A stretch of 64,000 nucleotides of DNA from Mycolicibacterium porcinum (GTDB taxonomy: Bacteria; Actinomycetota; Actinomycetes; Mycobacteriales; Mycobacteriaceae). The notes under the pieces are model-generated. The model was given only the letters and a program-made list of their open reading frames with translations. It did no database searches and was not told where the DNA came from. The stretch spans positions 62,001 through 126,000 of the forward strand of contig MVIG01000011.1 in assembly GCA_002086835.1 (NCBI GenBank), read 5' to 3'. This document shows positions 1 through 64,000 of the stretch, piece after piece (positions within the stretch are counted from its first letter, which is position 1; each line of letters opens with the position of its first letter). The translations under genes and the position numbers were made by a program.

Positions 1-794
1 AAAAGGCTCATCCCCGCGGCGAACAGCACCGGCAGAACCAGCATGGCGTACCAGGGCAGGGAGAAGGCCGCTGTTCCCGCCGCCAGCACCAGCAGCGCGA
101 CCTGGCTGGCGGTGTCGAAGCCCAGCCCCATCAGGAATCCCACCGGGTACAGATGCCAGGGCTTGTTGACCCGTCGCATCACCCGGCCCAACAGGCGGGC
201 CACGAAACCCCGGCTGTCGAGCTGACGTTCGAGTTCGGCCTCGTCGTACTCGCCACGTCGCATGGCCCGGAAAACCTTGGCGATCCCCACCGCGGCGAAC
301 AGATTCGTCAGGCCGACCAGGATCAGAAACGTTCCGGCCACCAGCGAGCCGACCAGCCCGAGAGTCTGCAGCATCGCGGACTCTTCGTCCTGAACCGGGC
401 CTGCGAGCGCCCGCACGCCCAGTGCCAGCAGCAGGGCCAGCCCGAACACCACGCTCGAATGCCCCAGCGAGAACCAGAAACCCGCCGAAATCGACCGGGT
501 GCCCTCCCCGACCAGTTTTCGGGTGGTGTTGTCGATGACGGCGATATGGTCGGCATCGAAGGCGTGGCGGACGCCCAGCAGATATGCGGTGACGCCGAGG
601 CCGACGCCGAACACGCCCGCCGAGCCCAGCGTGATGTGTTGCGGCGCCACCCCGAAAACCAGTACACCCCAACCGATGACATGCAGCAGCAGGACGAACG
701 CGGCGACAGCCACGATCGAGGTCCAGTCGGCGCGGTCGAAACGGGTAGCCAATCGGGTGGATCGGGCAGGGGCCTGCGATGCACCGATGGTCAT
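1..794 (-). CDS. nicT: NiCoT-family nickel/cobalt permease, C-terminus cut by window edge
   Basis: High-affinity Ni2+/Co2+ uptake permease of the NiCoT (HoxN/NixA) family in the cytoplasmic membrane. I translated the minus strand from the ATG at 794; the frame stays open to base 1, so about 264 residues are present and the C-terminus is missing. The family signature RHAFDADHIAVIDN is present in the second hydrophobic segment. Further signatures are WFSLGHSSVV and LGFDTASQ, with alternating hydrophobic segments between them. An ArsR-type regulator lies directly upstream in the same orientation, which fits metal-responsive control. In M. tuberculosis nicT also sits beside the glnA4 block. The family call is firm; the preference for Ni or Co cannot be read from sequence. 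Confidence 0.9.
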   Translation of the reverse strand, partial: MTIGASQAPARSTRLATRFDRADWTSIVAVAAFVLLLHVIGWGVLVFGVAPQHITLGSAGVFGVGLGVTAYLLGVRHAFDADHIAVIDNTTRKLVGEGTRSISAGFWFSLGHSSVVFGLALLLALGVRALAGPVQDEESAMLQTLGLVGSLVAGTFLILVGLTNLFAAVGIAKVFRAMRRGEYDEAELERQLDSRGFVARLLGRVMRRVNKPWHLYPVGFLMGLGFDTASQVALLVLAAGTAAFSLPWYAMLVLPVLFAAGMSL

Positions 795-820
795 CGACCG
801 AGCGTAAGACGGCCACTGAT

Positions 821-840
821 ATCTGTCCAGGCGAACAGAT
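821..840. promoter_or_regulatory. Putative ArsR operator upstream of nicT
   Basis: A perfect 6-bp inverted repeat, ATCTGT (821-826) and ACAGAT (835-840), separated by 8 bp, lies in the 58-bp gap between the arsR-like gene and nicT. The position and dyad symmetry are typical of ArsR/SmtB operators. The stem is too short and lacks a U-tract for a good terminator. Assignment to the adjacent regulator is inference. Confidence 0.5.
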
Positions 841-852
841 GAGAATCCGGTT

Positions 853-1182
853 TCAGCCGTGCCGGGCACCGATCCAGTGCAGCAGGTCGTGCACGGTGTC
901 GTCGTCGAGCCGGTAGTTCACCGTGCGCCCCACCCGAGTAGCGGTGACCCACCCCTGGTCCCGCAACACCCGCAACGCCTGGGATACCGCGTTCTCCGAG
1001 CGGCCAAGGGCGGTGGCCAGATCGCTGACACAAATTCCCGGCGCGCGGTGCAGGCCCAGCAGGATCTCCAGCCGGTGCGGGTCGGACAGCAAGTCGAAGC
1101 GCCGCGCCCACCCCGAGGTGTCGACGTCGGCCAGGGCCGATGTCGCGCGCTCGACCTGGCCGGCTTTACCGTGCCGGTCCAC
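853..1182 (-). CDS. ArsR/SmtB-family metal-responsive repressor
   Basis: A 109-residue winged-helix repressor. The ArsR core runs from about residue 28 (LLSDPHRLEILLGL) through the recognition helix region SENAVSQALRVLRDQG to the wing (VGRTVNYRL). The start is a GTG at 1182, 9 bp after the stop of the GntR gene. It ends 58 bp before nicT, so it probably controls nickel/cobalt uptake. Cysteines are scarce: only one is evident (C51 region, ICVSDL). A His/Asp-rich C-terminal helix (DDDTVHDLLHWIGARHG) could provide the metal ligands, as in Ni/Co sensors of the NmtR/KmtR type. Orthology to either is not claimed. Confidence 0.85.
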   Translation of the reverse strand: MDRHGKAGQVERATSALADVDTSGWARRFDLLSDPHRLEILLGLHRAPGICVSDLATALGRSENAVSQALRVLRDQGWVTATRVGRTVNYRLDDDTVHDLLHWIGARHG

Positions 1183-1191
1183 GGTACGAAT

Positions 1192-1923
1192 CTAATCCAG
1201 AAAGCCGTGCAGCAAGGCCGACGATCCCCCGACGTGGGCCAGCATGGCCGCGGCGGCCCGCTCGCTGTCACCGGCCAGGATCGCCATCACGATCTCCTCG
1301 TGCTGTTCGTCGGAATGGGCGATGTTGCGCGGCAGCAGCGGAATCTGATCCAGCAGGGCGTTGAGCCGCATCCGGTTCTCGGCGACCAGCGGCACCAGCG
1401 ACGGAGACCCCGCCGCCTCCGCGATGGCCAGATGCAGCCGCGAATCCAGCCGTCGGTAGTCGTCGGGCTCGGCACTGCGGACATCGGCCAGCCGGGACCA
1501 CAGCCCGTCGCGCTCGGCCGCGCTCAGCGTGCACCCGGCCGCCATCCGCGCCGCCCCGACCTCGAGGATCTCGCGCAGCCGCAACGCGTCATCGATCTCC
1601 TCACGCGTGGGCTTCGGGCCGTCCGCGGTGTGCCGAGGCAATTCCTCAGCCAGGAACGTGCCGCCGTACCGCCCCCGTTTGGACACCAGGTAGCCGGCGT
1701 CGGCCAGCGATTTGATCGCCTCCCGCACCGTGTCGCGGCTGACCCCGAGGCGTGCGGCCAGCTCACGCTCGGGCGGCAACGACTCGCCCGGCCCCAACAC
1801 CCCCAGCCGGATCGTCTCCAGCAGCCTGCCGACGGTGTCCTCGAAGGCATTGCCCAGCCGGACCGGACGCAGCAGCGCCCCGGCTGTCTCTGGGGCAGGC
1901 TGCGGGTCCGGTTCGGCTGTCAT
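1192..1923 (-). CDS. FadR-subfamily GntR transcriptional regulator (FCD domain)
   Basis: A 243-residue regulator. The N-terminal winged helix (about residues 28-95) has the GntR pattern GESLPPERELAARLGVSRDT. The C-terminal all-helical FCD effector domain carries the conserved metal/ligand residues D and H in RRLDSRLHLAIAEAAG and a further His in DEQHEEIV. It is the last gene of the glnA4-amidotransferase-aldehyde dehydrogenase-SDR operon (17 bp after the SDR). The likely role is local control of that operon in response to a carboxylate or amine intermediate. The ligand is not predictable. Confidence 0.88.
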   Translation of the reverse strand: MTAEPDPQPAPETAGALLRPVRLGNAFEDTVGRLLETIRLGVLGPGESLPPERELAARLGVSRDTVREAIKSLADAGYLVSKRGRYGGTFLAEELPRHTADGPKPTREEIDDALRLREILEVGAARMAAGCTLSAAERDGLWSRLADVRSAEPDDYRRLDSRLHLAIAEAAGSPSLVPLVAENRMRLNALLDQIPLLPRNIAHSDEQHEEIVMAILAGDSERAAAAMLAHVGGSSALLHGFLD

Positions 1924-1940
1924 GGTGAGCTACCAGGGTG

Positions 1941-2714
1941 TCACAGCGGCGTCACGTAGGCGGAGCTGATGCCGCCGTCGACCAGGAACGTCGAGCCCGT
2001 GATGAACGAGGAGTCGTCACTGGCCAGGAACGCCACCGCCGCGGCCAACTCCTCCGGTTCGGCGAAACGGCCCAGCGGTATGTGCACCAACCGCCGCGCG
2101 GCGCGCTCGGGATCCTTGGCGAACAGCTCCTGCAGGAGCGGCGTGTTGACCGGACCGGGGCACAGCGCGTTGACCCGGATGCCCTGCCGGGCGTACTGCA
2201 CGCCGAGCTCGCGCGACATCGCCAGCACACCGCCCTTGGACGCGGTGTAGGAGATCTGGGAGGTGGCCGAACCCATCACCGCGACGAACGACGCGGTGTT
2301 GATGATCGAGCCCTTGCCGGCGGGCACCATGTGACGCAGCGCCGCCCGGCACGACAGGTACACCGATTTCAGGTTGATGTCCTGCACCCGCTGCCAGGCC
2401 GGGAGCTCGGTGGTCTCGATGAGGTCGTCTTCGGGCGGTGAGATCCCGGCGTTGTTGAACGCGATGTCGACTGAACCGAAAGTCGCTGCGGCGGTGTCGA
2501 AGAGATGGTCGACGGCATCCTGGTCGGACACGTCGACGGCGACGAACAACCCGTCGAGCTCCTCGGCGGCGGCCTCTCCACTGGCGGGGTCGATATCGCC
2601 CACCACGATCGTGGCGCCCTCGGCGCGCAACCGACGGCCGGTGGCCAGGCCGATGCCGCTGGCGCCACCGGTGATGACGGCGACCTTGCCGGCCAGACGT
2701 TGGGTCAGATCCAT
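1941..2714 (-). CDS. SDR-family oxidoreductase (Rv2857c-like)
   Basis: A classical short-chain dehydrogenase of 257 residues. The cofactor motif TGGASGIG is near the N-terminus, an acidic residue follows beta-2 (VVGDID) suggesting NAD(H), and the structural NNAG motif, catalytic Ser (NTASFV) and YTASKGG (catalytic Tyr/Lys) are present. The ATG at 2714 directly follows the TAG of the upstream aldehyde dehydrogenase, with GAGGAG as ribosome-binding site. Operon context implies oxidation or reduction of an intermediate released from gamma-glutamylated amines. FabG-like specificity cannot be excluded. Confidence 0.88.
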   Translation of the reverse strand: MDLTQRLAGKVAVITGGASGIGLATGRRLRAEGATIVVGDIDPASGEAAAEELDGLFVAVDVSDQDAVDHLFDTAAATFGSVDIAFNNAGISPPEDDLIETTELPAWQRVQDINLKSVYLSCRAALRHMVPAGKGSIINTASFVAVMGSATSQISYTASKGGVLAMSRELGVQYARQGIRVNALCPGPVNTPLLQELFAKDPERAARRLVHIPLGRFAEPEELAAAVAFLASDDSSFITGSTFLVDGGISSAYVTPL

Positions 2715-4079
2715 CTACAGCTCCTCAATCGCGAAAAAGACGTTCTTGGTCTCGGTGAAGGACAGCGGTGCGTCGGGCCCCAACTCCCGTCCCAGCCCGG
2801 ACTGCTTGAAGCCGCCGAACGGGGTGTTGTAGCGCACCGACGAGTGCGAATTGACGCTCAGGTTGCCCGCTTCCACCGCTCGTGACACCCGCATCGCGCG
2901 CGAGAGGTTGTCGGTCCAGATCGAGCCCGACAAACCGTAGGGCGTGTCGTTGGCCAATGCGATGGCGTCGGCCTCGTCGTCGAACGGCAGCACGGTCACC
3001 ACCGGGCCGAAGATCTCGTCGGTCACCGTGCGGTCGGTGCGTTGCGGCGTCAACACCGTTGGGGGGAACCAGAACCCGGGGCCGCTCGGCGCCGAACCGC
3101 GGAATGCCACCGGGGCTCCGTCGGGCACGTAGGACGACACCGACTCCCAGTGCGGACGGGATACCAGTGGCCCCATCTCGGTGTCGCGCGTGGTGGGGTC
3201 TCCCACCGCAACGCCTTTGACCGCGGGTTCCAGCAACTCCATGAACCGGTCATAGACGCTGCGCTGCACCAGGATCCGGCTACGGGCACAGCAGTCCTGT
3301 CCGGCATTGTCGAACACCCCGTACGGTGCGGTGGCCGCCGCTCTCTCCAGATCGCAGTCGTCGAACACGATGTTCGCGCTCTTGCCACCCAGCTCCAGGG
3401 TGACGCGTTTGACCTGGGCGGACGCACCGGCCATCACCCGCATCCCCACCTCGGTGGATCCGGTGAACACCACCTTGCGCACGCCGGGGTGGGTGACGAA
3501 CCTCTCCCCCACCACCGACCCCTTGCCCGGCAGCACCTGGAAGAGATCCGGATCCAGGCCGGCTTCGTTGGCGAGCTCACCGAGCCGGATCGTGGTCAGC
3601 GGGGTCCACTCGGCGGGTTTGAGCACCACTGCGTTGCCTGCCGCCAGTGCCGGGGCGAAGCCCCATGCGGCGATGGTCATCGGGAAGTTCCACGGCGTGA
3701 TGACCCCGACGACACCGAGTGGCTCGTTGAAGGTGACATCCAGTCCACCGGCCACCGGGATCTGCTTGCCGCTCAGGCGTTCCGGGGTCGCCGAGTAGAA
3801 CTGCAGCACATCCCGGACGTGTCCGGCCTCCCATTCGGCCTGCCCGATCGGGTGCCCGGAGTTGGCCACCTCCAGGGCGGCCAGCTCGTCGATGTGAGCG
3901 TCGACGACCGCGGCGAATGCTCGCAGAGCCGCGGCCCGTTCGGCCGGCGCCTGCCGGGCCCAGGCCCGTTGCGCGGCCGCGGCGCGCGCCACCGCGTCGT
4001 CGACGGCACCCACATCCAGGAGGTCGACGGTGGTCAGCACCTCCTCGGTGGCCGGGTTGACGACCTGACTGGATGTCAT
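2715..4079 (-). CDS. NAD(P)-dependent aldehyde dehydrogenase (AldC/Rv2858c-like)
   Basis: A 454-residue aldehyde dehydrogenase. Visible features are the PWNFP cofactor-site motif (about residue 129), FTGSTEVG, the general base Glu229 in LELGGKS and the nucleophile Cys263 in GQDCCARSR. A longer open frame extends to 4166 but overlaps the upstream gene. The ATG at 4079 forms an ATGA overlap with the stop of the amidotransferase and gives the usual family N-terminus. In the operon it would oxidise the aldehyde of a gamma-glutamylated amine before the amidotransferase removes the glutamyl group, as PuuC does in the E. coli Puu pathway. Confidence 0.88.
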   Translation of the reverse strand: MTSSQVVNPATEEVLTTVDLLDVGAVDDAVARAAAAQRAWARQAPAERAAALRAFAAVVDAHIDELAALEVANSGHPIGQAEWEAGHVRDVLQFYSATPERLSGKQIPVAGGLDVTFNEPLGVVGVITPWNFPMTIAAWGFAPALAAGNAVVLKPAEWTPLTTIRLGELANEAGLDPDLFQVLPGKGSVVGERFVTHPGVRKVVFTGSTEVGMRVMAGASAQVKRVTLELGGKSANIVFDDCDLERAAATAPYGVFDNAGQDCCARSRILVQRSVYDRFMELLEPAVKGVAVGDPTTRDTEMGPLVSRPHWESVSSYVPDGAPVAFRGSAPSGPGFWFPPTVLTPQRTDRTVTDEIFGPVVTVLPFDDEADAIALANDTPYGLSGSIWTDNLSRAMRVSRAVEAGNLSVNSHSSVRYNTPFGGFKQSGLGRELGPDAPLSFTETKNVFFAIEEL

Positions 4080-4852
4080 GAGACCCTTTCTGTCGCATAG
4101 ATTCTGGCCGCCTCGACGACGGCGGCGAACAACCGCAGATCGTCGAGAGTTTCTTCGGGGTGCCATTGCACGCCCAGCACGAAGGCGTCGCCGGGCAACG
4201 TGGGGTCGAGTTCGACCGCCTCGATCACGCCGTCGGTATCGCGGGCGCTGACCACCAGACCGTCACCGAGCCGGTCGATGGCCTGATGGTGATAGCACTG
4301 CGCGTCGGATGTCTCGCCGATCAGACCGGCCAGCAACGTGCCGGGCACGGTGTGCACAGCCGAGGTACCGAACTGCGCATTGCCCAACTGATGGTGGGTG
4401 TGACCGATCACGTCGGGCAGGTGCTGGTGCAGGGTGCCGCCGAGTGCGGTGTTGAGCACTTGGGCACCCCGGCACACGCCGAGCACCGGGATACCGCGCC
4501 GCAATGCGGCTTCCAGCAGTGCGAACTCCCAGGCGTCGCGCGCGGTGGCCGGTTGATTGGTGGCCGGGTGTGACTGCTGTCCGTAGCGCGCCGGATCGAC
4601 GTCGGGGCCGCCGGTGATCACCAGACCGTCGATGCGGTCGAGGACCCGGTCGGCGATGTCTGCGTCCACCGGCTGCGGCGGCAGCAGCACCGCGATGCCG
4701 CCGGCCCGGGTGACGCCTTCGAAGTAGACCTGCGGCAGGAAACTCGCCTGCACGTCCCACACCCCGGTCTGCGCCTGCTGGAGGTAGGTGCTCATGCCGA
4801 TCACCGGGCGGGTGGCGCCGGCGCCGCCGACGTCAGAGCCGCTCAAAGCCAC
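4076..4852 (-). CDS. PuuD-like gamma-glutamyl hydrolase (class I amidotransferase, Rv2859c-like)
   Basis: A class I glutamine-amidotransferase fold of 258 residues. The family start RPVIGMSTY lies near residue 15, the oxyanion loop is VITGGPDVDP, the nucleophile is Cys127 in GVCRGAQ, and the His231/Glu233 dyad is in WHPEE. It probably hydrolyses gamma-glutamyl-aminocarboxylates such as gamma-glutamyl-GABA. I chose the GTG at 4852, which overlaps the glnA4 stop by 20 nt. The first ATG (4795) would remove the conserved first strand. It is translationally coupled to the genes on both sides. Confidence 0.87.
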   Translation of the reverse strand: MALSGSDVGGAGATRPVIGMSTYLQQAQTGVWDVQASFLPQVYFEGVTRAGGIAVLLPPQPVDADIADRVLDRIDGLVITGGPDVDPARYGQQSHPATNQPATARDAWEFALLEAALRRGIPVLGVCRGAQVLNTALGGTLHQHLPDVIGHTHHQLGNAQFGTSAVHTVPGTLLAGLIGETSDAQCYHHQAIDRLGDGLVVSARDTDGVIEAVELDPTLPGDAFVLGVQWHPEETLDDLRLFAAVVEAARIYATERVS

Positions 4853-6200
4853 GCACCCTTTCCCAGTCGGTCACCGCGGAGTTGAAAGCCGCCAGTTCGA
4901 TCCGCGCATTGTTGAGGTAGTGCTCGACGACGTCGTCCCCGAACGCCGTCCGCGCCACCTCGGACTTCGCGAACAGCTCGGCGGCCTCGGCCAGCGTGGT
5001 CGGCAATCGTTGCGCCGCACTGGCATAGGCGTTGCCCGGGAGCGCGTCGGGCAGTTCCAGCTCACGATCAATGCCGTACAGACCACCGGCGATCAGAGCC
5101 GACACGGCCAGGTACTGGTTGACGTCACCTCCGGGCGCCCGGCATTCCACCCGCATGCCGGAACCGTGACCCACCACGCGCAATGCACAGGTCCGGTTGT
5201 CCATGCCCCAGGCGATGGCCGTGGGCGCGAAGCTGCCTTCGGCAAACCTCTTGTAGGAGTTGATGTTCGGCGCGTAGAACAACGTCATCTCGCGCAGCGT
5301 CGCCAGTTGGCCTGCGATGAACCTGCGGAACATCGGCGACATTCCGTTCGGCTTGGAGTCGTCGGCGAACACCGGGGACCCGTTCTCACCACGTAGCGAG
5401 ATGTGGATGTGACAGCTGTTGCCCTCGCGTTCATCGAATTTCGCCATGAACGTCAGACTCTTGCCGTGCTGGTCGGCGATCTCCTTGGCACCGTTCTTGT
5501 AGATCGTGTGGTTGTCACACGTGTTGCGGGCGTGGTCGTACCGGAAGGCGATCTCCTGCTGACCCAGGTTGCATTCCCCCTTGACGCCCTCGCAGTACAG
5601 CCCGGCGCCCTCCATGCCGAGCCGGATGTCGCGCAGCAACGGCTCCATGCGGGTGGACGCCATCATGGCGTAGTCGACGTTGTAGTCGGAGGCCGGTGTC
5701 AGATCACGGTAACCCGCGGCCCAGGCCTCACGGAACGTGTTGTCGAACACCATGAATTCGAGTTCGGTGCCGACATACGGCACCAGTTTCCGCTCGGTCA
5801 GGCGGTCGATCTGACGGTTGAGGATGCTGCGCGGCGCCTGCTCGACGGGGCGGCCGTCGACCCACGACAGATCCGCCATCACCAGAGCGGTACCGGGCAG
5901 CCACGGGATCATCCGCAGCGTGGTGAAGTCGGCGGTCATCACCATGTCGCCGTAGCCGGTGTCCCAGCTCGACATCGAGTAGCCACCGACGGTGTTCATG
6001 TCGACATCGACCGCGAGCAGGTAGTTGCAACACTCCGCGCCGTGGGCGGCGACCTCCTCGACGAACAACCGGCCCGAAACCCGCTTGCCCGTGAGCCGGC
6101 CCTGCATGTCGCAGAAGGCGACGATCACCGTGTCGATCTCACCCGCCGCCACCATTTGCTCCAGATCGGCTCGTGCCAGCATGCCGGGGTTCTGGCTCAT
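4833..6200 (-). CDS. glnA4: Glutamine-synthetase-like gamma-glutamyl-amine ligase GlnA4
   Basis: A 455-residue glutamine synthetase homologue. The metal-binding glutamates are in GTELEF (about residues 144-149) and EGVKGECNLGQQE; the substrate histidine is in NSCHIHISL; ATP/phosphate contacts are in SYKRF and NRTCALRVVG. Homologues in actinobacteria (GlnA3/GlnA4) ligate glutamate to polyamines or ethanolamine rather than ammonia. The downstream aldehyde dehydrogenase and PuuD-like hydrolase support amine catabolism here. The frame is open to 6377, but the ATG at 6200 has a strong AGGAGGG ribosome-binding site and matches the family N-terminus. It is the first gene of a five-gene operon, divergent from a permease. 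Confidence 0.9.
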   Translation of the reverse strand: MSQNPGMLARADLEQMVAAGEIDTVIVAFCDMQGRLTGKRVSGRLFVEEVAAHGAECCNYLLAVDVDMNTVGGYSMSSWDTGYGDMVMTADFTTLRMIPWLPGTALVMADLSWVDGRPVEQAPRSILNRQIDRLTERKLVPYVGTELEFMVFDNTFREAWAAGYRDLTPASDYNVDYAMMASTRMEPLLRDIRLGMEGAGLYCEGVKGECNLGQQEIAFRYDHARNTCDNHTIYKNGAKEIADQHGKSLTFMAKFDEREGNSCHIHISLRGENGSPVFADDSKPNGMSPMFRRFIAGQLATLREMTLFYAPNINSYKRFAEGSFAPTAIAWGMDNRTCALRVVGHGSGMRVECRAPGGDVNQYLAVSALIAGGLYGIDRELELPDALPGNAYASAAQRLPTTLAEAAELFAKSEVARTAFGDDVVEHYLNNARIELAAFNSAVTDWERVRGFERL

Positions 6201-6318
6201 TGCGCACCCTCCTGCCCGTGTGGGACTCGGTGGCCAACCTGACGTCCAGCCGACCATTGCCTCGCCGATGACGTGATGATCGTGCCCCGAATTAGCATGA
6301 TTGTCACGCCAAAAGGTA

Positions 6319-6348
6319 GGACAGCAGACCAATAACGTTCTATTGTCC
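6319..6348. promoter_or_regulatory. Dyad in the glnA4/permease divergent promoter region
   Basis: Between the divergent starts (6200 and 6389) an outer inverted pair, GGACA (6319-6323) and TGTCC (6344-6348), lies close to an inner pair, CAATA (6330-6334) and TATTG (6341-6345). The symmetry and position suggest an operator for shared control, with the operon's GntR regulator as the obvious candidate. No classical -35/-10 pair stands out. Assignment is inference. Confidence 0.4.
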
Positions 6349-6388
6349 GTGTGCAGACCGCCCACCGCCCTGCACACGAGGAGCCGCC

Positions 6389-7978
6389 ATGCCCGAGGGG
6401 CACGAAGAACTCGCCGAACACCTCTCCGACGACGAACAACATCTCGCCAAGCTCGGTTACGTCCAGGAATTGCAGCGGTCCTGGTCGGGATTCTCCAACT
6501 TCGCCATCTCGTTCTCGATCATCTCGATCCTGGCGGGTTGCTTCACCTCGTTCGGGCTCGGCTGGAACAACGGCGGCCCGGCCGCCATCGCCTGGGGTTG
6601 GCCGATCGTCTCGGTCTTCATCCTGATCATCGGGTTCTGCCTGGCCGAGCTCGTCTCCGCGTACCCGACGTCGGGCGGGATCTATTGGTGGGCTTCCAAA
6701 CTCGGCGGCCCCAAGGCCGGCTTCTACACCGGCTGGCTCAACCTGATCGGCCTGATCGCGATCCTGGCCTCGGTGTCCTACGGCAGCGCGACATTCCTGG
6801 ACCTGACGCTGGGAACGTTCAGTGAATCCTGGCTCGCCGGCTACAGCCTGACCCGGGTGTTCATCATGTTCCTGATCATTCTGGCGGTCTCGGCCGTGAT
6901 CAACATCTTCTCGTCACACCTGCTGGCCGTCATCAACAACGTGTCGGTGTGGTGGCATGTCGCGGGTGCCACCGCGGTGATCGCGATCCTGTGGCTGCTC
7001 CCCGACCAACACGCCACGGTCTCCGATGTTTTCGCCAAGACGATCAACAACTCCGGGATCTTCTCCGGCTCCACGTCAGGCTGGGGTTTCCTGCTGTTCG
7101 TGCTGCCGATCTCGGCGATCCTCACGCAGTACACGATCACCGGCTACGACGCGTCGGCACACCTGTCCGAAGAGACCAAGAGCGCGGCCAACGCCGCCGC
7201 GAAGGGCATCTGGCAGTCGATCTTCTACTCGGCCATCGGCGGCTGGATCCTGTTGCTGTCGTTCCTCTTCGCCGTGCAGAACTCCGACGAGGTGTCCGCC
7301 AACGGCGGAGCGGTGGCGACGATCTTCACCCAGGCACTGGGATCGAAGTGGGCCGGTGTCGTGCTGATGATCGCCACCGCGGGCCAGCTGTTCTGCACCA
7401 CCGCCTGCCAGACCAGCGCCTCCCGCATGCTGTTCGCCTTCAGCCGCGACCGCGCCGTCCCCGGCCATCAGTTGTGGTCGAAGGTCAGCGCCACCCGCGT
7501 GCCCGCCAATGCGGTGATCATCACCGCGGTGATCGCGGCGATCATCACGCTGCCCGCCATCGTGGCGGTGAAGATCCCGGTCAACGGCGTGGAAGTGCCC
7601 TCGCCGGTCGCGTTCTACGCAGTCGTCTCGATCGGTGTGGTCGGGCTGTACCTGTGCTTCGCGGTGCCGATCTATTTCCGGTGGAAGGCCGGCGACTCGT
7701 TCGAGCAGGGCAAGTGGAACGTCGGCAACAAGTACAAGTGGATGGCGCCGGTGGCCATCGTCGAGATCATCGTCACCTCGATCATCGCGATGTTCCCGAC
7801 CTCCCTGGGTGGCATGCCGTGGGATCCGAGCTTCGAGTGGAAGTTCGTGAACTACACCCCGCTGCTGGTCGGCGGTGTGCTGGTGCTGCTGTTCATCTAC
7901 TGGCACGTGTCGGTGAAGCACTGGTTCACCGGCCCGATCAAACAGGTGGATGCCGCCGGCGCCGACCTGCCGAGCTGA
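6389..7978 (+). CDS. APC-superfamily amino-acid/amine permease
   Basis: A 529-residue integral membrane permease with about 12 hydrophobic segments. The first pair has the amino acid/choline/GABA transporter look (FAISFSIISILAG, then a Gly-rich loop WNNGGPAAIAWGWP), followed by YPTSGGIYWWA, a hallmark of the BAT/GabP-type subfamily. The ATG at 6389 has a GAGGAG ribosome-binding site. Divergence from glnA4 suggests that it imports the amine or amino acid handled by that operon; GABA, a polyamine or ethanolamine are all possible. Its TGA and the helicase stop on the other strand share the palindrome TGATCA. Confidence 0.88.
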   Translation: MPEGHEELAEHLSDDEQHLAKLGYVQELQRSWSGFSNFAISFSIISILAGCFTSFGLGWNNGGPAAIAWGWPIVSVFILIIGFCLAELVSAYPTSGGIYWWASKLGGPKAGFYTGWLNLIGLIAILASVSYGSATFLDLTLGTFSESWLAGYSLTRVFIMFLIILAVSAVINIFSSHLLAVINNVSVWWHVAGATAVIAILWLLPDQHATVSDVFAKTINNSGIFSGSTSGWGFLLFVLPISAILTQYTITGYDASAHLSEETKSAANAAAKGIWQSIFYSAIGGWILLLSFLFAVQNSDEVSANGGAVATIFTQALGSKWAGVVLMIATAGQLFCTTACQTSASRMLFAFSRDRAVPGHQLWSKVSATRVPANAVIITAVIAAIITLPAIVAVKIPVNGVEVPSPVAFYAVVSIGVVGLYLCFAVPIYFRWKAGDSFEQGKWNVGNKYKWMAPVAIVEIIVTSIIAMFPTSLGGMPWDPSFEWKFVNYTPLLVGGVLVLLFIYWHVSVKHWFTGPIKQVDAAGADLPS

Positions 7979-10900
7979 TCACCCGAGCAGTTCGCGGATG
8001 TCGGAGGCGGAGATGGCCGAGCCGAACAGATCCCCGTCGTCGACCACGGCGGCGAACAGGGCCCGTTTGCGGTCCTGCAGCGCGACCACCTTCTCCTCGA
8101 TGGTGCTCTCCGCGACCAGCCGGTAGACCGTGACCGGCCGGGTCTGCCCGATGCGGTGGGCCCGGTCGACGGCCTGCGCCTCCGCGGCCGGGCTCCACCA
8201 CGGATCGCACAGGAAGCAGTAGTCGGCGGCGGTGAGGTTCAGCCCGAACCCGCCCGCCTTCAGGCTGATCAGGAAAACCTGCTTGGTGCCGGCCCCGAAT
8301 TCCTCGATGGCCCTTGCCCTTCCGTCGGAGTCGACCGAGCCGTCCAGGTAGCTGTAGGCGATACCCGCCGAATCCAGGTGTGCCCGCACGATGGCGAGGA
8401 ACCCGGTGAATTGGCTGAACACCAGCGCGCTGTGACCTTCGGCGACCAGCTGATCCAGTTGTTCGACCAGGAAATCGATCTTGGCCGATCCCACCGAACG
8501 TGCGGAGTCGTCGACCAATCCCGGGTGCAGGCTCAGCTGCCGCAGCAGCGTCAGCGAGCGGAAGATCTGGAACCGGTTCTTCTCCCAGTCTCCGAGCAGC
8601 CCGAGCACTTTCTGCCGTTCCCGGGCCAGCCGCGTGTCGTAGATCTTGCGATGCTTGGCGCTCAGGCCGATGGTGAGCACCTGTTCACTCTTCGCCGGAA
8701 GCTCGCGCACCACCTGGCTTTTCGTGCGCCGCAACAGCACCGGCTTGATCCGCCGGCGCAGCACCGGGAGCAGATCGTGGGCCTGACCCGACTCGATCGG
8801 CTTGCGGAAATAGGTCTCGAAAACCTTGGGCGACGGGAACAGCCCTGGCACCGTGATCGACAACAGCGACCACAACTCCATCAGGTTGTTCTCCATCGGG
8901 GTGCCGGTGATGGCCAGTTTGAACGGCACGTCGAGCAACCGGGCGGCCTGGTGGGTCTTGCTGTGGTGGTTCTTCACGAACTGCGCTTCGTCGAGAACCA
9001 TTCCGGCCCATTGAATCTGCGAGTACGCGGCGACATCCAGGCGCAGCAGCGTGTAGGACGTGACGACGATGTCCGCCTCGGCCACCTGTTCCGCCAATCC
9101 CACGGCGGCCCGCGCATCGGTCGAGGTCACCACCACCGCGTTCAGTCCTGGGGTGAACTTGCGGCATTCGGCCACCCAGTTGCGCGCGACACTCGTCGGC
9201 GCCACCACCAGGAACTTGCCCGCGCCGCCGGTCACGGCGCGGGTGATGAGCGCCAGCGTCTGTACGGTCTTTCCGAGGCCCATGTCGTCGGCGAGCACTC
9301 CGCCGATCCCGTTGTCCCACAGGAAGGAAAGCCAGTCCAGGCCGTCACGCTGGTAGTCGCGCAGTTCGGCCGCCAGTCCCGCCGGCGGTTCGATGAGCAC
9401 CGGAGGGCGGGCCGCGGCCAGCCGCGCCAGGTTGGCCCGCCACCGGGCGAGCTGCTCGTCGACGACGCCGAGCTCGAGCAGTTCGTCCCACAGGGTGACG
9501 TTCAGCGACGCGGCATTGACGCGGTCCCCGTCGATCTCCCCGAGGGCCCGTGCCTCGTCGAGCAACGCTCTCAACCGCACCAGCTCAGGCGTGTCCAGCC
9601 GGAAGTAGATCCCCGACGGCAGCAGCATGTGGGTTGCGCCCGAGGCCAATTCGCGGATGACGTCGGGCAGGGCCACGGTCTCGCCGTCCACGCCGACCGT
9701 GACGTTCAGGCTGAACCAGTCCCCCGGAAGCGAGGTGTCGCCGGAGAACGACAACACCGGATCGGCGGCCGCGGCCCGGTACCGGTCATCGGCGTCGATC
9801 GTCAGATCCGCAAAACAGTCCAGCTGCGGCAGCGTTTGGTCGCACAGCACCGCGGCTTCCACACGGGTGAGAATCACCCCGCCCAGCAGCGTCCGCTGCG
9901 ACGCGACCGCGACGGCATCCAGGGAACTCGCGGCGTTGACGATGGCCCGCAACTCGTGCACGGCATCGGCGTCCAAGGTGGTGGTGATGCGGCGGTTGAC
10001 ATGCTGGGACGCCTGACGTTTCCAATCTTGCGCGGCCGCCGCGACCGCCCGCAGCGCGGGCAGCACCCGCTGCCAGAGCGCCTGTTCGGCCGCGGCGTCC
10101 CGGTACCCGATCAACCCGGCCGCCGACATCGGGTCGAAGTCGTGGTGCTGATCGTTGACCTGGTAGCGCGTGCTCCAGAATGCTCGTGCGCCGCCGTCGA
10201 CCACCTTGACCGTCAACGCAGGCAGCGGACCCGTGATGGTCGGCGGGACGAACAGGCCGTCGGCGACTTCCATGTCGACGGTGCCGGCCAGGCGCGGCAG
10301 GATGTCGACGGCCAGTTCGCGTGCCGTGTCGGCCGGGATGTGGACCTGCTCGTGGTGCCCCAGCAACTCGGCCATGGTGCGCCCCGGCACGGGGTCGAAC
10401 GCTCCAAGGCGCAGCACCGAGTCGACGACCTGAAACATCCCGTGCGGGGCAGGCATCCCGAGCAATCCGACCCCGTCCGGATCGGAGTCCTGCCCGTCGA
10501 CGATCAGCGCCACCGACATCACCGCGCCGCCGGCTCCCTCGGCCGCGAAGTCCAACCGCAGGTGGACGTTCTTGACCAACTCGACCGCCCGGATGCCGCT
10601 CGCGGCGTCAGCCAGAACGGTCACACCCGAATCGAGCACCTCGGCGAGCCGGGGCCACAGCGTCGCGGGCATTCCGTTGAGCACCATCCCCTCACCCCCG
10701 TCGTGCGGCGGCGAGTAACGCACGATGTCCGACAGCAGGGCCCGCACGGCGCGGTACTGGTCGTGGTCGAACTCGCCGGGCTCGGGATAGTCGACCAGGC
10801 GCCGCCACGTCAGGGCACGGCTGATCCAGGTGCCCCGTTTCCCCAGGGACAGCGGGCGCACCGTCAGCACCGAGGCCGGGCGGTAGCGGGTCGGGCCGGC

Positions 10901-11308
10901 CACCGAGAACTCCAGCGCGATCGGTTTGCCACCACCGTCGGGAACGGCGACCTCGTCGAGCACCTTGTCGAGCACGTAGCGCCAACGTTCGACCGGGGGG
11001 TGGGCCGGGTCCGGGGGTGCCGTCGCCAGCACGAGAGCCACCGCATGTTTGCAGAAGGACCCCACCGGGCATGAACACAACGCCCACTCGACGACAGCCC
11101 GACTTCCCGGCGACAGCCCGACCTCAAGGACGTACAGCTGACCATGCGAACCCACGCACCGTCCGCGCAGCAGACGCTCGTCGGCATCGAACTCGATGTC
11201 ACGGACCCGACCCTCGGCGGCATAGCGTTCACCCCGCACGGTCGACTGCGCGCCGAAATCGCGAATCAGCTCGTCACGGGCTATCCCGAAGCCGAATCCA
11301 GGCCTCAT
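7979..11308 (-). CDS. SNF2/HepA-family DEAD-box helicase with N-terminal SWIM zinc finger
   Basis: A large ATP-dependent DNA translocase of 1109 residues. A SWIM zinc finger (CSCPVGSFCKH, near residue 80) is followed by a long bacterial-SNF2 middle region. The helicase core has motif I DDMGLGKT, motif II LDEAQ (a DEAQ variant), motif III TGTPMENN and C-terminal lobe motifs LKAGGFGLNLT and DRAHRIGQ. It probably acts in DNA repair or in remodelling protein-DNA or RNA-polymerase complexes; no specific pathway is visible. It is monocistronic, convergent with the permease and divergent from the osmolyte genes with 97 bp between starts. Confidence 0.9.
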   Translation of the reverse strand: MRPGFGFGIARDELIRDFGAQSTVRGERYAAEGRVRDIEFDADERLLRGRCVGSHGQLYVLEVGLSPGSRAVVEWALCSCPVGSFCKHAVALVLATAPPDPAHPPVERWRYVLDKVLDEVAVPDGGGKPIALEFSVAGPTRYRPASVLTVRPLSLGKRGTWISRALTWRRLVDYPEPGEFDHDQYRAVRALLSDIVRYSPPHDGGEGMVLNGMPATLWPRLAEVLDSGVTVLADAASGIRAVELVKNVHLRLDFAAEGAGGAVMSVALIVDGQDSDPDGVGLLGMPAPHGMFQVVDSVLRLGAFDPVPGRTMAELLGHHEQVHIPADTARELAVDILPRLAGTVDMEVADGLFVPPTITGPLPALTVKVVDGGARAFWSTRYQVNDQHHDFDPMSAAGLIGYRDAAAEQALWQRVLPALRAVAAAAQDWKRQASQHVNRRITTTLDADAVHELRAIVNAASSLDAVAVASQRTLLGGVILTRVEAAVLCDQTLPQLDCFADLTIDADDRYRAAAADPVLSFSGDTSLPGDWFSLNVTVGVDGETVALPDVIRELASGATHMLLPSGIYFRLDTPELVRLRALLDEARALGEIDGDRVNAASLNVTLWDELLELGVVDEQLARWRANLARLAAARPPVLIEPPAGLAAELRDYQRDGLDWLSFLWDNGIGGVLADDMGLGKTVQTLALITRAVTGGAGKFLVVAPTSVARNWVAECRKFTPGLNAVVVTSTDARAAVGLAEQVAEADIVVTSYTLLRLDVAAYSQIQWAGMVLDEAQFVKNHHSKTHQAARLLDVPFKLAITGTPMENNLMELWSLLSITVPGLFPSPKVFETYFRKPIESGQAHDLLPVLRRRIKPVLLRRTKSQVVRELPAKSEQVLTIGLSAKHRKIYDTRLARERQKVLGLLGDWEKNRFQIFRSLTLLRQLSLHPGLVDDSARSVGSAKIDFLVEQLDQLVAEGHSALVFSQFTGFLAIVRAHLDSAGIAYSYLDGSVDSDGRARAIEEFGAGTKQVFLISLKAGGFGLNLTAADYCFLCDPWWSPAAEAQAVDRAHRIGQTRPVTVYRLVAESTIEEKVVALQDRKRALFAAVVDDGDLFGSAISASDIRELLG

Positions 11309-11392
11309 GCGAGGAGAATAGGGCCAGTGTCCGACATGTCCCGGTCACACCCCCGACACACCGCGGGTGGCGCGCCGTCGACAGATCCTGTG

Positions 11393-11398
11393 TAGGGT
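11393..11398 (+). promoter_or_regulatory. Probable -10 element giving a near-leaderless transcript
   Basis: TAGGGT matches the mycobacterial -10 pattern TANNNT and ends 7 nt before the ATG at 11406. There is no convincing Shine-Dalgarno sequence, so the transcript for the amidotransferase gene may be leaderless, a common arrangement in mycobacteria. Confidence 0.4.
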
Positions 11399-11405
11399 CG
11401 AACTG

Positions 11406-13211
11406 ATGTGTGGAGCCGCCGGGGAGGTGCGTCTCGATGGCCGGACACCGGATATTTCAGCGGTGTCGGCCATGGCAGACGCGATGGCACCCAGGGGTCC
11501 GGACGCGGCCGGTGTGTGGTCGCAAGGCCGGGTCGCGCTGGGTCACCGCCGCCTGAAAATCATTGACCTGACCGAAGCGGGCGCCCAGCCCATGGTCGAT
11601 CCCGAACTCGGATTGACCGTTTGCTGGAACGGCTGCATCTACAACTATCACGAGCTGCGCCGGGAACTCTCCGGGCACGGGTACCGCTTCTTCTCGCACA
11701 GCGACACCGAGGTGTTGCTCAAGGCGTATCACCACTGGGGTGACCGGTTCGTCGAGCACCTGATGGGGATGTTCGCCTTCGCGATCGTCGAGCGGGACAC
11801 CGGCCGGGTCCTGCTGGGCCGGGACCGGCTCGGGATCAAGCCGCTCTACATCACCGAAGACGCCCACCGGATCCGGTTCGCATCGTCGCTGCCCGCCCTG
11901 CTCGCCGGCGGTGGCGTCGACACCCGGATCGACCCGGTCGCCCTGCACCACTATCTGACCTTTCATTCGGTGGTTCCACCGCCGTTGACGATCCTGCAGG
12001 GCATCAAGAAGGTGCCGCCTGCTTCGGTGGTCGCCATCGAGCCCGACGGCAGCCGGCACACCACGGTGTACTGGTCGCCGGACTTCACCCGCCACGCCGA
12101 CCGGGCCAACTGGTCGGAACGGGACTGGGAGGACGCGGTACTGGAGTCGCTGCGACGAGCGGTCGAACGCCGGCTGGTGGCCGACGTGCCCGTCGGCTGC
12201 CTGCTCTCCGGCGGCGTCGATTCCAGCTTGATCGTCGGACTGCTCGCCGAGGCCGGCCAGCACGGCCTGTCCACCTTCTCGATCGGATTCGAGTCCGTGG
12301 GCGGGGTGGCCGGCGACGAGTTCAAGTACTCGGACATCATCGCCGAGCATTTCGAGACCGACCATCACCAGATTCGCATCGACACCGACCGCATGCTGCC
12401 CGCGCTCGACGGAGCCATCGGCGCGATGAGCGAACCGATGGTCAGCCATGACTGCGTGGCCTTCTATCTGCTCAGCCAGGAAGTCGCCAAGCACGTCAAG
12501 GTGGTGCAGTCCGGGCAGGGCGCCGACGAGGTGTTCGCCGGCTACCACTGGTATCCGCCGATGGCCGAGCCGGGCGCGGCCGGCCTCGACGGCTCGGTGG
12601 CCAGCTACCGGAGCGCCTTCTTCGACCGGGACAGCGCCGGAGTGAGCGCGCTGATCAGCGACGGATACCGGGTGGACGGCGATCCCAGCGGGGTGTTCGT
12701 CACCGATCACTTCGCCGCGGCCGGCGCGCAGACCGGCGTGGACCGGGCGTTGCGTCTGGACACCACCGTGATGCTCGTCGACGATCCGGTCAAGCGCGTG
12801 GACAACATGACCATGGCATGGGGACTGGAAGGCCGCGTGCCCTTCCTCGACCACGAGCTGGTCGAGTTGGCCGCCACCTGCCCACCCGGCCTGAAGACCG
12901 CGCACGGCGGCAAGGGTGTGCTCAAACAGGCTGCGCGGCGGGTGATTCCGGCCGCGGTGATCGATCGCCCCAAGGGCTACTTCCCGGTGCCGGCGCTGAC
13001 CCACCTCGAAGGGCCGTACCTGGACATGGTCCGCGACGCGCTGTACTCGCCGGAAGCCAAGGAGCGCGGCCTGTTCCGGCCCGAGGCCGTCGACCGCCTT
13101 CTGGCCGACCCGAACGGCAGACTGACCCCGCTACGGGGCAACGAGTTGTGGCAGATCGCGCTGCTGGAGTTGTGGCTGCAGCGCCACGGGGTGACGGGGG
13201 CCGCGGCGTGA
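11406..13211 (+). CDS. N-acetylglutaminylglutamine amidotransferase (asparagine-synthetase family)
   Basis: A 601-residue class II amidotransferase that probably amidates N-acetylglutaminylglutamine to form the compatible solute NAGGN. The N-terminal Ntn glutaminase needs Cys2. The start at 11406 gives Met-Cys-Gly-Ala, whereas the longer frame from 11367 would bury this cysteine, so 11406 is preferred. The glutaminase domain is followed by the asparagine-synthetase domain with PP-loop SGGVDSS. The assignment to NAGGN rather than asparagine rests on the next gene, which is coupled by a GTGA overlap and has the fused GNAT/ATP-grasp architecture found only in this pathway. Confidence 0.85.
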   Translation: MCGAAGEVRLDGRTPDISAVSAMADAMAPRGPDAAGVWSQGRVALGHRRLKIIDLTEAGAQPMVDPELGLTVCWNGCIYNYHELRRELSGHGYRFFSHSDTEVLLKAYHHWGDRFVEHLMGMFAFAIVERDTGRVLLGRDRLGIKPLYITEDAHRIRFASSLPALLAGGGVDTRIDPVALHHYLTFHSVVPPPLTILQGIKKVPPASVVAIEPDGSRHTTVYWSPDFTRHADRANWSERDWEDAVLESLRRAVERRLVADVPVGCLLSGGVDSSLIVGLLAEAGQHGLSTFSIGFESVGGVAGDEFKYSDIIAEHFETDHHQIRIDTDRMLPALDGAIGAMSEPMVSHDCVAFYLLSQEVAKHVKVVQSGQGADEVFAGYHWYPPMAEPGAAGLDGSVASYRSAFFDRDSAGVSALISDGYRVDGDPSGVFVTDHFAAAGAQTGVDRALRLDTTVMLVDDPVKRVDNMTMAWGLEGRVPFLDHELVELAATCPPGLKTAHGGKGVLKQAARRVIPAAVIDRPKGYFPVPALTHLEGPYLDMVRDALYSPEAKERGLFRPEAVDRLLADPNGRLTPLRGNELWQIALLELWLQRHGVTGAAA

Positions 13212-15007
13212 CCGCCACTGACCATGACGCATCGGAGGCCGCGTCGGGCACCCCGTCGGGGGCCGACCACACCGAGGCGATCACGCTGGGCCTGCACGAC
13301 GCATCGCCGCAGCATCTCGTCGACGCCATGGCCGACGACGTGGTACTCGAGTTGGGCTGGGGCCGGCTGATTTTCGGGCAGACCTTCGCCGATCCCGAGC
13401 AGCTCGCCGAGGTGTTGCAGCAAGAGGGTCCGGGTCGGCGGGACATCTGCATCTACGCGCGCGAGTCACACGTACTGATCGCCCGCTCCCCCGCCGAGCT
13501 GTTCATCGACCCGAGCCACACCTACCGGTTGCGGTTCACCGACGACCTCGCCGCGGCCGAACCCGTCGGGTTCACCGTGCGCACCCTGCAGACGCCGATG
13601 GACGCCGACGCGATGAACCGGGTGTACGTGCGGTGCGGGATGGTGCCCGCGCCCGTCGACGTCATCTGGCACAACCACACCCTGACTCCCGCGGTGGTCT
13701 ATCTGGTCGCGGTCCGCGATGACGACGGATCCGTGGTGGGCACGGTGACCGGCGTGGACCACAAGCGGCTCTTCGCCGACCCGGAGGACGGGTCGAGCCT
13801 GTGGAGCCTGGCGGTGGACCCGGCGGCCGGACTGCCCGGCGTCGGCGATGCACTGACCCGCACGCTGGCCGGCATCTTCCGCGAGCGGGGCCGGGCCTAC
13901 CTGGATCTGTCTGTGGCCCATGATAATTCCGCCGCGATCGCACTGTACGAGAAGCTGGGTTTCCACCGGGTGCCGGTACTGGCGGTCAAGCGGAAGAACG
14001 CGATCAACGAGCCGTTGTTCACCCATCCGCCGGAGACGGTCGACGATCTGAATCCGTATGCGCGCATCATCGCCGACGAGGCGATGCGACGCGGGATCCG
14101 GGTCGAGGTGCTCGACGCGGGCGCGGGTGAGATGCGGCTGTCCCACGGCGGGCGCACCGTCATCACCCGAGAGTCGCTGTCTGAGTTCACTTCCGCGGTG
14201 GCGATGGCCCGCTGCGACGACAAGCGGCAGACCCGGCGCATCGTTTCCGACGCCGGTATCACGGTGCCGAAGGGGCGGCTGGCCACCTTCGACCGCGAGG
14301 ACCACGATTTTCTGGCCGAGGTGGGCGATGTGGTGGTCAAGCCCACCCGCGGCGAGCAGGGTAAGGGCATCACCGTCGGGGTGGACGGCGGCGACGAGCT
14401 GGACGCGGCGTTACACCGGGCCCGGGAGCAGTACCCGGAGGTGCTGATCGAGCAGCGCGCCTCGGGCGACGACCTTCGTCTCGTGGTGATCAACGGCAAG
14501 GTGGTGGCCGCGGCGATCCGCCGGCCCGCCGAGATCATCGGCACCGGGAAGCACACCGTCGGCGAGTTGATCGAGACTCAGTCGCGGCGCCGGGCCGCCG
14601 CCACCGGCGGTGAATCACGCATCCCGATCGATGACGTCACGAAGGGAACGGTCGCCGAGGCCGGCTGGTCATTCGACGACGTGTTACCCGAGGGCGTCCG
14701 GCTGCGGGTGCGACGCACGGCGAATCTGCATCAGGGCGGCACGATTCACGATGTCACCGCGGAGGTGAACCCCGAACTGTGCCGGGTCGCCGTGACGGCC
14801 GCCGAGGCCATCGGCATTCCGGTGACGGGAATCGACCTGCTGGTGCCGGACGTGACGGGCCGGGAGTACGTCTTCATCGAGGCCAACGAACGGCCGGGCC
14901 TGGCCAACCACGAGCCCCAACCCACCGCGGCCGCGTTCGTGGATTTCCTGTTCCCGCAGCAGCCGGGGTTGCCGCAAGCCTGGACACCTTCGGAGGCGGT
15001 TGACTGA
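13208..15007 (+). CDS. ngg: N-acetylglutaminylglutamine synthetase (GNAT + ATP-grasp fusion)
   Basis: A 599-residue fusion protein. An N-terminal region and a GNAT acetyltransferase (acetyl-CoA region GLPGVGDALTRTLAGI and the HDNSAAIALYEKLGF motif, about residues 215-250) precede a cyanophycin-synthetase-like ATP-grasp ligase (VVKPTRGEQGKGITVGV, EQRASGDDLRLVVI, EANERPGL). It is predicted to acetylate and join two glutamines. The GTG at 13208 overlaps the preceding TGA (GTGA); upstream in-frame starts lie inside the amidotransferase gene. NAGGN is a known osmoprotectant in Pseudomonas and Sinorhizobium. The M42-type peptidase often found in that locus is absent here. Confidence 0.86.
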   Translation: MTATDHDASEAASGTPSGADHTEAITLGLHDASPQHLVDAMADDVVLELGWGRLIFGQTFADPEQLAEVLQQEGPGRRDICIYARESHVLIARSPAELFIDPSHTYRLRFTDDLAAAEPVGFTVRTLQTPMDADAMNRVYVRCGMVPAPVDVIWHNHTLTPAVVYLVAVRDDDGSVVGTVTGVDHKRLFADPEDGSSLWSLAVDPAAGLPGVGDALTRTLAGIFRERGRAYLDLSVAHDNSAAIALYEKLGFHRVPVLAVKRKNAINEPLFTHPPETVDDLNPYARIIADEAMRRGIRVEVLDAGAGEMRLSHGGRTVITRESLSEFTSAVAMARCDDKRQTRRIVSDAGITVPKGRLATFDREDHDFLAEVGDVVVKPTRGEQGKGITVGVDGGDELDAALHRAREQYPEVLIEQRASGDDLRLVVINGKVVAAAIRRPAEIIGTGKHTVGELIETQSRRRAAATGGESRIPIDDVTKGTVAEAGWSFDDVLPEGVRLRVRRTANLHQGGTIHDVTAEVNPELCRVAVTAAEAIGIPVTGIDLLVPDVTGREYVFIEANERPGLANHEPQPTAAAFVDFLFPQQPGLPQAWTPSEAVD

Positions 15008-15013
15008 GCGGCA

Positions 15014-15070
15014 AACCGTGTGACTTGTGCACGATTTTCCACGTCAGAGAATCGTGCACAAATCACGGTT
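15014..15070. terminator. Long hairpin between convergent genes
   Basis: The left arm (15014-15036) and right arm (15050-15070) pair over about 21 bp, with outer AACCGTG/CACGGTT and inner TTGTGCACGATT/AATCGTGCACAA stems, one 2-nt bulge and a 13-nt loop. It fills the gap between the convergent ngg gene and the alpha/beta-fold gene and probably terminates both. There is no long U-tract, as is usual in mycobacteria. Confidence 0.65.
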
Positions 15071-15096
15071 CCGTCGATGCGGTTGACTGAGCGCTG

Positions 15097-15660
15097 TCAC
15101 CAACTGCTGGTGCGCAGCACGATCTCGGCCGCGAGCTGAGCTGTCGAGTCACCGGCATTGCGCCGCCCGGCGATCTCCACGAGCCGGAAGTCCCCGTACA
15201 CATACCGCTGGCTGGCCTTGGCGACGGCCCGGGCCGCCGGCGAGCTGACCAGCACAGTGGTGTTCATCTCGACCGGCGGGCATCCGTCGTCGCGGACCGA
15301 TCCGGTGGCGTCGGCGACGCGGGGGTGTCCGCGATCCACCACGACCAGGCCGATGAACTTGTCCAACCGGGTCGCGGCCAGCTCCCAGGCGAGTTCTCCC
15401 CCGAGCCGGTCGCCGACCAGCAACGCCCACTTGATGTTGAGCGAATCGAGGATGCCGACCACCGACTTGGCGGTCAGTCGCGGATCGGGGCCGATGATCA
15501 CGGTGCGCAGGGACGCGGTGTGCAGGCGCCGGCAGATCGGCTCGTATGCGGCCGGACCGTGGTGGCCGGCGCTGAGCACTACCACGGTGGAACCCTGCTC
15601 GGGTCCCGAGACGTCGACGGGTGTGGTGAATCCGTCGATCGTCGCGACGGTGGTAAGCAT
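15097..15660 (-). CDS. Alpha/beta-hydrolase-fold protein with degenerate nucleophile elbow
   Basis: A 187-residue protein with an alpha/beta-hydrolase outline: a first strand with oxyanion region VVLSAGHHGP, then an elbow position LLVGDRLGGELAW, where the usual Gly-x-Ser-x-Gly reads G-D-R-L-G, so no nucleophile is present. It is also about 80 residues shorter than normal hydrolases. It may be a non-catalytic binding protein or a decayed enzyme. The frame is open and codon use looks normal, which argues for a functional protein. It is a single gene with the PBP/map region further upstream. Confidence 0.7.
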   Translation of the reverse strand: MLTTVATIDGFTTPVDVSGPEQGSTVVVLSAGHHGPAAYEPICRRLHTASLRTVIIGPDPRLTAKSVVGILDSLNIKWALLVGDRLGGELAWELAATRLDKFIGLVVVDRGHPRVADATGSVRDDGCPPVEMNTTVLVSSPAARAVAKASQRYVYGDFRLVEIAGRRNAGDSTAQLAAEIVLRTSSW

Positions 15661-15723
15661 TCGGACAAACTACCGTCCAGTAGCGATGGGCGGGCCGGAA
15701 TCAACCATGTCTTGACGCCTGCG

Positions 15724-16398
15724 TCAACCCGTGGACAGTCGTTCCGCCTGCATATCGAAAACGTCCAGAAATGTCTGCGGCAATGCACCTTTGGCGACGA
15801 TCGACGGATCCTGTGTGGGGAAGGCAATCCCGAAAACCGCCCAGTTGCCGACGTTTTCGAAGGCGAAGAAGATGCTCTCGTCCCTGCCGCCGAGCTGCAT
15901 GGTCTGCTGATAGGCCAGCGCCGACGCGCGCGGCGCGGTCAATTGGGTGGTGGTCATCGGAATGCCTTCGTCCGCGGGATCGAAGTAGGTGGAGAACTTC
16001 GCGCAGCGCGCTGCGGTGGCCGCCAACTTGTCCAGCGGGAGCGGCGAGGCCATCACGGTCAGCACCATGCGCGCTCCGTCATAGGCGGCGATGATCTGCG
16101 CGGCACTGCCCGGGCCCCGTTCGGCGGATTCGGCGATCACCTTCGTCAGCCCGTCACTGCAGCCGGCCGGGGTGGACAGCATGGGCGGCGGTCCACCTGA
16201 TCCGCCCGGGCCCGCGCCGTCGTCGGTGACCCGGTCGACCTGCACGCCGGGCGGGAAGTCGGCCGGGGTCAGCAACACCTTCTCCATGGTGGCGCCGGGC
16301 CAGGTGGGCGTGCCGGCGATCACCGGCGCGCAGCCGGAGAGCACGAGCATGGTGACCAACCCGACCAAAGTTGCCACCCATCGATGGCACCGCAACAT
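15724..16398 (-). CDS. Secreted lipoprotein, DUF5642-like
   Basis: A 224-residue protein beginning with a basic n-region, a hydrophobic core (WVATLVGLVTMLVLSGC) and a lipobox LSGC with the lipidated Cys at residue 23. It is therefore expected to be anchored on the outer face of the membrane. The mature part has two further cysteines (AGCSDGL and ARCAKF) that could form a disulphide. It resembles the mycobacterial family of small sensor-like lipoproteins but its function is unknown. It lies 9 bp downstream of cobQ on the same strand and may be co-transcribed. Confidence 0.8.
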   Translation of the reverse strand: MLRCHRWVATLVGLVTMLVLSGCAPVIAGTPTWPGATMEKVLLTPADFPPGVQVDRVTDDGAGPGGSGGPPPMLSTPAGCSDGLTKVIAESAERGPGSAAQIIAAYDGARMVLTVMASPLPLDKLAATAARCAKFSTYFDPADEGIPMTTTQLTAPRASALAYQQTMQLGGRDESIFFAFENVGNWAVFGIAFPTQDPSIVAKGALPQTFLDVFDMQAERLSTG

Positions 16399-16407
16399 AT
16401 GCCCAGG

Positions 16408-17907
16408 TTACCGAGGCGGAGCCAGGAGTGCAGTGCTCATGGTGGGCCGTGGCGGCGCCCCGTGCTGCACGAGGTCCATCACCGCCCCGATATCGAGGTG
16501 GGCGGCGAGCAGGTCGGCCATCAGGTCCAGCTGCGCATCTCGCCGGCCCCGCACATCGGTGTCGTCAGCAACCACGAAGCCGCCGCGGCCGGCGTGCGCG
16601 GCGATGTCGGTGAGCCAGTCCCGGCGCAAGCGGTCGTTGTCGAGCAGGCCGTGCCAGTGGGTGCCGTAGACCGCGCCACGGCGCAGCCCGACCCCGAGCC
16701 AGTCATCGGCCGCCGCACGCATCACCTGTCCGTGATGAATCTCGTAGCCCCACAGGGGTTCTTCCCAGTGCCGCAGGGTCTTCTCGACGGCGAACTCGAT
16801 GTCGGCGTCGAGCAGACCCAGGCCCTCGACAGGGGCCGGGCTCGAGGATTCGACCGCATCGTCGATGCGACGGCACAGCATCTGGAACCCACCACACACC
16901 CCGAGCACGGGCCGTCCCTGCGCGGCGTGCGCGAGGATGGCCTCGGCCAGACCACGTTGACGCAGCCAGGCGAGGTCGCTGACGGTGGCCTTGCTGCCGG
17001 GGATGACCACGAGGTCGGCGTCGGCGAGATCGGCGGCATCGGCGACCCAGCGCACCACGACACCCGGTTCACAGGCCAGGGCCTCGATGTCGGTGGAGTT
17101 GGAGATCCGGGGCAGCCGGATCGCGGCGACGGTGAGCGATTGCGCCCCGCGGGGTGGCTGCGGTGTGCCCACCACGCCGCCCGGCCTGACCGACACCGAA
17201 TCCTCGGTATCGAGCCAGATTCCGTCGTCGAACGGGATCACCCCGTAGGTGGGACGACCGGTCAGCTCATGCAACTGGCGCAGACCCGGCTCCAGCAGGG
17301 CCGGGTCGCCGCGGAACTTGTTGACGACAAATCCCGCGATGAGGGCCTGGTCGGCGGAGTCCAGGACGGCCACGGTGCCGTGCAGGTGGGCCAGCAGGCC
17401 GCCGCGGTCGATGTCGCCGACCACGATGACCGGCAGGTCTGCGGCCCGGGCCAGCCCCATGTTCGCCAGGTCGGTCGCGCGCAGATTGATCTCGGCCGGC
17501 GACCCCGCCCCTTCACAGATCACCACGTCGAATTCGGATCTCAGCGAGGCCAATTCCTCGGCGACGACGGTGGCGAGCCGGTCCCGGTAGGTGAAGTAGT
17601 CGCCCGCGGCCACCGTTCCGGCTACCTGGCCCCGGATCACCAACTGCGACGTGCGGTCCCCGCTGGGTTTGAGCAGGATCGGATTGAACCGGGTGCTCGG
17701 CGCCAGCCCGGCCGCGCGGGCCTGCATGGCCTGGGCCCGGCCGATCTCACCGCCGTCCACGGTGACCGCCGAGTTGTTCGACATGTTCTGGGCCTTGAAC
17801 GGCGCCACGGACAGACCCTTGCGGGCCAGCAGCCGGCACAATCCGGCCACGACCATCGACTTGCCGGCGTCGGACGTGGTCCCCGCGACCAGTAGCGCGC
17901 CGCTCAT
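16408..17907 (-). CDS. cobQ: Adenosylcobyric acid synthase CobQ
   Basis: A glutamine-dependent amidase of late cobalamin synthesis, 499 residues. The N-terminal P-loop-like ATPase domain begins with [11 protein letters not shown] (residues 7-17) and continues with KAQNMSNNS and GDIDRGG. The C-terminal class I amidotransferase domain has the nucleophile in GVCGGFQML and a downstream GTHWHGLL histidine motif. It catalyses four amidations of the corrin side chains. It lies alone here, away from other cob genes, in the same orientation as map (38-bp gap). Confidence 0.95.
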
Positions 17908-17945
17908 TTTCCTTGCGCGAGCGGGAGAAGTGTCACGGCGGGGAC

Positions 17946-18803
17946 TCAGGCGACCGTCAGGATGTCAGCGCCGTCCTCGGTGACCACCAGGGTGTGTTCG
18001 AACTGAGCGGTCCACTTGCGGTCCTTGGTCACCACGGTCCAGTCGTCGTCCCAGATCTCGTAGTCCAGCGACCCGAGGTTGATCATGGGTTCGATGGTGA
18101 AGGTCATGCCCGGCTCCAGCACGGTCTCGACCGCGGGCTGGTCGTAGTGCAGCACCACCAGCCCGTTGTGGAAGGTGGTGCCGATCCCGTGGCCCGTGAA
18201 ATCACGAACGACGTTGTAGCCGAACCGATTTGCGTAGGCCTCGATCACGCGGCCGACGATCGACAGCGCGCGGCCCGGCTTGACCGCCTTGATGGCGCGC
18301 ATGGTCGCCTCGTGGGTCCGTTCGACGAGCAACCGGTGTTCCTCGGATACGTCGCCGGCCAGGAAGGTGGCGTTGGTGTCGCCGTGCACGCCGTCGATGT
18401 AGGCGGTGACGTCGATGTTCACGATGTCGCCGTCCTCGATCACGGTCGAGTCCGGGATGCCGTGGCAGATCACCTCGTTCAGCGAGGTGCAGCAGGATTT
18501 GGGAAAGCCCTTGTAGCCCAACGTCGACGGATAGGCGCCGTGATCGATCATGTACTCGTGAGCGATGCGGTCGAGCTCGTCGGTGGTGACGCCCGGCGCG
18601 ACGGCCTTGCCCGCCTCGGCGAGGGCGGCAGCCGCGATCCGGCCGGCGACGCGCATCTTCTCGATCACCTCAGGGGTCTGCACCCAGGGTTCGCTGCCCT
18701 CCTGCACGGTCGGCTTCCACGCGTATTCGGGCCGTGGGATCGACTTGGGAACCGGCAGGGTCGGTGAAAGCACGCCGGGGCGCAGAGCGGTACGAACTGG
18801 CAT
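17946..18803 (-). CDS. map: Type I methionine aminopeptidase (MetAP1c, Rv2861c-like)
   Basis: Removes N-terminal Met from nascent proteins. All metal ligands are visible in the 285 residues: Asp131, Asp142, His205, Glu238 and Glu269, with substrate His114 in CHGIP. The 40-residue N-terminal extension with the proline motif [12 protein letters not shown] is typical of the ribosome-associating MetAP1c class of mycobacteria. The ATG at 18803 is the only start that includes that extension. It is divergent from a thioesterase gene. Confidence 0.96.
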
Positions 18804-18878
18804 GTGGACAGCTTAATCGCCTCCCCACCCGCCGAAGCGCTGCGGTGACACCCCAGGAGAGCGACACTCTCTAGAAGT

Positions 18879-18893
18879 GGTAATGGTGTTACC
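18879..18893. promoter_or_regulatory. Inverted repeat near thioesterase promoter
   Basis: GGTAA (18879-18883) and TTACC (18889-18893) form a perfect dyad with a 5-bp spacer, 26-40 bp upstream of the thioesterase ATG at 18919 in the map/thioesterase divergent gap. It could be an operator. No adjacent regulator is available to assign it to. Confidence 0.3.
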
Positions 18894-18918
18894 GTACGGG
18901 GATGATCGAGGTACGGCG

Positions 18919-19299
18919 ATGACCGAAACCGCTCATGTACTGCAGCTGCTCGATTACCGCGAGGTGGAGTCGACCGCCGAACGGCTGGTGTTGGAGATGG
19001 ACAACCGGCCCGACCTCGCCAACGTCCGCGGTGCACTTCAGGGCGGCCTGGTGGCCACCCTGATCGACATCGCGGCCGGCATGCTGGCGGGCAAGGCGGG
19101 TGGCGTCGGCTACGACGTGACGACGGCCGACCTCAACATCCACTTCCTGGCCCCGATCATGGGCACGGCCCGCGCCGAGGCGAAGATCGTGCGGGCGGGC
19201 AAGCGCCTCATCGTGACGTCGGTCGACGTCACCGACACCACCCGAGATCGGCTGGCTGCCCGCGCGACGCTGACGTTCGCGGTACTCGAACCGCGCTGA
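18919..19299 (+). CDS. PaaI-type hotdog thioesterase
   Basis: A 126-residue single hotdog-fold protein of the PaaI/YdiI acyl-CoA thioesterase family. The characteristic stretch is RGALQGGLVATLIDIAAG, with a Gly-rich turn before the central helix and an Asp in the catalytic region, followed by the strand TTADLNIHFLAPI. The frame is open from 18877, but the ATG at 18919 with upstream GAGG gives the normal family N-terminus. The acyl substrate is unknown and no pathway genes are adjacent. Confidence 0.82.
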   Translation: MTETAHVLQLLDYREVESTAERLVLEMDNRPDLANVRGALQGGLVATLIDIAAGMLAGKAGGVGYDVTTADLNIHFLAPIMGTARAEAKIVRAGKRLIVTSVDVTDTTRDRLAARATLTFAVLEPR

Positions 19300-19301
19300 C
19301 G

Positions 19302-19889
19302 TCAGGACCGGCGCAGCGTCAGCTTCCAGTTGCGCCGCGGGCCACGGATATCCACCGAGCCGCAGACCACCTTGCCGGTGAGGATGATGTGCGGAGTGCC
19401 GTCGGCCGGCGCATCGCGGCGGTGGTCGTCGGCACTTCCCACGATCACCTCCACGTCATCGATCGACGCGCTGGCGCCTTCGGGCAGCCGGATGTCCACC
19501 GATCCGAATTTCATGTCCAGTTCGATGACCACCATGGGGCCGGCGAACCGGGCCCTGGTCAGGTCCAACTCGACCGAACCCATCCGGCGGACCAAGGCCA
19601 GCCGGGTCGGGACCGTCCACTCGCCCTGGCGTTTCAGCGAGCCGAGAACGCCGCGCAGCTCGACCCGGTCGGTGGCGGTGGTGACGATCGCACCGGGGCC
19701 GGGCAGGTCCCCGACCAACGCATCGAGGTCCGAATGCAGACGGGCACGCGACACCATAGCCGAGCGCTCCTCGAACTCGGCGATGTCGATCAGTCCGAGC
19801 GCAACGGCATTGTGCAGACGACGCAACGTGCCGTTGCGATCGGCATCGGAGACGCGCAGGTCCACGGATTGTTCGTTGATCCCTGTCAT
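19302..19889 (-). CDS. DUF1707 protein with LiaF-like C-terminal domain
   Basis: A 195-residue protein. The N-terminal DUF1707 motif (RVSDADRNGTLRRLHNAVALG, then DIAEFEERSAMV) is followed by a beta-rich C-terminal half with repeated strands (GSVELDL, GSVDIRL, GSVDIRG) resembling the LiaF/DUF2154 cell-envelope response domain. No transmembrane segment is seen. The start at 19889 avoids overlap with the PBP gene that ends at 19913. It may be co-transcribed with the PBP and be involved in envelope stress, but this is inference. Confidence 0.78.
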   Translation of the reverse strand: MTGINEQSVDLRVSDADRNGTLRRLHNAVALGLIDIAEFEERSAMVSRARLHSDLDALVGDLPGPGAIVTTATDRVELRGVLGSLKRQGEWTVPTRLALVRRMGSVELDLTRARFAGPMVVIELDMKFGSVDIRLPEGASASIDDVEVIVGSADDHRRDAPADGTPHIILTGKVVCGSVDIRGPRRNWKLTLRRS

Positions 19890-19912
19890 GGCAGGTTCAA
19901 CGGTACCGCCGT

Positions 19913-21736
19913 TCAGGCCAGATAGGCCGGGGGCAGCCCGTCGAACATCGTCTTGCACATCCGCACCGCGTACTCCGAACTGCCGCCGCCGACGATGAGC
20001 GCGGCGAACGCCATGTCCCCGCGGTAGCCGGCGAACCAGGAATGGGAACCGCCCATGAACTCCGCCTCACCGGTCTTCCCGCGCACATCGCCGAGCCCGT
20101 TGAGGTCCTTGGCCGTGCCGTTGGTCACCACCAGGCGCATCATCGGGCGCAGCCCGTCGACCATCTTGGGGCTGATCGGCGCGCCTGCGCGCTCGACCAT
20201 GGTCTGACGTCCCTCGATGAGTTGCGGCACCGGCGTCTTGCCCGCTGCCACGGTCGCGGCGGCCAGCGCCATCCCGAACGGGCTGACCAGCACCTTGCCC
20301 TGACCGAATCCGTCCTCGGTGCGCTCGGCCAGATCCACCGTCGGCGGCACCGAACCGGTCAGCGTGGAGATTCCGTCCACCTGGTAGTCGGTTCCGATGC
20401 CGTAGCGCGCCGCGGCCTGCGACAGGCCGCGCGGCGGCATGCGGCTGGCGAGTTCGCCGAAGGTGGTGTTGCACGAATTGGCGAACGCCCGCGACAAGGG
20501 CACCGTGCCGAGATCGAACGCGTCGTAGTTGGTGACGGTCCGGTGACCGATGTCGAGTGTGCCGGGGCAACCCAAAAGCGTGTTGGGCGTTGCCATGTCG
20601 CGCTCGATGGCCGCTCCCGCGGTGACCATCTTGAAGGTCGAGCCGGGTGGGAACTGGCCCATGGTGGCGAGCGGGCCGACGGCGTCGGCAGCCGCGTTCT
20701 GCGCAACGGCCAGGATCTCGCCGGTGGACGGCTTGATCGCGACGATCATCGCCTGCTTGCCGGTGGTGTTGACGGCGTTCTGCGCGGCGTCCTGCACGGC
20801 CCGGTCGAGGCTGATGGTGATCGACGGCGCCGGATCGCCCGCCACCTCGTTGAGCACATCGACGTCGACGCCGTTCTGATTGACCGTGACCACCCGCCAG
20901 CCAGGCTGACCGTTGAGTTGATCGGCCACGGACTTCTTGACTTCGTTGACGATGACCGGGGCGAAAGTCGGGTCGGTGGGCAGCATTTCGGGCTGCGGGG
21001 TGACGACGACGCCGCGGAGCCTGCCGATGGCCGGCTCGATGCGGTCATTGTCGGCCTGCTTCAGCGTGAGCAGGCTCATCGGCTGCGCCGAGGCGCTGGC
21101 CTGTTCGGCAAGTCGCTGCGGATCGCCCAGGGCCGGGTCGAAGCCACGCAGCGCGTCGGCGACGGCCCGCGCCGTCGGCATCAGCGCGCTACCGGCCGCC
21201 CTGGCGTCCAGCGCGTAGTGGTAGATGTAGCCGGGCACCAGCACATCGGTACCGCCTCGCTCGTTGACCGAGGCCCGCCGTGGCGCGTCGGCCCGCAGGG
21301 CGAAGGTCTGGTGCTCCCCCAGTCTCGGGTGCAGTCCAGTGGCATTCCAGCGCACCTCCCACCGGCCCTCGTCGCGGATCATGTTGAGCTGCCCGTCGTA
21401 GGTCCAGGTGCGGTTCTTGGGCAGGTGCCACGTGTACCGGTAGGTGACGCTGCCCGTGTCCTGGGCGTATTTCGAGCCCAGGATCTGCGCGTCGAGACCG
21501 GTGGCCTGCAAACCGTTCCAGGCTTCGCTGAGGGCGGTCTTGGCATCATCGGGCCGGTCCGCCAACGCTGCGGCAGCCGCGGTGTCACCGGTGGCGAGCG
21601 CCGCGAAGAACTGCTCGGCCGCGGGCTCGGGTCCGTCCGGCCGCGGGGTGCAGGCGCTCAGCGCCGTGGCCCCGAGGACCACGACGATCGCGAACAGCCC
21701 TATGGTCCGTGTGACTGATGATGTTTGAGTTGCCAT
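19913..21736 (-). CDS. Penicillin-binding lipoprotein (class B, Rv2864c-like)
   Basis: A membrane-anchored DD-transpeptidase-family protein of 607 residues. The signal peptide ends in the lipobox LSAC (Cys29). An NTF2-like MecA N-terminal domain (about 35-150) and a dimerisation-type domain precede the transpeptidase domain with all three active-site motifs: STFK (366-369), SCN (421-423) and KTG (554-556). It should cross-link peptidoglycan outside the membrane. Divergent neighbours and a following DUF1707 gene give no further specificity. Confidence 0.93.
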   Translation of the reverse strand: MATQTSSVTRTIGLFAIVVVLGATALSACTPRPDGPEPAAEQFFAALATGDTAAAAALADRPDDAKTALSEAWNGLQATGLDAQILGSKYAQDTGSVTYRYTWHLPKNRTWTYDGQLNMIRDEGRWEVRWNATGLHPRLGEHQTFALRADAPRRASVNERGGTDVLVPGYIYHYALDARAAGSALMPTARAVADALRGFDPALGDPQRLAEQASASAQPMSLLTLKQADNDRIEPAIGRLRGVVVTPQPEMLPTDPTFAPVIVNEVKKSVADQLNGQPGWRVVTVNQNGVDVDVLNEVAGDPAPSITISLDRAVQDAAQNAVNTTGKQAMIVAIKPSTGEILAVAQNAAADAVGPLATMGQFPPGSTFKMVTAGAAIERDMATPNTLLGCPGTLDIGHRTVTNYDAFDLGTVPLSRAFANSCNTTFGELASRMPPRGLSQAAARYGIGTDYQVDGISTLTGSVPPTVDLAERTEDGFGQGKVLVSPFGMALAAATVAAGKTPVPQLIEGRQTMVERAGAPISPKMVDGLRPMMRLVVTNGTAKDLNGLGDVRGKTGEAEFMGGSHSWFAGYRGDMAFAALIVGGGSSEYAVRMCKTMFDGLPPAYLA

Positions 21737-21826
21737 TGAGGCTGATGTTAGAAACGTCGACCCCGGTTTCGTCGGAGGCGCACCGATACCGAACCGAGAC
21801 TGTGGTGAGACCGGCCGGTTGCCACC

Positions 21827-22435
21827 TCAGAGGCCCAGGGCACGCAGCAGGATCTCCAGGCCGCGCCGGAACTCCTCGTCCGGATCGATGGCGCTCGCGG
21901 CTGCCGCGGTTTCGGACAGCAACGGATATTCGGCCGCGGGCAGCTGCGCCAGCACCTGCGTCCCCGGCCCGGCCAGACTCCCCAGCATCTCGATCTCGAT
22001 GGCCCCGAAGATGTAGGCCAGCACCGCACGGAACGCATATACCCGGCGCTTACCGACATGGCCGGCCGCGGTGAGCACGCCGAGCACCAACTCCCCCCAC
22101 CGCAACGACGCCGGCGACCGGTGCCGATGGGTGAGCAACAGCGGGGCCACCGCGGGATGCCGGATGGCCGCATCACGGACCCGCTCGGCGAGTTCCGCGA
22201 GCTGACACCGTGCGGTCCCGGAGGGCAGGCCGAGATCGACACCGTCGAGCACGAGGTCCACCACCATCGCCTCCAATTCGTCGCGGTCGGCGACGTAGCG
22301 ATACAGCGACATGGTGCCCATGCCCAGCGACCGGGCGACCGCGCGCATCGACAGGCCCGACAGACCGTCAGCATCGACAATCGCGAGTGCGGTTGCGGCG
22401 ACCTGACTTTGGCTGAGTGAACGTGGGCGTGGCAT
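21827..22435 (-). CDS. TetR-family repressor (TetR_C-like)
   Basis: A 202-residue regulator with an N-terminal helix-turn-helix (residues 8-55, LSMRAVARSLGMGTMSLYRYV) and a C-terminal ligand-binding domain resembling the TetR class (LAERVRDAAIRHPAVAPLLL). The ATG at 22435 is chosen over an in-frame ATG at 22459 because the latter lies inside the presumed operator. It is divergent from a peroxiredoxin-like gene and faces the twin operator at 22447-22495, so autoregulation plus control of that gene is expected. Confidence 0.88.
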   Translation of the reverse strand: MPRPRSLSQSQVAATALAIVDADGLSGLSMRAVARSLGMGTMSLYRYVADRDELEAMVVDLVLDGVDLGLPSGTARCQLAELAERVRDAAIRHPAVAPLLLTHRHRSPASLRWGELVLGVLTAAGHVGKRRVYAFRAVLAYIFGAIEIEMLGSLAGPGTQVLAQLPAAEYPLLSETAAAASAIDPDEEFRRGLEILLRALGL

Positions 22436-22440
22436 GACGA

Positions 22441-22469
22441 TTGACAGCGTACACCGCACGCGATAACGT
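22441..22469 (+). promoter_or_regulatory. Sigma-A-type promoter for the peroxiredoxin-like gene
   Basis: TTGACA (22441-22446) is followed after 17 bp by TAACGT (22464-22469), a good -35/-10 pair directed at the gene starting at 22511. The spacer is almost filled by the first 15-bp operator copy, so repressor binding would block RNA polymerase. Confidence 0.55.
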
Positions 22470-22495
22470 TCGAACCGTAGGCGTACACCGCACGC
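22447..22495. repeat. Twin 15-bp operator repeat
   Basis: GCGTACACCGCACGC occurs twice, at 22447-22461 and 22481-22495, with identical sequence and a 34-bp period. Each copy is itself an imperfect palindrome (GCGTAC against GCACGC read in reverse complement, 5 of 6). The position between a tetR gene and its divergent neighbour, overlapping a good promoter, makes a TetR operator very likely. Confidence 0.7.
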
Positions 22496-22510
22496 TAACC
22501 AGGAGCAGTC

Positions 22511-23068
22511 ATGGCCCGAACCACGTCACCAAGAGCACCCGAGACGATCGACCCAACCCAATTTCACAGTGTCACAGGCGAACACATCCCGGTGCCCGAT
22601 CCGCACGGTTTGGTCCACCTGCAGTTCAGACGCTTCGCGGGATGCCCGATCTGCAATCTGCACCTGCAGTCGTTCGTGGCCCGGCATGCGGAGCTCAGCG
22701 CCGCGGGCATTCGCGAAGTCGTCTTCTTTCATTCCCCTGCCACCGAATTGGCCCATCACACAGCGGATCTGCCGTTCGCCACCGTCGCCGATCCGGACAA
22801 GACCGTCTACCGGCAGTTCGGTGTCGAGTCAGGCCGCCGCGCACTGCTCGACCCCCGTAGCTGGCCGGCGATCATCCGGGGCACCGTGCTGACCCTTCGC
22901 GGACGTTTCCGGGCCCCGGCGCTCACGCAGACCGGCGGTCGGCTCGGCCTGCCCGCGGATTTCCTCATCGGCCCGGACGGCGTCGTACTGGCGGCCAAGT
23001 ACGGCGCACACGCGGACGACCAGTGGTCGGTCGATGACCTGCTGGCACGCGCGGCCGTTCAGCGCTGA
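22511..23068 (+). CDS. Peroxiredoxin-like (AhpC/TSA-type) protein
   Basis: A 185-residue thioredoxin-fold protein. The strand VHLQFRRFAGCPICNLHL places a C-x-x-C pair (GCPIC) at the peroxiredoxin/thioredoxin active-site position. It is followed by a long helix and the strand REVVFFHSP, then DPDKTVYRQFGV and the strand PADFLIGPDGVV typical of AhpC/TSA relatives. The likely role is thiol-dependent reduction of a peroxide or disulphide in the cytoplasm. The ATG at 22511 has AGGAG upstream. It is regulated by the divergent TetR protein. Confidence 0.82.
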   Translation: MARTTSPRAPETIDPTQFHSVTGEHIPVPDPHGLVHLQFRRFAGCPICNLHLQSFVARHAELSAAGIREVVFFHSPATELAHHTADLPFATVADPDKTVYRQFGVESGRRALLDPRSWPAIIRGTVLTLRGRFRAPALTQTGGRLGLPADFLIGPDGVVLAAKYGAHADDQWSVDDLLARAAVQR

Positions 23069-23085
23069 CCGTCGGACGGCCGCGT

Positions 23086-23940
23086 TCAGTCCAGCAGCAC
23101 CGTGGCGAACGTGCCGACCTGTTCGAACCCGATGCGGGCGTACGTGGCTCGCGCGACGGTGTTGTAGCTGTTGACGTACAGGCTCGCGATGCGGCCCGAA
23201 CCCACCACCGCGGCCGCCAGCGCCGCCGTACCCGTGGTGCCCAAGCCGTGGCCGCGCCACTCCGGATGCACCCACACGCCCTGTATCTGGCCGACCGCGG
23301 GCGACTGTGACCCGACCTCGGCCTTGAAAACGACCTCGCCACGCTCGAACCGGGCCCACGCCCGGCCCGCGGCGATCAGGCCGGCGATGCGGCGGCGGTA
23401 GCCACGGCCGCCGTCACCGAGCCGCGGATCGACACCGACCTCACCGATGAACATGTCGACCGCCGCCACCAGGTAAGCGTCGAGTTCGTCCATGCGCACC
23501 GGGCGGACCGCCGGATCGATCACACAGTGCGGCATCGAGTCGAGCGCCATCAACGGCTGTTGTTCGCGAACGTCACGGGCGGTGCCCCACACCGATTCCA
23601 GCCGCCGCCACATGGGCAGTACCAGCTCGGCGCGGCCGACCAGAGACGAACAGCGGCGCGCGGTGCTCATCGCCTTGTCCGAGAACGCCTTGAGATCCTC
23701 GGCATCCCCACGCAACGGGATCAGGTTGGGGCCGGCGTAACAGAGCGACTCGGTGACACCGCGCCTGGTCCACAGCTCCCCGCCGATCGCGCCGTGTTCA
23801 ACCCCGAACTCGGCGACCCGGGCGGCCACCATGCACGACGCCACCGGGTCCTCGTCGAACACCTGCAGGCACGGAGTGGCGTCGCGCACCACGGAAACCC
23901 GTCGCTCATCGACGAGTCGGAACAGCGGCGGTGCCGACAT
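23086..23940 (-). CDS. GNAT N-acetyltransferase (Rv2867c-like)
   Basis: A 284-residue acetyltransferase-family protein. The C-terminal GNAT domain has the acetyl-CoA pattern GVWVHPEWRGHGLGTTGTAAL and a following YVNSYNTVARATYARIGF segment. The N-terminal half is the DUF4081-type region seen in the mycobacterial homologue next to ispG. The start at 23940 has the ribosome-binding site GAGGGAA; an upstream in-frame ATG (23985) lacks one. It is downstream of ispG on the same strand and probably in its transcript. The substrate is unknown. Confidence 0.86.
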   Translation of the reverse strand: MSAPPLFRLVDERRVSVVRDATPCLQVFDEDPVASCMVAARVAEFGVEHGAIGGELWTRRGVTESLCYAGPNLIPLRGDAEDLKAFSDKAMSTARRCSSLVGRAELVLPMWRRLESVWGTARDVREQQPLMALDSMPHCVIDPAVRPVRMDELDAYLVAAVDMFIGEVGVDPRLGDGGRGYRRRIAGLIAAGRAWARFERGEVVFKAEVGSQSPAVGQIQGVWVHPEWRGHGLGTTGTAALAAAVVGSGRIASLYVNSYNTVARATYARIGFEQVGTFATVLLD

Positions 23941-23995
23941 TGGCGATTCCCTCTGCTCAAGCCAAGGCTGGGTGACCCCGCTCACAGGGTCGCTA

Positions 23996-25153
23996 TCAGC
24001 TTACGGTCACCACAGGCGAACCGCTGGCATCATCTGAGCCGGCGGATTCGGCCAGGCGCATCGCCTCTTCGATCAACGTCTCGACGATCTGAGCCTCGGG
24101 CACGGTCTTGATCACCTCGCCCTTGACGAAGATCTGACCCTTGCCGTTGCCGGAGGCCACCCCGAGATCAGCCTCGCGGGCCTCCCCCGGACCGTTGACC
24201 ACACAACCCATCACCGCGACGCGCAGCGGGACATCCAGCCCGTCGAGGCCCGCGCTCACCGCGTTGGCCAGGGTGTACACGTCCACCTGGGCGCGCCCGC
24301 AGGACGGGCACGAGACGATCTCCAGGCCGCGGGGCCGCAGGTTCAGCGACTCCAGGATCTGGTTACCCACCTTGACCTCTTCGGCCGGCGGGGCCGACAG
24401 CGACACCCGGATGGTGTCGCCGATGCCCTGGGACAGCAACGCGCCGAACGCCACCGCGGACTTGATGGTGCCCTGGAATGCCGGGCCCGCCTCGGTGACA
24501 CCGAGGTGCAGCGGGTAGTCACACTGGGCGGCCAGCTGGGTGTAGGCCTCGACCATGATCACCGGGTCGTTGTGCTTGACGCTGATCTTGATGTCGCCGA
24601 AGCCGTGCTCCTCGAACAGCGAGGCCTCCCACAGCGCCGACTCGACCAGCGCCTCGGGCGTGGCCTTGCCGTACTTCTTCATCAGCCGGGGGTCGAGCGA
24701 ACCGGCGTTGACACCGATGCGGATCGGGATGCCCGCGTCGCCTGCGGCCTTGGCCACCTCTTTGACCCGGCCGTCGAACTCCTTGATGTTGCCCGGGTTG
24801 ACGCGCACGGCCGCGCAGCCGGCGTCGATCGCGGCGAAGATGTATTTGGGCTGGAAGTGGATGTCGGCGATCACCGGGATCTGGCTGTGCCGGGCGATCT
24901 CGGCGAGCGCGTCCGCGTCCTCCTGGCGGGGGCAGGCCACCCGCACGATGTCACAGCCCGACGCGGTCAGCTCGGCGATCTGCTGCAGGGTGGAGTTGAC
25001 GTCGTGAGTCTTGGTGGTGCACATGGACTGCACCGCGATCGGGTGCTCGCTGCCGATGCCGACGCCGCCCACATTGAGCTGACGGGTCTTACGCCGCGGC
25101 GCCAGGGTCGGCGCCGGGGGCGCGGGCATTCCCAAACCGATGGACGCTGTCAT
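23996..25153 (-). CDS. ispG: 4-hydroxy-3-methylbut-2-enyl diphosphate synthase IspG (GcpE)
   Basis: Penultimate enzyme of the MEP isoprenoid pathway, converting MEcPP to HMBPP with a 4Fe-4S cluster. The 385 residues contain a TIM-barrel domain ([17 protein letters not shown]) and the C-terminal cluster domain with ligands Cys282, Cys285 and Cys317 and the fourth ligand Glu324 (CVVNGPGE). It is in one minus-strand operon with rip1 and dxr, the latter being another enzyme of the same pathway. Confidence 0.97.
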
Positions 25154-25163
25154 GTGGGATCTC

Positions 25164-26384
25164 CTACTGGAAGATGCTGAGTGGGTTGACCAGGTCTGCG
25201 GTCACGGTCAGCAACATGTAGCTGACCACTACCAGCAGCACCACGTACGTGGCGGGCATGAGCTTGAGGTAGTTGACCGGGCCTGCGGCGACCTTGCCGC
25301 GGGCCGCCCGGATCATGTCGCGGATCTTCTCGTACGTCGCGACCGCGATGTGACCGCCGTCGAACGGCAGCAGCGGCACCAGGTTGATCGCGCCGAGGAC
25401 AAAGTTCAACTGCGCCAGGAAGAACCAGAACGCGACCCACAGCCCCGCCTCGACGGTCTCGCCGCCGATGATGCTGGCGCCGACCACGCTGATCGGGGTT
25501 TCCTTGTCGCGTTCACCGCCGCCGATCGCGTGCACCAGGGCACCGATCTTGGTGGGGATCTTGGCCAGCGACTTGCCCAGCTCGACGGCCAGGTCGCCGG
25601 TGAACGAGATCGTGGCCGGCACCGCGGCGACCGGGCTGTACGGCGTGGGCGGCTCGACCTTGACCGCGCTGACGCCGATCGCGCCGACGGTGGCCGCTTC
25701 CTTGGCGTCCGCGCTGGTGAACCGCTGCGTCTGGGTCACGTCGACGACGGTGTCGACGGTCTGACCGTCACGCTTGAGTTCGATCTTCACCGGACCGTTG
25801 AGCTTGCGGATCTCGGCGGCCATCTGGGAGAAATCGGACACCGTGGTGTCGCCGACCTTGACGATCTCGTCGCCAGCCCGGATCCCGGCCTGCGCCGCTG
25901 GGCCCGCGCCCTGGCACTCCCCCATCTTGTCGATACTCAGTTGCGGTGCGACACAACCGGTTTCACCGACAATCGCGGTGGTGGGCTGGGTGATGTTGGG
26001 CAGTCCCCACATGACCGCGACGCTGTACAGCAGCACCAGGCCGATGATGAAGTTCATCGCGGGGCCGGCGAACAGCACCGCGACGCGCTTCCACACCTTC
26101 TGCTTGTACATCGCATAGGGCCGGTCTTCGGGGGCGATCTCGTCGACCGAGGTCATGCCCGCGATATCGCAGAACCCACCCAGCGGAATGGCCTTGATGC
26201 CGTATTCGGTCTCGCCGAGGCGGTTGGGGCGACGCGTCGACCACAGCGTCGGACCGAAGCCCACGAAATAGCGGCGCACCTTCATCCCGGTGGCCCGCGC
26301 CACCCACATGTGGCCACATTCGTGCAGGGCCACCGATACCAGGATGGCCAGCGCGAAAAGCGCGATGCCGATAACGAACATCAT
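25164..26384 (-). CDS. rip1: Site-2 intramembrane metalloprotease Rip1 (RseP family)
   Basis: A 406-residue membrane zinc protease that cleaves anti-sigma factors and other membrane substrates. The first transmembrane helix holds the zinc motif HECGH (residues 21-25); a PDZ domain (about 120-220) follows; the second active-site helix has LLPFDGGH. The start is the first Met of the Met-Met pair at 26384, matching the M. tuberculosis N-terminus and overlapping the dxr stop by 4 nt (ATGA). The open frame up to 26498 lies within dxr. Confidence 0.96.
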
Positions 26385-27541
26385 TTGGTGACGAGCCCTT
26401 TTCTGACGGATTTCTGCTCGACCGTGCGCCGCGCCAGATCCCTGGCCCACCGCTGCGCGTCGAGTACGTCTTCCACGGTAGCGGGTTCGGCGGCCCACTG
26501 GTCAGCAGCGTGCAACACGTCACCGACGGTTTGCACAATCGCCGGGAACGAGATCCGGCCCGAGAGGAACGCTTCTGCCGACTCCTCGTTGGCGGCGTTG
26601 TACACCGCGGTGAGGCAGCCGCCACGGGTTCCGGCTTCCCGCGCCAGGTTCACCGCGGGGAACACCTCGTTGTCCAGCGGCAGGAATTCCCAGGTGGAGG
26701 CGGTGGTGAAGTCACAGGCCGGGGCCGCACCGGGCACCCGCGCCGGCCAGCCCAGCGCGAGCGCGATCGGCAGCTTCATATCCGGCGGGCTGGCCTGGGC
26801 CAGGGTCGAACCGTCGGTGAAGGTGGCCATCGAGTGCACGATCGACTGCGGATGCACCACCACCTCGATGCGGTCGTAGTCGATACCGAACAGCAGATGG
26901 GTCTCGATCAACTCAAGGCCCTTGTTGACCAGGGTCGCCGAGTTCAGCGTGTTCATCGGGCCCATCGACCACGTCGGATGCTTACCGGCCTGCTCGGGGG
27001 TGACCGATTCCAGATCGTCGGGCGTCCAGCCCAGGAAGGGCCCCCCGGACGCGGTGAGGACGATCTTGGCGACCTCGTCCGCGGTGCCGCCGCGCAGGCA
27101 CTGAGCCATCGCGGAATGCTCGGAATCCACGGGGACGATCTGCCCCGGAGCGGCCGCCTTGAGAACCAGCGGGCCACCGGCGACCAGCGACTCCTTGTTG
27201 GCCAGGGCCAGCCGCGCGCCGGTGGCCAGGGCGGCCAGCGTCGGCGCCAGCCCCAGCGCCCCCACCAGCGCGTTGAGCACCACATCGGCTTCGGTGTTCT
27301 CGACCAGACGGGTGACCGCGTCGGGCCCGGCGTACGTCACCTCGCCGATCTTGTCGGCGGCCCGCTGGTCGGCGACCGCAATGTTGGCGACGCCGGTCGC
27401 GGCGCGCTGGGCGGCGAGCAGATCGGGGTTGCCGCCGCCGGCAGCCAGCCCGACGACCTCGAACCGGTCGGGGTTGGCCGCGATGACCTCGAGCGCCTGG
27501 GTGCCGATCGATCCGGTGCTCCCGAGAATCAGCACCCGCAT
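26381..27541 (-). CDS. dxr: 1-deoxy-D-xylulose 5-phosphate reductoisomerase
   Basis: Second step of the MEP pathway: NADPH-dependent conversion of DXP to MEP. The frame from 27541 gives 386 residues beginning with the NADPH-binding [12 protein letters not shown]. Metal and substrate motifs are VDSEHSA, TASGGPF, HPTWSMG and [11 protein letters not shown]. The ATG at 27541 has GGTGAG upstream; a GTG 12 nt earlier (27553) is the alternative. Much longer in-frame extensions run into the sigma-factor gene and are rejected. It is coupled to rip1. Confidence 0.95.
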
Positions 27542-27594
27542 TCTGTCGCTCACCGTTACATTGTGCCGCGTCCCGGGCCTGGTGGCGCCGATGG

Positions 27595-28449
27595 TCACCC
27601 CATCCGTGCCGACGGGTCCGCGGTCGCCTCGATCTTGGTCACCAGGCCGCCCCGGATGGTCAGCGTGACGACGGCGAACAGTCGGCGACGGTCGTAGGCG
27701 AGCAGGACCGGCTCTCCGGCCGCGCCGCACACCAGGGTCGCGCCCGGGCCCAGGTAGCGCAGCAGGTTCGTCGCGACGGCATCGGCGCCGTGGTTGATCT
27801 GTAGCGGCGGGGCCGGATCGGCCAGGATGGTGCCGACGCCCCACACCGTCGGGTCGAGCACCGAGGTCAGCGCAGCTATGTCGCCTGTGGCGCACGCGGC
27901 GATGAAGGTCTCCATCACCTGCCGGTGTTGGATCGCGGCTACGTCGAGCGGCCGGTGCGTGGCGCCGGTGAATTTCGCCCTGGCACGCCGCGCCAGCTGC
28001 CTGCAGGTCCCGACGGGCCTGCCGACGGTCTCGGCGATGTCCTCGAACGGCACCGCGAAGACGTCGTGCAGCACGAACGCCACGCGCTCGCCGGGGCTGA
28101 GGAGGTTGAGCACCTCGAACAACGCGGCACGGACCTCGTCGTCGAGTGTGACCCGGTCCGCCGGATCTGCTCCGGTCGACGCTGTCGATTCCAGGAGCAC
28201 CCCCGGATCGGGGCGTTCCAGCCGGGAGCGCGCCGATCGAACGTGATCGAGGCACAGTCGCCCGGCCACCACCGTCAGCCAGGCCCGTACGTCGTCGAGG
28301 TGTTCGGCGTCGGTGCGGGCGAGTCGCAGAAACGCTTCCTGCGCGACGTCTTCGGCGTCGCCGATGTCGCCCACCATCTGATAGGCGAGGTTGACCAGGT
28401 ACGGGTGGTGCGCCCGCCAGGCCGCTTCGATCGACGCGGAATCGCTCAT
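27595..28449 (-). CDS. ECF sigma factor with SnoaL-like C-terminal domain (SigJ/SigI, ECF41 type)
   Basis: A 284-residue sigma factor. The sigma-2 region has [17 protein letters not shown]; the sigma-4 region has [32 protein letters not shown] (quoted in parts; residues about 115-150). From about residue 175 a SnoaL/NTF2-like domain follows ([24 protein letters not shown] region). This layout, without an anti-sigma factor, is typical of the ECF41 group, where the C-terminal domain controls activity. It is divergent from an NAD(P)-binding oxidoreductase, the classical partner of the group, with mirrored promoters between them. Confidence 0.9.
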
Positions 28450-28457
28450 GCCATTAC

Positions 28458-28483
28458 GACGATTCAGAGCGCGCGAAAGTTAC
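28458..28483 (-). promoter_or_regulatory. ECF-type promoter of the sigma-factor gene
   Basis: Reading the minus strand, GTAAC (28483-28479) is followed by exactly 17 nt and CGTC (28461-28458), close to the ECF41 consensus TGTCACA-N16-CGTC. The CGTC ends 9 bp before the start codon at 28449, so the transcript would be nearly leaderless. It implies positive autoregulation. Confidence 0.6.
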
Positions 28484-28494
28484 CGCGCTGCGGT

Positions 28495-28520
28495 GTAACT
28501 TTCCCGGGTCGCGTCCCGTC
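28495..28520 (+). promoter_or_regulatory. ECF-type promoter of the divergent oxidoreductase
   Basis: GTAAC (28495-28499), 17 nt, then CGTC (28517-28520), with the ATG 9 bp further at 28530. This is the same spacing as on the opposite strand. Together the -35 regions form a perfect 9-bp inverted repeat, GAAAGTTAC / GTAACTTTC (28475-28483 and 28495-28503). Confidence 0.6.
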
Positions 28521-28529
28521 CTTGATCGC

Positions 28530-29372
28530 ATGAACACAATTCTCGTCACGGGTGCCACCGGCAATGTCGGCCGCCCGCTGGTCACCGAACTCGTCCGCGC
28601 CGGCGCCCGGGTGCGCGCCGTCACCCGCAACCCGGAATCCGCCGGATTGCCGCCCGACGCCGAACTGGTCCGGTCCGCCGCCGACGGCATGGCCGGCGCA
28701 TCGGCGGTATTCCTCAATTCCCGGGCGTTGGGTCGGGAGCTGGCCGCGACAGTCGACCTGGCCCATGCCGCGGGCGTGAGGCGTCTGGTCGCGTTGTCGG
28801 CGATCAATGCCGATGACGACGACTCCCGGCAGCCGTCGCGGGTGCGCGGGGACCGCAACCGCGAGGTCGAGCAGTTGGCCGCGGCCTCCGGCCTGGAGTG
28901 GATCAGCTTGCGCCCCACGGTGTTCGCCTCCAACTTCGCGGGCATGTGGGCGGCACAGATCCGGGCCGGCGAGGTGGTGAACGGTCCGTACGCGAGCGCG
29001 TCCACCGCGGTGATCGCCGACGCCGACGTCTCCGCCGTGGCCGCGGCGGCGCTGCTCACCGACGACCTTGTGGGACAGCGCATCCCGCTGACCGGGCCGC
29101 AGGCGCTGACCAACACCGAACTGGTGGACACGATCGGCCGGGTGCTGCGACGGCCACTGCGCTACCGCGAGGTGCCGACCGATGTGGTGCGGCAGCGGTT
29201 CGTCGACCTGGGTTTTCCCGCGGCGTTCGCCGACGCCTACATGGGTCTGTTGGCCGACACCGTCGATCGGCCGGCACTGGTGACCCACGAGGTGGACAAG
29301 ATTCTCGGCCGGCCGGCGACGGCGTTCGCCGACTGGGTCGGCCGGCATCGCGAGCTCTTCGCCAAGAGTTGA
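28530..29372 (+). CDS. NmrA-like NAD(P)-binding oxidoreductase/epimerase
   Basis: A 280-residue atypical short-chain dehydrogenase of the NmrA/SDR_a5 type. The N-terminal Rossmann motif is VTGATGNVGRPLV, an Arg after beta-2 (AVTRNPE) suggests NADP(H), and LSAIN and SLRPTVFASNF are later motifs. The classical YxxxK pair is absent, as in NmrA-like members. It is the expected target of the divergent ECF sigma factor. A deazaflavin-type nitroreductase follows 12 bp downstream, probably in the same transcript. Confidence 0.85.
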   Translation: MNTILVTGATGNVGRPLVTELVRAGARVRAVTRNPESAGLPPDAELVRSAADGMAGASAVFLNSRALGRELAATVDLAHAAGVRRLVALSAINADDDDSRQPSRVRGDRNREVEQLAAASGLEWISLRPTVFASNFAGMWAAQIRAGEVVNGPYASASTAVIADADVSAVAAAALLTDDLVGQRIPLTGPQALTNTELVDTIGRVLRRPLRYREVPTDVVRQRFVDLGFPAAFADAYMGLLADTVDRPALVTHEVDKILGRPATAFADWVGRHRELFAKS

Positions 29373-29384
29373 GGAGGACAAGAC

Positions 29385-29837
29385 ATGTCAGAACGCAAGG
29401 CCGGTCTGCAGCCGCCACGGTGGCTCAAGCCGATGAACAAGCTGATGGTGGCGGTCCAGCGCCTCGGCATCCCGACCGGGCCCGCCATGGTGCTGACCGT
29501 TCCCGGCCGCAAGACCGGGGCGCCCCGCAGCACTCCGATGACGCCGTTCGACCTCGACGGCGGCGTGTACACGGTCGCCGGCTATCCCGGTTCCGACTGG
29601 GCAGCCAACGCCAGGGCCGCCGGCGCCGGCACCCTCACCAGGGGCCGGCGGTCCCGGCCGGTGAAGATCGTCGAGCTCACTCCGGACCAGTCTCGCCCGG
29701 TGCTGCGCGCGTTCGCGGTCAAGGTGCCGGTGGGCGTCGGCTTCGCCAAGCGCAGCGGCCTCGTCGTCGACGGCACGCCGGACGAATTCGAGGCGCTGGC
29801 CGGACGTTTGACGGTGTTCCGGTTCGATCCCGCCTAG
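29385..29837 (+). CDS. Deazaflavin-dependent nitroreductase (Ddn-like)
   Basis: A 150-residue split beta-barrel protein of the F420-dependent nitroreductase family. The motif VLTVPGRKTGAPRSTPM followed by YTVAGYPGSDWAANARAAG matches the F420-binding region of Ddn-like proteins. An AGGAGGA-type site precedes the ATG at 29385. It probably reduces quinones or other electrophiles using F420H2 and may be part of the ECF regulon. Its TAG and the opposite gene's TAG share the palindrome CTAG. Confidence 0.85.
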   Translation: MSERKAGLQPPRWLKPMNKLMVAVQRLGIPTGPAMVLTVPGRKTGAPRSTPMTPFDLDGGVYTVAGYPGSDWAANARAAGAGTLTRGRRSRPVKIVELTPDQSRPVLRAFAVKVPVGVGFAKRSGLVVDGTPDEFEALAGRLTVFRFDPA

Positions 29838-30643
29838 GCGCCGGCGGCCGACGCGACAGCGCGGCGGATCGAGATGTCTCCCGATCCGGTGCGTGCGTGG
29901 ATCTGGAACGTCTCGTCACCGTCGGCCGGCCCGTCGGAGGCCTGCAAACCGTTGTCGACGGTGCCGGAGTGGGTCTTGAGCTCGAGGCGCGCCGCGGTGC
30001 CCTCGGGAATACCGACTGCGACTTCGCCACTGCCGGTCTGCGCACTGAGCGCACCACTGACCCCGACACCGACGGTGACGGAACCTGACGCGGCCTGGTG
30101 TTTGACGTGCCCGCGCAGCGTTCCGATGGTCAGGCTGCCGCTGGCCGCCTGGAACTTGACGTCTCCGACGATGCGGTCGATCGATGCGTCACCCGAGGCC
30201 GTGGCGATCCGGGCGTTTCCTGCGACGTCGCCGATGGTGATGTCTCCGGACGCACTGTCCGCCTTGAGGTTTCCGGTGATCGTCGCCACACGCAGAGCAC
30301 CGCTGGCGGACGCGCAGCGGCAGTCCGAGTAGACGCCGTCCGCGTCGACGTCGGCCGATGCCGAGGACAGGTTGAGCCGGGAACCGGTCGGCAGCGCGAT
30401 GTCCACGCGGACCGCTCCCCCGCGTCCGAGCGACAGGACCTTCCTGCCCGCGGTCACCACGAGCGTGCCGTTGTGGAAATCGACGCGGGCCTGCTCGGCC
30501 GCGCGCACGTCAGAAGCGCGCTCGGGATCCCGCGGCTTGATGTCGACAACGGTGTCGTCCCGGTCGGTGGCCGCCAGATGCACCGCACCGGCGACGATTT
30601 CAACGACCGCCGTGATGGGTTCGGAAGTAAGGAATGTGGGCAT
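29834..30643 (-). CDS. DUF4097 beta-strand repeat protein
   Basis: A 269-residue protein made almost wholly of short repeated strands: SASADVDADG, SASGALRVATI, SASGDITIGDV, TASGDASIDRI, AASGSLTIGTL, AASGSVTVGV, TGSGEVAVGI. This is a parallel beta-helix-like DUF4097 fold. No signal peptide or membrane segment is seen. It is the second gene after a ribbon-helix-helix regulator (23-bp gap), so it is controlled by the multi-site operator at 31141. The function of DUF4097 is not established; envelope or adhesin-like roles have been suggested. Confidence 0.8.
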   Translation of the reverse strand: MPTFLTSEPITAVVEIVAGAVHLAATDRDDTVVDIKPRDPERASDVRAAEQARVDFHNGTLVVTAGRKVLSLGRGGAVRVDIALPTGSRLNLSSASADVDADGVYSDCRCASASGALRVATITGNLKADSASGDITIGDVAGNARIATASGDASIDRIVGDVKFQAASGSLTIGTLRGHVKHQAASGSVTVGVGVSGALSAQTGSGEVAVGIPEGTAARLELKTHSGTVDNGLQASDGPADGDETFQIHARTGSGDISIRRAVASAAGA

Positions 30644-30666
30644 CGTATTTCTCCTGTCGGTCTGGT

Positions 30667-31140
30667 TCAGCGGACCCAGCCGCTGAAGGTCTTCTCGCCG
30701 CTGCGGCCCCGAGGGCCGGCCCCGCCCAGCGCTGCCGCGGCGGACCGGACGAGCCAGGCGTTCACCGACACACCGTCGCGGCGGGCAGCGCCCTCCACAC
30801 CGGGGCGCAGGGTCTCCGGCAGGCGCAGCGATACCCGCCAGGTCCCGCCGTCGTCGTCGGGAACGTCCACCGCCGGCGCCGTCTCGGGAACCTCCGCCTC
30901 GGCGGCCTCGACGGTGAACTCGGGGTCACGGCCGTTGAGCCGGACATGGACAGAACCCGGCGCAAGTTCGCGGGTGATCTGCTCGGCCGCCTCGGACAGC
31001 GCTTCCAGGAGCGCGAGTCGCAAGGCGGATTCCAGTGGCGCGGTCAATCGCTGGGCCAATGACTCGGCCTCGGCACCTCCCGCCGCGGCTGCGACGCCGA
31101 GTTCATGCCGGACGGTCTCGACGTAGGGCTGCAAGTCCAT
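30667..31140 (-). CDS. Ribbon-helix-helix (HicB-like) DNA-binding protein
   Basis: A 157-residue protein. The N-terminal region is helical and Ala/Glu-rich. The C-terminal segment WRVSLRLPETLRPGVEGAA then DGVSVNAWLVRSAAAAL is a ribbon-helix-helix DNA-binding unit of the HicB/Arc class. No HicA-like toxin lies next to it; its partner gene encodes a DUF4097 protein. The ATG at 31140 touches a cluster of perfect dyads, so autoregulation is strongly implied. Annotation as a toxin-antitoxin protein would be misleading. Confidence 0.8.
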   Translation of the reverse strand: MDLQPYVETVRHELGVAAAAGGAEAESLAQRLTAPLESALRLALLEALSEAAEQITRELAPGSVHVRLNGRDPEFTVEAAEAEVPETAPAVDVPDDDGGTWRVSLRLPETLRPGVEGAARRDGVSVNAWLVRSAAAALGGAGPRGRSGEKTFSGWVR

Positions 31141-31190
31141 GATGTCATCGTGACATCACTTTGATGTCACCGCAAGCGTCATTTTGACGC
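31141..31190. promoter_or_regulatory. Multi-site dyad operator of the RHH/DUF4097 operon
   Basis: Three linked perfect inverted repeats share half-sites: GATGTCA-tcg-TGACATC (31141-31157), TGACATCA-ctt-TGATGTCA (31151-31169) and GCGTCA-ttt-TGACGC (31176-31190). All have a 3-bp spacer. They abut the start codon at 31140 and leave no room for a normal ribosome-binding site, so the mRNA may be leaderless and repression would be direct. Confidence 0.75.
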
Positions 31191-31194
31191 TGAG

Positions 31195-32064
31195 CTATCC
31201 GACCTTTGCGATGATGGTCTCAGCGAACCGTTCGATGGGGCCGCGGAAGCGGTCGACGCCGGTGGCGCCGTCGGGCATGGTGAGCCACGGCGCGCACATC
31301 ACCGCCGTGATGCCGAGATCCTCGGCTCGCTGGTACAGGTCCGGCGAGGGTGGATCGAGCAACGCCAGGATGATCTCGAACGGCTCGCGGTCCCGCCCGT
31401 ACTCACGGCGCAGTTCGGCCAGCCGGATGGTGTAGCGCGTGGCCTGCTCCAGGGTGTAGGCGTAGCCGATCCAGCCGTCGCAGGATCGGGCCGCCCGGCG
31501 CAGCGCCGCCTCGGATTCACCGCCGCACAGGATCGGTACCGGAGCCGGCGGGTGCGGTTCGATCATCAACTCGGGCACCGAGTAATACCGCCCCTCGTAG
31601 GACACCCACCCGCCGCGCCAGATCTCGCGCAGCGCCGGGATCATCTCGTCGAGTCGCTTGCCGCGGGTGTCGAAATCCTGGCCCATCAGCTCGAATTCCT
31701 CCCGCATCCAGCCGACGCCGACGCCGAGGGACACCCGCCCACCCGAGATCACCGCGGCGGTCGCCACCTGCTTGGCAACCTCGAGCAGCGGACGCGCGGG
31801 CGCCACATAGATGGCGTTGGAGAATCGCAGCCGACGGGTCAGCGCGGCCATCGCGCCGATCAGCACCCAGGAGTCCGGCCAGGCAGTCTCCGGCGTCCAC
31901 GGCGGCTTACCGGTCGCAGAATCCGGGTAGGGCGAGGACAGTTCGCGCGGATAGATCATGTGATCCGAGCACACCATCCCGTGGTAGCCGGCATCATCGA
32001 GCAACGGCGCCACCGTCAGCGCGTCGGTGGTGTCCATGAATGCCGTGCCGCTCCAGAACTGCAT
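31195..32064 (-). CDS. LLM-class F420-dependent oxidoreductase
   Basis: A 289-residue luciferase-like TIM-barrel oxidoreductase. Typical positions are VCSDHMIYP near the N-terminus, LSLGVGVGW-type stretch RVSLGVGVGWMREEF and PVPILCGGESEAALRRAAR. It belongs to the TIGR03619-like F420 group common in mycobacteria. The substrate is unknown. The start at 32064 lies 49 bp from the photolyase ATG on the opposite strand, so the two share a short divergent promoter region. It ends just short of the RHH operator. Confidence 0.87.
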   Translation of the reverse strand: MQFWSGTAFMDTTDALTVAPLLDDAGYHGMVCSDHMIYPRELSSPYPDSATGKPPWTPETAWPDSWVLIGAMAALTRRLRFSNAIYVAPARPLLEVAKQVATAAVISGGRVSLGVGVGWMREEFELMGQDFDTRGKRLDEMIPALREIWRGGWVSYEGRYYSVPELMIEPHPPAPVPILCGGESEAALRRAARSCDGWIGYAYTLEQATRYTIRLAELRREYGRDREPFEIILALLDPPSPDLYQRAEDLGITAVMCAPWLTMPDGATGVDRFRGPIERFAETIIAKVG

Positions 32065-32113
32065 TGAAGACCTTCCGTGTGTTTTCCGGTGTGTTCATGG
32101 GCAGCATGGACAC

Positions 32114-33448
32114 ATGCCCACGCTGCTCTGGTTTCGGCGAGACCTGCGCTGTCACGACCATCCCGCCCTGCTGGAGTCGGCCCAGCACGACGGTGAGGTA
32201 CTGGCCTGCTTCGTGCTCGATCCGCGGTTGGAAGCATCCTCGGGTGCGCGTCGCCTGCACTATCTGTATCGGGCGTTGCGCGAGCTGTCCGACAGCCTCC
32301 ACGGAAAACTGTTGGTGACCCGCGGCCGACCCGATGAGTGCATTCCGGCGCTGGCCCGGGCGGTCGGCGCCGACTCGGTGCACGTCTCGCAGGACCACTC
32401 GCCGTTCGGGCGGCGCCGCGACGACAGAGTGCAGGCGGCTCTCGGCGAGATCGACCTGTGCGCAACAGGATCCGGCTACCTGGTGTCGCCCGGCCGGATT
32501 ACCAAATCGGATGGCACGCCGTACCAGGTCTTCACGCCGTTCTTCCGCGCCTGGCGCCGGCACGGCTGGCGGGCCCCCGCGGATTCCGGCCCCGATTCGG
32601 CGCGCTGGATCGACCCCGCGGACATCCCCGACGCCGGCTGCGGTCGCATCGAAATTCCTTCCACCGCAGATGCTCTGACGTTCCCCGCGGGTGAGCGCGC
32701 GGCCGCGTCGCAGTGGCGGCAGTTCGTGGAGCAAAGCCTGGCCGAGTACCCGGCGCGCCGCGACCGACCCGATCTCGACATCACCAGCCGGATGTCGGCG
32801 CACCTCAAGTTCGGCACCATCCACCCGCGGACCATGGTGATCGACCTCGACTCCGGCGATGACGCCTACCTGCGAGAGCTGGCCTTCCGCGATTTCTATG
32901 CCGCGGTGCTGCATCATTGGCCCGACAGCGCGTGGCAGAACTGGAACCCAGCCTTCGACAGGATCGAAGTGGATGACGACGAGGCGGCGCGGCGCGCGTT
33001 CGAAGCGTGGAAGGGCGGACGGACCGGCTTCCCGATCGTCGATGCCGGGATGCGCCAGCTGGCCGCGACGGGATTCATGCACAACCGGGTGCGCATGATC
33101 GTGGCCTCGTTCCTCGTCAAAGACCTGCACCTGCCGTGGCAATGGGGAGCGCGCTGGTTTCTCGACCAGTTGATCGACGGCGACCTGGCCAACAATCAAC
33201 ACGGGTGGCAGTGGGCTGCCGGTTGCGGCACCGATGCCGCTCCCTACTTCCGGGTTTTCAATCCCGAGCTGCAAGGCGCGAAGTTCGATCCCGACGGCGA
33301 CTACATCCGGCAGTGGGTTCCGGAACTGGCCGGCGTTGCCAACGTCCACAAACTCGGCGCCGACCGACCGGCGTCCTATCCCGAACCGATCGCCGACCAC
33401 GCCGAGGAGCGCCTGGAGGCACTGCGGAGATACCGGCGCCTCGGTTGA
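32114..33448 (+). CDS. phr: Class I deoxyribodipyrimidine photolyase
   Basis: Blue-light repair of cyclobutane pyrimidine dimers. The 444 residues include the N-terminal antenna domain (LLWFRRDLRCHDHPAL) and the C-terminal FAD domain with GFPIVDAGMRQL, TGFMHNRVRM, RWFLDQLIDGDLANNQHGW and YFRVFNP, all diagnostic of class I CPD photolyases. The ATG at 32114 starts the family motif at residue 4; the open frame from 32027 overlaps the divergent gene. Confidence 0.95.
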   Translation: MPTLLWFRRDLRCHDHPALLESAQHDGEVLACFVLDPRLEASSGARRLHYLYRALRELSDSLHGKLLVTRGRPDECIPALARAVGADSVHVSQDHSPFGRRRDDRVQAALGEIDLCATGSGYLVSPGRITKSDGTPYQVFTPFFRAWRRHGWRAPADSGPDSARWIDPADIPDAGCGRIEIPSTADALTFPAGERAAASQWRQFVEQSLAEYPARRDRPDLDITSRMSAHLKFGTIHPRTMVIDLDSGDDAYLRELAFRDFYAAVLHHWPDSAWQNWNPAFDRIEVDDDEAARRAFEAWKGGRTGFPIVDAGMRQLAATGFMHNRVRMIVASFLVKDLHLPWQWGARWFLDQLIDGDLANNQHGWQWAAGCGTDAAPYFRVFNPELQGAKFDPDGDYIRQWVPELAGVANVHKLGADRPASYPEPIADHAEERLEALRRYRRLG

Positions 33449-33535
33449 ACCCCCAGGGCTCGCGTACGACGCAGTGTCGTATGTCAGAATGTGCGCAAGC
33501 CAAGACTGAAGCCAGTTCGATCCGGAGGAGCAACC

Positions 33536-33790
33536 GTGGCCAGCACCGAAGTGGAGCGCAACAACGGCGTCGACGTCGAGGAAGTGCCGTCCGCAGCGTG
33601 GGGCTGGTCCGACCTCAACATCAAGGTGATCCACCTCGGCGGCATCCTGTCCGCGCTCTTCCTGCTGGTCATGATGCGCGGCAACCACATCGGCCACGTG
33701 GAGAACTGGTTCCTCATCACATTCGCGGCGCTCATCCTCCTTGCCGTCGGCCGCAACATCTGGTTGCGTCGCCGCGGCTGGATCCGCTAG
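33536..33790 (+). CDS. DUF2631 small membrane protein
   Basis: An 84-residue protein with a soluble N-terminus and two hydrophobic segments ([14 protein letters not shown] and [15 protein letters not shown]), matching the mycobacterial DUF2631 family found downstream of dxr in M. tuberculosis (Rv2876). The GTG at 33536 follows a strong GGAGGAG ribosome-binding site and is preferred over an ATG at 33491. Function is unknown. It marks the end of the conserved backbone before the catabolic island. Confidence 0.85.
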
Positions 33791-33812
33791 CCGCACACCG
33801 CGCATCCCGGCC

Positions 33813-34679
33813 CTACAACCGGGCCGGCACATCGATCGAGGCGTCCACCGTTCGCATCGGGCGGATCAGCCCCTCCTGGGCGAACGACGCCAGCAGCTCA
33901 CCGTCTTCGGTGTGCACCTGACCGCGGACATACGACATCCCCTGCCCGGCCGCGGTGCTCTCATGGCCGTAGAGCAGCCAGCCGTCCCACTCGACGTCGT
34001 TGTGGAAACTGACCGACGTCGACATCAGTGCCGTGGAAACCGTCCTGTGCGCCTGCGCGGTGCCGACGCCGCGGTGCGGCCGCATCGTCGTCGAGATGCC
34101 GAGCTGCCCGGTGAAATATGCCAGCAGTGCTTTGGCGAGGTCGTCACGTTCCGGGATCGGGTCGCAGCGCAGCCACGCATAGAGTTCGGGCGGCCCGACT
34201 TCTTCGGGGCTGTTGACATCGACCACGTCGACGAGGCGCAACTCGTGACCGGCCATGGCCTGCCCGGCCGGGTGGGCATCGTCTGGCGTCTCGACGTCAG
34301 GCCGCAGCGCATGGTGACGCACCACGTCAGCAGTGGGCACGTCGGCCAGCACGGTCACGGTCGCACACAGCCGAGAATCCTGCTCGACGGCCACCACGGC
34401 TGTCGCCGTCGAGTGTCCCTCGTGTACCACACTGACCGCGAGCTCAACCGTCGAGTCGATGTTGACCGGCCGCGTGAATACCGCATGCGCCGACCGAATC
34501 ATCTTGTCCGGGAATCGCTTTGCCGACGCGACGATGGCCTGACCCAGCGCCTGCGTCCCCTTGGCCACCTGCCTGCCGTCTGTTCCGGCCGGGCCGGTCA
34601 CGCCGACGAATCGGTCCGGGCCGGCGGACGTCACGTCGAATATCTCCAGCAGGCCTGCGACCGACGCCTGTGCCTGCAT
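33813..34679 (-). CDS. TesB-like acyl-CoA thioesterase II
   Basis: A 288-residue double-hotdog thioesterase. The first hotdog has QVAKGTQALGQAIVAS and the TRPVNIDSTVELAVSVV strand pair. The second ends with the family pattern EWDGWLLYGHESTAAGQGMS and GQVHTEDGELLASFAQEGLIR (quoted in parts). The ATG at 34679 overlaps the stop of the upstream hypothetical gene by one base, so the two are coupled. The shared dyad at 35349 places it in the island regulon. Probable role: release of free acid from a CoA intermediate. Confidence 0.87.
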   Translation of the reverse strand: MQAQASVAGLLEIFDVTSAGPDRFVGVTGPAGTDGRQVAKGTQALGQAIVASAKRFPDKMIRSAHAVFTRPVNIDSTVELAVSVVHEGHSTATAVVAVEQDSRLCATVTVLADVPTADVVRHHALRPDVETPDDAHPAGQAMAGHELRLVDVVDVNSPEEVGPPELYAWLRCDPIPERDDLAKALLAYFTGQLGISTTMRPHRGVGTAQAHRTVSTALMSTSVSFHNDVEWDGWLLYGHESTAAGQGMSYVRGQVHTEDGELLASFAQEGLIRPMRTVDASIDVPARL

Positions 34680-35269
34680 CAACACACCGGAACCAGGTCG
34701 GCGTCGAGCAGGCCCGACGACCGCCCGCACCGGAACAGGGTCTCCATTGCGCCCGACGATCCCGGGTCTGCGCCGGCAATGGCCAGCGCGTGGGCTTTGA
34801 ATGCCAGCGCGGCCGCACTCGGGTGGTACTGAACCCGCTGGACCTGTCCCCCGAATCCGCCGGGAGCGCGCGACCCGAAGACGATCACGTCGCCGACGGG
34901 ATCTCGCAAGGTGAGACCGTGGTCGCCGGACTCGGCACGGGAGGTGCCGATCGCCGTGATCGCCACCGAGTCCGACTCCACCGATCGCCACAGCGCATTC
35001 AGGCCAACGGTTTTCAGACCGAGAATGCGAAGCGCACGGCCGTCTCCGCCCTCGTCGGCGGCGACATTGACCCGCCAGCCCGCCATCGCCCGGTCGAACA
35101 ACCAGCCTCCGATACTCATCACGGTATCGGCGGTATCGGCTGCCACCACGTTCAACTCGTACTGCAGGACCTTCGACGGAAGAACCCTGGGCCTGCCGAA
35201 CGGGACTGCGAGCGTCGTGCCGCCGCGTATCTCGGTCAACTGCGCGGACATTCCTGACTGTGGGGACAT
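34679..35269 (-). CDS. Hypothetical protein coupled to TesB-like thioesterase
   Basis: A 196-residue protein I do not recognise. It has no signal peptide or clear membrane helix. Notable stretches are PRVLPSKVLQYELNVVAA, MSIGGWLFDRAMAGWRVNV and DPVGDVIVFGSRAPGGFGGQ, with several strands and a central amphipathic helix. The start at 35269 is the first ATG before the conserved-looking core; MSAQL at 35251 is the alternative. It is translationally coupled to the thioesterase and preceded by the regulon dyad, so a role in the island's pathway or its regulation is likely. Confidence 0.65.
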   Translation of the reverse strand: MSPQSGMSAQLTEIRGGTTLAVPFGRPRVLPSKVLQYELNVVAADTADTVMSIGGWLFDRAMAGWRVNVAADEGGDGRALRILGLKTVGLNALWRSVESDSVAITAIGTSRAESGDHGLTLRDPVGDVIVFGSRAPGGFGGQVQRVQYHPSAAALAFKAHALAIAGADPGSSGAMETLFRCGRSSGLLDADLVPVC

Positions 35270-35348
35270 AAGGCATCCAATCCGGGTCCAAGGCCTGATC
35301 GGCCGACGCTCTCGACAGGGTGTTGCGGTGTAGGCCGCCTCACCCAAC

Positions 35349-35380
35349 AGCGTGACATTCTCAAGAGAATCTGTAAAGCT
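35349..35380. promoter_or_regulatory. Regulon dyad, site A
   Basis: AGCGTGACA (35349-35357), 14 bp, TGTAAAGCT (35372-35380). It lies between the divergent hypothetical/thioesterase genes and the DUF427 gene. Sequence and spacing match four other sites in the island. Confidence 0.7.
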
Positions 35381-35476
35381 TCTATCTGGACGCAACTGCC
35401 GGTCGAAACACCGGCGCCCCTGCGTCCCGCAGACGCGCCCGCGTCCCGGCCCATCAGCCAAATTGGAGGTGCTGCA

Positions 35477-36184
35477 ATGAGTCTCGTCGCAGGCCGGGGT
35501 CCGTTGAGTACACAACCGGCCGGTTGGTTCACTCCACCGCTGGCTGCGGGCACGGTCTACATCGAGCCTCACCCCCGCCGCATCCAGGCATTCCGCGGTG
35601 GTAGCGCACTGCTCGACACCGAACACGCCCTGATGGTGCACCGTGCGGGCCACCCGCTCAGTTACGCGTTCCCCGCCGATGAGCTCGGCGACCTGCCGCA
35701 CGAGCCGGTCACCGAAGCGCCGGGATACGCCGCGGTGCCATGGGCTGCCGTCGATTCGTGGTTCGAAGAGGGTCGCAAGCTGGTGCACTACCCGCCCAAC
35801 CCCTACCACCGGGTCGACTGCCGCCCGACCCGCCGCGGCTTGCGGGTGAGCGCCGCCGACACCGTTCTGGTCGACACCGACGAGACCGTGATCGTCTTCG
35901 AAACGGCCTTGGAGCCGCGGCTCTACGTCGATCCCGGCCGTGTCCGCACCGATCTCCTTCAGCCGAGTGAGACCACGTCATACTGCAACTACAAGGGCAC
36001 CGCCAGCTACTGGTCGGCGGTAATCGGCGACACCGTCATCACCGACGTGGCGTGGAGCTACCCCGACACCCCGCCCGAGTCCCTGCCCATCCAGGGGCTG
36101 CTCAGCTTCGACGCGACACGCGTGGACGTGCTTGCCGAACTCCCCTCGTCCGGGACGTCGGCCGCGTGCGGTTGCGAACTCTGA
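35477..36184 (+). CDS. DUF427 domain protein (tandem halves)
   Basis: A 235-residue protein with two DUF427-like halves. The first covers about residues 30-75 (HPRRIQAFRGGSALLDTEHAL) and the second about 110-215 (RGLRVSAADTVLVDTDETVIVFE, then TTSYCNYKGTASYWS, the most conserved DUF427 motif). DUF427 is a small beta fold of unknown function, frequent near catabolic and P450 genes in actinobacteria. The ATG at 35477 has GGAGGT upstream. It is downstream of site A and likely co-expressed with the following SRPBCC gene. Confidence 0.85.
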   Translation: MSLVAGRGPLSTQPAGWFTPPLAAGTVYIEPHPRRIQAFRGGSALLDTEHALMVHRAGHPLSYAFPADELGDLPHEPVTEAPGYAAVPWAAVDSWFEEGRKLVHYPPNPYHRVDCRPTRRGLRVSAADTVLVDTDETVIVFETALEPRLYVDPGRVRTDLLQPSETTSYCNYKGTASYWSAVIGDTVITDVAWSYPDTPPESLPIQGLLSFDATRVDVLAELPSSGTSAACGCEL

Positions 36185-36212
36185 CCCGCAAAACCGAGGA
36201 AAGCGAACACCA

Positions 36213-36701
36213 TTGGGCATCGTCACCACCAGTTCCGAGACCGCATTCACCCAGTCGGCCGAGGAGGTCTACGACTTCGTCACCAATCCGGCGAACTGGG
36301 TGAAGACCTATCCGGGCAGCGCGCATATCGGCGGACTGCCCGAGCGGCTACCGCTGCAGGTCGGTGACACCTGGACCGAGGCCGGCCCCGACGGCGGACA
36401 GATCTACACCTGGCACCTGGCGATCGCCATGCGCCCGCGCATGTGGATGTTCAATTCGGTGGGCCGGCTCGGACACGACCGCGACGGAAACGGCGGCATG
36501 GAAGGCCGCATCACCGTGCAGTACCAGTTCACCCGTCCGGGCAACGACATCACGCTGTTCAGCCGCACGATGACGATCGAGGCCTACAAGGATTCACCGC
36601 TGCCCGACGCATTGTTCCGCGTGGTCAATCCGGCCAACATCGACAAGTACCACGCCGCGGTGGCCAGAGAGTTGGGCCGCGAATCAGGCGGCCGCGGCTG
36701 A
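36213..36701 (+). CDS. SRPBCC-family (START/Bet v1-like) protein
   Basis: A 162-residue protein of the polyketide-cyclase/SRPBCC fold, which binds hydrophobic ligands. It opens with the usual pattern TTSSETAFTQSAEEVYDFVTNPANW, quoted here as SAEEVYDFVTNPANWVK, followed by strands and a C-terminal long helix (NIDKYHAAVARELG). I chose the TTG at 36213, which follows GAGGAA by a suitable distance; a frame open from 36132 overlaps the DUF427 gene. Probable hydrophobic-ligand binder or steroid/terpenoid-related enzyme of the island. Confidence 0.78.
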   Translation: MGIVTTSSETAFTQSAEEVYDFVTNPANWVKTYPGSAHIGGLPERLPLQVGDTWTEAGPDGGQIYTWHLAIAMRPRMWMFNSVGRLGHDRDGNGGMEGRITVQYQFTRPGNDITLFSRTMTIEAYKDSPLPDALFRVVNPANIDKYHAAVARELGRESGGRG

Positions 36702-36741
36702 GCCGCGAATCAAGCCAGCGCGGCTGAGCCGCGAATCAAGC
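36694..36741. repeat. Tandem 26-bp duplication at gene ends
   Basis: GCGGCTGAGCCGCGAATCAAGC occurs at 36694-36715 and 36720-36741 (given here as a 22-bp unit with 26-bp period; key parts GCGGCTGA and CGCGAATCAAGC). The first copy contains the SRPBCC stop codon and the second the stop codon of the opposite MinD-like gene. It appears to be a recent slippage duplication. Confidence 0.6.
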
Positions 36742-37974
36742 TAGCGCCGCGCCGCCCTCGAAGTCGTCGGACAGCGCCGCCGCCAGCTCCAGGGCGCGGC
36801 GCCGGAACCTCGGCCGCAGCAGGTCGAAATGGATTTCGGTGCCGGCGGCGATGTGCTTGTCCCACGGCAGCACGAACACGCGGCCCGGGGCCACGTGCTT
36901 CTGGAACTGGTGCACCAGGTCGCCGGTGTTGACATTCGGTTTGCCCGGCCCGACGTGGTTGATCACGACGCAGGAGCGGTTCAGCAGGTCCTGGTAGCCG
37001 TTGTGGCGCAACCAGTCCATCGTCACCGCGGCTTGCCGGGCGCCGTCGATAGAGGCACTGGCCACGATGACCGCACCCGAGACCGTCGACAGGACACCGC
37101 GGCCCGCCGGGGAGAACATGTCCGCCGCGCAATCGGCCAGAACCAGGTTGTAGTGCTTGGAGATGGTCGACGTCGCGGCGTTCCAGTCGGCGTCGTTGAA
37201 CGCGCGGCTCGCGCCGCTGTACTCGTCGCTGCCCAGCACCTCGAGCTTGGACTCGTTCATGCTGGTGAAGGCCCGGACATCGTTGTATCGCGACAGGTCC
37301 TTGGCGGCGATCAGATCGCTCACGGTCGCCGCGGACTGTCGCCCGACCCGGTCGGCGAGGTTGCCGCTGGCCGGGTCGGCGTCGATGGCCAGGATCCGGT
37401 CGCCGCGGACCGCGGCCAGCACCGATCCGAGCGCGACGGTGACCGCGGTCTTGCCCACGCCGCCCTTCAGGCCGAACACGCCGATCTGATGGGACTCGCG
37501 GGCCGTGCGCCGCACCCTGGCGTACAGATCCAGTTCGTAGAGTTCGTCACGGGACAACCCGAGATTGAGGCGGGTGGTGACATAGACCGCCCGACGCCAG
37601 CCGCGTCGTGGCTGCATCTTGACCGAGGAGCGCACGCCGACGCGTGAGAGGTTGTCGATGGCGCGCGCCTCGCCGGGGGCGGCGGCCGGGATCGGCTGTT
37701 CGAGGATCCAGCTGCCGGCCGAGGAGGACCCGCTGATGGGGCGGCCGGAAACCGGGGGAAGCTTCGTGGTGATCTCTGATTCGTGGGGAGCAGCGAAATT
37801 CGAGGTCAGCACAACCGGTGGGGTCGACACCCTGGCATCGCCGTGCCGGGACCGCCCGTTCGGCAACGCCGCGACCGGTCCTCCCAGCAGGGCGTCAAGC
37901 CCGCCGTACGCCAGCCGATCCCTGGCATGTCTGGCGTCTCCGGAGTACATAAGCCGGTCGTCGTCGGCCGACAT
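36736..37974 (-). CDS. MinD/ParA-like P-loop ATPase (EspI-type architecture)
   Basis: A 412-residue protein. The first 130 residues are low-complexity and presumably disordered. A deviant Walker A motif GLKGGVGKT (residues 168-176) with the signature lysine at residue 170, an Asp-rich switch region (AIDADPASGNLADRVG) and VLADCAADM identify a MinD/ParA-like ATPase. Similar proteins with disordered N-termini (EspI) accompany type VII secretion loci, but no esx gene is nearby. The ATG at 37974 has GAGAGG upstream. It interrupts the catabolic island without an obvious link to it. Confidence 0.82.
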   Translation of the reverse strand: MSADDDRLMYSGDARHARDRLAYGGLDALLGGPVAALPNGRSRHGDARVSTPPVVLTSNFAAPHESEITTKLPPVSGRPISGSSSAGSWILEQPIPAAAPGEARAIDNLSRVGVRSSVKMQPRRGWRRAVYVTTRLNLGLSRDELYELDLYARVRRTARESHQIGVFGLKGGVGKTAVTVALGSVLAAVRGDRILAIDADPASGNLADRVGRQSAATVSDLIAAKDLSRYNDVRAFTSMNESKLEVLGSDEYSGASRAFNDADWNAATSTISKHYNLVLADCAADMFSPAGRGVLSTVSGAVIVASASIDGARQAAVTMDWLRHNGYQDLLNRSCVVINHVGPGKPNVNTGDLVHQFQKHVAPGRVFVLPWDKHIAAGTEIHFDLLRPRFRRRALELAAALSDDFEGGAALA

Positions 37975-38170
37975 ATTTACCTCTCAATCGCTGACTCGCT
38001 CCCGGCGCATCCAGCTTGACCTTCGGGTGCGCCACGCACCATCGAGGCCATGGTCGCACCGGCCGAACCGATTGTCCGCGCGAGTTTCACTTGCAACAGA
38101 CCTGCATTATTGCCCACAACGTCGATCACAACCACCGCCCAGCGCCCGCCGGGGAGAGCCAGCTACCAGC

Positions 38171-39094
38171 TCAACCGTGCAGCGCACGGCGCAGCGCCGC
38201 GCCCTGGAGCGCAAAAAGTTGCTGACTGACCTCCCACTCCGGCACCAGCGAATCGAAACCGTGGCACGTCCCGGGAAACAGATGCAGTTCTGTGGCAATG
38301 CCCTCGGCCAGCAGCCGGCGGGCGTAGTCGAGCGCCTCGTCACGCAGTGGATCGAGTTCCGAGCAGGTGATCAGTGCCGGCGCCACCCCGGTCAGCCCGG
38401 CGGCGCGGGCGGGGACGGCCGCCTCTGGTACGTCCCGGCCGCCGGCATAGTGCCGCCACATCGCGACGGTTGCCGGACCGTCGACTCCCGGGGTGTCGGC
38501 GAACTCCGCCTTCGACGGGGTGGGCCGGTCGTCGAGCGCCGGCTGGTGCAGCGCCTGGAACACGACCGGTGGTGCGGAACCGGCCGCGGCATGCTGCGCC
38601 AGTAGCGCGGCCAGTGCGCCGCCTGCGCTGTTGCCGGCCACCGCGATGCGGCCCGGGTCGATGTCGAGCTCACCGGCCAGCGTGGCGGCCCAGTTGAGCA
38701 CCACCATCGCGTCGTCGAAGGCGGCCGGGTACGGATACTCGGGCGCCAACCGGTAATCCATCGAGATCACCGTGCACCGGGCCCGTCGGGCCAATTCCAC
38801 GCACTGGATCTGGTCGGTGTCCAGGTTGCCCAGCACGAAGGCACCCGAGTGGCAGTAGACCACCGCAGGCGACGGCGACGGCCCACCGCGGTAGATCCGG
38901 ACCGCGATGGTGCGTCGTCCGAGCGCCACGCGGGCCCCGACGATCTCCACCCCGGGCGTGTCCAGGACCTGCGCGGCGTCCCGGCGACGCTGATCCAGCG
39001 AGGTACGCACCACACCCAGCTGATCGGTGGACAGGTCGGTGCGGGCCTCGGCAAACCCATGCAATCCGGGGTCGAGGCGCTCCAGCCAGGCCAT
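38171..39094 (-). CDS. HSL-family alpha/beta hydrolase (esterase)
   Basis: A 307-residue hormone-sensitive-lipase-type esterase. The oxyanion motif, usually HGGG, reads CHSGAF; the nucleophile is in VAGNSAGGALA; catalytic Asp and His are in CSELDPLRDEA and CHGFDSL. YRLAPEYPYPAAFDD is characteristic of the family. It is the last gene of a seven-gene minus-strand operon, 3 bp after the Baeyer-Villiger-type monooxygenase, whose ester or lactone product it probably hydrolyses. The 196 bp before the MinD-like gene hold no gene. Confidence 0.9.
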   Translation of the reverse strand: MAWLERLDPGLHGFAEARTDLSTDQLGVVRTSLDQRRRDAAQVLDTPGVEIVGARVALGRRTIAVRIYRGGPSPSPAVVYCHSGAFVLGNLDTDQIQCVELARRARCTVISMDYRLAPEYPYPAAFDDAMVVLNWAATLAGELDIDPGRIAVAGNSAGGALAALLAQHAAAGSAPPVVFQALHQPALDDRPTPSKAEFADTPGVDGPATVAMWRHYAGGRDVPEAAVPARAAGLTGVAPALITCSELDPLRDEALDYARRLLAEGIATELHLFPGTCHGFDSLVPEWEVSQQLFALQGAALRRALHG

Positions 39095-39097
39095 GGC

Positions 39098-40618
39098 TCA
39101 GCCGTCCGTCCGATCGGCGGCCGCGGTGACCCGGGCCGGGTAGTTGGTGGGCGGTTCGAAAGTGTAGTCCGCCGGGCGGAACCGTCGGGTCATCGACCAG
39201 AAGGCGCGAGCACTACGCGGCCATTGGGTGACCACCCGGCCGCTCGGTGCCCGGAAGTAGCTGCTGCACCTCGTCAGCCACACCGTGCCCTGCATCCACC
39301 GGTCGATGTCGGCGAGAAACGCGGCCATGGTGCTCGGGCGCACCGCCACATAGGACTTGCGTTTGCGCCGAAGGTGTTTCAGCGCCCGCACCACGTAGCG
39401 GGCCTGGGCCTCCAGGATGAAGATGACGCTGTTGGAGCCGACGTTGGTGTTGGGTCCGTAGAGCATGAAGAAGTTGGGGAAGCCCGGCACCGCCATGCCG
39501 AGATAGGCGAATGCCCCGTCTCTCCAGGTGTCGTGCAACGAGACCCCGTTTTCGCCGGTCACTTCGATCTGCCCCAGGTAATCGGCGGCGGCGTAGCCGG
39601 TGGCGCACACCACCACGTCGACGTCGAGTTCCCGGCCGTCCGCGGTGACCAGTGACCGGGCCCGCAGCGCACGGGCCGGGCTGGACACCACCTCGACATT
39701 GGGACGGGTCAGGGTTGCGATGAAATCCGGCGAGAACACCAGCCGCTTGCATCCCAGTGGATGGTCTGGGGTGAGTCGGGCTCTCAGTTCCTCATCGGCC
39801 ACAGTGGATTCGAGGAGGTCGAGCGCGAGTGCCTTGAACTCCTGGGTCTTGTCGCTGCCGTTCTCGATGACGGCGATGTTGGACTCACTACGCAGCCAGA
39901 GCCGGGTCCGGTAGATCTTCTTCGCGAGCGGCACGTGGGCGAACAGCCAGCGTTCCCGCTCGGTGTACGGACGGTCGGGTTTCGGCAGCACCCAGGTTGG
40001 CGAGCGCTGCACCGAGTACACCTTCTCCGCGACCTTCGCGATTTCCGGAACCACTTGGGAGGCAGTCGATCCCGTGCCGAGGACGGCAACGCGCGCACCC
40101 TCGAGGTCGACGTCGTGATCCCAGTTCGCGGTGTGCATGAGGGTGCCGGCGAACGGCTCCTCGGCCGTCAGGTCCGGTTGCAGCGGTTGGGTGAACAGGC
40201 CGATCGCGGAGACCACGACATCGAAGCGATGTTGTGCCCCGGCCCCGGTGGTCAGTATCCAGTTGCCGGCGTCGGCATCCCATCGCGCCGCCGTGATCTC
40301 GGTGTTCAGCTGTAGGTGCGGCCCCAGCCGATAGCGTTCGGCGCACCGCTCGAAGTACTCCAAGATCTCCGGCTGCCCGGCCCACAACCGGCTCCAGTCG
40401 GGGTTGAGGTCGAACGAGTAGGAGTACAGGTGCGACTTCACGTCGCAGGCCAGGCCGGGGTAGGTGTTGATCCGCCAGGTTCCACCGACCCCGTCCTCGC
40501 GGTCGAAGATGGTGAACTCGTCGAAACCTGCCTTCTTCAGGAAGATTCCGAGGGCCAGGCCGCCCGGCCCGGCTCCGATGATCCCTACTGACAGTTTTGA
40601 ACTGGACACCTGAGTCAT
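39098..40618 (-). CDS. Baeyer-Villiger-type flavin monooxygenase
   Basis: A 506-residue FAD/NADPH monooxygenase. The first Rossmann motif is GAGPGGLALG, the second GTGSTASQ, and between them lies the Baeyer-Villiger fingerprint FAGTLMHTANWDHD (F-x-G-x3-H-x3-W-D/P). It inserts oxygen next to a ketone, giving an ester or lactone. The ATG at 40618 forms an ATGA overlap with the SDR stop; 40633 is an alternative. The adjacent dehydrogenases can supply the ketone and the next gene can hydrolyse the ester. Confidence 0.9.
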   Translation of the reverse strand: MTQVSSSKLSVGIIGAGPGGLALGIFLKKAGFDEFTIFDREDGVGGTWRINTYPGLACDVKSHLYSYSFDLNPDWSRLWAGQPEILEYFERCAERYRLGPHLQLNTEITAARWDADAGNWILTTGAGAQHRFDVVVSAIGLFTQPLQPDLTAEEPFAGTLMHTANWDHDVDLEGARVAVLGTGSTASQVVPEIAKVAEKVYSVQRSPTWVLPKPDRPYTERERWLFAHVPLAKKIYRTRLWLRSESNIAVIENGSDKTQEFKALALDLLESTVADEELRARLTPDHPLGCKRLVFSPDFIATLTRPNVEVVSSPARALRARSLVTADGRELDVDVVVCATGYAAADYLGQIEVTGENGVSLHDTWRDGAFAYLGMAVPGFPNFFMLYGPNTNVGSNSVIFILEAQARYVVRALKHLRRKRKSYVAVRPSTMAAFLADIDRWMQGTVWLTRCSSYFRAPSGRVVTQWPRSARAFWSMTRRFRPADYTFEPPTNYPARVTAAADRTDG

Positions 40619-41358
40619 CCGATCTGCAGACATTGGCCGCCGTCCACGAGGAGTTCGGAGCCGGTGATGAACGCGGCCTGGTTCGACAGCAGAAACGCCA
40701 CGGCATCCGCGATCTCGGTCGGCTTGCCCAACCGGCCCAGGGTGGCGCGGTCGACCAGCCGGGCCTGGGTCGACTCGTCGAGCATCGGTGTCTCGACGGG
40801 ACCGGGGAACACCGCGTTGACCCGGATGCCGTCACGGCCCAGTTCGGCCGCCGCCAATTGAGTGAGCCCGCGCAGTGCCCACTTCGACGACCCGTAGGCC
40901 GCGTGATGCGGGAACGGACGCACCGCGCCGGTGCTGCACGTGTTCACCACCGCGGCACCGTCGGCCTGACGCAGCGGCTCAAGGGCAGCCTGTAGGCCGA
41001 GGAACGGCCCCAGACAGTTGACCCGCCAGGAGCCTTCGAACCCAGCCGGCGTTTCCTCGGCGATCGACGCCCGGTGCAGCACACCGGCATTGTTGACCAA
41101 TGCGTTGAGCCCACCGAACCGGCTCACCGTTGCCTGCACCGCGGCCTGCCACTGTTCGGCCGAGGTCACATCCAGCGGCACGGCAATCACCTGGTCGCCG
41201 AATTCAGTTGTGCTGGATGCCAGTTCGTCAGCCAACAGATCTGCGGCCGTCACCCGGTAGCCGTCGGCCACCAGCCGGCGGACGATGGCCGCGCCCTGGC
41301 CGCGCGCGGCGCCGGTCACCAGTGCAACGCGGCTGCCCGGCTCTGTTCCTGCGTTCAG
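40615..41358 (-). CDS. SDR-family oxidoreductase with apparent CTG start
   Basis: A short-chain dehydrogenase with cofactor motif TGAARGQG, NNAG, the Ser motif NTCSTGAV and the catalytic pair in YGSSKWALRG. The only ATG/GTG/TTG candidate upstream of the core is a GTG at 41319, which falls inside the first strand (VALVTG). In-frame CTG at 41358 overlaps the aldolase stop (CTGA) and sits 6 nt after a GAGGAGG ribosome-binding site, giving 247 residues with a complete Rossmann strand. I therefore annotate the CTG. Likely function: alcohol to ketone oxidation before the monooxygenase. Confidence 0.8.
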   Translation of the reverse strand: MNAGTEPGSRVALVTGAARGQGAAIVRRLVADGYRVTAADLLADELASSTTEFGDQVIAVPLDVTSAEQWQAAVQATVSRFGGLNALVNNAGVLHRASIAEETPAGFEGSWRVNCLGPFLGLQAALEPLRQADGAAVVNTCSTGAVRPFPHHAAYGSSKWALRGLTQLAAAELGRDGIRVNAVFPGPVETPMLDESTQARLVDRATLGRLGKPTEIADAVAFLLSNQAAFITGSELLVDGGQCLQIG

Positions 41359-42137
41359 TTGTATCCTCCTCGTTCGGTGCCGGTCGCGTTTCCGGTTGCC
41401 TCGGCGAGGTGCTCGGCCGCACCGCGGCGCAAGGCCTGGGATTCCGACGCCAGCGTGATCATCTGGAAACCCAAGTCGGACCCCATTTTTCCGAGTTTCC
41501 CCGCGCCGGCATGGATTCCCGCTACCAGTCCCGCCGCGCGGGCAGCGTCATGAACCTTGACCATCGCCGCCCGCACCCCGGGGTGTGTCCACGCGTCGGA
41601 GGGTTGGTGTCCCATCGAGATGGCGAGATCGGCCGGGCCGACGTAGATCCCGGCCAGGCCGGGCACCGCACAGATCTCGTCGGCAGCAGCCAGGCCCCGC
41701 GCCGTCTCGATCATCGCGAACACACTCACCCGGGCCTCCAGCGCGGCGGTGTCGTGCCCCAGGCTCGACCGCAGCGGTCCGAAGCTGCGGATGCCTGCCG
41801 GGGCGTACCGCGTGGCCGCCACCGCGGCGGCGGCCTGCGCGGCGGATTCCACCATGGCGATGATCACCGCATCGGCGCCCGCGTCGAGCACCCTGCCGAT
41901 CGGTGCGGGGTCCGCCGAGGGCAGCCGCACCGCGGTGGCGATCGGCACGTGCTCGAGCCGCCGGATCAGCAGTGCCACGTCGGCATCATCGAGATATCCA
42001 TGCTGGACGTCGAATCCGACGTAGTGGTATCCGGCCGCCGCGAACTCCTCGGGACCGAGGATCGTCGGGCCGACCACCCAGCCGCCCCAGACCTGCACGT
42101 TGGCGGCCAGCGCATCCTGCAGCCTGCTCGGGTTCAT
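41355..42137 (-). CDS. HpcH/HpaI-family aldolase (citrate lyase type)
   Basis: A 260-residue TIM-barrel aldolase of the HpcH/HpaI class, which cleaves 2-oxo-4-hydroxy acids. Visible motifs are GFDVQHGYLDD (His base region), ATAVRLPS (Arg), FAMIETARGL (metal Glu) and GIYVGPADLAISMG (metal Asp). It overlaps the upstream MDR dehydrogenase by 4 nt (ATGA) and the following SDR by a CTGA. In the operon it could release pyruvate or a similar oxo acid. Confidence 0.88.
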   Translation of the reverse strand: MNPSRLQDALAANVQVWGGWVVGPTILGPEEFAAAGYHYVGFDVQHGYLDDADVALLIRRLEHVPIATAVRLPSADPAPIGRVLDAGADAVIIAMVESAAQAAAAVAATRYAPAGIRSFGPLRSSLGHDTAALEARVSVFAMIETARGLAAADEICAVPGLAGIYVGPADLAISMGHQPSDAWTHPGVRAAMVKVHDAARAAGLVAGIHAGAGKLGKMGSDLGFQMITLASESQALRRGAAEHLAEATGNATGTERGGYN

Positions 42138-43102
42138 CGGGCGATCGCGATCTTGATCCGCTCGGGTACCGGGCGGCAGGCCAGCTCGAACGCCGCCGGC
42201 ACGTCGTCCGGTCCGAAGGTGTGGGTGACATAGCCGGGCAACAAGTGCGGATGTTCCCGCGCGAACTCGTCGGCTCGGCGCAGCACACGCTGACGGTCGA
42301 GCGTGACACCGGATTTCAGGGTGAGGTTGTTCCGCAGCATGGTGCGCATGCTGATCGGATAGCTGTCGTCATCGGGTACGCCGAAATAGAACACCGTGCC
42401 GCCGAAGGCCGCGGCCTCCAACGCGTGGTTGAGCGTGGCGACCTGGTGCCCGACCGCCTCGATGACCACATCAGGCTTACCGTCTGGCCCCAGGTGCCTG
42501 ACCCAGCGGTCGCTCGTGGCCCGGACCGCGTGGTCGACGCCGAAGCGGGTGCTCACCGAAGACCGGTCCACCGGGTCTACCCCGGTCACCCACTTGGCGC
42601 CGAAAGCCTTTGCCACATAGCAGAACAGCAACCCGATCGAGCCCTGCCCGATGACAGCCACGTGACGACCTGTCAGGTCCGGCAGTTGCTCGACGGCGTA
42701 CAGGACACATGCCAGTGGTTGCAGGCCCACCGCCAGTTCAGGGGTCAGCGCAGGGTCAAAGGGCACCAGCCCGGAGCCGTCGGCGATCACGCGGCCCATG
42801 AGACCGTCGAACCCCGACGCCCACCCCACCACCCGCTCCCCCGGCCGGTGGTCCGGATGACCGCTGGCCAATACCTCGCCCACGATCTCGTGGATCGGGA
42901 AGCCGTTCATCTCCGCAGCACAGCATCCGGTGTCCCCCGGCAGTTTTCCCTGAGTACCTCGGAATCCGGGCAGGTCGCTACCGCAGATCCCGGCGGCCAG
43001 GAAGTCGAGCAGCACCTGTCCGTCGGCCAACGATTCCGGCGAAGGTTCTGAAACCTCTTGCCGCTCAAAAGTGTACGGCGCAACGAGCCGATATGACCAC
43101 AC
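42134..43102 (-). CDS. Zinc-type MDR alcohol dehydrogenase lacking structural zinc
   Basis: A 322-residue medium-chain dehydrogenase. The catalytic zinc site is suggested by GICGSDL and IHEIVGEV; the cofactor motif is VIGQGSIG, and VTGVDPVD gives an acidic residue for NAD(H). The four-Cys structural zinc lobe is absent, as in some shorter members. The GTG or ATG start region at 43102 is coupled to the P450 gene (1-bp gap). It probably oxidises a hydroxylated intermediate. Confidence 0.87.
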   Translation of the reverse strand: MWSYRLVAPYTFERQEVSEPSPESLADGQVLLDFLAAGICGSDLPGFRGTQGKLPGDTGCCAAEMNGFPIHEIVGEVLASGHPDHRPGERVVGWASGFDGLMGRVIADGSGLVPFDPALTPELAVGLQPLACVLYAVEQLPDLTGRHVAVIGQGSIGLLFCYVAKAFGAKWVTGVDPVDRSSVSTRFGVDHAVRATSDRWVRHLGPDGKPDVVIEAVGHQVATLNHALEAAAFGGTVFYFGVPDDDSYPISMRTMLRNNLTLKSGVTLDRQRVLRRADEFAREHPHLLPGYVTHTFGPDDVPAAFELACRPVPERIKIAIAR

Positions 43103-43103
43103 G

Positions 43104-44336
43104 TCACACCTCCACGGGAATGTTGTTCCAGCCCCACTGGAAGCTGGACGGCGGGCGGGACGCCGCGGCCTCGTCGATGTGGTATTCGGGCACGCGTTTG
43201 AGGAATTCCTGGATCATGATGGTGATCTCCAGGCGAGCCACATGCACTCCCAGACAGAAATGCTGTCCATGCCCGAACGACAGCAGCCGTTCGATACGCC
43301 GGTCCCACACAAAGTCGTCCGGGTTCTCGTACTCCCTTTCGTCCCGGGCCGCCGAGGCCAGCAGCGTGATGATCCGTTGCCCGGGATTGACGGTCGTGCC
43401 GTGAACGGGGTACGGCCGCCGCACGGTTCGGGCGAACCACTGCGCCGGGGCGCTGTGGCGGATGATCTCCTCGCGCGCGATCGGCACGTTGCCGTCGAGA
43501 TCGGCCCGCACCGCCGCCAATTGGTCAGGGTGCCGCAGCAGCTGCCACAGCCCGGTGGCGGTGATCTTCGGCACCGTTTCGGTGCCGCCGATGAATACTC
43601 CGAGCATCTGCACGGCGGCTTCCATGTCGGTGAAGGCCGACCCGTCGGGCAGCCGGAAGTCGATCAGGGCATCGGCGATCGGCACGCTGCCGTCATGACC
43701 TTCTGCGCGCCGCCGCTCGATGATCGGCGTGAGATACGACAGGTAGCCGGGGCGGGCTTGGCCGACCTCGACCCCCTCGCCCGGTTGCGCGAGGCTGCCC
43801 GCGTTGACGGTGGCCAGCACTTCCGGCGCGAGATCGACTGGTAATCCGACGAAATCACAGACCATGGCGGCAGCGACGATGCCGCCGTAGTCCTGTGTCA
43901 GATCGAACGCCCCGCGCGGCAGCAACTCGTCGAGCCGCTCGTTGGCCAAGGTCCGGATCCGGTCGGCCAACTTGGCCGCCGAGCGCGGCCGGAACTGCGC
44001 CGACGTGCACCGTCGGACGTTCTCGTACAGCGGGGAATCGAAGTTGGCGTGGAAGGGCATGGGATGCATCGGAGGATCCGGCACCGGACCGTTGTTGCGG
44101 TGCGCCAGTACGTTGGCGGCAGGCAACGTCCCCTCGGAGGCGACGAAGGTACCGTCGTTGACCCCGAGCATGTTCCAGATGTCGTCGAACCGGGACAGCG
44201 CATAGGTGTCCCACTTCTCGATGTAGTACACCGGATACTGGTCGCGCAGGATCCGGTAGTACGGCAGCGGGTTGGCCATCACGTCCGGATCGAACGGATC
44301 GTAGGTGAAATCCTGCAGCACGGGCTGATTCATCAC
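43104..44336 (-). CDS. Cytochrome P450 (first of two)
   Basis: A 410-residue soluble bacterial P450. The heme-Cys loop is FGHGQHFCLG, the I-helix oxygen-activation motif reads GGTET, and the K-helix ExxR is in EEIIRHS. No ferredoxin lies in this operon; one is encoded with the second P450. The start is the Met-Met pair at 44336. It is the second gene of the operon, 4 bp after the NIPSNAP-like gene, and is probably the initial hydroxylase of the pathway. CYP family numbering cannot be given from sequence alone. Confidence 0.92.
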   Translation of the reverse strand: MMNQPVLQDFTYDPFDPDVMANPLPYYRILRDQYPVYYIEKWDTYALSRFDDIWNMLGVNDGTFVASEGTLPAANVLAHRNNGPVPDPPMHPMPFHANFDSPLYENVRRCTSAQFRPRSAAKLADRIRTLANERLDELLPRGAFDLTQDYGGIVAAAMVCDFVGLPVDLAPEVLATVNAGSLAQPGEGVEVGQARPGYLSYLTPIIERRRAEGHDGSVPIADALIDFRLPDGSAFTDMEAAVQMLGVFIGGTETVPKITATGLWQLLRHPDQLAAVRADLDGNVPIAREEIIRHSAPAQWFARTVRRPYPVHGTTVNPGQRIITLLASAARDEREYENPDDFVWDRRIERLLSFGHGQHFCLGVHVARLEITIMIQEFLKRVPEYHIDEAAASRPPSSFQWGWNNIPVEV

Positions 44337-44340
44337 ATGC

Positions 44341-45045
44341 CTACTTCAGTGGCGACGGCGGCAGTGCCGAAAGGATCGAATCCTCCCAGCCGTCGCGCAG
44401 TGCGGGTGCCACACTCATCCAGGTGACGATCTCCGCGGGCGGGTTGCCCTTCCACGACGGGTAGTGGTTCTCGAAGCAGTCCCAGTCGTCGTCGAGCGCC
44501 CAGTAATGGATCACCTCGTTGAATCGGAAGGTCGTGATGAACGAGCCCAGCCAGCGCTTGCCCGTGCTCTCCGACCACGGCACATACAGTCGCTCGAGCT
44601 CCCGGATGTAGTCGTCCTGGCGCCCGGGCTTGGTCTCCATGATCTCCTGGATCACCAGGCCGGCACCGAATTTCGCTTCTCGCAACTGCGCGAGCGTCCG
44701 GTTGTACTTGCCGGCGTACATGATTCGGCCCTCACCGCGAGCCCCGACCTCGGAGAGATAGGCCGCCCATTGCAGGGCGGGTTTCTCATGACTGCCGCCG
44801 ACGGCCTGCGCCTTGCCGATCCGGGCGTAGTCCGCGAATGCGTCGATCTCCCAGACGATCGTCACCTGCGGCCAGTGCCCGTTGTAGGGCGTGGTTTCCC
44901 AGATCGAGAACAGACGGGCGCCTAGGTCCTCCATCATCGGCTGGTAGACCTCACCGAAGATCTCTGTGAACCGATCGGTGCGACCCGACCCCAGGTCGAT
45001 CGTCTCGTGCAGATAGAGCAGCGTGTGGCCGTAGAACTTCTTCAT
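44341..45045 (-). CDS. NIPSNAP-like dimeric alpha/beta-barrel protein
   Basis: A 234-residue protein resembling a tandem ferredoxin-like (dimeric alpha/beta barrel) NIPSNAP protein. Strand-helix units such as YLHETIDLGSGRTDRFTEIF and VIQEIMETKPGRQDDYIREL are visible, with tryptophan-rich strands (FSIWETTPYNGHWPQVTIVWE). Its function is unknown; such proteins accompany P450 and steroid/terpenoid genes. It is the first gene of the seven-gene operon and the regulon dyad lies 37 bp upstream. Confidence 0.7.
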   Translation of the reverse strand: MKKFYGHTLLYLHETIDLGSGRTDRFTEIFGEVYQPMMEDLGARLFSIWETTPYNGHWPQVTIVWEIDAFADYARIGKAQAVGGSHEKPALQWAAYLSEVGARGEGRIMYAGKYNRTLAQLREAKFGAGLVIQEIMETKPGRQDDYIRELERLYVPWSESTGKRWLGSFITTFRFNEVIHYWALDDDWDCFENHYPSWKGNPPAEIVTWMSVAPALRDGWEDSILSALPPSPLK

Positions 45046-45081
45046 CTACGACGCTCCGATAGTTGACAGTGACACCATGCG

Positions 45082-45113
45082 AGCGTGACACTTGGGGCGT
45101 GTTTTGTAAAGGT
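45082..45113. promoter_or_regulatory. Regulon dyad, site B
   Basis: AGCGTGACA (45082-45090), 14 bp, TGTAAAGGT (45105-45113). It lies between the divergent NIPSNAP operon and the SMP-30 gene. Two further TGACA half-sites occur at 45064 and 45070. Confidence 0.7.
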
Positions 45114-45121
45114 GCGTGGAG

Positions 45122-45988
45122 ATGACGGCAGGAACCGACCAGACCGGGACAACCGAACTGGCGCACGGTTTCTGTTTCGGCGAGGGGCCGCGGTGGTTCG
45201 AAGGCCTGCTGTGGTTTTCCGACATGCTGGGCGAAGCCGTCCACACGGTCACGTTGTCAGGCTCCATGACCACCCTGCCCGTCCCCGGACATGCCCCCTC
45301 CGGGTTGGGTTTTCGGCCCGACGGCACCCTGCTGATCGTGTCCGCCCAAGATCGCCAGGTGCTGCGCTACGACGGCGACACCGTCGAGCTGCTGGCCGAT
45401 CTCAGCGACCTGGTCCCCGCGGCCCTCGGTGACATGGTGGTCGACGAGCAGGGCCGGGCCTATGTGGGATCGCAAGCGCGTACCGACGGGGTGATCGTGC
45501 GCATCGACCCCGATGACCGGGTCACCCTCGTCGCCGAACAGCTCGACTTTCCGAACGGCATGGTGATCACCCCGGATGGCGCCACCCTGATCGTCGCGGA
45601 GTCCATCGCACGGCGACTCAGCGCCTTCACCATCGACACCGACGGCAGCCTCGGCGACCGGCGGGTGTTCGCCGAGGGGCTCGACGGCCCGCCGGACGGA
45701 CTCGCGATCGACGCCGAGGGTGGGGTGTGGGCGGCGTTGACCTTGGCGCAGCAGTTCCACCGGTTCGCCCCCGACGGCTCCAAGGTCACCGACCGCATCG
45801 ACGCCGGCGGCCGGACCGCGATCGCGTGCGCCCTGGGCGGTCTCGAGGGACGCACCCTGTTCATGGTCACCACCACCGACGCCTATCCAGAACGGCTCAT
45901 CGGCACCAAACTGTCGCGGATCGACGCGCTGATGGTCGAGACGCCCGCGCCGGGCGACCACGACGCCGGCCACCATCACCACCACTGA
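45122..45988 (+). CDS. SMP-30/gluconolactonase-family lactonase
   Basis: A 288-residue six-bladed beta-propeller lactonase. The metal ligands of the family appear as Glu21 in GFCFGEGPRW, Asn in LDFPNGMVI and Asp in GPPDGLAID. It is proposed to open the lactone produced by a Baeyer-Villiger step. The ATG at 45122 is preferred over a GTG at 45116; AAAGG lies upstream within the operator. The C-terminus ends in five consecutive histidines encoded by the genome. It is divergent from the seven-gene operon and co-oriented with a thioesterase gene. Confidence 0.88.
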   Translation: MTAGTDQTGTTELAHGFCFGEGPRWFEGLLWFSDMLGEAVHTVTLSGSMTTLPVPGHAPSGLGFRPDGTLLIVSAQDRQVLRYDGDTVELLADLSDLVPAALGDMVVDEQGRAYVGSQARTDGVIVRIDPDDRVTLVAEQLDFPNGMVITPDGATLIVAESIARRLSAFTIDTDGSLGDRRVFAEGLDGPPDGLAIDAEGGVWAALTLAQQFHRFAPDGSKVTDRIDAGGRTAIACALGGLEGRTLFMVTTTDAYPERLIGTKLSRIDALMVETPAPGDHDAGHHHHH

Positions 45989-45997
45989 CGGGTAGAC

Positions 45998-46819
45998 ATG
46001 TCTGACTCTTACTACGAACTGATCGACGAGAACGACGCGATCGGCGAAAAGTTCCGGGCCACCGATATGGCGCGGGGCACCTGGTCGGCGGCGATCCAGC
46101 ACGGCGCGCCGGTGTCGGCGTTGCTGGTGCGGGCATTGGAACGCTGCGAGCACCGCGCCGACACCCGGTTGAGCCGGGTGGCGATCGATCTGACGGGCGG
46201 GGTGCCCTCCGAGGGCGACCTGTGGGTGCGGGCGCAACTGGAACGGCCGGGCAAGCAGATCGAACTGGTCAGCGCCGAAATGCTGGCGCTCGGACCCGAT
46301 GGCGAGCCCAGGGTGGTGGCGCGCGCCGGCGGTTGGCGCATGCTGCAACTGGACACCACCGCGGTCGCGCACAGTGGTGTCGAGCCGCTCCCCCCACTCG
46401 AGCAGGCGCGCAGCCGCGACATGGCCAAGAACTGGGAGCCCAACTACGTGCACAGCGTGGATTGGCGTTGGCTGACGGTGCCGCAGGCGCCCGGCCCCGG
46501 CGAGTCGTGGCTCAAGCCGACGGTCGATGTGGTCAAGGGCGAATCGATGACGCCGTTGCAGCGGTTGTTCGCAGTCGCCGACGACGCCAACGGGATCGGC
46601 TCCAAGATCGACATCCGCAAGTGGACATTCCTCAACACCGATCTGGTGGTGCACATTCACCGGGTGCCCGACGGGGAGTGGGTCGGCATCCGCGCCGACA
46701 CCCACTACGGACCTGACGGCATCGGTGCCACGGTGGGGACGCTGTTCGATCAGAGCGGTGCAGTGGGGGCGATCCAGCAGTCGGTGCTGGTACGCCCGCG
46801 TCCCCCCAAGATTACTTAG
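45998..46819 (+). CDS. Thioesterase-family protein (TesB-like double hotdog)
   Basis: A 273-residue acyl-CoA thioesterase-like protein. The N-terminal hotdog has HGAPVSALLVRALERCEH and RVAIDLTGGVP; the C-terminal hotdog ends with GEWVGIRADTHYGPDGIGATVGTLFDQSG. This is the form seen in mycobacterial proteins acting on large acyl-CoA. It is 9 bp after the SMP-30 gene. The substrate may be a CoA ester of the ring-cleavage product. Confidence 0.83.
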   Translation: MSDSYYELIDENDAIGEKFRATDMARGTWSAAIQHGAPVSALLVRALERCEHRADTRLSRVAIDLTGGVPSEGDLWVRAQLERPGKQIELVSAEMLALGPDGEPRVVARAGGWRMLQLDTTAVAHSGVEPLPPLEQARSRDMAKNWEPNYVHSVDWRWLTVPQAPGPGESWLKPTVDVVKGESMTPLQRLFAVADDANGIGSKIDIRKWTFLNTDLVVHIHRVPDGEWVGIRADTHYGPDGIGATVGTLFDQSGAVGAIQQSVLVRPRPPKIT

Positions 46820-46821
46820 CG

Positions 46822-46879
46822 CGAGCAGGCGCAAATGTCCCCTTTCTCAGGGAATTTCGGGGACATTTGCGTCTGCTCG
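46822..46879. terminator. Strong hairpin after thioesterase gene
   Basis: Arms at 46822-46842 and 46859-46879 pair over 21 bp with a single mismatch (ends CGAGCAGGCGC / GCGTCTGCTCG, tips TGTCCCC/GGGGACA) and a 16-nt loop. It starts 2 bp after the stop codon. Probable intrinsic terminator for the SMP-30/thioesterase unit. Confidence 0.7.
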
Positions 46880-47031
46880 GCGAGGATGTGAGCGGTTCAG
46901 ATCGGCGGCGAGGATGTCGAGCACCGTGGACGACTGGCAGCTGGCCGGCCCCTGGACTACGGCACCAACTACACGGTGCGCAGGCCGAGCCGGGTGCTGG
47001 TGTCGCCGGGTAGACACCGCACCGGCCCAAT
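46880..47031. other. Intergenic stretch without a gene
   Basis: Between the two terminator hairpins no convincing open frame is present; short frames have poor codon bias. One plus-strand frame reads GRPLDYGTNYTVRRPSR, which looks protein-like but lacks a start, and may be a gene remnant. Nothing else is recognised. Confidence 0.3.
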
Positions 47032-47078
47032 GGCCAGTTATCACACGAGTTCTGGGAAATCGTGTGACACAACTGGCC
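47032..47078. terminator. Hairpin after ferredoxin gene
   Basis: Outer pair GGCCAGTT/AACTGGCC (47032-47039, 47071-47078) and inner pair TCACACGA/TCGTGTGA (47041-47048, 47060-47067) form a 16-bp interrupted stem. It lies 10 bp beyond the ferredoxin stop. Probable terminator of the P450-ferredoxin operon on the minus strand. Confidence 0.6.
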
Positions 47079-47087
47079 GCTCGACAC

Positions 47088-47279
47088 CTACTCGCGCATC
47101 CGCAGAGCTGAAGCCGGGCACTGGGTCACGGCCTGCTGCAACCGTTCCCGGTCGCTCTCCGGGTGATCCTCGCCGTGGATCTGCACCCAGCCCTCGTCGG
47201 ACACCTCGAACACGTCCTCGGCGATCGACTCGCAGATACCGTGCCCGGTGCACTTGCCCAGATCGACTTCGACGCGCAT
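47088..47279 (-). CDS. 3Fe-4S-type ferredoxin with CxxHxxC motif
   Basis: A 63-residue ferredoxin. The cluster motif reads Cys10-x-x-His13-x-x-Cys16 ... Cys54-Pro, the His-substituted form known from mycobacterial P450 partners. Ile/Asp-rich segments EDVFEVSDEGWVQI are characteristic. The frame is open much further, but the ATG at 47279 gives the normal size. It starts 11 bp after the second P450 gene, and should donate electrons to that enzyme and perhaps to the first one too. No reductase gene is in the window. Confidence 0.92.
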   Translation of the reverse strand: MRVEVDLGKCTGHGICESIAEDVFEVSDEGWVQIHGEDHPESDRERLQQAVTQCPASALRMRE

Positions 47280-47290
47280 CACTTTCCGCC

Positions 47291-48547
47291 CTATGCGATG
47301 TGCGCGGGCACGCGCTTGATGCCGTGCACAAAACTGCTGTACAACAGTTCGGGCTCGCCGAATTCGACGGTCTTCAGCCGGGTCAGCAACTCGCGGAACA
47401 GGTGACGTAACTCGGTCTTGGCCAGCTGGTTGCCGAGACAGAAATGCGGACCGCCACCACCGAACCCGACCTGGGGGTTGGGCGAACGGCTCAGATCGAA
47501 ACACTGCGGGTCGGTGAACACCGACTCGTCCCGGTTGCCCGAGCAGTAGAACAGCCCGACCTTGTCGCCGGCCCTGATCTGCTGACCGGCCAGCTCGACG
47601 TCCTCGGTGGCGTGCCGTGCGAACTGGATCACCGGCGTTGCCCACCGCACGAACTCCTCGGTGGCCAGGCCGATCCGGTTATCGAAATCCTCCAGCAGCC
47701 AATCCTTTTGGTCCGGGTTGGCGGCCAGCGCCATCATCGCGTGGGTGGTGGTCTGCTTGGTGGTGTCGTTGCCCGCGGAGGCCAGCAGGATCAGGAATGC
47801 CCCGATCTCCTCGTCGGTCAGCCGGTGGCCGTCCACCTCGGCGTTGACGATGCTGGTCATCAGGTCGTCACCGGGGTTGGCCCGGCGGAACTTGGCCAGC
47901 TCCACCCCCGTGCTCGAGATCAGCATGATCTCGTTGATGGTGGCCATGGCGCGCTCCTCGAGCGACGAGTATTCGTCATCGCTCATGCTGAACAACTTCT
48001 CGGCGGCCTTGGCCAGGGCCGGCTGATCAGCAGGGGGTACACCGAGCATGTCCGAGATGGTGCGCATAGGCAGCTGCGCCGAGCAGGCTTCGACGAAGTC
48101 GACGTCTCCGGCACCGATCAAGTCATCGACGACGGCGACGGCGTTGCGGTGAATCTGCTCTTCGATCCTGCGCACATTGCGCGGGGTGAACGCCGAGCTG
48201 ATCAGGCGCCGGTAGGTGGTGTGCTCGGGCGGATCCATCATCAGGAAGAAGGTGGCGAACTTCTGCACGTCGGCGGGCATCGGATCCAGCGCAACGCCCT
48301 GAGTGGAGGTGAACAGCTCGGGATGCTGGCTGACGAACTGGATGTCGGCACGGCGGGTGACCGCCCAGAATCCGGGCTCTTCGACGTCGAACAGAGTCGA
48401 CAGCGGCTCGTGCCAACTCAAGCCTTCACCGGCGCGTAGCCGTGCGAACGTCTCGTCACGCTCAACGAACGACCGACTCCAGAAATCGTGCGACGTGATG
48501 TCGAATTGGCTGTATTCGCGTGCCTGCGGCGAGCTGGCAACTGTCAC
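47291..48547 (-). CDS. Cytochrome P450 (second of two)
   Basis: A 418-residue P450. The heme loop is FGGGGPHFCLG, the I-helix motif is SAGNDTT and the K-helix ExxR is in EEFVRWA. The start is a GTG at 48547 with an excellent AGGAGGG ribosome-binding site; a longer open frame to 49093 overlaps the divergent tetR gene. The linked ferredoxin gene makes this a self-contained redox pair apart from the reductase. The sequence is of the class that includes sterol/alkyl-chain hydroxylases of mycobacteria, but a specific family is not claimed. Confidence 0.92.
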   Translation of the reverse strand: MTVASSPQAREYSQFDITSHDFWSRSFVERDETFARLRAGEGLSWHEPLSTLFDVEEPGFWAVTRRADIQFVSQHPELFTSTQGVALDPMPADVQKFATFFLMMDPPEHTTYRRLISSAFTPRNVRRIEEQIHRNAVAVVDDLIGAGDVDFVEACSAQLPMRTISDMLGVPPADQPALAKAAEKLFSMSDDEYSSLEERAMATINEIMLISSTGVELAKFRRANPGDDLMTSIVNAEVDGHRLTDEEIGAFLILLASAGNDTTKQTTTHAMMALAANPDQKDWLLEDFDNRIGLATEEFVRWATPVIQFARHATEDVELAGQQIRAGDKVGLFYCSGNRDESVFTDPQCFDLSRSPNPQVGFGGGGPHFCLGNQLAKTELRHLFRELLTRLKTVEFGEPELLYSSFVHGIKRVPAHIA

Positions 48548-48596
48548 GGTGTTCCCTCCTGCACGGGCGTCCGACAACGGTGTCGCGCCCCGAATT

Positions 48597-48628
48597 AGCG
48601 TGACAGTTCGCCGATAGTTTGTAAAGCT
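48597..48628. promoter_or_regulatory. Regulon dyad, site C
   Basis: AGCGTGACA (48597-48605), 14 bp, TGTAAAGCT (48620-48628). It is between the divergent P450-2 gene and the first tetR paralogue and ends directly before the GTG at 48629. Confidence 0.72.
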
Positions 48629-49168
48629 GTGGGCATGGCGGAAATCGCGTCCATCGCTGACGACGGCACTACCCGTGGACGGATCCTGGCCGCCACCGCA
48701 GAGGTGCTCGGCGCCAATGGGATGACCAAACTCAGCCTGTCCGAGGTCGCTGTGCAGGCCGGAGTGTCCCGTCCCACGCTCTACCGCTGGTTCGCCTCCA
48801 AGCAAGAACTGCTCGATGCGTTCGTGGTATGGGAGCGCAAGTACTACGAACAGGCCGTGGCAGCCGCGTCCGCCGACCTGCCCGACGACGAACACCTCGA
48901 TGCCGCACTGCGCACCGTCGTCGAATACCAGCAGTCCTACCCGGGACTGAGGATGGTCGACATCGAACCCGAGCACGTCATCAAGCGGCTCGCCCAGGTG
49001 ATCCCGCTGATGCGGGAGCGCCTGCAACGCCTGACCACCGGACCGGATGCCGACGTCGCCGCGGCCACCGCGGTCCGGGTAGCCGTCTGCCACTACCTGG
49101 TACGCGGCGACGACGCGGACGATTTCCTCGCGCAGCTACGCCATGCGGCCGGGGTGAAACATCGTTGA
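48629..49168 (+). CDS. TetR-family regulator, paralogue 1
   Basis: A 179-residue TetR regulator. The helix-turn-helix is LSLSEVAVQAGVSRPTLYRWF (residues about 30-50), followed by KQELLDAF. The rest aligns without gaps with the second TetR at 53824 (shared YQQSY, VDIEP, VIPLM, FLAQLRHA). GTG 48629 or ATG 48635 may be the start. It is divergent from P450-2 across dyad C, so it is a good candidate for the regulator binding that dyad. A GH3 gene follows 36 bp downstream. Confidence 0.9.
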   Translation: MGMAEIASIADDGTTRGRILAATAEVLGANGMTKLSLSEVAVQAGVSRPTLYRWFASKQELLDAFVVWERKYYEQAVAAASADLPDDEHLDAALRTVVEYQQSYPGLRMVDIEPEHVIKRLAQVIPLMRERLQRLTTGPDADVAAATAVRVAVCHYLVRGDDADDFLAQLRHAAGVKHR

Positions 49169-49204
49169 CCTGGTCTTGGCGCGCCCGGCGCTACCCTGGG
49201 CTCG

Positions 49205-51418
49205 GTGACCGACTCAGCTGATCTCATCGCCACGCTTGACCTGGCAGAACAGGCCGCGCTGGGCAGCGGCGCGAGCTTCTGGACCACCAAGGCGATCGGC
49301 CCCGTGCCGGCGATCGTACTGACCGACGGCCCGCACGGCGTGCGCAGGCAATCCGGCAGCGCCACAGATCATCTGGGCCTCGCGGGCAGTGAACCGGCGA
49401 CCTGCTTTCCGCCGGCGGTCGGACTCAGCCAGACCTGGGATCCCGAATTGGTGGAGCGGGTCGGCCAGGCACTCGGCGATGAAAGCCGGGCGCTGGGCGT
49501 GCACGTGCTGCTGGGGCCCGGGGTCAACATCAAGCGTGATCCGCGGTGCGGACGCAACTTCGAGTATTACTCGGAGGATCCGCTGTTGTCCGGGACGCTG
49601 GGCTCGGCGTGGGTCCGCGGGGTGCAGAGCCGCGGCGTCGGCGCGTCGCTCAAACATTTCGCGGCGAACAACGCCGAGCACGACCGGATGCGGGCCAGTT
49701 CTGACATCGACGCCCGCACCTTGCGTGAGATCTATCTGCGCACGTTCGAGATCGTGGTACGCCAGGCGCAGCCTTGGACGGTGATGTGTTCCTACAACCG
49801 GATCAACGGGGTCTACGCCTCGGAGAACGCCTGGCTGCTGACCACGGTACTGCGAGACGAATGGGGTTTCGACGGCCTGGTGGTCAGCGACTGGGGCGCG
49901 GTGGCAGACCGGGTCGCGGCGGTTGGCGCGGGCCTGGACCTGGAGATGCCGACAACCGGCGGCACCTCCGACACCGAGGTGGTGGAGGCGGTACGAGCTG
50001 GGCGCCTGGACGCGGATGCCGTCACGCGAGCCGCGGAGCGCATCGTTCGGCTGACCGAGCGGGTCACCGAAACAGACCGCACCGCAGCTTCATTCGACAC
50101 AGACGCACATCACCGGCTGGCACGCGAGGCGGCGCAGCGGGCCATCGTGCTGTTGAAGAACGACGGCGATGTACTACCGCTGGCGCCATCACCGCTCGCG
50201 GTCATCGGCGGCTTCGCCCAGGAGCCCAGATACCAGGGCGGCGGCAGTTCTCATGTGAATCCGACCCGCCTCGACATTCCGCTGGACGAGATCCGCAAGC
50301 TCGCGGGTGATCACCCGGTCAGCTACACCCCGGGGACCGATGTCGCGGCTGCGGTCGCCGTCGCCGAAACTGCCGAAGCCGCAATCGTATTCCTCGGACT
50401 CACTGCCGAGGAGGAATCCGAGGGCTACGACCGCGAGCACATCGACCTGCCCGCAAACCAACTCGAACTGTTGCGCGCGGTGGTGCAGGCCCAGCCCCGC
50501 ACCGTGGTGGTGCTGTCCCATGGCGGCGTGGTGCGCCTGCACGACGTCGCCGGGCTGGCCCCGGCCGTGGTGGATGGGGCCCTCCTGGGGCAGGCCGGGG
50601 GCGGCGCGCTGGCCGATGTGCTGTTCGGCGTCGTCAACCCGTCGGGTCGGCTGGCCGAGACGGTGCCGCTGCGGCTGCAGGATTGCCCGGCCTACCTCAA
50701 CTTTCCGTCCGAATCGGGCCGAACTCTGTACGGCGAGCGGATGTTCGTCGGCTACCGCTGGTACGACGCCCGGGACCTGCCGGTGGCGTTCCCGTTCGGC
50801 CACGGCCTGTCCTACACCCGGTTCGAGTACTCCGACTTGGTGGTCAATGCCGCCGACGAGGGGCTGTCGGTACGGCTGACGGTGACCAACACCGGCACCC
50901 GGTCGGGTCGCGAGGTGGTGCAGGTCTACGCCGAGCTGCCCGGGTCCAAGGTCGGGCGGCCGCTGCGCTGGCTGGCCGGTTTCAGCTCGGTTCCGGTGGC
51001 ACCGGGTGAGCAACGTGTCGTCGAGATCCCGTTCAGCCGAAGCGATCTCGCGTACTGGAACACAGCGGCCGGACGCTGGGCTGTCGAGTCCGGCGAGTAT
51101 GCCGTGTCGGTCGGTGCTTCGAGCCGAGACCTGCGGCTGACGACGACGGTGACGGTCGCAGGCGACGAGCCGACGCAACCCTTCACCCGCGATTCGACGC
51201 TCGGCGAGCTGTTGGCAGACCCGGTGGCGTCGCAGACGATCCTGACGATACTGAGTAGCGCTTCCCCGTTCGGCACAGCGGATTCCGCACTCGGCACCGA
51301 CCTGCTGCGGATGCTGGAATCGGTACCGATCGGGCGGATGGCCGCGTTCTCGGCGGGCCAGGTCAGCCGCGAGCAGCTCGATGAACTGCTCGCGGGCATC
51401 AACGCTCAGCGGTCCTGA
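49205..51418 (+). CDS. GH3-family beta-glycosidase (BglX type)
   Basis: A 737-residue glycoside hydrolase family 3 enzyme. The TIM-barrel domain has LTDGPHGVR, NIKRDPRCGRNFEYYSEDP, the conserved SLKHFAANNAEHDR and the nucleophile Asp229 in GLVVSDWG. An alpha/beta sandwich domain and a C-terminal fibronectin-III-like domain follow (LPGSKVGRPLRWLAGF). No signal peptide is seen, so it is probably cytoplasmic. It may release the aglycone of a plant glycoside for this pathway. Start: GTG at 49205. Its 3' end overlaps the opposite CoA-transferase gene by 13 bp. Confidence 0.9.
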   Translation: MTDSADLIATLDLAEQAALGSGASFWTTKAIGPVPAIVLTDGPHGVRRQSGSATDHLGLAGSEPATCFPPAVGLSQTWDPELVERVGQALGDESRALGVHVLLGPGVNIKRDPRCGRNFEYYSEDPLLSGTLGSAWVRGVQSRGVGASLKHFAANNAEHDRMRASSDIDARTLREIYLRTFEIVVRQAQPWTVMCSYNRINGVYASENAWLLTTVLRDEWGFDGLVVSDWGAVADRVAAVGAGLDLEMPTTGGTSDTEVVEAVRAGRLDADAVTRAAERIVRLTERVTETDRTAASFDTDAHHRLAREAAQRAIVLLKNDGDVLPLAPSPLAVIGGFAQEPRYQGGGSSHVNPTRLDIPLDEIRKLAGDHPVSYTPGTDVAAAVAVAETAEAAIVFLGLTAEEESEGYDREHIDLPANQLELLRAVVQAQPRTVVVLSHGGVVRLHDVAGLAPAVVDGALLGQAGGGALADVLFGVVNPSGRLAETVPLRLQDCPAYLNFPSESGRTLYGERMFVGYRWYDARDLPVAFPFGHGLSYTRFEYSDLVVNAADEGLSVRLTVTNTGTRSGREVVQVYAELPGSKVGRPLRWLAGFSSVPVAPGEQRVVEIPFSRSDLAYWNTAAGRWAVESGEYAVSVGASSRDLRLTTTVTVAGDEPTQPFTRDSTLGELLADPVASQTILTILSSASPFGTADSALGTDLLRMLESVPIGRMAAFSAGQVSREQLDELLAGINAQRS

Positions 51419-52584
51419 CCGCGCAATTCGTCCAGGATCTCGTCGGTGTGCGCGCCGAGCGCCGGGGCGACCATACGCGGCTGCCACGGAGTGGCCGAGA
51501 AATCGACCGGGCTGGCCACCATCGGCACCGTCGAAATCCCGTCGGGTACTTCGACAATGCCCCCTGCAGCGTGGAACTGCTCATCGGCGATCACATCGTC
51601 GAGGCTGTTGATCGGCGACCAGAAGAAGTCAGGCTCCTTGTCGAACAACGGAACCCAGTGCTCCATCGGATGGCCGGCGAAGATGGCATCGAGCTCGGCG
51701 ATCAGCTCGCGGGCATTGCGGTACCGGTCACGCGCGGTGGCGAAACGCGCGTCGGTCAGCCAGTCTTCGCGGTCCACCACCCGGCACAGCGCAGGCCAGT
51801 GCCGGTCTCCTTGCAGTCCGACGATCCAGAACCGTTTCCCGTCACCGGTCGTGTAGTTGTTCATGCACGGGTTGGCCATCGTCTCACGCTGTCCGATCGC
51901 GATCTGCTCCCCACTCATCAGCACGGTGTTGAGATCGAAGCTGACGGTATAGGCCCCCTGCCGGTAGAGCGAGGTGCTGACCAATTGACCGGCCCCGGTG
52001 CGGTTTCTGGCCAGCAGTGCGGCGCACACCGCGGCCGCCAGTGTCATCCCCGCCGAGTGGTCCCCCATCCCGCCGCGCTGGAACGGAGGGGTGTCTCCGG
52101 GCCGGGTGAGCAGATCGGCCAACCCGGCCCTGGCCCAGAACGCGGCGACGTCGTAGGCCGCGCGGTCGGCCTCCGGTCCGGTCAAGCCGTATCCGGTGAT
52201 CAACCCGTACACCAGGCGAGGATTGCGGGCCGCGACGGTCTCGAAGTCCAGTTCCAGTCGTCGCAGCGCGGCAGGCCGCACATTCGTCAGGAAAACGTCT
52301 GCGGTGGAGAGCAATTCGATCGCGGTTGCCCGGCCCTCGGCGGTCCCTAGGTCGAGCACGACACTGCGTTTGGACCGGTTGTCCATCTCGAAGGGCGGGT
52401 TGGCCGCCACGCCCAGGTCCGGATCCAGGCCGAGCATCCGGCCGAAGGTTCTCGCCGGATCGCCCGAGGGCGGCTCGATCTTGACGACGTCGGCTCCCCA
52501 GTCGGCCAGGAGTCCGCCTGCCGCCGGTGCGGCGACCCAGACGCCCAACTCGACGACCCGAAACCCCTCCAACGGACCTGCCAT
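51406..52584 (-). CDS. Family III CoA-transferase (CaiB/BaiF type)
   Basis: A 392-residue formyl-CoA-transferase-like enzyme that moves CoA between acids. Family motifs are VVELGVWVAAPAAG, LADWGADVVKIEPPSGDPAR, NRSKRSVVLDL and YDVAAFWARAG, where the Asp is the catalytic residue. The ATG at 52584 follows GGAAAGGAG; the frame open to 52749 extends into the divergent gene. It presumably activates a carboxylic acid intermediate in the island's pathway. Controlled from dyad D. Confidence 0.9.
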   Translation of the reverse strand: MAGPLEGFRVVELGVWVAAPAAGGLLADWGADVVKIEPPSGDPARTFGRMLGLDPDLGVAANPPFEMDNRSKRSVVLDLGTAEGRATAIELLSTADVFLTNVRPAALRRLELDFETVAARNPRLVYGLITGYGLTGPEADRAAYDVAAFWARAGLADLLTRPGDTPPFQRGGMGDHSAGMTLAAAVCAALLARNRTGAGQLVSTSLYRQGAYTVSFDLNTVLMSGEQIAIGQRETMANPCMNNYTTGDGKRFWIVGLQGDRHWPALCRVVDREDWLTDARFATARDRYRNARELIAELDAIFAGHPMEHWVPLFDKEPDFFWSPINSLDDVIADEQFHAAGGIVEVPDGISTVPMVASPVDFSATPWQPRMVAPALGAHTDEILDELRGQDR

Positions 52585-52603
52585 GCCGCTCCTTTCCGAA
52601 ACG

Positions 52604-52635
52604 CGCTTTACAACCATCCGCAAATTTGTAAACTT
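52604..52635. promoter_or_regulatory. Regulon dyad, site D
   Basis: CGCTTTACA (52604-52612), 14 bp, TGTAAACTT (52627-52635). This is the most symmetrical of the five sites (TTTACA-N14-TGTAAA). It lies between the divergent CoA-transferase and kinase-like genes and ends 5 bp before the ATG at 52641. Confidence 0.72.
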
Positions 52636-52640
52636 GGCCA

Positions 52641-53780
52641 ATGCTCTCACCGGCCCGCCGCCTCGTCCCCGTCGCCGGCCTGGCCGCACACATCGGCCAC
52701 GGGGTGCAACGTATCGCAACGGATGCGGCCATCGGGCGTCTGCGCGCAATACCCCGTCGCATCGGCGACCTCGACTCGGCGTACCTGTCCGGGCTGATCG
52801 GGCGCGAGGTCGCGTCGGCGTCGGTGGTCGGCGGCGACGCGGGCACGTCGTCCCGCGCGCGGCTGGCGCTCTCAGGTGCCGACGTACCGGAATCGGTCTT
52901 CGTCAAGATGCCCGCCGAGACAGCCGCCACCCGGATGATGGGCGAGTTGGGCCGGCTGGGCCACACCGAGGTCCGTTTCTACCAACAACTGGCCGCAGGC
53001 CTACCGGGTGTTCCGCGGGCCTACGGCGCGGCCTTCGACGCCCTCACCGGGCGTTACGTGCTAGTGCTGGAGGACCTGGCGCTGAGCCCCTGCGAATTCC
53101 CGGACACCCTGCACCCGTTGGACAAGGACCGTGCGGCGGCAACAGTTGAGCTGCTGGCCCGGGTGCACGCGGCCTTCTGGGGCAAGCTACCGGCCGGCAG
53201 CGGCAGCGGGCCGCTGGGCTGGCTGTACTCGGCGTCAGGCGATCACACGTCGTTGATGACCGGCGCCCTGCTCAAGCTGTCGACCAAGCGACTTGCCGAG
53301 AACACCGACATCCCGGTGGCCGACGGCCGGTTCATCGACGAGAACTACCGCGCGGCGGCCCAGCTGCTGGACCGCCCGCCGCACACGGTGATGCATGGTG
53401 ATGCGCATCCGGGCAATCTGTTCTTCCGCAACGGCGAGGCGGGCCTGCTCGACTGGCAGGCTGTCCGCCGCGGCCATCCGGGCCGCGAGCTGGCATACAC
53501 CCTGGTCACCTGCATGACCACGGCTGACCGGCAGTCCGCCGAGCGGGGCCTGCTCGATGAGTACCGGCGCGCACTGGCCGCGGCCGGCGGGCCGAACCTC
53601 GATCACGACGAGTTGTGGGAGCGCTATCGCCTGGGTGCGATCTATGCGTACGCCGCACCCGTGATCACCGCCGGGATGGGCGGTATGCAGGACGAAGGCA
53701 TCGCACTGGAGGGCGCGAGACGGGGCGTGGCGGCTTTGGCCGACCTGGAGACTGTGGCGATACTCAAGAAGTTGCTGTGA
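52641..53780 (+). CDS. APH/choline-kinase-fold phosphotransferase
   Basis: A 379-residue protein with the aminoglycoside-phosphotransferase fold. The catalytic loop is HGDAHPGNLFF and the DFG-equivalent is LLDWQ; an N-terminal lobe Lys (VFVKMPAE) is present. Such proteins in actinobacterial catabolic loci phosphorylate hydroxylated substrates or have unassigned roles; antibiotic resistance is unlikely. It is followed after 43 bp by the second tetR paralogue and is under dyad D. Confidence 0.83.
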   Translation: MLSPARRLVPVAGLAAHIGHGVQRIATDAAIGRLRAIPRRIGDLDSAYLSGLIGREVASASVVGGDAGTSSRARLALSGADVPESVFVKMPAETAATRMMGELGRLGHTEVRFYQQLAAGLPGVPRAYGAAFDALTGRYVLVLEDLALSPCEFPDTLHPLDKDRAAATVELLARVHAAFWGKLPAGSGSGPLGWLYSASGDHTSLMTGALLKLSTKRLAENTDIPVADGRFIDENYRAAAQLLDRPPHTVMHGDAHPGNLFFRNGEAGLLDWQAVRRGHPGRELAYTLVTCMTTADRQSAERGLLDEYRRALAAAGGPNLDHDELWERYRLGAIYAYAAPVITAGMGGMQDEGIALEGARRGVAALADLETVAILKKLL

Positions 53781-53823
53781 TGGTCCTACCATTTGGTGAA
53801 CCACGATCAACCAAGGCCTGGAC

Positions 53824-54381
53824 GTGAATGAACCTGTACCCGCGCAGCGGGAAGCATCAGTCGAAGACACCTCGACCCGCCACCGAATCCTGGTGGCGAC
53901 AGCCGAGGTGCTGGCCCGCAGCGGCCAGACCAAGCTGAGCCTCTCCGAGGTGGCGCTGCAGGCCGGGGTCTCCCGGCCCACGCTGTACCGCTGGTTTGCC
54001 GACAAACAGGAACTTCTCGACGCGTTCGGCACCTACGAGCGCGAGATGTTCGACCACGGCATCAGCCGCGCCACCGTCGGCCTGCGCGGCACCGAGAAGC
54101 TCGATGCCGCACTGCGTTTCATCGTGCAGTACCAGCAGTCATATTCCGGGGTCCGGCTGGTCGACATCGAGCCCGAAGTCGTCATCGCCCAGTTGGCCAA
54201 CGTGATACCGCTGATGCGGGCCCGCCTGCTCAAACTCCTGTCGGGCGCCAACGCCCCGGTCAAGGCCGCCACCGCGATCCGGGTCGCGGTCTCGCACTAC
54301 ATCGTGCGCAGCGATGACGGTGATCAATTCCTGGCGCAACTGCGCCACGCCGTCGGCATCAAGCAGCCCGACACCAACTGA
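53824..54381 (+). CDS. TetR-family regulator, paralogue 2
   Basis: A 185-residue TetR regulator with helix-turn-helix LSLSEVALQAGVSRPTLYRWF, practically identical in the recognition helix to the first paralogue (48629). Ligand-domain sequence diverges more (GTYEREMFDHGISRATV), suggesting the same operator but a different or altered ligand. Start GTG at 53824. It lies between the kinase-like gene and the aldehyde dehydrogenase gene; there is no dyad of the shared type directly in front of it, so it is probably transcribed from site D. Confidence 0.9.
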   Translation: MNEPVPAQREASVEDTSTRHRILVATAEVLARSGQTKLSLSEVALQAGVSRPTLYRWFADKQELLDAFGTYEREMFDHGISRATVGLRGTEKLDAALRFIVQYQQSYSGVRLVDIEPEVVIAQLANVIPLMRARLLKLLSGANAPVKAATAIRVAVSHYIVRSDDGDQFLAQLRHAVGIKQPDTN

Positions 54382-54477
54382 TCTTCCACTGAAATTTCGT
54401 CCGTCCGCACCTCCTGACGTCGCCAACAAGACTCTACGATCGCAGAGACTTATCGATCGGTCAATCCTTTCTTCAAA

Positions 54478-54509
54478 GGGGTGACACGACACGCATTTTT
54501 TGTAAAGCT
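54478..54509. promoter_or_regulatory. Regulon dyad, site E
   Basis: GGGGTGACA (54478-54486), 14 bp, TGTAAAGCT (54501-54509), upstream of the aldehyde dehydrogenase ATG at 54517. It is the only site between co-directional genes. Confidence 0.7.
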
Positions 54510-54516
54510 GTGTCCC

Positions 54517-56001
54517 ATGACTCAGGTGCAGAGCGACACCGGCGTGCTCGCCGGCGACGAGCGGATGCTGATCGACGGCGAACTCCAATACACCGGCAGC
54601 GGTGCGAAATTCGACGTGATCCACCCCGCCAGCGAGCAGGCGGCCGGTCAGGCGACCGACGGGACGGTGGCCGATGTCGAGCGTGCCGTCGGCGCGGCCC
54701 GACGCGCCTTCGACGAAACCGACTGGAGCCGCGACGTCGACTTCCGCTACCACTGCCTGATGCAGCTGCACGACGCGTTGGAAGCCGACAAGGAGCGGCT
54801 GCGTCGCATCCTGGTGACCGAGGTCGGCTGCCCGGTGACCGTCACGGGCTCACAGATCGAGGACCCGATCGGCGAGGTCAAGCACTGGGCCGAGCACGGG
54901 AAGAACTTCGACTACGTCGTCGACAACGGCGTGCACCAGACCCAGCTGGGCCCGGCGCGACGCAAGATCGCCTACGAACCGGTCGGCGTGGTCGGCGCGA
55001 TCACCCCCTGGAACGTGCCGTTCTACCTCAACATCGCCGAGACGGTGCCTGCGCTGATGGCAGGCAACACCGTGGTGCTCAAGCCGGCCCAGCTCACCCC
55101 GTGGTCGGGCACCGAGTTGGGCCGCATCGTCGCCGAGCACACCGACATCCCGGCCGGTGTGTTCAATGTCGTGGTCTCCAATGCCAACGAGGTCGGTGCC
55201 GCGCTCTCTGCCGACCCGCGCGTCGACATGATCACCTTCACCGGATCGACCGCGACAGGTCGCGCCATCTTGGCCGCGGGGGCGTCCACGGTCAAGAAGA
55301 CCATGCTCGAGCTGGGCGGCAAGTCCGCCCACATCGTGCTCGACGATGCCGACTTCAACTCGGCACTGCCGATCGCGGCGATGATGGCGTGCGTCATGAG
55401 CGGGCAGTCCTGCATTCTGCCCAGCCGCATCCTGCTCCCCCGCAGCCGTTACGACGAGGGCATCGAACTCCTCAAAGGCGCGATGGAGAACTTCCCGGTC
55501 GGCGATCCGTGGACTCCCGGCATCATGCAGGGCCCGCAAATCAGCGCCACCCAGCGCGAAAAGGTGCTCGGGCTCATCAAATCCGGCATCGATTCGGGCG
55601 CCCGGCTGGTCACCGGCGGCGGCATCCCGGACAACCTGCCGACGGGTTACTTCACCCAGCCCACCCTGCTCGCCGACGTCGACCCCGATTCGCAGGTCGC
55701 CCAGGAGGAGATCTTCGGCCCCGTGCTGACGGTCACCCCGTACGACTCCGACGACGAGGCGGTCGCCATCGCCAACAACTCCATTTACGGCCTGTCCGGG
55801 GAGGTTTCGTCCGCGGACGTGGACCGCGCCTTCGCGATCGCGCGACGCATCCGGACCGGCAACGTGACCATCAACAGCCGCAGCCACTTCGGCATCAACA
55901 GCCCCTTCGGCGGCTCCAAGCAGAGTGGCCTGGGCCGGCGCAACGGCGAGGAAGGCTTCAAGGAGTACTTCGAGTCCAAGACCATCGGAATGCCCGAGTA
56001 G
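54517..56001 (+). CDS. Aldehyde dehydrogenase
   Basis: A 494-residue NAD(P)-dependent aldehyde dehydrogenase. Motifs are TPWNVPF (about 163-169), FTGSTATG, the general base Glu265 in LELGGKS and the nucleophile Cys299 in SGQSCI. The ATG at 54517 gives the usual N-terminus; an ATG-equivalent at 54481 would lie in the operator. It would oxidise the aldehyde from a side chain or from aldol cleavage. The stop overlaps the GTG of the next gene by one base. Confidence 0.92.
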   Translation: MTQVQSDTGVLAGDERMLIDGELQYTGSGAKFDVIHPASEQAAGQATDGTVADVERAVGAARRAFDETDWSRDVDFRYHCLMQLHDALEADKERLRRILVTEVGCPVTVTGSQIEDPIGEVKHWAEHGKNFDYVVDNGVHQTQLGPARRKIAYEPVGVVGAITPWNVPFYLNIAETVPALMAGNTVVLKPAQLTPWSGTELGRIVAEHTDIPAGVFNVVVSNANEVGAALSADPRVDMITFTGSTATGRAILAAGASTVKKTMLELGGKSAHIVLDDADFNSALPIAAMMACVMSGQSCILPSRILLPRSRYDEGIELLKGAMENFPVGDPWTPGIMQGPQISATQREKVLGLIKSGIDSGARLVTGGGIPDNLPTGYFTQPTLLADVDPDSQVAQEEIFGPVLTVTPYDSDDEAVAIANNSIYGLSGEVSSADVDRAFAIARRIRTGNVTINSRSHFGINSPFGGSKQSGLGRRNGEEGFKEYFESKTIGMPE

Positions 56002-56408
56002 TGAGCGAGCATGCCGACATCTCGGCCCTGCTGTACCGGTACGCCCGGGCCGTGGACTCCAAGGACTGGGAGCTGTACCGGTCGGTGTTCACCGAGGACG
56101 CCCAGATCGACTACTCGTCGGCGGGCGCCATCGTCGGGACACGTGACGAGGTGGTCGACTGGTTCGCCGCCAACTTCGGCGTCATCCCGTGGTCCATGCA
56201 CTACATCACCAACATCGAGGTCTTGGACACCGATGGGGACGCCGCGACGGTGCGGGCGATGTTCTACAACCCCATGCAGTTGCCGGGGATGGCGGAGATG
56301 AGTGCTTGCGGCGGGCACTACCACCACGAACTGGTGCGCACACCCGATGGCTGGCGCAGCCGCCGCCTGCGCGAGGAGAACCTCTGGTTCACCAACCCGC
56401 CGAGGTAG
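56001..56408 (+). CDS. SnoaL-like (NTF2-fold) protein
   Basis: A 135-residue NTF2-fold protein. It has the typical pattern DISALLYRYARAVDSKDWELYRSVF (quoted as YARAVDSKDW and YRSVFTED), ISSAG-type strands, and the C-terminal HYHHELVRTPDGWRSRRL. Family members include dehydratases, isomerases and non-catalytic proteins. The GTG at 56001 overlaps the aldehyde dehydrogenase TAG (TAGTG), so translation is coupled. It closes the island. Confidence 0.83.
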   Translation: MSEHADISALLYRYARAVDSKDWELYRSVFTEDAQIDYSSAGAIVGTRDEVVDWFAANFGVIPWSMHYITNIEVLDTDGDAATVRAMFYNPMQLPGMAEMSACGGHYHHELVRTPDGWRSRRLREENLWFTNPPR

Positions 56409-56417
56409 GCCGACTGC

Positions 56418-56513
56418 CGAGACTGTCTACAGCTCATCGAGACTGCGTACAGATCGCCATTTTCCGCGGAAACGCGATCTGGGCGCCGTCTCGGTGATCT
56501 GGGCGCAGTCTCG
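56418..56513. terminator. Large hairpin with tandem 20-bp units in each arm
   Basis: The left arm has two 20-bp units (56418-56437 and 56438-56457), both starting CGAGACTG. The right arm has two inverted units (56474-56493 and 56494-56513), both ending GTCTCG. The arms pair with some mismatches around a 16-nt loop (56458-56473). It fills the space between the convergent SnoaL-like gene and rlmN and probably acts as a bidirectional terminator. Confidence 0.65.
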
Positions 56514-56524
56514 GCGCAGAAAAC

Positions 56525-57616
56525 TCAGCCTTCGGCGGCCAACTGACCGCAGGCCGCGGCGATTTCCCGTCCCCTGGTGTCGCGCACCGTGCACGACACC
56601 CCCTTGGCCTGAACCCGTTTGACGAACTCACGTTCGACCGGTTTGGGACTGGCGTCCCACTTGCTGCCGGGCGTGGGGTTGAGCGGGATGAGATTGACAT
56701 GCACCAGCTGACCCAGCTTGCTGTGCAGTTTCTTGCCCAAAAGGTCCGCGCGCCAAGGCTGGTCGTTGATGTCGCGGATCAACGCGTATTCGATGGACAC
56801 GCGCCGGCCGGTGACGTCGGCGTAGTACCGCGCGGCATCTAGGACCTCGTCGACGCTCCACCGGTTGTTCACCGGCACCAGGGTGTCGCGGAGTTCGTCA
56901 TCGGGGGTGTGCAGAGACACAGCCAGGGTGACGCCGAGGCGCTCGTCGGCGAGCTTGCGGATGGCCGGGGCCAGACCCACCGTCGAGACGGTCACCGACC
57001 GGGCGCTGATCCCGAAACCGTTCGGCGGCGGGGCGATGATGCGTTTGACGGCGGCGACCACCCGGTTGTAGTTGGCCAGCGGTTCGCCCATACCCATGAA
57101 GACGATGTTCGACAGCCGCCCATCATGTTCGAGTCGCATCGCCGACGACGCCGCCCGGACCTGTTCGAGGATCTCGGCCGTGGACAGGTTGCGCATCAGG
57201 CCGCCCTGCCCGGTGGCACAGAACGGACAGGCCATGCCGCAGCCGGCCTGCGAGGAGATGCACAGGGTGTTGCGCTGCGGATAGCGCATCAGCACCGACT
57301 CGAACGTCGTGCCGTCACCCGCGCGCCACAGCGTCTTGCGGGTCTCCCCCGCATCGCACTGGATCTGCTTCACCGGATCGATCAGTGTCGGGAACAGCGC
57401 CTCGGCGACCTGGTCACGCACGGCGGCCGGCAGATCGGTCATCTGTTTGGGGTCGGCGATCAGACGGCCGTAGTACTGGTTGGCCAGTTGCTTGGCACGG
57501 AATTTCGGCAACCCCAGTTCTGCGACCGCCGCCGTACGGCCGTCCTCGTCGAGATCGGCGAGGTGCCGTGGCGGCATACCGCGCCGGGGGGCTTCGAAAA
57601 CCAATTCCTGCTTCAT
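56525..57616 (-). CDS. rlmN: Dual-specificity 23S rRNA/tRNA adenine-C2 methyltransferase RlmN
   Basis: A radical-SAM methyltransferase of 363 residues that modifies A2503 of 23S rRNA and A37 of some tRNAs. The 4Fe-4S/SAM motif is Cys126-x3-Cys130-x2-Cys133 (CGMACPFC). [17 protein letters not shown] and the C-terminal Cys in AAACGQL (methyl-carrier region) are present. The ATG at 57616 has GGAAAG upstream; the open frame to 57766 overlaps the LysR gene. Confidence 0.96.
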
Positions 57617-57629
57617 GTTCTTTCCAGTA

Positions 57630-58508
57630 TCAGGCTTGTCCGGCGAGAACGTCGTGAACCGTCCGTTCCACAGTGTCCAGGACATCGGTGTCCACTCCGG
57701 CGCGACCGCGGACGAAGACCGATGCACGGCTGGCCGGCGGCAGCCCCTCGGCCAGACACAGCCCATCGGGCAGGCGGCCGATCATCGGCAGCAGTGCCAC
57801 GCCCAGACCGGAGCGCACCGCTGCGAACAAGCCCGACAGGTCGGCGGATTCCGCGGCGATGCGGTAGTCGATGCCACACCGTTCGAGCGTGGCGAACGTG
57901 GGTTCGCGCAATGTGCACGGCTCGGAGAACATCACCACGGGCAACGGCTCATTAGCCTGCGCATCGGCTGAATTGCTCCTCGCGTGCGCAGCGAAGCCGC
58001 GGCCCGAAACCCACTTCAGCGCAAGCGTTCCGGAGGCATGAGCGGGATCCAGTCCGGAGCCGTCGAGCATCACGGCCAGATCGACCAGACCGTGTTCGAT
58101 GGCATCGGCGAGCATCACGTTGCGGTCGAGGCGGAACCGCAACCGCCAGTTGGGCAACCGCTCGCCCAGCGCTGACGTGAGGGCGGGCAGAATGACGTCG
58201 GCGCCGTGCTCGGTGGCGCCGATCAGCAACATCTGCTCCTCTGCCGCACCGAGATCGGCCAATGCCGCGTCGTGCGCGGCGAGGATGCTGCGCGCGTGAC
58301 CGAGGGCACGATGCCCCAGTTCGGTGAACGCGACACCGCGGCCGGAGCGTTCGACGACGGGACCGCCGACGACGGCTTCGATCCGGCGCATGTGCTGGCT
58401 GACCGCGGACTGCGTCATGTGCAACACCGCAGCGGCGCGGTGAAACCCGCCACAGTCCGCCACTGCCACCAGGCTGCGCAGCGGAGCGATGTCCAGCACC
58501 TGACCCAT
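57630..58508 (-). CDS. LysR-family transcriptional regulator
   Basis: A 292-residue LysR regulator. The N-terminal winged helix ([35 protein letters not shown], residues 9-43, key motif [13 protein letters not shown]) precedes a periplasmic-binding-protein-like effector domain. It is divergent from an EamA-type exporter gene, the usual arrangement for LysR control of a metabolite exporter. It sits 13 bp upstream of rlmN on the same strand. Confidence 0.9.
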
Positions 58509-58603
58509 GCCGCCAACGTACTCCGATCAGCGCATACGATCAAAAACTTGCGCATTCCTGCCATTCGCCGAGTTATTCCGCCGCAACGATTAGCGTCTGC
58601 GAT

Positions 58604-58615
58604 CAATCGCGATTG
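58604..58615. promoter_or_regulatory. Perfect 12-bp palindrome between LysR and EamA genes
   Basis: CAATCGCGATTG is a complete palindrome 49 bp before the exporter start at 58664. It is in the region expected to hold the LysR site and may be its operator. Confidence 0.4.
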
Positions 58616-58663
58616 CCGATAATCGTTGGACCGGCGGTAGGCGGCTCGCCGACGATGGGGATC

Positions 58664-59656
58664 ATGGCGACGACTGCAGTGCGCACGCGAGGAGCAATTC
58701 GGCCGATGCCGATGCGCACGGCCACGACCGTGACGTTCTTCTACGCCCTGGGCTACCCGATCGGCAATCTGGCGGTACACGCCCTGTCCCCGATGGCGGT
58801 GCTGGCCTTCCGATTCGGGTTGGCGGGCGTGTTCCTCGGCACCTGGGCTGCGCTGGCCCGGGTCCGCTTTCCCACCGGCCGCAAGCTGCTCCACGTCGGA
58901 GTCGCGGGTCTGCTCATGCAGGCCGTGCAGTTCTGCGCGCTCTACATCGCGATTCAGCACGGCGCGCCGGCGGTGCTGTGCGCGGTCGTCATCGCGATGA
59001 ATCCCGTCGCGACGGCGTTGCTGGCCGCGGTGTTCCTGCGCGACCGGCTGACGCCGCGCCGGGTGCTCGCCTTGGTGCTGGGCGTCGCCGCCGTGCTGGC
59101 GGCCTGCGCTACACGACTGATGGCCTCGGGTGGGATCGACCCGGCGGTCGGATTGTTGTTGGTGGCGCTGCTCGGCCTGGCTGCCGGCGGGGTCTATCAG
59201 CAGAGGTTCTGCTCCGATGTCGACTTCCGGGCCTCGACGTCGGTCCAGAACGCCGTCGCGTTCATCCCCGCTCTGGCGCTCGCGCTCACCACACCGGTCG
59301 AGGTGCACGACGTCACGAAGGCGGTGCTGGCGGTGGCGGGCGTGGTGCTGCTCAATGCCATGCTCGGGGTGTCGCTGTACGTGCGGGCGATCAATCTGCA
59401 CGGCGCTTCGGCGGTCGCGATGCTGTTCTGCGTCATCCCCGCGGTCGCCGGGGTGTTGTCCTGGTTCATGCTCGGCGAGCGGGTGAACCTCGGCATCGCC
59501 GCGGGACTGGTCCTCGGCGCGATCGCGTGCTGGTTGAACGCGTCAGGTGCGCGCGGCGACCGCCGTTCAGGCGAGAAGCGTCAGGACGATCCAGCCGACG
59601 ACGGCAGAGGGCAGCATCGCATCGATGCGGTCCATGATCCCGCCGTGGCCGGGTAG
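58664..59656 (+). CDS. EamA/DMT-family transporter
   Basis: A 330-residue membrane protein with ten hydrophobic segments in two EamA halves (first FFYALGYPIGNLAVHALSP; second VGLLLVALLGLAAGG to LVLGAIACWLNA). It probably exports an amino acid or small metabolite under control of the divergent LysR protein. The ATG at 58664 has GGGGA upstream; 58655 is possible. The last 30 residues are hydrophilic and overlap the opposite cdsA gene by 90 bp, so the natural stop may have been lost by mutation. Confidence 0.85.
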   Translation: MATTAVRTRGAIRPMPMRTATTVTFFYALGYPIGNLAVHALSPMAVLAFRFGLAGVFLGTWAALARVRFPTGRKLLHVGVAGLLMQAVQFCALYIAIQHGAPAVLCAVVIAMNPVATALLAAVFLRDRLTPRRVLALVLGVAAVLAACATRLMASGGIDPAVGLLLVALLGLAAGGVYQQRFCSDVDFRASTSVQNAVAFIPALALALTTPVEVHDVTKAVLAVAGVVLLNAMLGVSLYVRAINLHGASAVAMLFCVIPAVAGVLSWFMLGERVNLGIAAGLVLGAIACWLNASGARGDRRSGEKRQDDPADDGRGQHRIDAVHDPAVAG

Positions 59657-60445
59657 CAGCGTCCCCATGTCCTTGATGCCGAGGTCGCGCTTGATCTGCG
59701 ATTCGACCAGGTCGCCCAGCACGCCGGTGATCACCAGCAACAGGCCCAGCGGAGCGCCCACCCATGCGGGCTTGTCCAGCAGGAACGCCACCGAGAGGAC
59801 AGCCGCGGTGATGCCGAACACCAGCGAGCCGCCGAGGCCCTCCCAGGACTTCTTCGGGCTGATCGCCGGCGCCAGCAGGTGCTTGCCGAACAGGACGCCC
59901 GCGACATAACCGCCGATGTCGGCGAAGACGACCGTCACGATGATGGTGAAAACCCTGGCACCGCCGTGGTCGGCGAAGATCAGGAGCGCGGTGAAGGCCG
60001 CGAAAAACGGCACCCACGTGGCAAGCAGGACCGTGGCGGCGATGTCACGCAGATAGTTGACTGGTTGCTGGTCCAGGCCTTGCCCGACCAGGCGCCACAC
60101 CATGCAGACGACGATCGTTCCGCCGTAGGCGCCCACCAGGCCGAGCGCGCCGTACGGCCAGGTCAGCCAGATCATCGCCTGGCCGCCGAGGAGCAGCGGG
60201 ATGGCGGGCAACGCGTAACCGTGCTCGCGCAGCCGCCGGATCACCTCGTGGGTGGCGATGGCGATGGCCACCGCGAGCAACGGCAGCCACCAAATCGGCG
60301 CGAACAGGAGCGTCCCGATCGCCATGGCGCCGAGGACGACGCCGACGGCGATGGCAGCCGGCAGGTCACGGCCGGCCCGGGACTGTTTTTTCTGCGGTTC
60401 TCCGACCGGTGTGTCTGTCACGAAAGGTATTTGCTGATCGGCCAT
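59567..60445 (-). CDS. cdsA: Phosphatidate cytidylyltransferase
   Basis: Makes CDP-diacylglycerol for phospholipid synthesis. The 292 residues contain several transmembrane segments and the C-terminal signature ESQIKRDLGIKDMGTLLPGHGG with DRID. The ATG at 60445 overlaps the frr stop by one base (TGATG). It is in the conserved pyrH-frr-cdsA operon. Confidence 0.97.
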   Translation of the reverse strand: MADQQIPFVTDTPVGEPQKKQSRAGRDLPAAIAVGVVLGAMAIGTLLFAPIWWLPLLAVAIAIATHEVIRRLREHGYALPAIPLLLGGQAMIWLTWPYGALGLVGAYGGTIVVCMVWRLVGQGLDQQPVNYLRDIAATVLLATWVPFFAAFTALLIFADHGGARVFTIIVTVVFADIGGYVAGVLFGKHLLAPAISPKKSWEGLGGSLVFGITAAVLSVAFLLDKPAWVGAPLGLLLVITGVLGDLVESQIKRDLGIKDMGTLLPGHGGIMDRIDAMLPSAVVGWIVLTLLA

Positions 60446-61002
60446 CAGACCTCCAGCAGTTCGCCTTCCTTGTGCTTGACCAGGTCATCGATCTGGCTGG
60501 TGTAGGTGTGGGTGGACTTGTCGAGGTCCTTCTCGGCCCGTCCGACCTCGTCCTCGCCGGCTTCGCCGTCCTTCTTGATCCGGCTCAGCTCTTCCATCGC
60601 CTTGCGGCGGATGTTGCGCACCGACACCTTGGCGTCCTCACCCTTGGACTTGGCCTGCTTGACCAGGTCGCGGCGGCGTTCCTCGGTGAGCTGCGGAATG
60701 GAGATCCGGATGATGCTGCCGTCGTTGGTCGGGTTGACCCCGAGGTCGGAGTTGCGGATCGCGTCCTCGATCGGCTTGAGCTGCGCGGCCTCGTAGGGCT
60801 TGATGACGACCATGCGCGCCTCGGGCACGTTGATGCTCGCCATCTGCGTGATCGGCGTCATCGCCCCGTAGTAGTCGATGTTGATGCGGGAGAACATCCC
60901 CGGATTGGCCCGGCCGGTCCGAATGGTGGCCAGGTCGTCACGGGCCACACTCACGGCCTTTTCCATCTTCTCTTCAGCGTCGAAGAGAGTTTCGTCGATC
61001 AC
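60445..61002 (-). CDS. frr: Ribosome recycling factor
   Basis: Splits post-termination ribosomes together with EF-G. The 185-residue protein has the typical coiled-coil/hinge pattern: [11 protein letters not shown] near residue 26, [37 protein letters not shown] and [12 protein letters not shown]. The gene is 15 bp downstream of pyrH. Confidence 0.98.
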
Positions 61003-61017
61003 GTCGGCTTCTCCCGT

Positions 61018-61767
61018 TTAGGTGGTGACCAGTGTTCCGATCTTCTCACCCGCCACCGCGCGGGCGATATTGCCTTCGGTCAGCAGGTTGAACACCAGCA
61101 TCGGCATCCGGTTGTCCATGCACAAACTGAAGGCGGTGGCGTCCGCGACCCGCAGGCCGCGATCGATGACCTCGCGATGGCTGACCTCGGTGAGCAGCTC
61201 GGCGTTGGGATCCTCGCGCGGGTCGGCGGTGTAGACGCCGTCGACGGCCTTGGCCATCAGTACCACGTCGGCCCCGATTTCGAGGGCACGCTGCGCGGCG
61301 GTGGTGTCGGTGGAGAAGTACGGAAGGCCCATGCCGGCACCGAAGATGACGACGCGACCCTTTTCGAGGTGCCGCACGGCCCGCAGCGGGATGTACGGCT
61401 CGGCGACCTGGCCCATGGTGATGGCGGTCTGCACGCGGGTGTCGATGCCCTCTTTCTGCAGGAAGTCCTGCAGCGCAAGGCTGTTCATCACGGTTCCGAG
61501 CATGCCCATATAGTCACTGCGCGTGCGCTCCATGCCGCGCTGCTGCAGCTGGGCGCCGCGGAAGAAGTTGCCGCCGCCGATCACGACCGCGACCTGGACG
61601 CCGCTGCGCACCACCGCAGCGATCTGGCGGGCCACCTGATGCACGACATCGGGGTCGAGGCCGACCTCGCCGCCGCCGAACATCTCTCCGCCAAGCTTGA
61701 GCAGGACCCTCGTGTAGAAGGGACGGATGGGTGCTGCGCCCTCGCCGGTGATATTCGGATCCGCCAT
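61018..61767 (-). CDS. pyrH: UMP kinase
   Basis: Amino-acid-kinase-fold UMP kinase of 249 residues. Motifs are [44 protein letters not shown] and [21 protein letters not shown]. The ATG at 61767 has GAGGAG upstream and is preferred over an in-frame ATG at 61803, which lies within a hairpin. It is first in the pyrH-frr-cdsA operon. Confidence 0.97.
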
Positions 61768-61792
61768 GGGTCTCCTCGGCACTCCTCGCATG

Positions 61793-61831
61793 TAGAGAGC
61801 CACCCCGGGTTACCCCTGGACGGCCTCTCTA
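61793..61831. promoter_or_regulatory. Inverted repeat in the pyrH leader
   Basis: TAGAGAG (61793-61799) and CTCTCTA (61825-61831) are perfect inverted repeats flanking a GC-rich 25-bp loop, 26 bp upstream of pyrH. It may be a leader hairpin, an attenuator or the remains of an upstream terminator. Confidence 0.35.
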
Positions 61832-62117
61832 TCCTGCCCTATGGCGGGCAGCACACCTAGTTGGGGGGAGCCGTTCCTGTAGGCAGATGCGAGCAAATCT
61901 CTCTGTCTGTTGATGGGTGCGCTTGCTCTCGTGGGCGGGGATGGTTTCGCCCCGGAGGTTGGGCACCGGCGGGGTGGCGTAGCGATCGCCGCTGCCCAAC
62001 GTCGTCGATGATCGATGTCGGACCCGTGTGCGACGGTGGGGTTGTGAAGCATCCTGATGGGAGAACCCACGAGCGTCTGCTAGCGCACGAGGTGGGCGAT
62101 CACTGCGGCGAAGCCGG
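61832..62117. other. Intergenic region before tnpB
   Basis: No convincing gene is seen in these 286 bp. No tnpA transposase (tyrosine or serine type) is recognisable. The region presumably includes the pyrH promoter and the left end of the tnpB element, whose boundary I cannot define. Confidence 0.4.
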
Positions 62118-63587
62118 TTGATCGTGGTGGCGAGGTTCGAGTTCCCGGACGGTTCAACGGTGCAGGCATATCGCTTTGCGCTGGATCCCACACCAGCCCA
62201 GGCTCGAGCGTTGGCCTCGCATGCCGGGGCCGCACGGTTCGCCCACAATCACATGCTGACGTTGCTGAAGGCGGTGATGAACCAGCGGGCCGCAGAACGC
62301 AGTTACGGCATCGCCGAGGAGGAGCTGACACCGGCGGTCGGGTGGTCGTTGCCTGCGTTGCGCAAGGTGTGGAATCAACGCAAAGTCTCCTGTGCGCCGT
62401 GGTGGAGTGAGAATTCCAAGGAGGCTTACAACACCGGACTGGACAGCCTGGCCCGTGGATTGGAGGCCTGGTCGACATCGCGGCGCGGACGACGCGCCGG
62501 GAAACCGGTGGGGTTTGTCCGGTTCAAGACGGCCCGGGCGCGACGCTCGGTGCGGTTCACCACCGGCACGATCCGCTGCGAGGCGGACCGCCACTATGTG
62601 ACCTTGCCGCGGGTCGGAACGATCCGCACCCATGAATCGACCCGCAAACTGGCGCGCAGGGTGGAGGCGGGTACGGCGCGGATCTTGTCGGCCACCGTCA
62701 ACCAGGACAGTTCCGGGCGCTGGTACTGCTCATTTCAGACAATCGTCGCCACCAAGACCCGACCCGCGCATGCGCGACGTTCCCCGCATCCGGTGGTGGG
62801 TGTCGACGTCGGAGTCAAAGCCGATAGCTTGTTGGTCGTGGCCACCCCCGACGGCCGCGAGGTCGCCCGGGTTGCGGCACCCAAGTCACTGACCGCGGCC
62901 CAGCGTCGGTTGCGTAGGCTGCAGCGCCGCGCAGCCCGCCAACACGGACCCTACGACCCGACAAGCCGGTCGAAGAGGCAGCCGTCGAAACGGTGGCGGG
63001 CCACCCAGGCCCGGATCGGCACGACGCATGCGCACGTGGCGGCGGTGCGCCGCGATGTGTTGCACAAGGCCACCACCACCCTGGCCCAACAACACCAAGT
63101 GGTCGTCGTAGAGACCCTCAACGCGGCCGGTATGCGCGCCAAAGGTGGTGCCCGCAAGCGCGGCCTGAACCGGGCGTTAGCGGACGCCGCCCTTGCCGAG
63201 ATTCGCCGGTTGCTCGAGTACAAAAGTCGTTGGTATGGCAGCGAGTTGGTGGCTGCGGATCGGTTTTATCCGTCGTCGAAGACGTGTTCGGCGTGTGGGA
63301 GGCGAAAGCCAAACCTCACCCTGGCCGACCGAGTCTTCCACTGTGATGGATGCGGTGTGCGGATCGATCGTGATCTCAATGCCGCGATCAACCTCGCCCG
63401 ACTCGGCGAACCTGCCGATGCGGGTGAACAGGGTCCTGCCGGGAGTGGCCCGGTGGCAGGACGTGGAGCCACGCGTGAGACCGACCCCGCGAAAGCGGGC
63501 GACGCTGCAGGCTGCGAAGCGTCAACCCCGCACCACCATCAGGTGGACCAGACGGGGACCGCCTCACCGCAAGGCGAGGCTGCCTAA
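62118..63587 (+). mobile_element. tnpB: TnpB RNA-guided nuclease, IS605/IS607-type, without tnpA
   Basis: A 489-residue TnpB. The N-terminal helical/WED part has YRFALDPTPAQ and AHNHML. The RuvC nuclease triad is intact: Asp230 (GVDVGVKAD), Glu332 (VVVETLNAAGM) and Asp419 (IDRDLNAAIN). A zinc ribbon uses Cys390/393 and Cys409/412. The start is probably TTG at 62118 or a GTG soon after. The last 60 residues are low-complexity and coincide with the predicted omega-RNA. No tnpA lies beside it. From memory, M. tuberculosis carries IS1539 near pyrH, so this may be a recurrent insertion site. Confidence 0.9.
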
Positions 63588-63643
63588 TGGAGAGCACACA
63601 CATTCACTCACCAAAGGCAACGGGAGCCTTCGCGGACCGAGTG
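63453..63643 (+). ncRNA. Predicted omega-RNA (guide RNA scaffold) of TnpB
   Basis: The 3' end of tnpB and the next 56 bp form a chain of stems: GTGGC/GCCAC (63453-63472); CCCGC-GAAA-GCGGG, a GNRA-type tetraloop (63486-63499); GACGC/GCGTC (63501-63523); CCCCG/CGGGG enclosing CCACC-ATCA-GGTGG (63526-63557); GCCTC/GAGGC (63561-63580); and CACTC/GAGTG enclosing AAGGC/GCCTT (63605-63643). Overlap of omega-RNA with the tnpB 3' end is typical. The exact end and guide are not determined. Confidence 0.55.
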
Positions 63644-63671
63644 TCGCCGGCGGGCGCAGGTCAGCCCGCGG

Positions 63672-64000
<329 letters not shown>

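Follow-up and report, generated by a model that had tools for sequence, protein, structure and literature searches.

The KstR and KstR2 steroid regulons are TetR-controlled catabolic regulons of mycobacteria, and TetR regulators of the FasR and FadR type respond to acyl-CoA. Some TetR-family repressors occupy long operators with two dimers at once (dimer of dimers); QacR (28 bp), Ms6564 (31 bp), and CgmR (32 bp) are examples, with operator sizes from PMC4150764. In Mycobacterium sp. VKM Ac-1817D, which closely matches M. fortuitum, PMC6593523 assigns a palindromic motif X and 14 operons with P450 and dehydrogenase targets to the Rv0767c-type TetR G155_05115. The bidirectional promoters of Escherichia coli, as outlined in PMC12825309, have a -10 element in common, and the most frequent distance between their starts is 18 bp; bidirectional promoters are said there to have received little study.

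The locus described here lies in a 64,000-nucleotide stretch of the Mycolicibacterium porcinum genome (the window) and carries five copies of a 32-bp dyad, the candidate operator of the regulators TetR1 and TetR2. It resembles the dimer-of-dimers systems in operator length, in the TetR fold of the TetR1 model, and in its divergent, putatively autoregulated arrangement. It differs from them in that the arms are 20 bp apart from center to center, the middle is poorly conserved, the stoichiometry is a prediction, and the operator coincides with divergent, often leaderless-looking starts. With the motif X regulon, as far as that account describes it, the locus shares a TetR regulon predicted in silico, P450s and dehydrogenases, a mycobacterial host, and a motif at the tetR start, whereas the TetR, its recognition helix, and its genomic place are different. 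As in the E. coli promoters outlined above, one symmetric sequence would serve divergent transcription; unlike there, start codons are about 44 bp apart (the most frequent distance at P450/tetR sites), and -35 and -10 boxes would be superposed. The dyad does not appear to resemble the KstR sites, and its regulators presumably differ from KstR and KstR2. A literature search found no description of the TetR1/TetR2 regulon or of the dyad.

The dyads occupy the following positions:

35349-35380, plus strand: dyad S1; 222-aa ORF and thioesterase gene to the left, DUF427 gene to the right; an identical site is found in the relative G020
45069-45074, plus strand: additional GTGACA half-site, 16 bp upstream from the left arm of S2
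45082-45113, plus strand: dyad S2; NIPSNAP-like/P450/BVMO operon to the left, SMP-30 lactonase gene to the right
48597-48628, plus strand: dyad S3; P450b to the left, tetR1 to the right
52604-52635, no strand assigned: dyad S4; both core arms TTTACA; CoA-transferase gene to the left, APH-type kinase gene to the right
54478-54509, plus strand: dyad S5; after tetR2 and before an aldehyde dehydrogenase gene

A sequence-only reading had placed five sites at exactly these coordinates, with the core GTGACA-N15-GTAAAG at four of them and TTTACA-N15-GTAAAC/G at the fifth, and had located four between divergent genes and one before an operon; all of this was reproduced. The first core is that of S1, S2, S3, and S5, and S4 has TTTACA-N15-GTAAAC; S1 to S4 are the divergent sites, and S5 precedes the aldehyde dehydrogenase gene. 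Over the full 9-mers, only S1 and S3 are exact. Against AGCKTKACA-N14-TGTAAAGCT, S1 and S3 have no mismatch, S2 has one, S5 two, and S4 three. A scan of the window with at most one mismatch finds these five places only, as six strand matches (S4 is read on both strands), where 0.05 are expected; none of 100 shuffled windows contains six matches.

The genes around the sites are:

33813-34691, minus strand: TesB-like acyl-CoA thioesterase (Pfam 4HBT_3C, Acyl_CoA_thio; start approximate)
34679-35347, minus strand: 222-aa ORF to the left of S1, without Pfam match; the actual start may lie further in
35477-36184, plus strand: DUF427 protein, with a leader and GGAGG before the ATG
38171-39094, minus strand: alpha/beta hydrolase, S2-left operon
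39098-40633, minus strand: Baeyer-Villiger-type flavin monooxygenase (BVMO; Pfam FMO-like), S2-left operon
40615-41319, minus strand: short-chain dehydrogenase, S2-left operon
41355-42137, minus strand: HpcH/HpaI-type aldolase, S2-left operon
42134-43102, minus strand: zinc-type alcohol dehydrogenase, S2-left operon
43104-44336, minus strand: cytochrome P450a, S2-left operon
44341-45045, minus strand: 234-aa weakly NIPSNAP-like protein (E 0.0036, below the Pfam cut-off), the first gene to the left of S2, with its ATG 39 nt away from the arm
45116-45988, plus strand: SMP-30/gluconolactonase-type lactonase, first gene right of S2; start ATG 45122 or GTG 45116
45998-46819, plus strand: acyl-CoA thioesterase
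47291-48577, minus strand: cytochrome P450b, left of S3 (P450 match on 47294-48565; start approximate)
48629-49168, plus strand: TetR1, TetR-family regulator (Pfam TetR_N 2.4e-14); likely start ATG 48635
49205-51418, plus strand: glycoside hydrolase family 3, downstream of tetR1
51406-52584, minus strand: CoA-transferase family III, to the left of S4; its ATG lies 22 nt away from the arm, and the leader contains an SD-like GGAG
52641-53780, plus strand: APH/ecdysteroid-kinase-like phosphotransferase, right of S4
53824-54381, plus strand: TetR2, a TetR1 paralogue, 62-65% identical (Pfam TetR_N 8.6e-12)
54517-56001, plus strand: aldehyde dehydrogenase, right of S5 (Pfam Aldedh 2.5e-143)
55998-56408, plus strand: SnoaL-like protein overlapping the aldehyde dehydrogenase stop (Pfam SnoaL_4 3e-29)

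The earlier grouping of thioesterase, DUF427, P450, BVMO, lactonase, CoA-transferase, and aldehyde dehydrogenase genes is supported, with two corrections: the BVMO is part of the S2-left operon, and it is the aldehyde dehydrogenase gene that follows S5. A 632-aa frame at 54510-56408 was rejected, as its N-terminal part is spurious and the aldehyde dehydrogenase is encoded in another frame. Sequence matches of the BVMO in the PDB are cyclohexanone and steroid monooxygenases. The gene pair Rv3167c/Rv3168 was considered as a counterpart and dropped, since a sequence comparison of the kinase with the PDB gave nothing at E <= 1e-10.

A search of all 6.96 Mb of the genome finds KTKACA-N14-TGTAAA at six places and the reversed-pattern control at none. 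The sequence-only reading had noticed no sixth copy; the window indeed holds five only, but a sixth lies on another contig (G000:C15:322623-322654), at a gene start upstream of an acyl-CoA dehydrogenase/thioesterase operon. The dyad is not equally common elsewhere or inside genes, as the island holds five of its six genomic places and the remaining one lies where a gene begins. The view of one regulon thus stands, but not its confinement to the 19-kb island, because this separate operon carries the dyad. Across relatives, the acyl-CoA dehydrogenase keeps a site both in the island and far from it, which makes it a regulon member with the site at two different genomic places. An 18-base form with three mismatches allowed gives four more weak places, no excess over the reversed control (3 + 2). 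In the M. porcinum genome, a distance of 66 nt separates the sixth site from the start of an ECF-type sigma gene.

Conservation is evident in 76 named loci of relatives, the best kept of 302 tetR matches, which contain 241 dyad sites and no reversed pattern. The spacer is rigid (N14 241, N13 0, N15 1, N16 0), and conservation extends outside the search mask to the bases left of it (A 0.70, G 0.86, C 0.83) and around TGTAAA (TT 0.92/0.89 before; G 0.82 and T 0.70 after). The dyad is imperfect; GTGACA is paired with TGTAAA at 181 of 237 sites, and the inner flanks are non-complementary. The S2-type gene pair flanks 54 of the 241 sites, the P450b/tetR pair 51, and the CoA-transferase/APH pair 38, with eight more in the opposite orientation. 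The extra GTGACA half-site recurs at 17 sites, every one before SMP-30.

Both regulators have the TetR_N domain, and the AlphaFold model of TetR1 (pLDDT 83.9, nine helices) takes on an all-helical TetR fold with TetR-like matches in the PDB up to TM 0.68. Judged from their sequences, TetR1 is a paralogue of TetR2, and the two share the recognition helix VSRPTLYR, which is invariant in 16 aligned TetR1/TetR2 proteins. The closest relatives of tetR1 mark the organism as a mycobacterium (Mycolicibacterium).

The dyad occurs together with these tetR genes. Among 148 congeneric genomes, 118 have both a site and a TetR gene, 24 have neither, and six are discordant, a co-occurrence that is uncorrected for phylogeny or whole-island loss; a site is present in 118 of 123 tetR-bearing and in one (G092) of 25 tetR-lacking genomes. 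TetR presence predicts site presence, and the earlier suggestion of one regulon, with the TetR proteins as likely regulators, is supported. The strict site is absent in five TetR-bearing genomes (G042, G063, G070, G078, and G084), where a relaxed search found nothing convincing; the G070 genome is 73% complete. Genus-wide noise is present, with a reversed-control match in 32 of 148 genomes, and some listed sites look unrelated. The exact dyad lies within 150 bp upstream of tetR in 67 of the 76 named loci and is absent there in nine. In two other genera, G301 and G260 each have a single genome-wide dyad about 20 bp upstream of their sole tetR homologue, G301 with one reversed-control match as well. 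G166 and G191, likewise outside the genus, have five dyads each, and three of each five stand before orthologues of SMP-30/NIPSNAP, the APH kinase, or a thioesterase. Five TetR-lacking genomes of the family contain no dyad, and three of the five contain reversed matches; in G310 the strict site is absent. Orthologues of the acyl-CoA dehydrogenase from genomes without TetR were considered as a decisive promoter test; this was set aside because the one such genome listed with a match, G137, reaches only 67%, a value in the range of second paralogues.

Most probably, the TetR1/TetR2 clade has as its operator the dyad AGCGTGACA(c/t)TT-N8-(W)(A)(W)TTTGTAAAGCT, which appears to lie over core promoters. 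Ligand-free TetR would cover the core promoter, and since the arms are 20 bp apart and the site is 32 bp long, we infer that two dimers, one per arm, probably do so. At many sites, the two arms fall on what would be the -35 box (GTGACA or TTTACA, both a single change away from TTGACA) and the extended -10 box (TGT-AAAGCT) of one gene; its ATG/GTG would itself be the transcript start. With the ATG as +1, GTGACA falls at -35 to -30 and TGT-AAAGCT at -15 to -7. The start ATG/GTG of tetR is exactly 9 nt past the arm in 67 of 69 cases, and 158 start-codon placements lie 8-11 nt after an arm (240 sites). A Shine-Dalgarno (SD)-like 4-mer precedes none of the 223 starts within 12 nt of an arm vs 66 of 145 farther starts, a lack that is partly due to the presence of the dyad in that stretch. 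Several genes look leaderless. Exceptions to this geometry in the window are P450b, CoA-transferase, the NIPSNAP-like gene, and DUF427, whose starts are not near a dyad. At divergent sites, two promoters would overlap on the same 26-32 bp, so that one repressor complex could close both, and tetR1 would repress itself. Repression rather than activation is the expected mode.

It is unlikely that the dyad represents two superposed housekeeping promoters and no operator, with -35 and -10 boxes mirrored because the genes are divergent. The box positions and the near-arm starts without SD agree with such promoters, as does a called gene start on both sides at 189 of 241 sites. One-sided sites keep the outer left AGC less often (0.46 vs 0.66) and the outer right GCT more often (0.69 vs 0.33), and at aldehyde dehydrogenase sites in four loci CTGACA replaces the usual left arm, both in line with promoter boxes. 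Promoters tolerate spacer changes, however, whereas the spacer here is in effect N14 only, and a housekeeping promoter would be expected genome-wide, not at six places in 7 Mb. The absence of sites from 24 of the 25 congeneric genomes without tetR, the sole genomic site before tetR in two other genera, and dyads before genes with a leader and SD also argue against it. The aldehyde dehydrogenase sites were not used as proof that both arms are kept at one-sided sites, since counting them is circular: the sites had been picked by both arms.

Occupation of the dyad by another DNA-binding protein, with TetR1 and TetR2 merely traveling with the island, is very unlikely. Island co-inheritance could produce the co-occurrence, a LysR-type gene is located nearby (57630-58508), and same-helix TetR homologues exist without a nearby dyad, so that a site cannot be predicted from the recognition helix alone. 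The more distant homologues L199 and L200 have no dyad in their loci, the shared helix being seen for L199. In G166 and G191, no dyad was found at the tetR loci within the 2-3.5 kb examined. Against another protein stand the site at the tetR promoter in the majority of named loci, its position as sole site there in G301 and G260, and a TetR paralogue clade that has its own variant dyad before its gene.

Identity of the dyad with the published motif X is likewise given little credence, despite the shared host group, regulator family, and target classes noted above. The Rv0768-type aldehyde dehydrogenase is encoded on contig C26 (945 bits, above the cut-off), whereas the island copy reaches 605.6 bits. 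The tetR gene beside it, which by position and by the M. tuberculosis gene order is presumably the Rv0767c orthologue, has another recognition helix (VAPATAYT), and its locus contains no dyad-like sequence at fewer than six mismatches. Motif X was set aside as prior art on this regulator identity. A promoter of a dedicated alternative sigma factor is extremely improbable. Fixed spacing, a small target set, and the ECF-type gene beside the sixth site would suit it, but the island genes that were examined include no recognized sigma gene, the ECF gene is called beside the acyl-CoA dehydrogenase site in M. porcinum and in none of four relatives (G020, G096, G087, and G049), and such a site needs no dyad form and has no reason to follow tetR into other genera.

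With the dyad read as the operator of TetR1/TetR2, the locus provides a conserved set of catabolic genes with a regulator, an operator, and targets that can be put to the test, tetR and site being present together in 118 of 148 sampled congeneric genomes. It is also a compact natural case in which to study how one repressor may control divergent, apparently leaderless promoters. More tentatively, and with somewhat less than even confidence, operator and promoter may form a merged module in which each 9-bp arm is at once a TetR half-site, the -35 box of one gene, and an extended -10 box for its divergent neighbor. Two leaderless genes would then be switched by one 32-bp cassette across the start-codon gap seen at P450/tetR sites, and the cassette would stay with regulon genes beyond the island, the acyl-CoA dehydrogenase among them.

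TetR may be released by an intermediate of the pathway, possibly an acyl-CoA, and this would open the whole set, comprising P450s, BVMO, lactonase, aldehyde and alcohol dehydrogenases, aldolase, CoA-transferase, kinase, thioesterases, and the remote acyl-CoA dehydrogenase. Fold-search matches of the TetR1 model include FasR (6o6n, TM 0.67; 22-23% identity) and FadR (3whb, TM 0.60-0.63; 16% identity). The title of the FasR entry 6o6n names C20-CoA.

The five copies of the dyad KTKACA-N14-TGTAAA that the sequence-only reading had placed in the window (S1 to S5) are all present as written. With at most one mismatch, the dyad occurs in the window at these five places only (six strand hits versus 0.05 expected), and none of 100 window shuffles reached six hits. 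The genome scan that had been proposed as a check found six places in the 6,960,672 bases of M. porcinum, namely the five window sites and one elsewhere; the reversed pattern used as a control had no match in the whole genome. An 18-base form with three mismatches allowed gave four more weak places in the genome, which is about the level of its reversed control (3 + 2). S1 additionally harbors an inner palindrome, ATTCTC-NN-GAGAAT (window 35357-35370), that is identical in the relative G020.

The gene content comprises P450s, a BVMO, an SMP-30 lactonase, dehydrogenases, an HpcH-type aldolase, and a CoA-transferase, together with an APH-type kinase, thioesterases, GH3 and SnoaL proteins, and a remote acyl-CoA dehydrogenase. 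This gene set suggests that a cyclic or branched compound is broken down oxidatively via lactone and CoA intermediates. A CbiA/ParA-like ATPase gene (window 36739-37974, minus strand) lies between the DUF427 and BVMO operons and is without a dyad.

The remote acyl-CoA dehydrogenase gene belongs to the sixth site, which is arranged as follows, with two examples from other species.
C15:322626-322651, sixth dyad site; 9 nt from arm end to the acyl-CoA dehydrogenase ATG
C15, downstream of the site, acyl-CoA dehydrogenase gene (Pfam Acyl-CoA_dh_M, 5.3e-22)
C15, next gene, acyl-CoA thioesterase (4HBT_3C, 3.9e-28)
G068, site C4:107699-107724; acyl-CoA dehydrogenase gene from 107734; tetR at 95788
G081, site C23:304269-304294; acyl-CoA dehydrogenase gene end at 304259, minus strand; tetR at 316317

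The acyl-CoA dehydrogenase gene also carries the dyad in G020, G096, G087, and G049; in three of the four, its called start is 9 nt off. In other species, the site-bearing gene lies within 10-15 kb of tetR. The dyad is thus seen with this gene both near tetR and remote from it. In M. porcinum, the sixth site has an ECF-type sigma factor gene (L006 886-1434, minus strand) starting 66 nt away; none was called beside the acyl-CoA dehydrogenase site in the four relatives.

With 62-65% identity, TetR1 and TetR2 are paralogues; all 16 aligned relatives of the two share the recognition helix VSRPTLYR. The predicted structure of TetR1 takes on the usual TetR fold (pLDDT 83.9), with FasR and FadR among its fold matches. 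Among the tetR1 matches listed, the closest named relatives are Mycolicibacterium species, e.g., M. septicum, M. peregrinum, M. setense, and M. senegalense. An exact dyad lies within 150 bp upstream of tetR in 67 of 76 loci, and a diverged GTTACA-N14-TGCAAC dyad does so in two of the remaining nine. Random 170-bp windows from the same loci contained the dyad in 46 of 1500 cases, matching the expectation from the sites themselves. Across 148 congeneric genomes, 118 had both a close tetR (E below 1e-40) and a site, five had tetR without a strict site, one had a site without tetR, and 24 had neither (Fisher p = 1e-21, with genomes counted as independent regardless of phylogeny). The pattern scan is noisy at this scale: the reversed control matched in 32 of the 148 genomes, and certain sites in the list seem to have nothing to do with the regulon.

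The scan of relatives, which had likewise been proposed, covered the best 76 of 302 tetR matches (76 named loci, 1.37 Mb) and yielded 241 sites, with none for the reversed pattern. Of the 237 unique sites, 181 have GTGACA as the left arm, 40 TTTACA, eight TTGACA, and eight GTTACA. Bases outside the search mask are conserved as well: AGC on the left side, (c)TT following the left arm, TT preceding TGTAAA, and G-C-T following it. The symmetry is partial, as the arms lack complementarity in their inner flanks. When spacer lengths of 4-30 were tried, N14 gave 241 matches, N15 one, N6 one (reversed control one), N30 17, and the rest none. The N30 matches reflect an additional half-site that lies 16 bp upstream of the dyad at SMP-30 sites (17 in relatives), which suggests that a further subunit may be bound there. 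Its window counterpart is:
45069-45074, extra half-site GTGACA, 16 bp upstream of S2

By lenient gene calling, all 241 sites have a called start no more than 300 bp away on one side or both, and 189 have one on both sides. The commonest neighbors are NIPSNAP-like/SMP-30 (54), P450/tetR (51), CoA-transferase/kinase (38 + 8), and aldehyde dehydrogenase alone (25). To the right, start codons (ATG or GTG) of frames with at least 80 codons are concentrated 8-11 nt past TGTAAA (158 placements, 240 sites). For tetR, the codon stands at exactly 9 nt in 67 of 69 cases, and in at least 38 of 51 P450/tetR pairs the called P450 start lies 8-10 nt away on the opposite side. In the window, the starts lie as follows.
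Right-hand ATG, distance from the arm: SMP-30 gene, 11 nt; tetR1, 9 nt; kinase gene, 8 nt; aldehyde dehydrogenase gene, 10 nt
Farther starts: CoA-transferase gene, 22 nt; NIPSNAP-like gene, 39 nt; P450b and DUF427 genes, also farther

Across the eight largest gene clusters, none of the 223 starts lying up to 12 nt from the arm has an SD-like 4-mer before it, versus 66 of the 145 farther ones. If the ATG is taken as +1, GTGACA falls at -35 to -30 and TGT-AAAGCT at -15 to -7, and these -35/-10 positions suggest that the dyad is an operator overlaying core promoters. The alternative of a promoter without operator function is disfavored, since the spacing is rigid and the dyad is rare and linked to tetR; the less frequent outer AGC at one-sided sites nevertheless speaks for part of this alternative.

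Identity with motif X was judged unlikely from the place of the regulator, its helix, and the lack of a close dyad in its locus. According to PMC6593523, this palindrome precedes 14 operons in strain VKM Ac-1817D, 12 of them more than 3-fold up on phytosterol, and is attributed to an Rv0767c orthologue. One further paper lists an Rv0767c motif below its own threshold (PMC4482099), and another describes Rv0767c sites as GAC- and GTC-rich (PMC10312376). In M. porcinum, the Rv0768-type aldehyde dehydrogenase gene is on C26 with an adjoining tetR (TetR_N 9.7e-12), whose recognition helix differs from the VSRPTLYR of TetR1 and TetR2 and whose locus has no dyad with fewer than six mismatches; motif X is therefore treated as a probably different system. 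A GGACA-type palindrome at the start codon of the Rv0767c-type tetR (L249 3140-3170) is possibly a different operator. No description of the present dyad was found in the accessible portions of the literature searched.

Among 201 sampled genomes of the family, tetR homologues (counted to E 1e-20) occur in three further genera. G301 and G260 each have a single dyad, about 20 bp upstream of their own tetR, and G310 has only a diverged dyad there. G166 and G191 carry five sites apiece, three of each five preceding an orthologue of a window gene or of an island thioesterase; their tetR loci (2-3.5 kb examined) have no dyad. Five TetR-lacking genomes picked from this survey had no dyad, with reversed-control matches in three of the five. 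The distant homologue at L199 has the same helix, yet no dyad in its 3.5-kb locus, which counts against a simple helix-to-site rule.

In G007, G085, G090, and G081, the gene of a third TetR clade (50-54% identity to TetR2) is itself preceded by a variant dyad. It reads AGTGTGACATT-N8-GATGTAAAG or similar (L014, equal to L216, L026, L213, and L215; L202), and a second site lies about 1.4-1.5 kb off in four genomes. The recognition helix of this clade reads VSRPTLYR in three cases and VSRPTVYR in the fourth. On a 139-kb contig (G049:C5; L209, L210), three TetR homologues are accompanied by three dyad sites, perhaps as a second regulon set.
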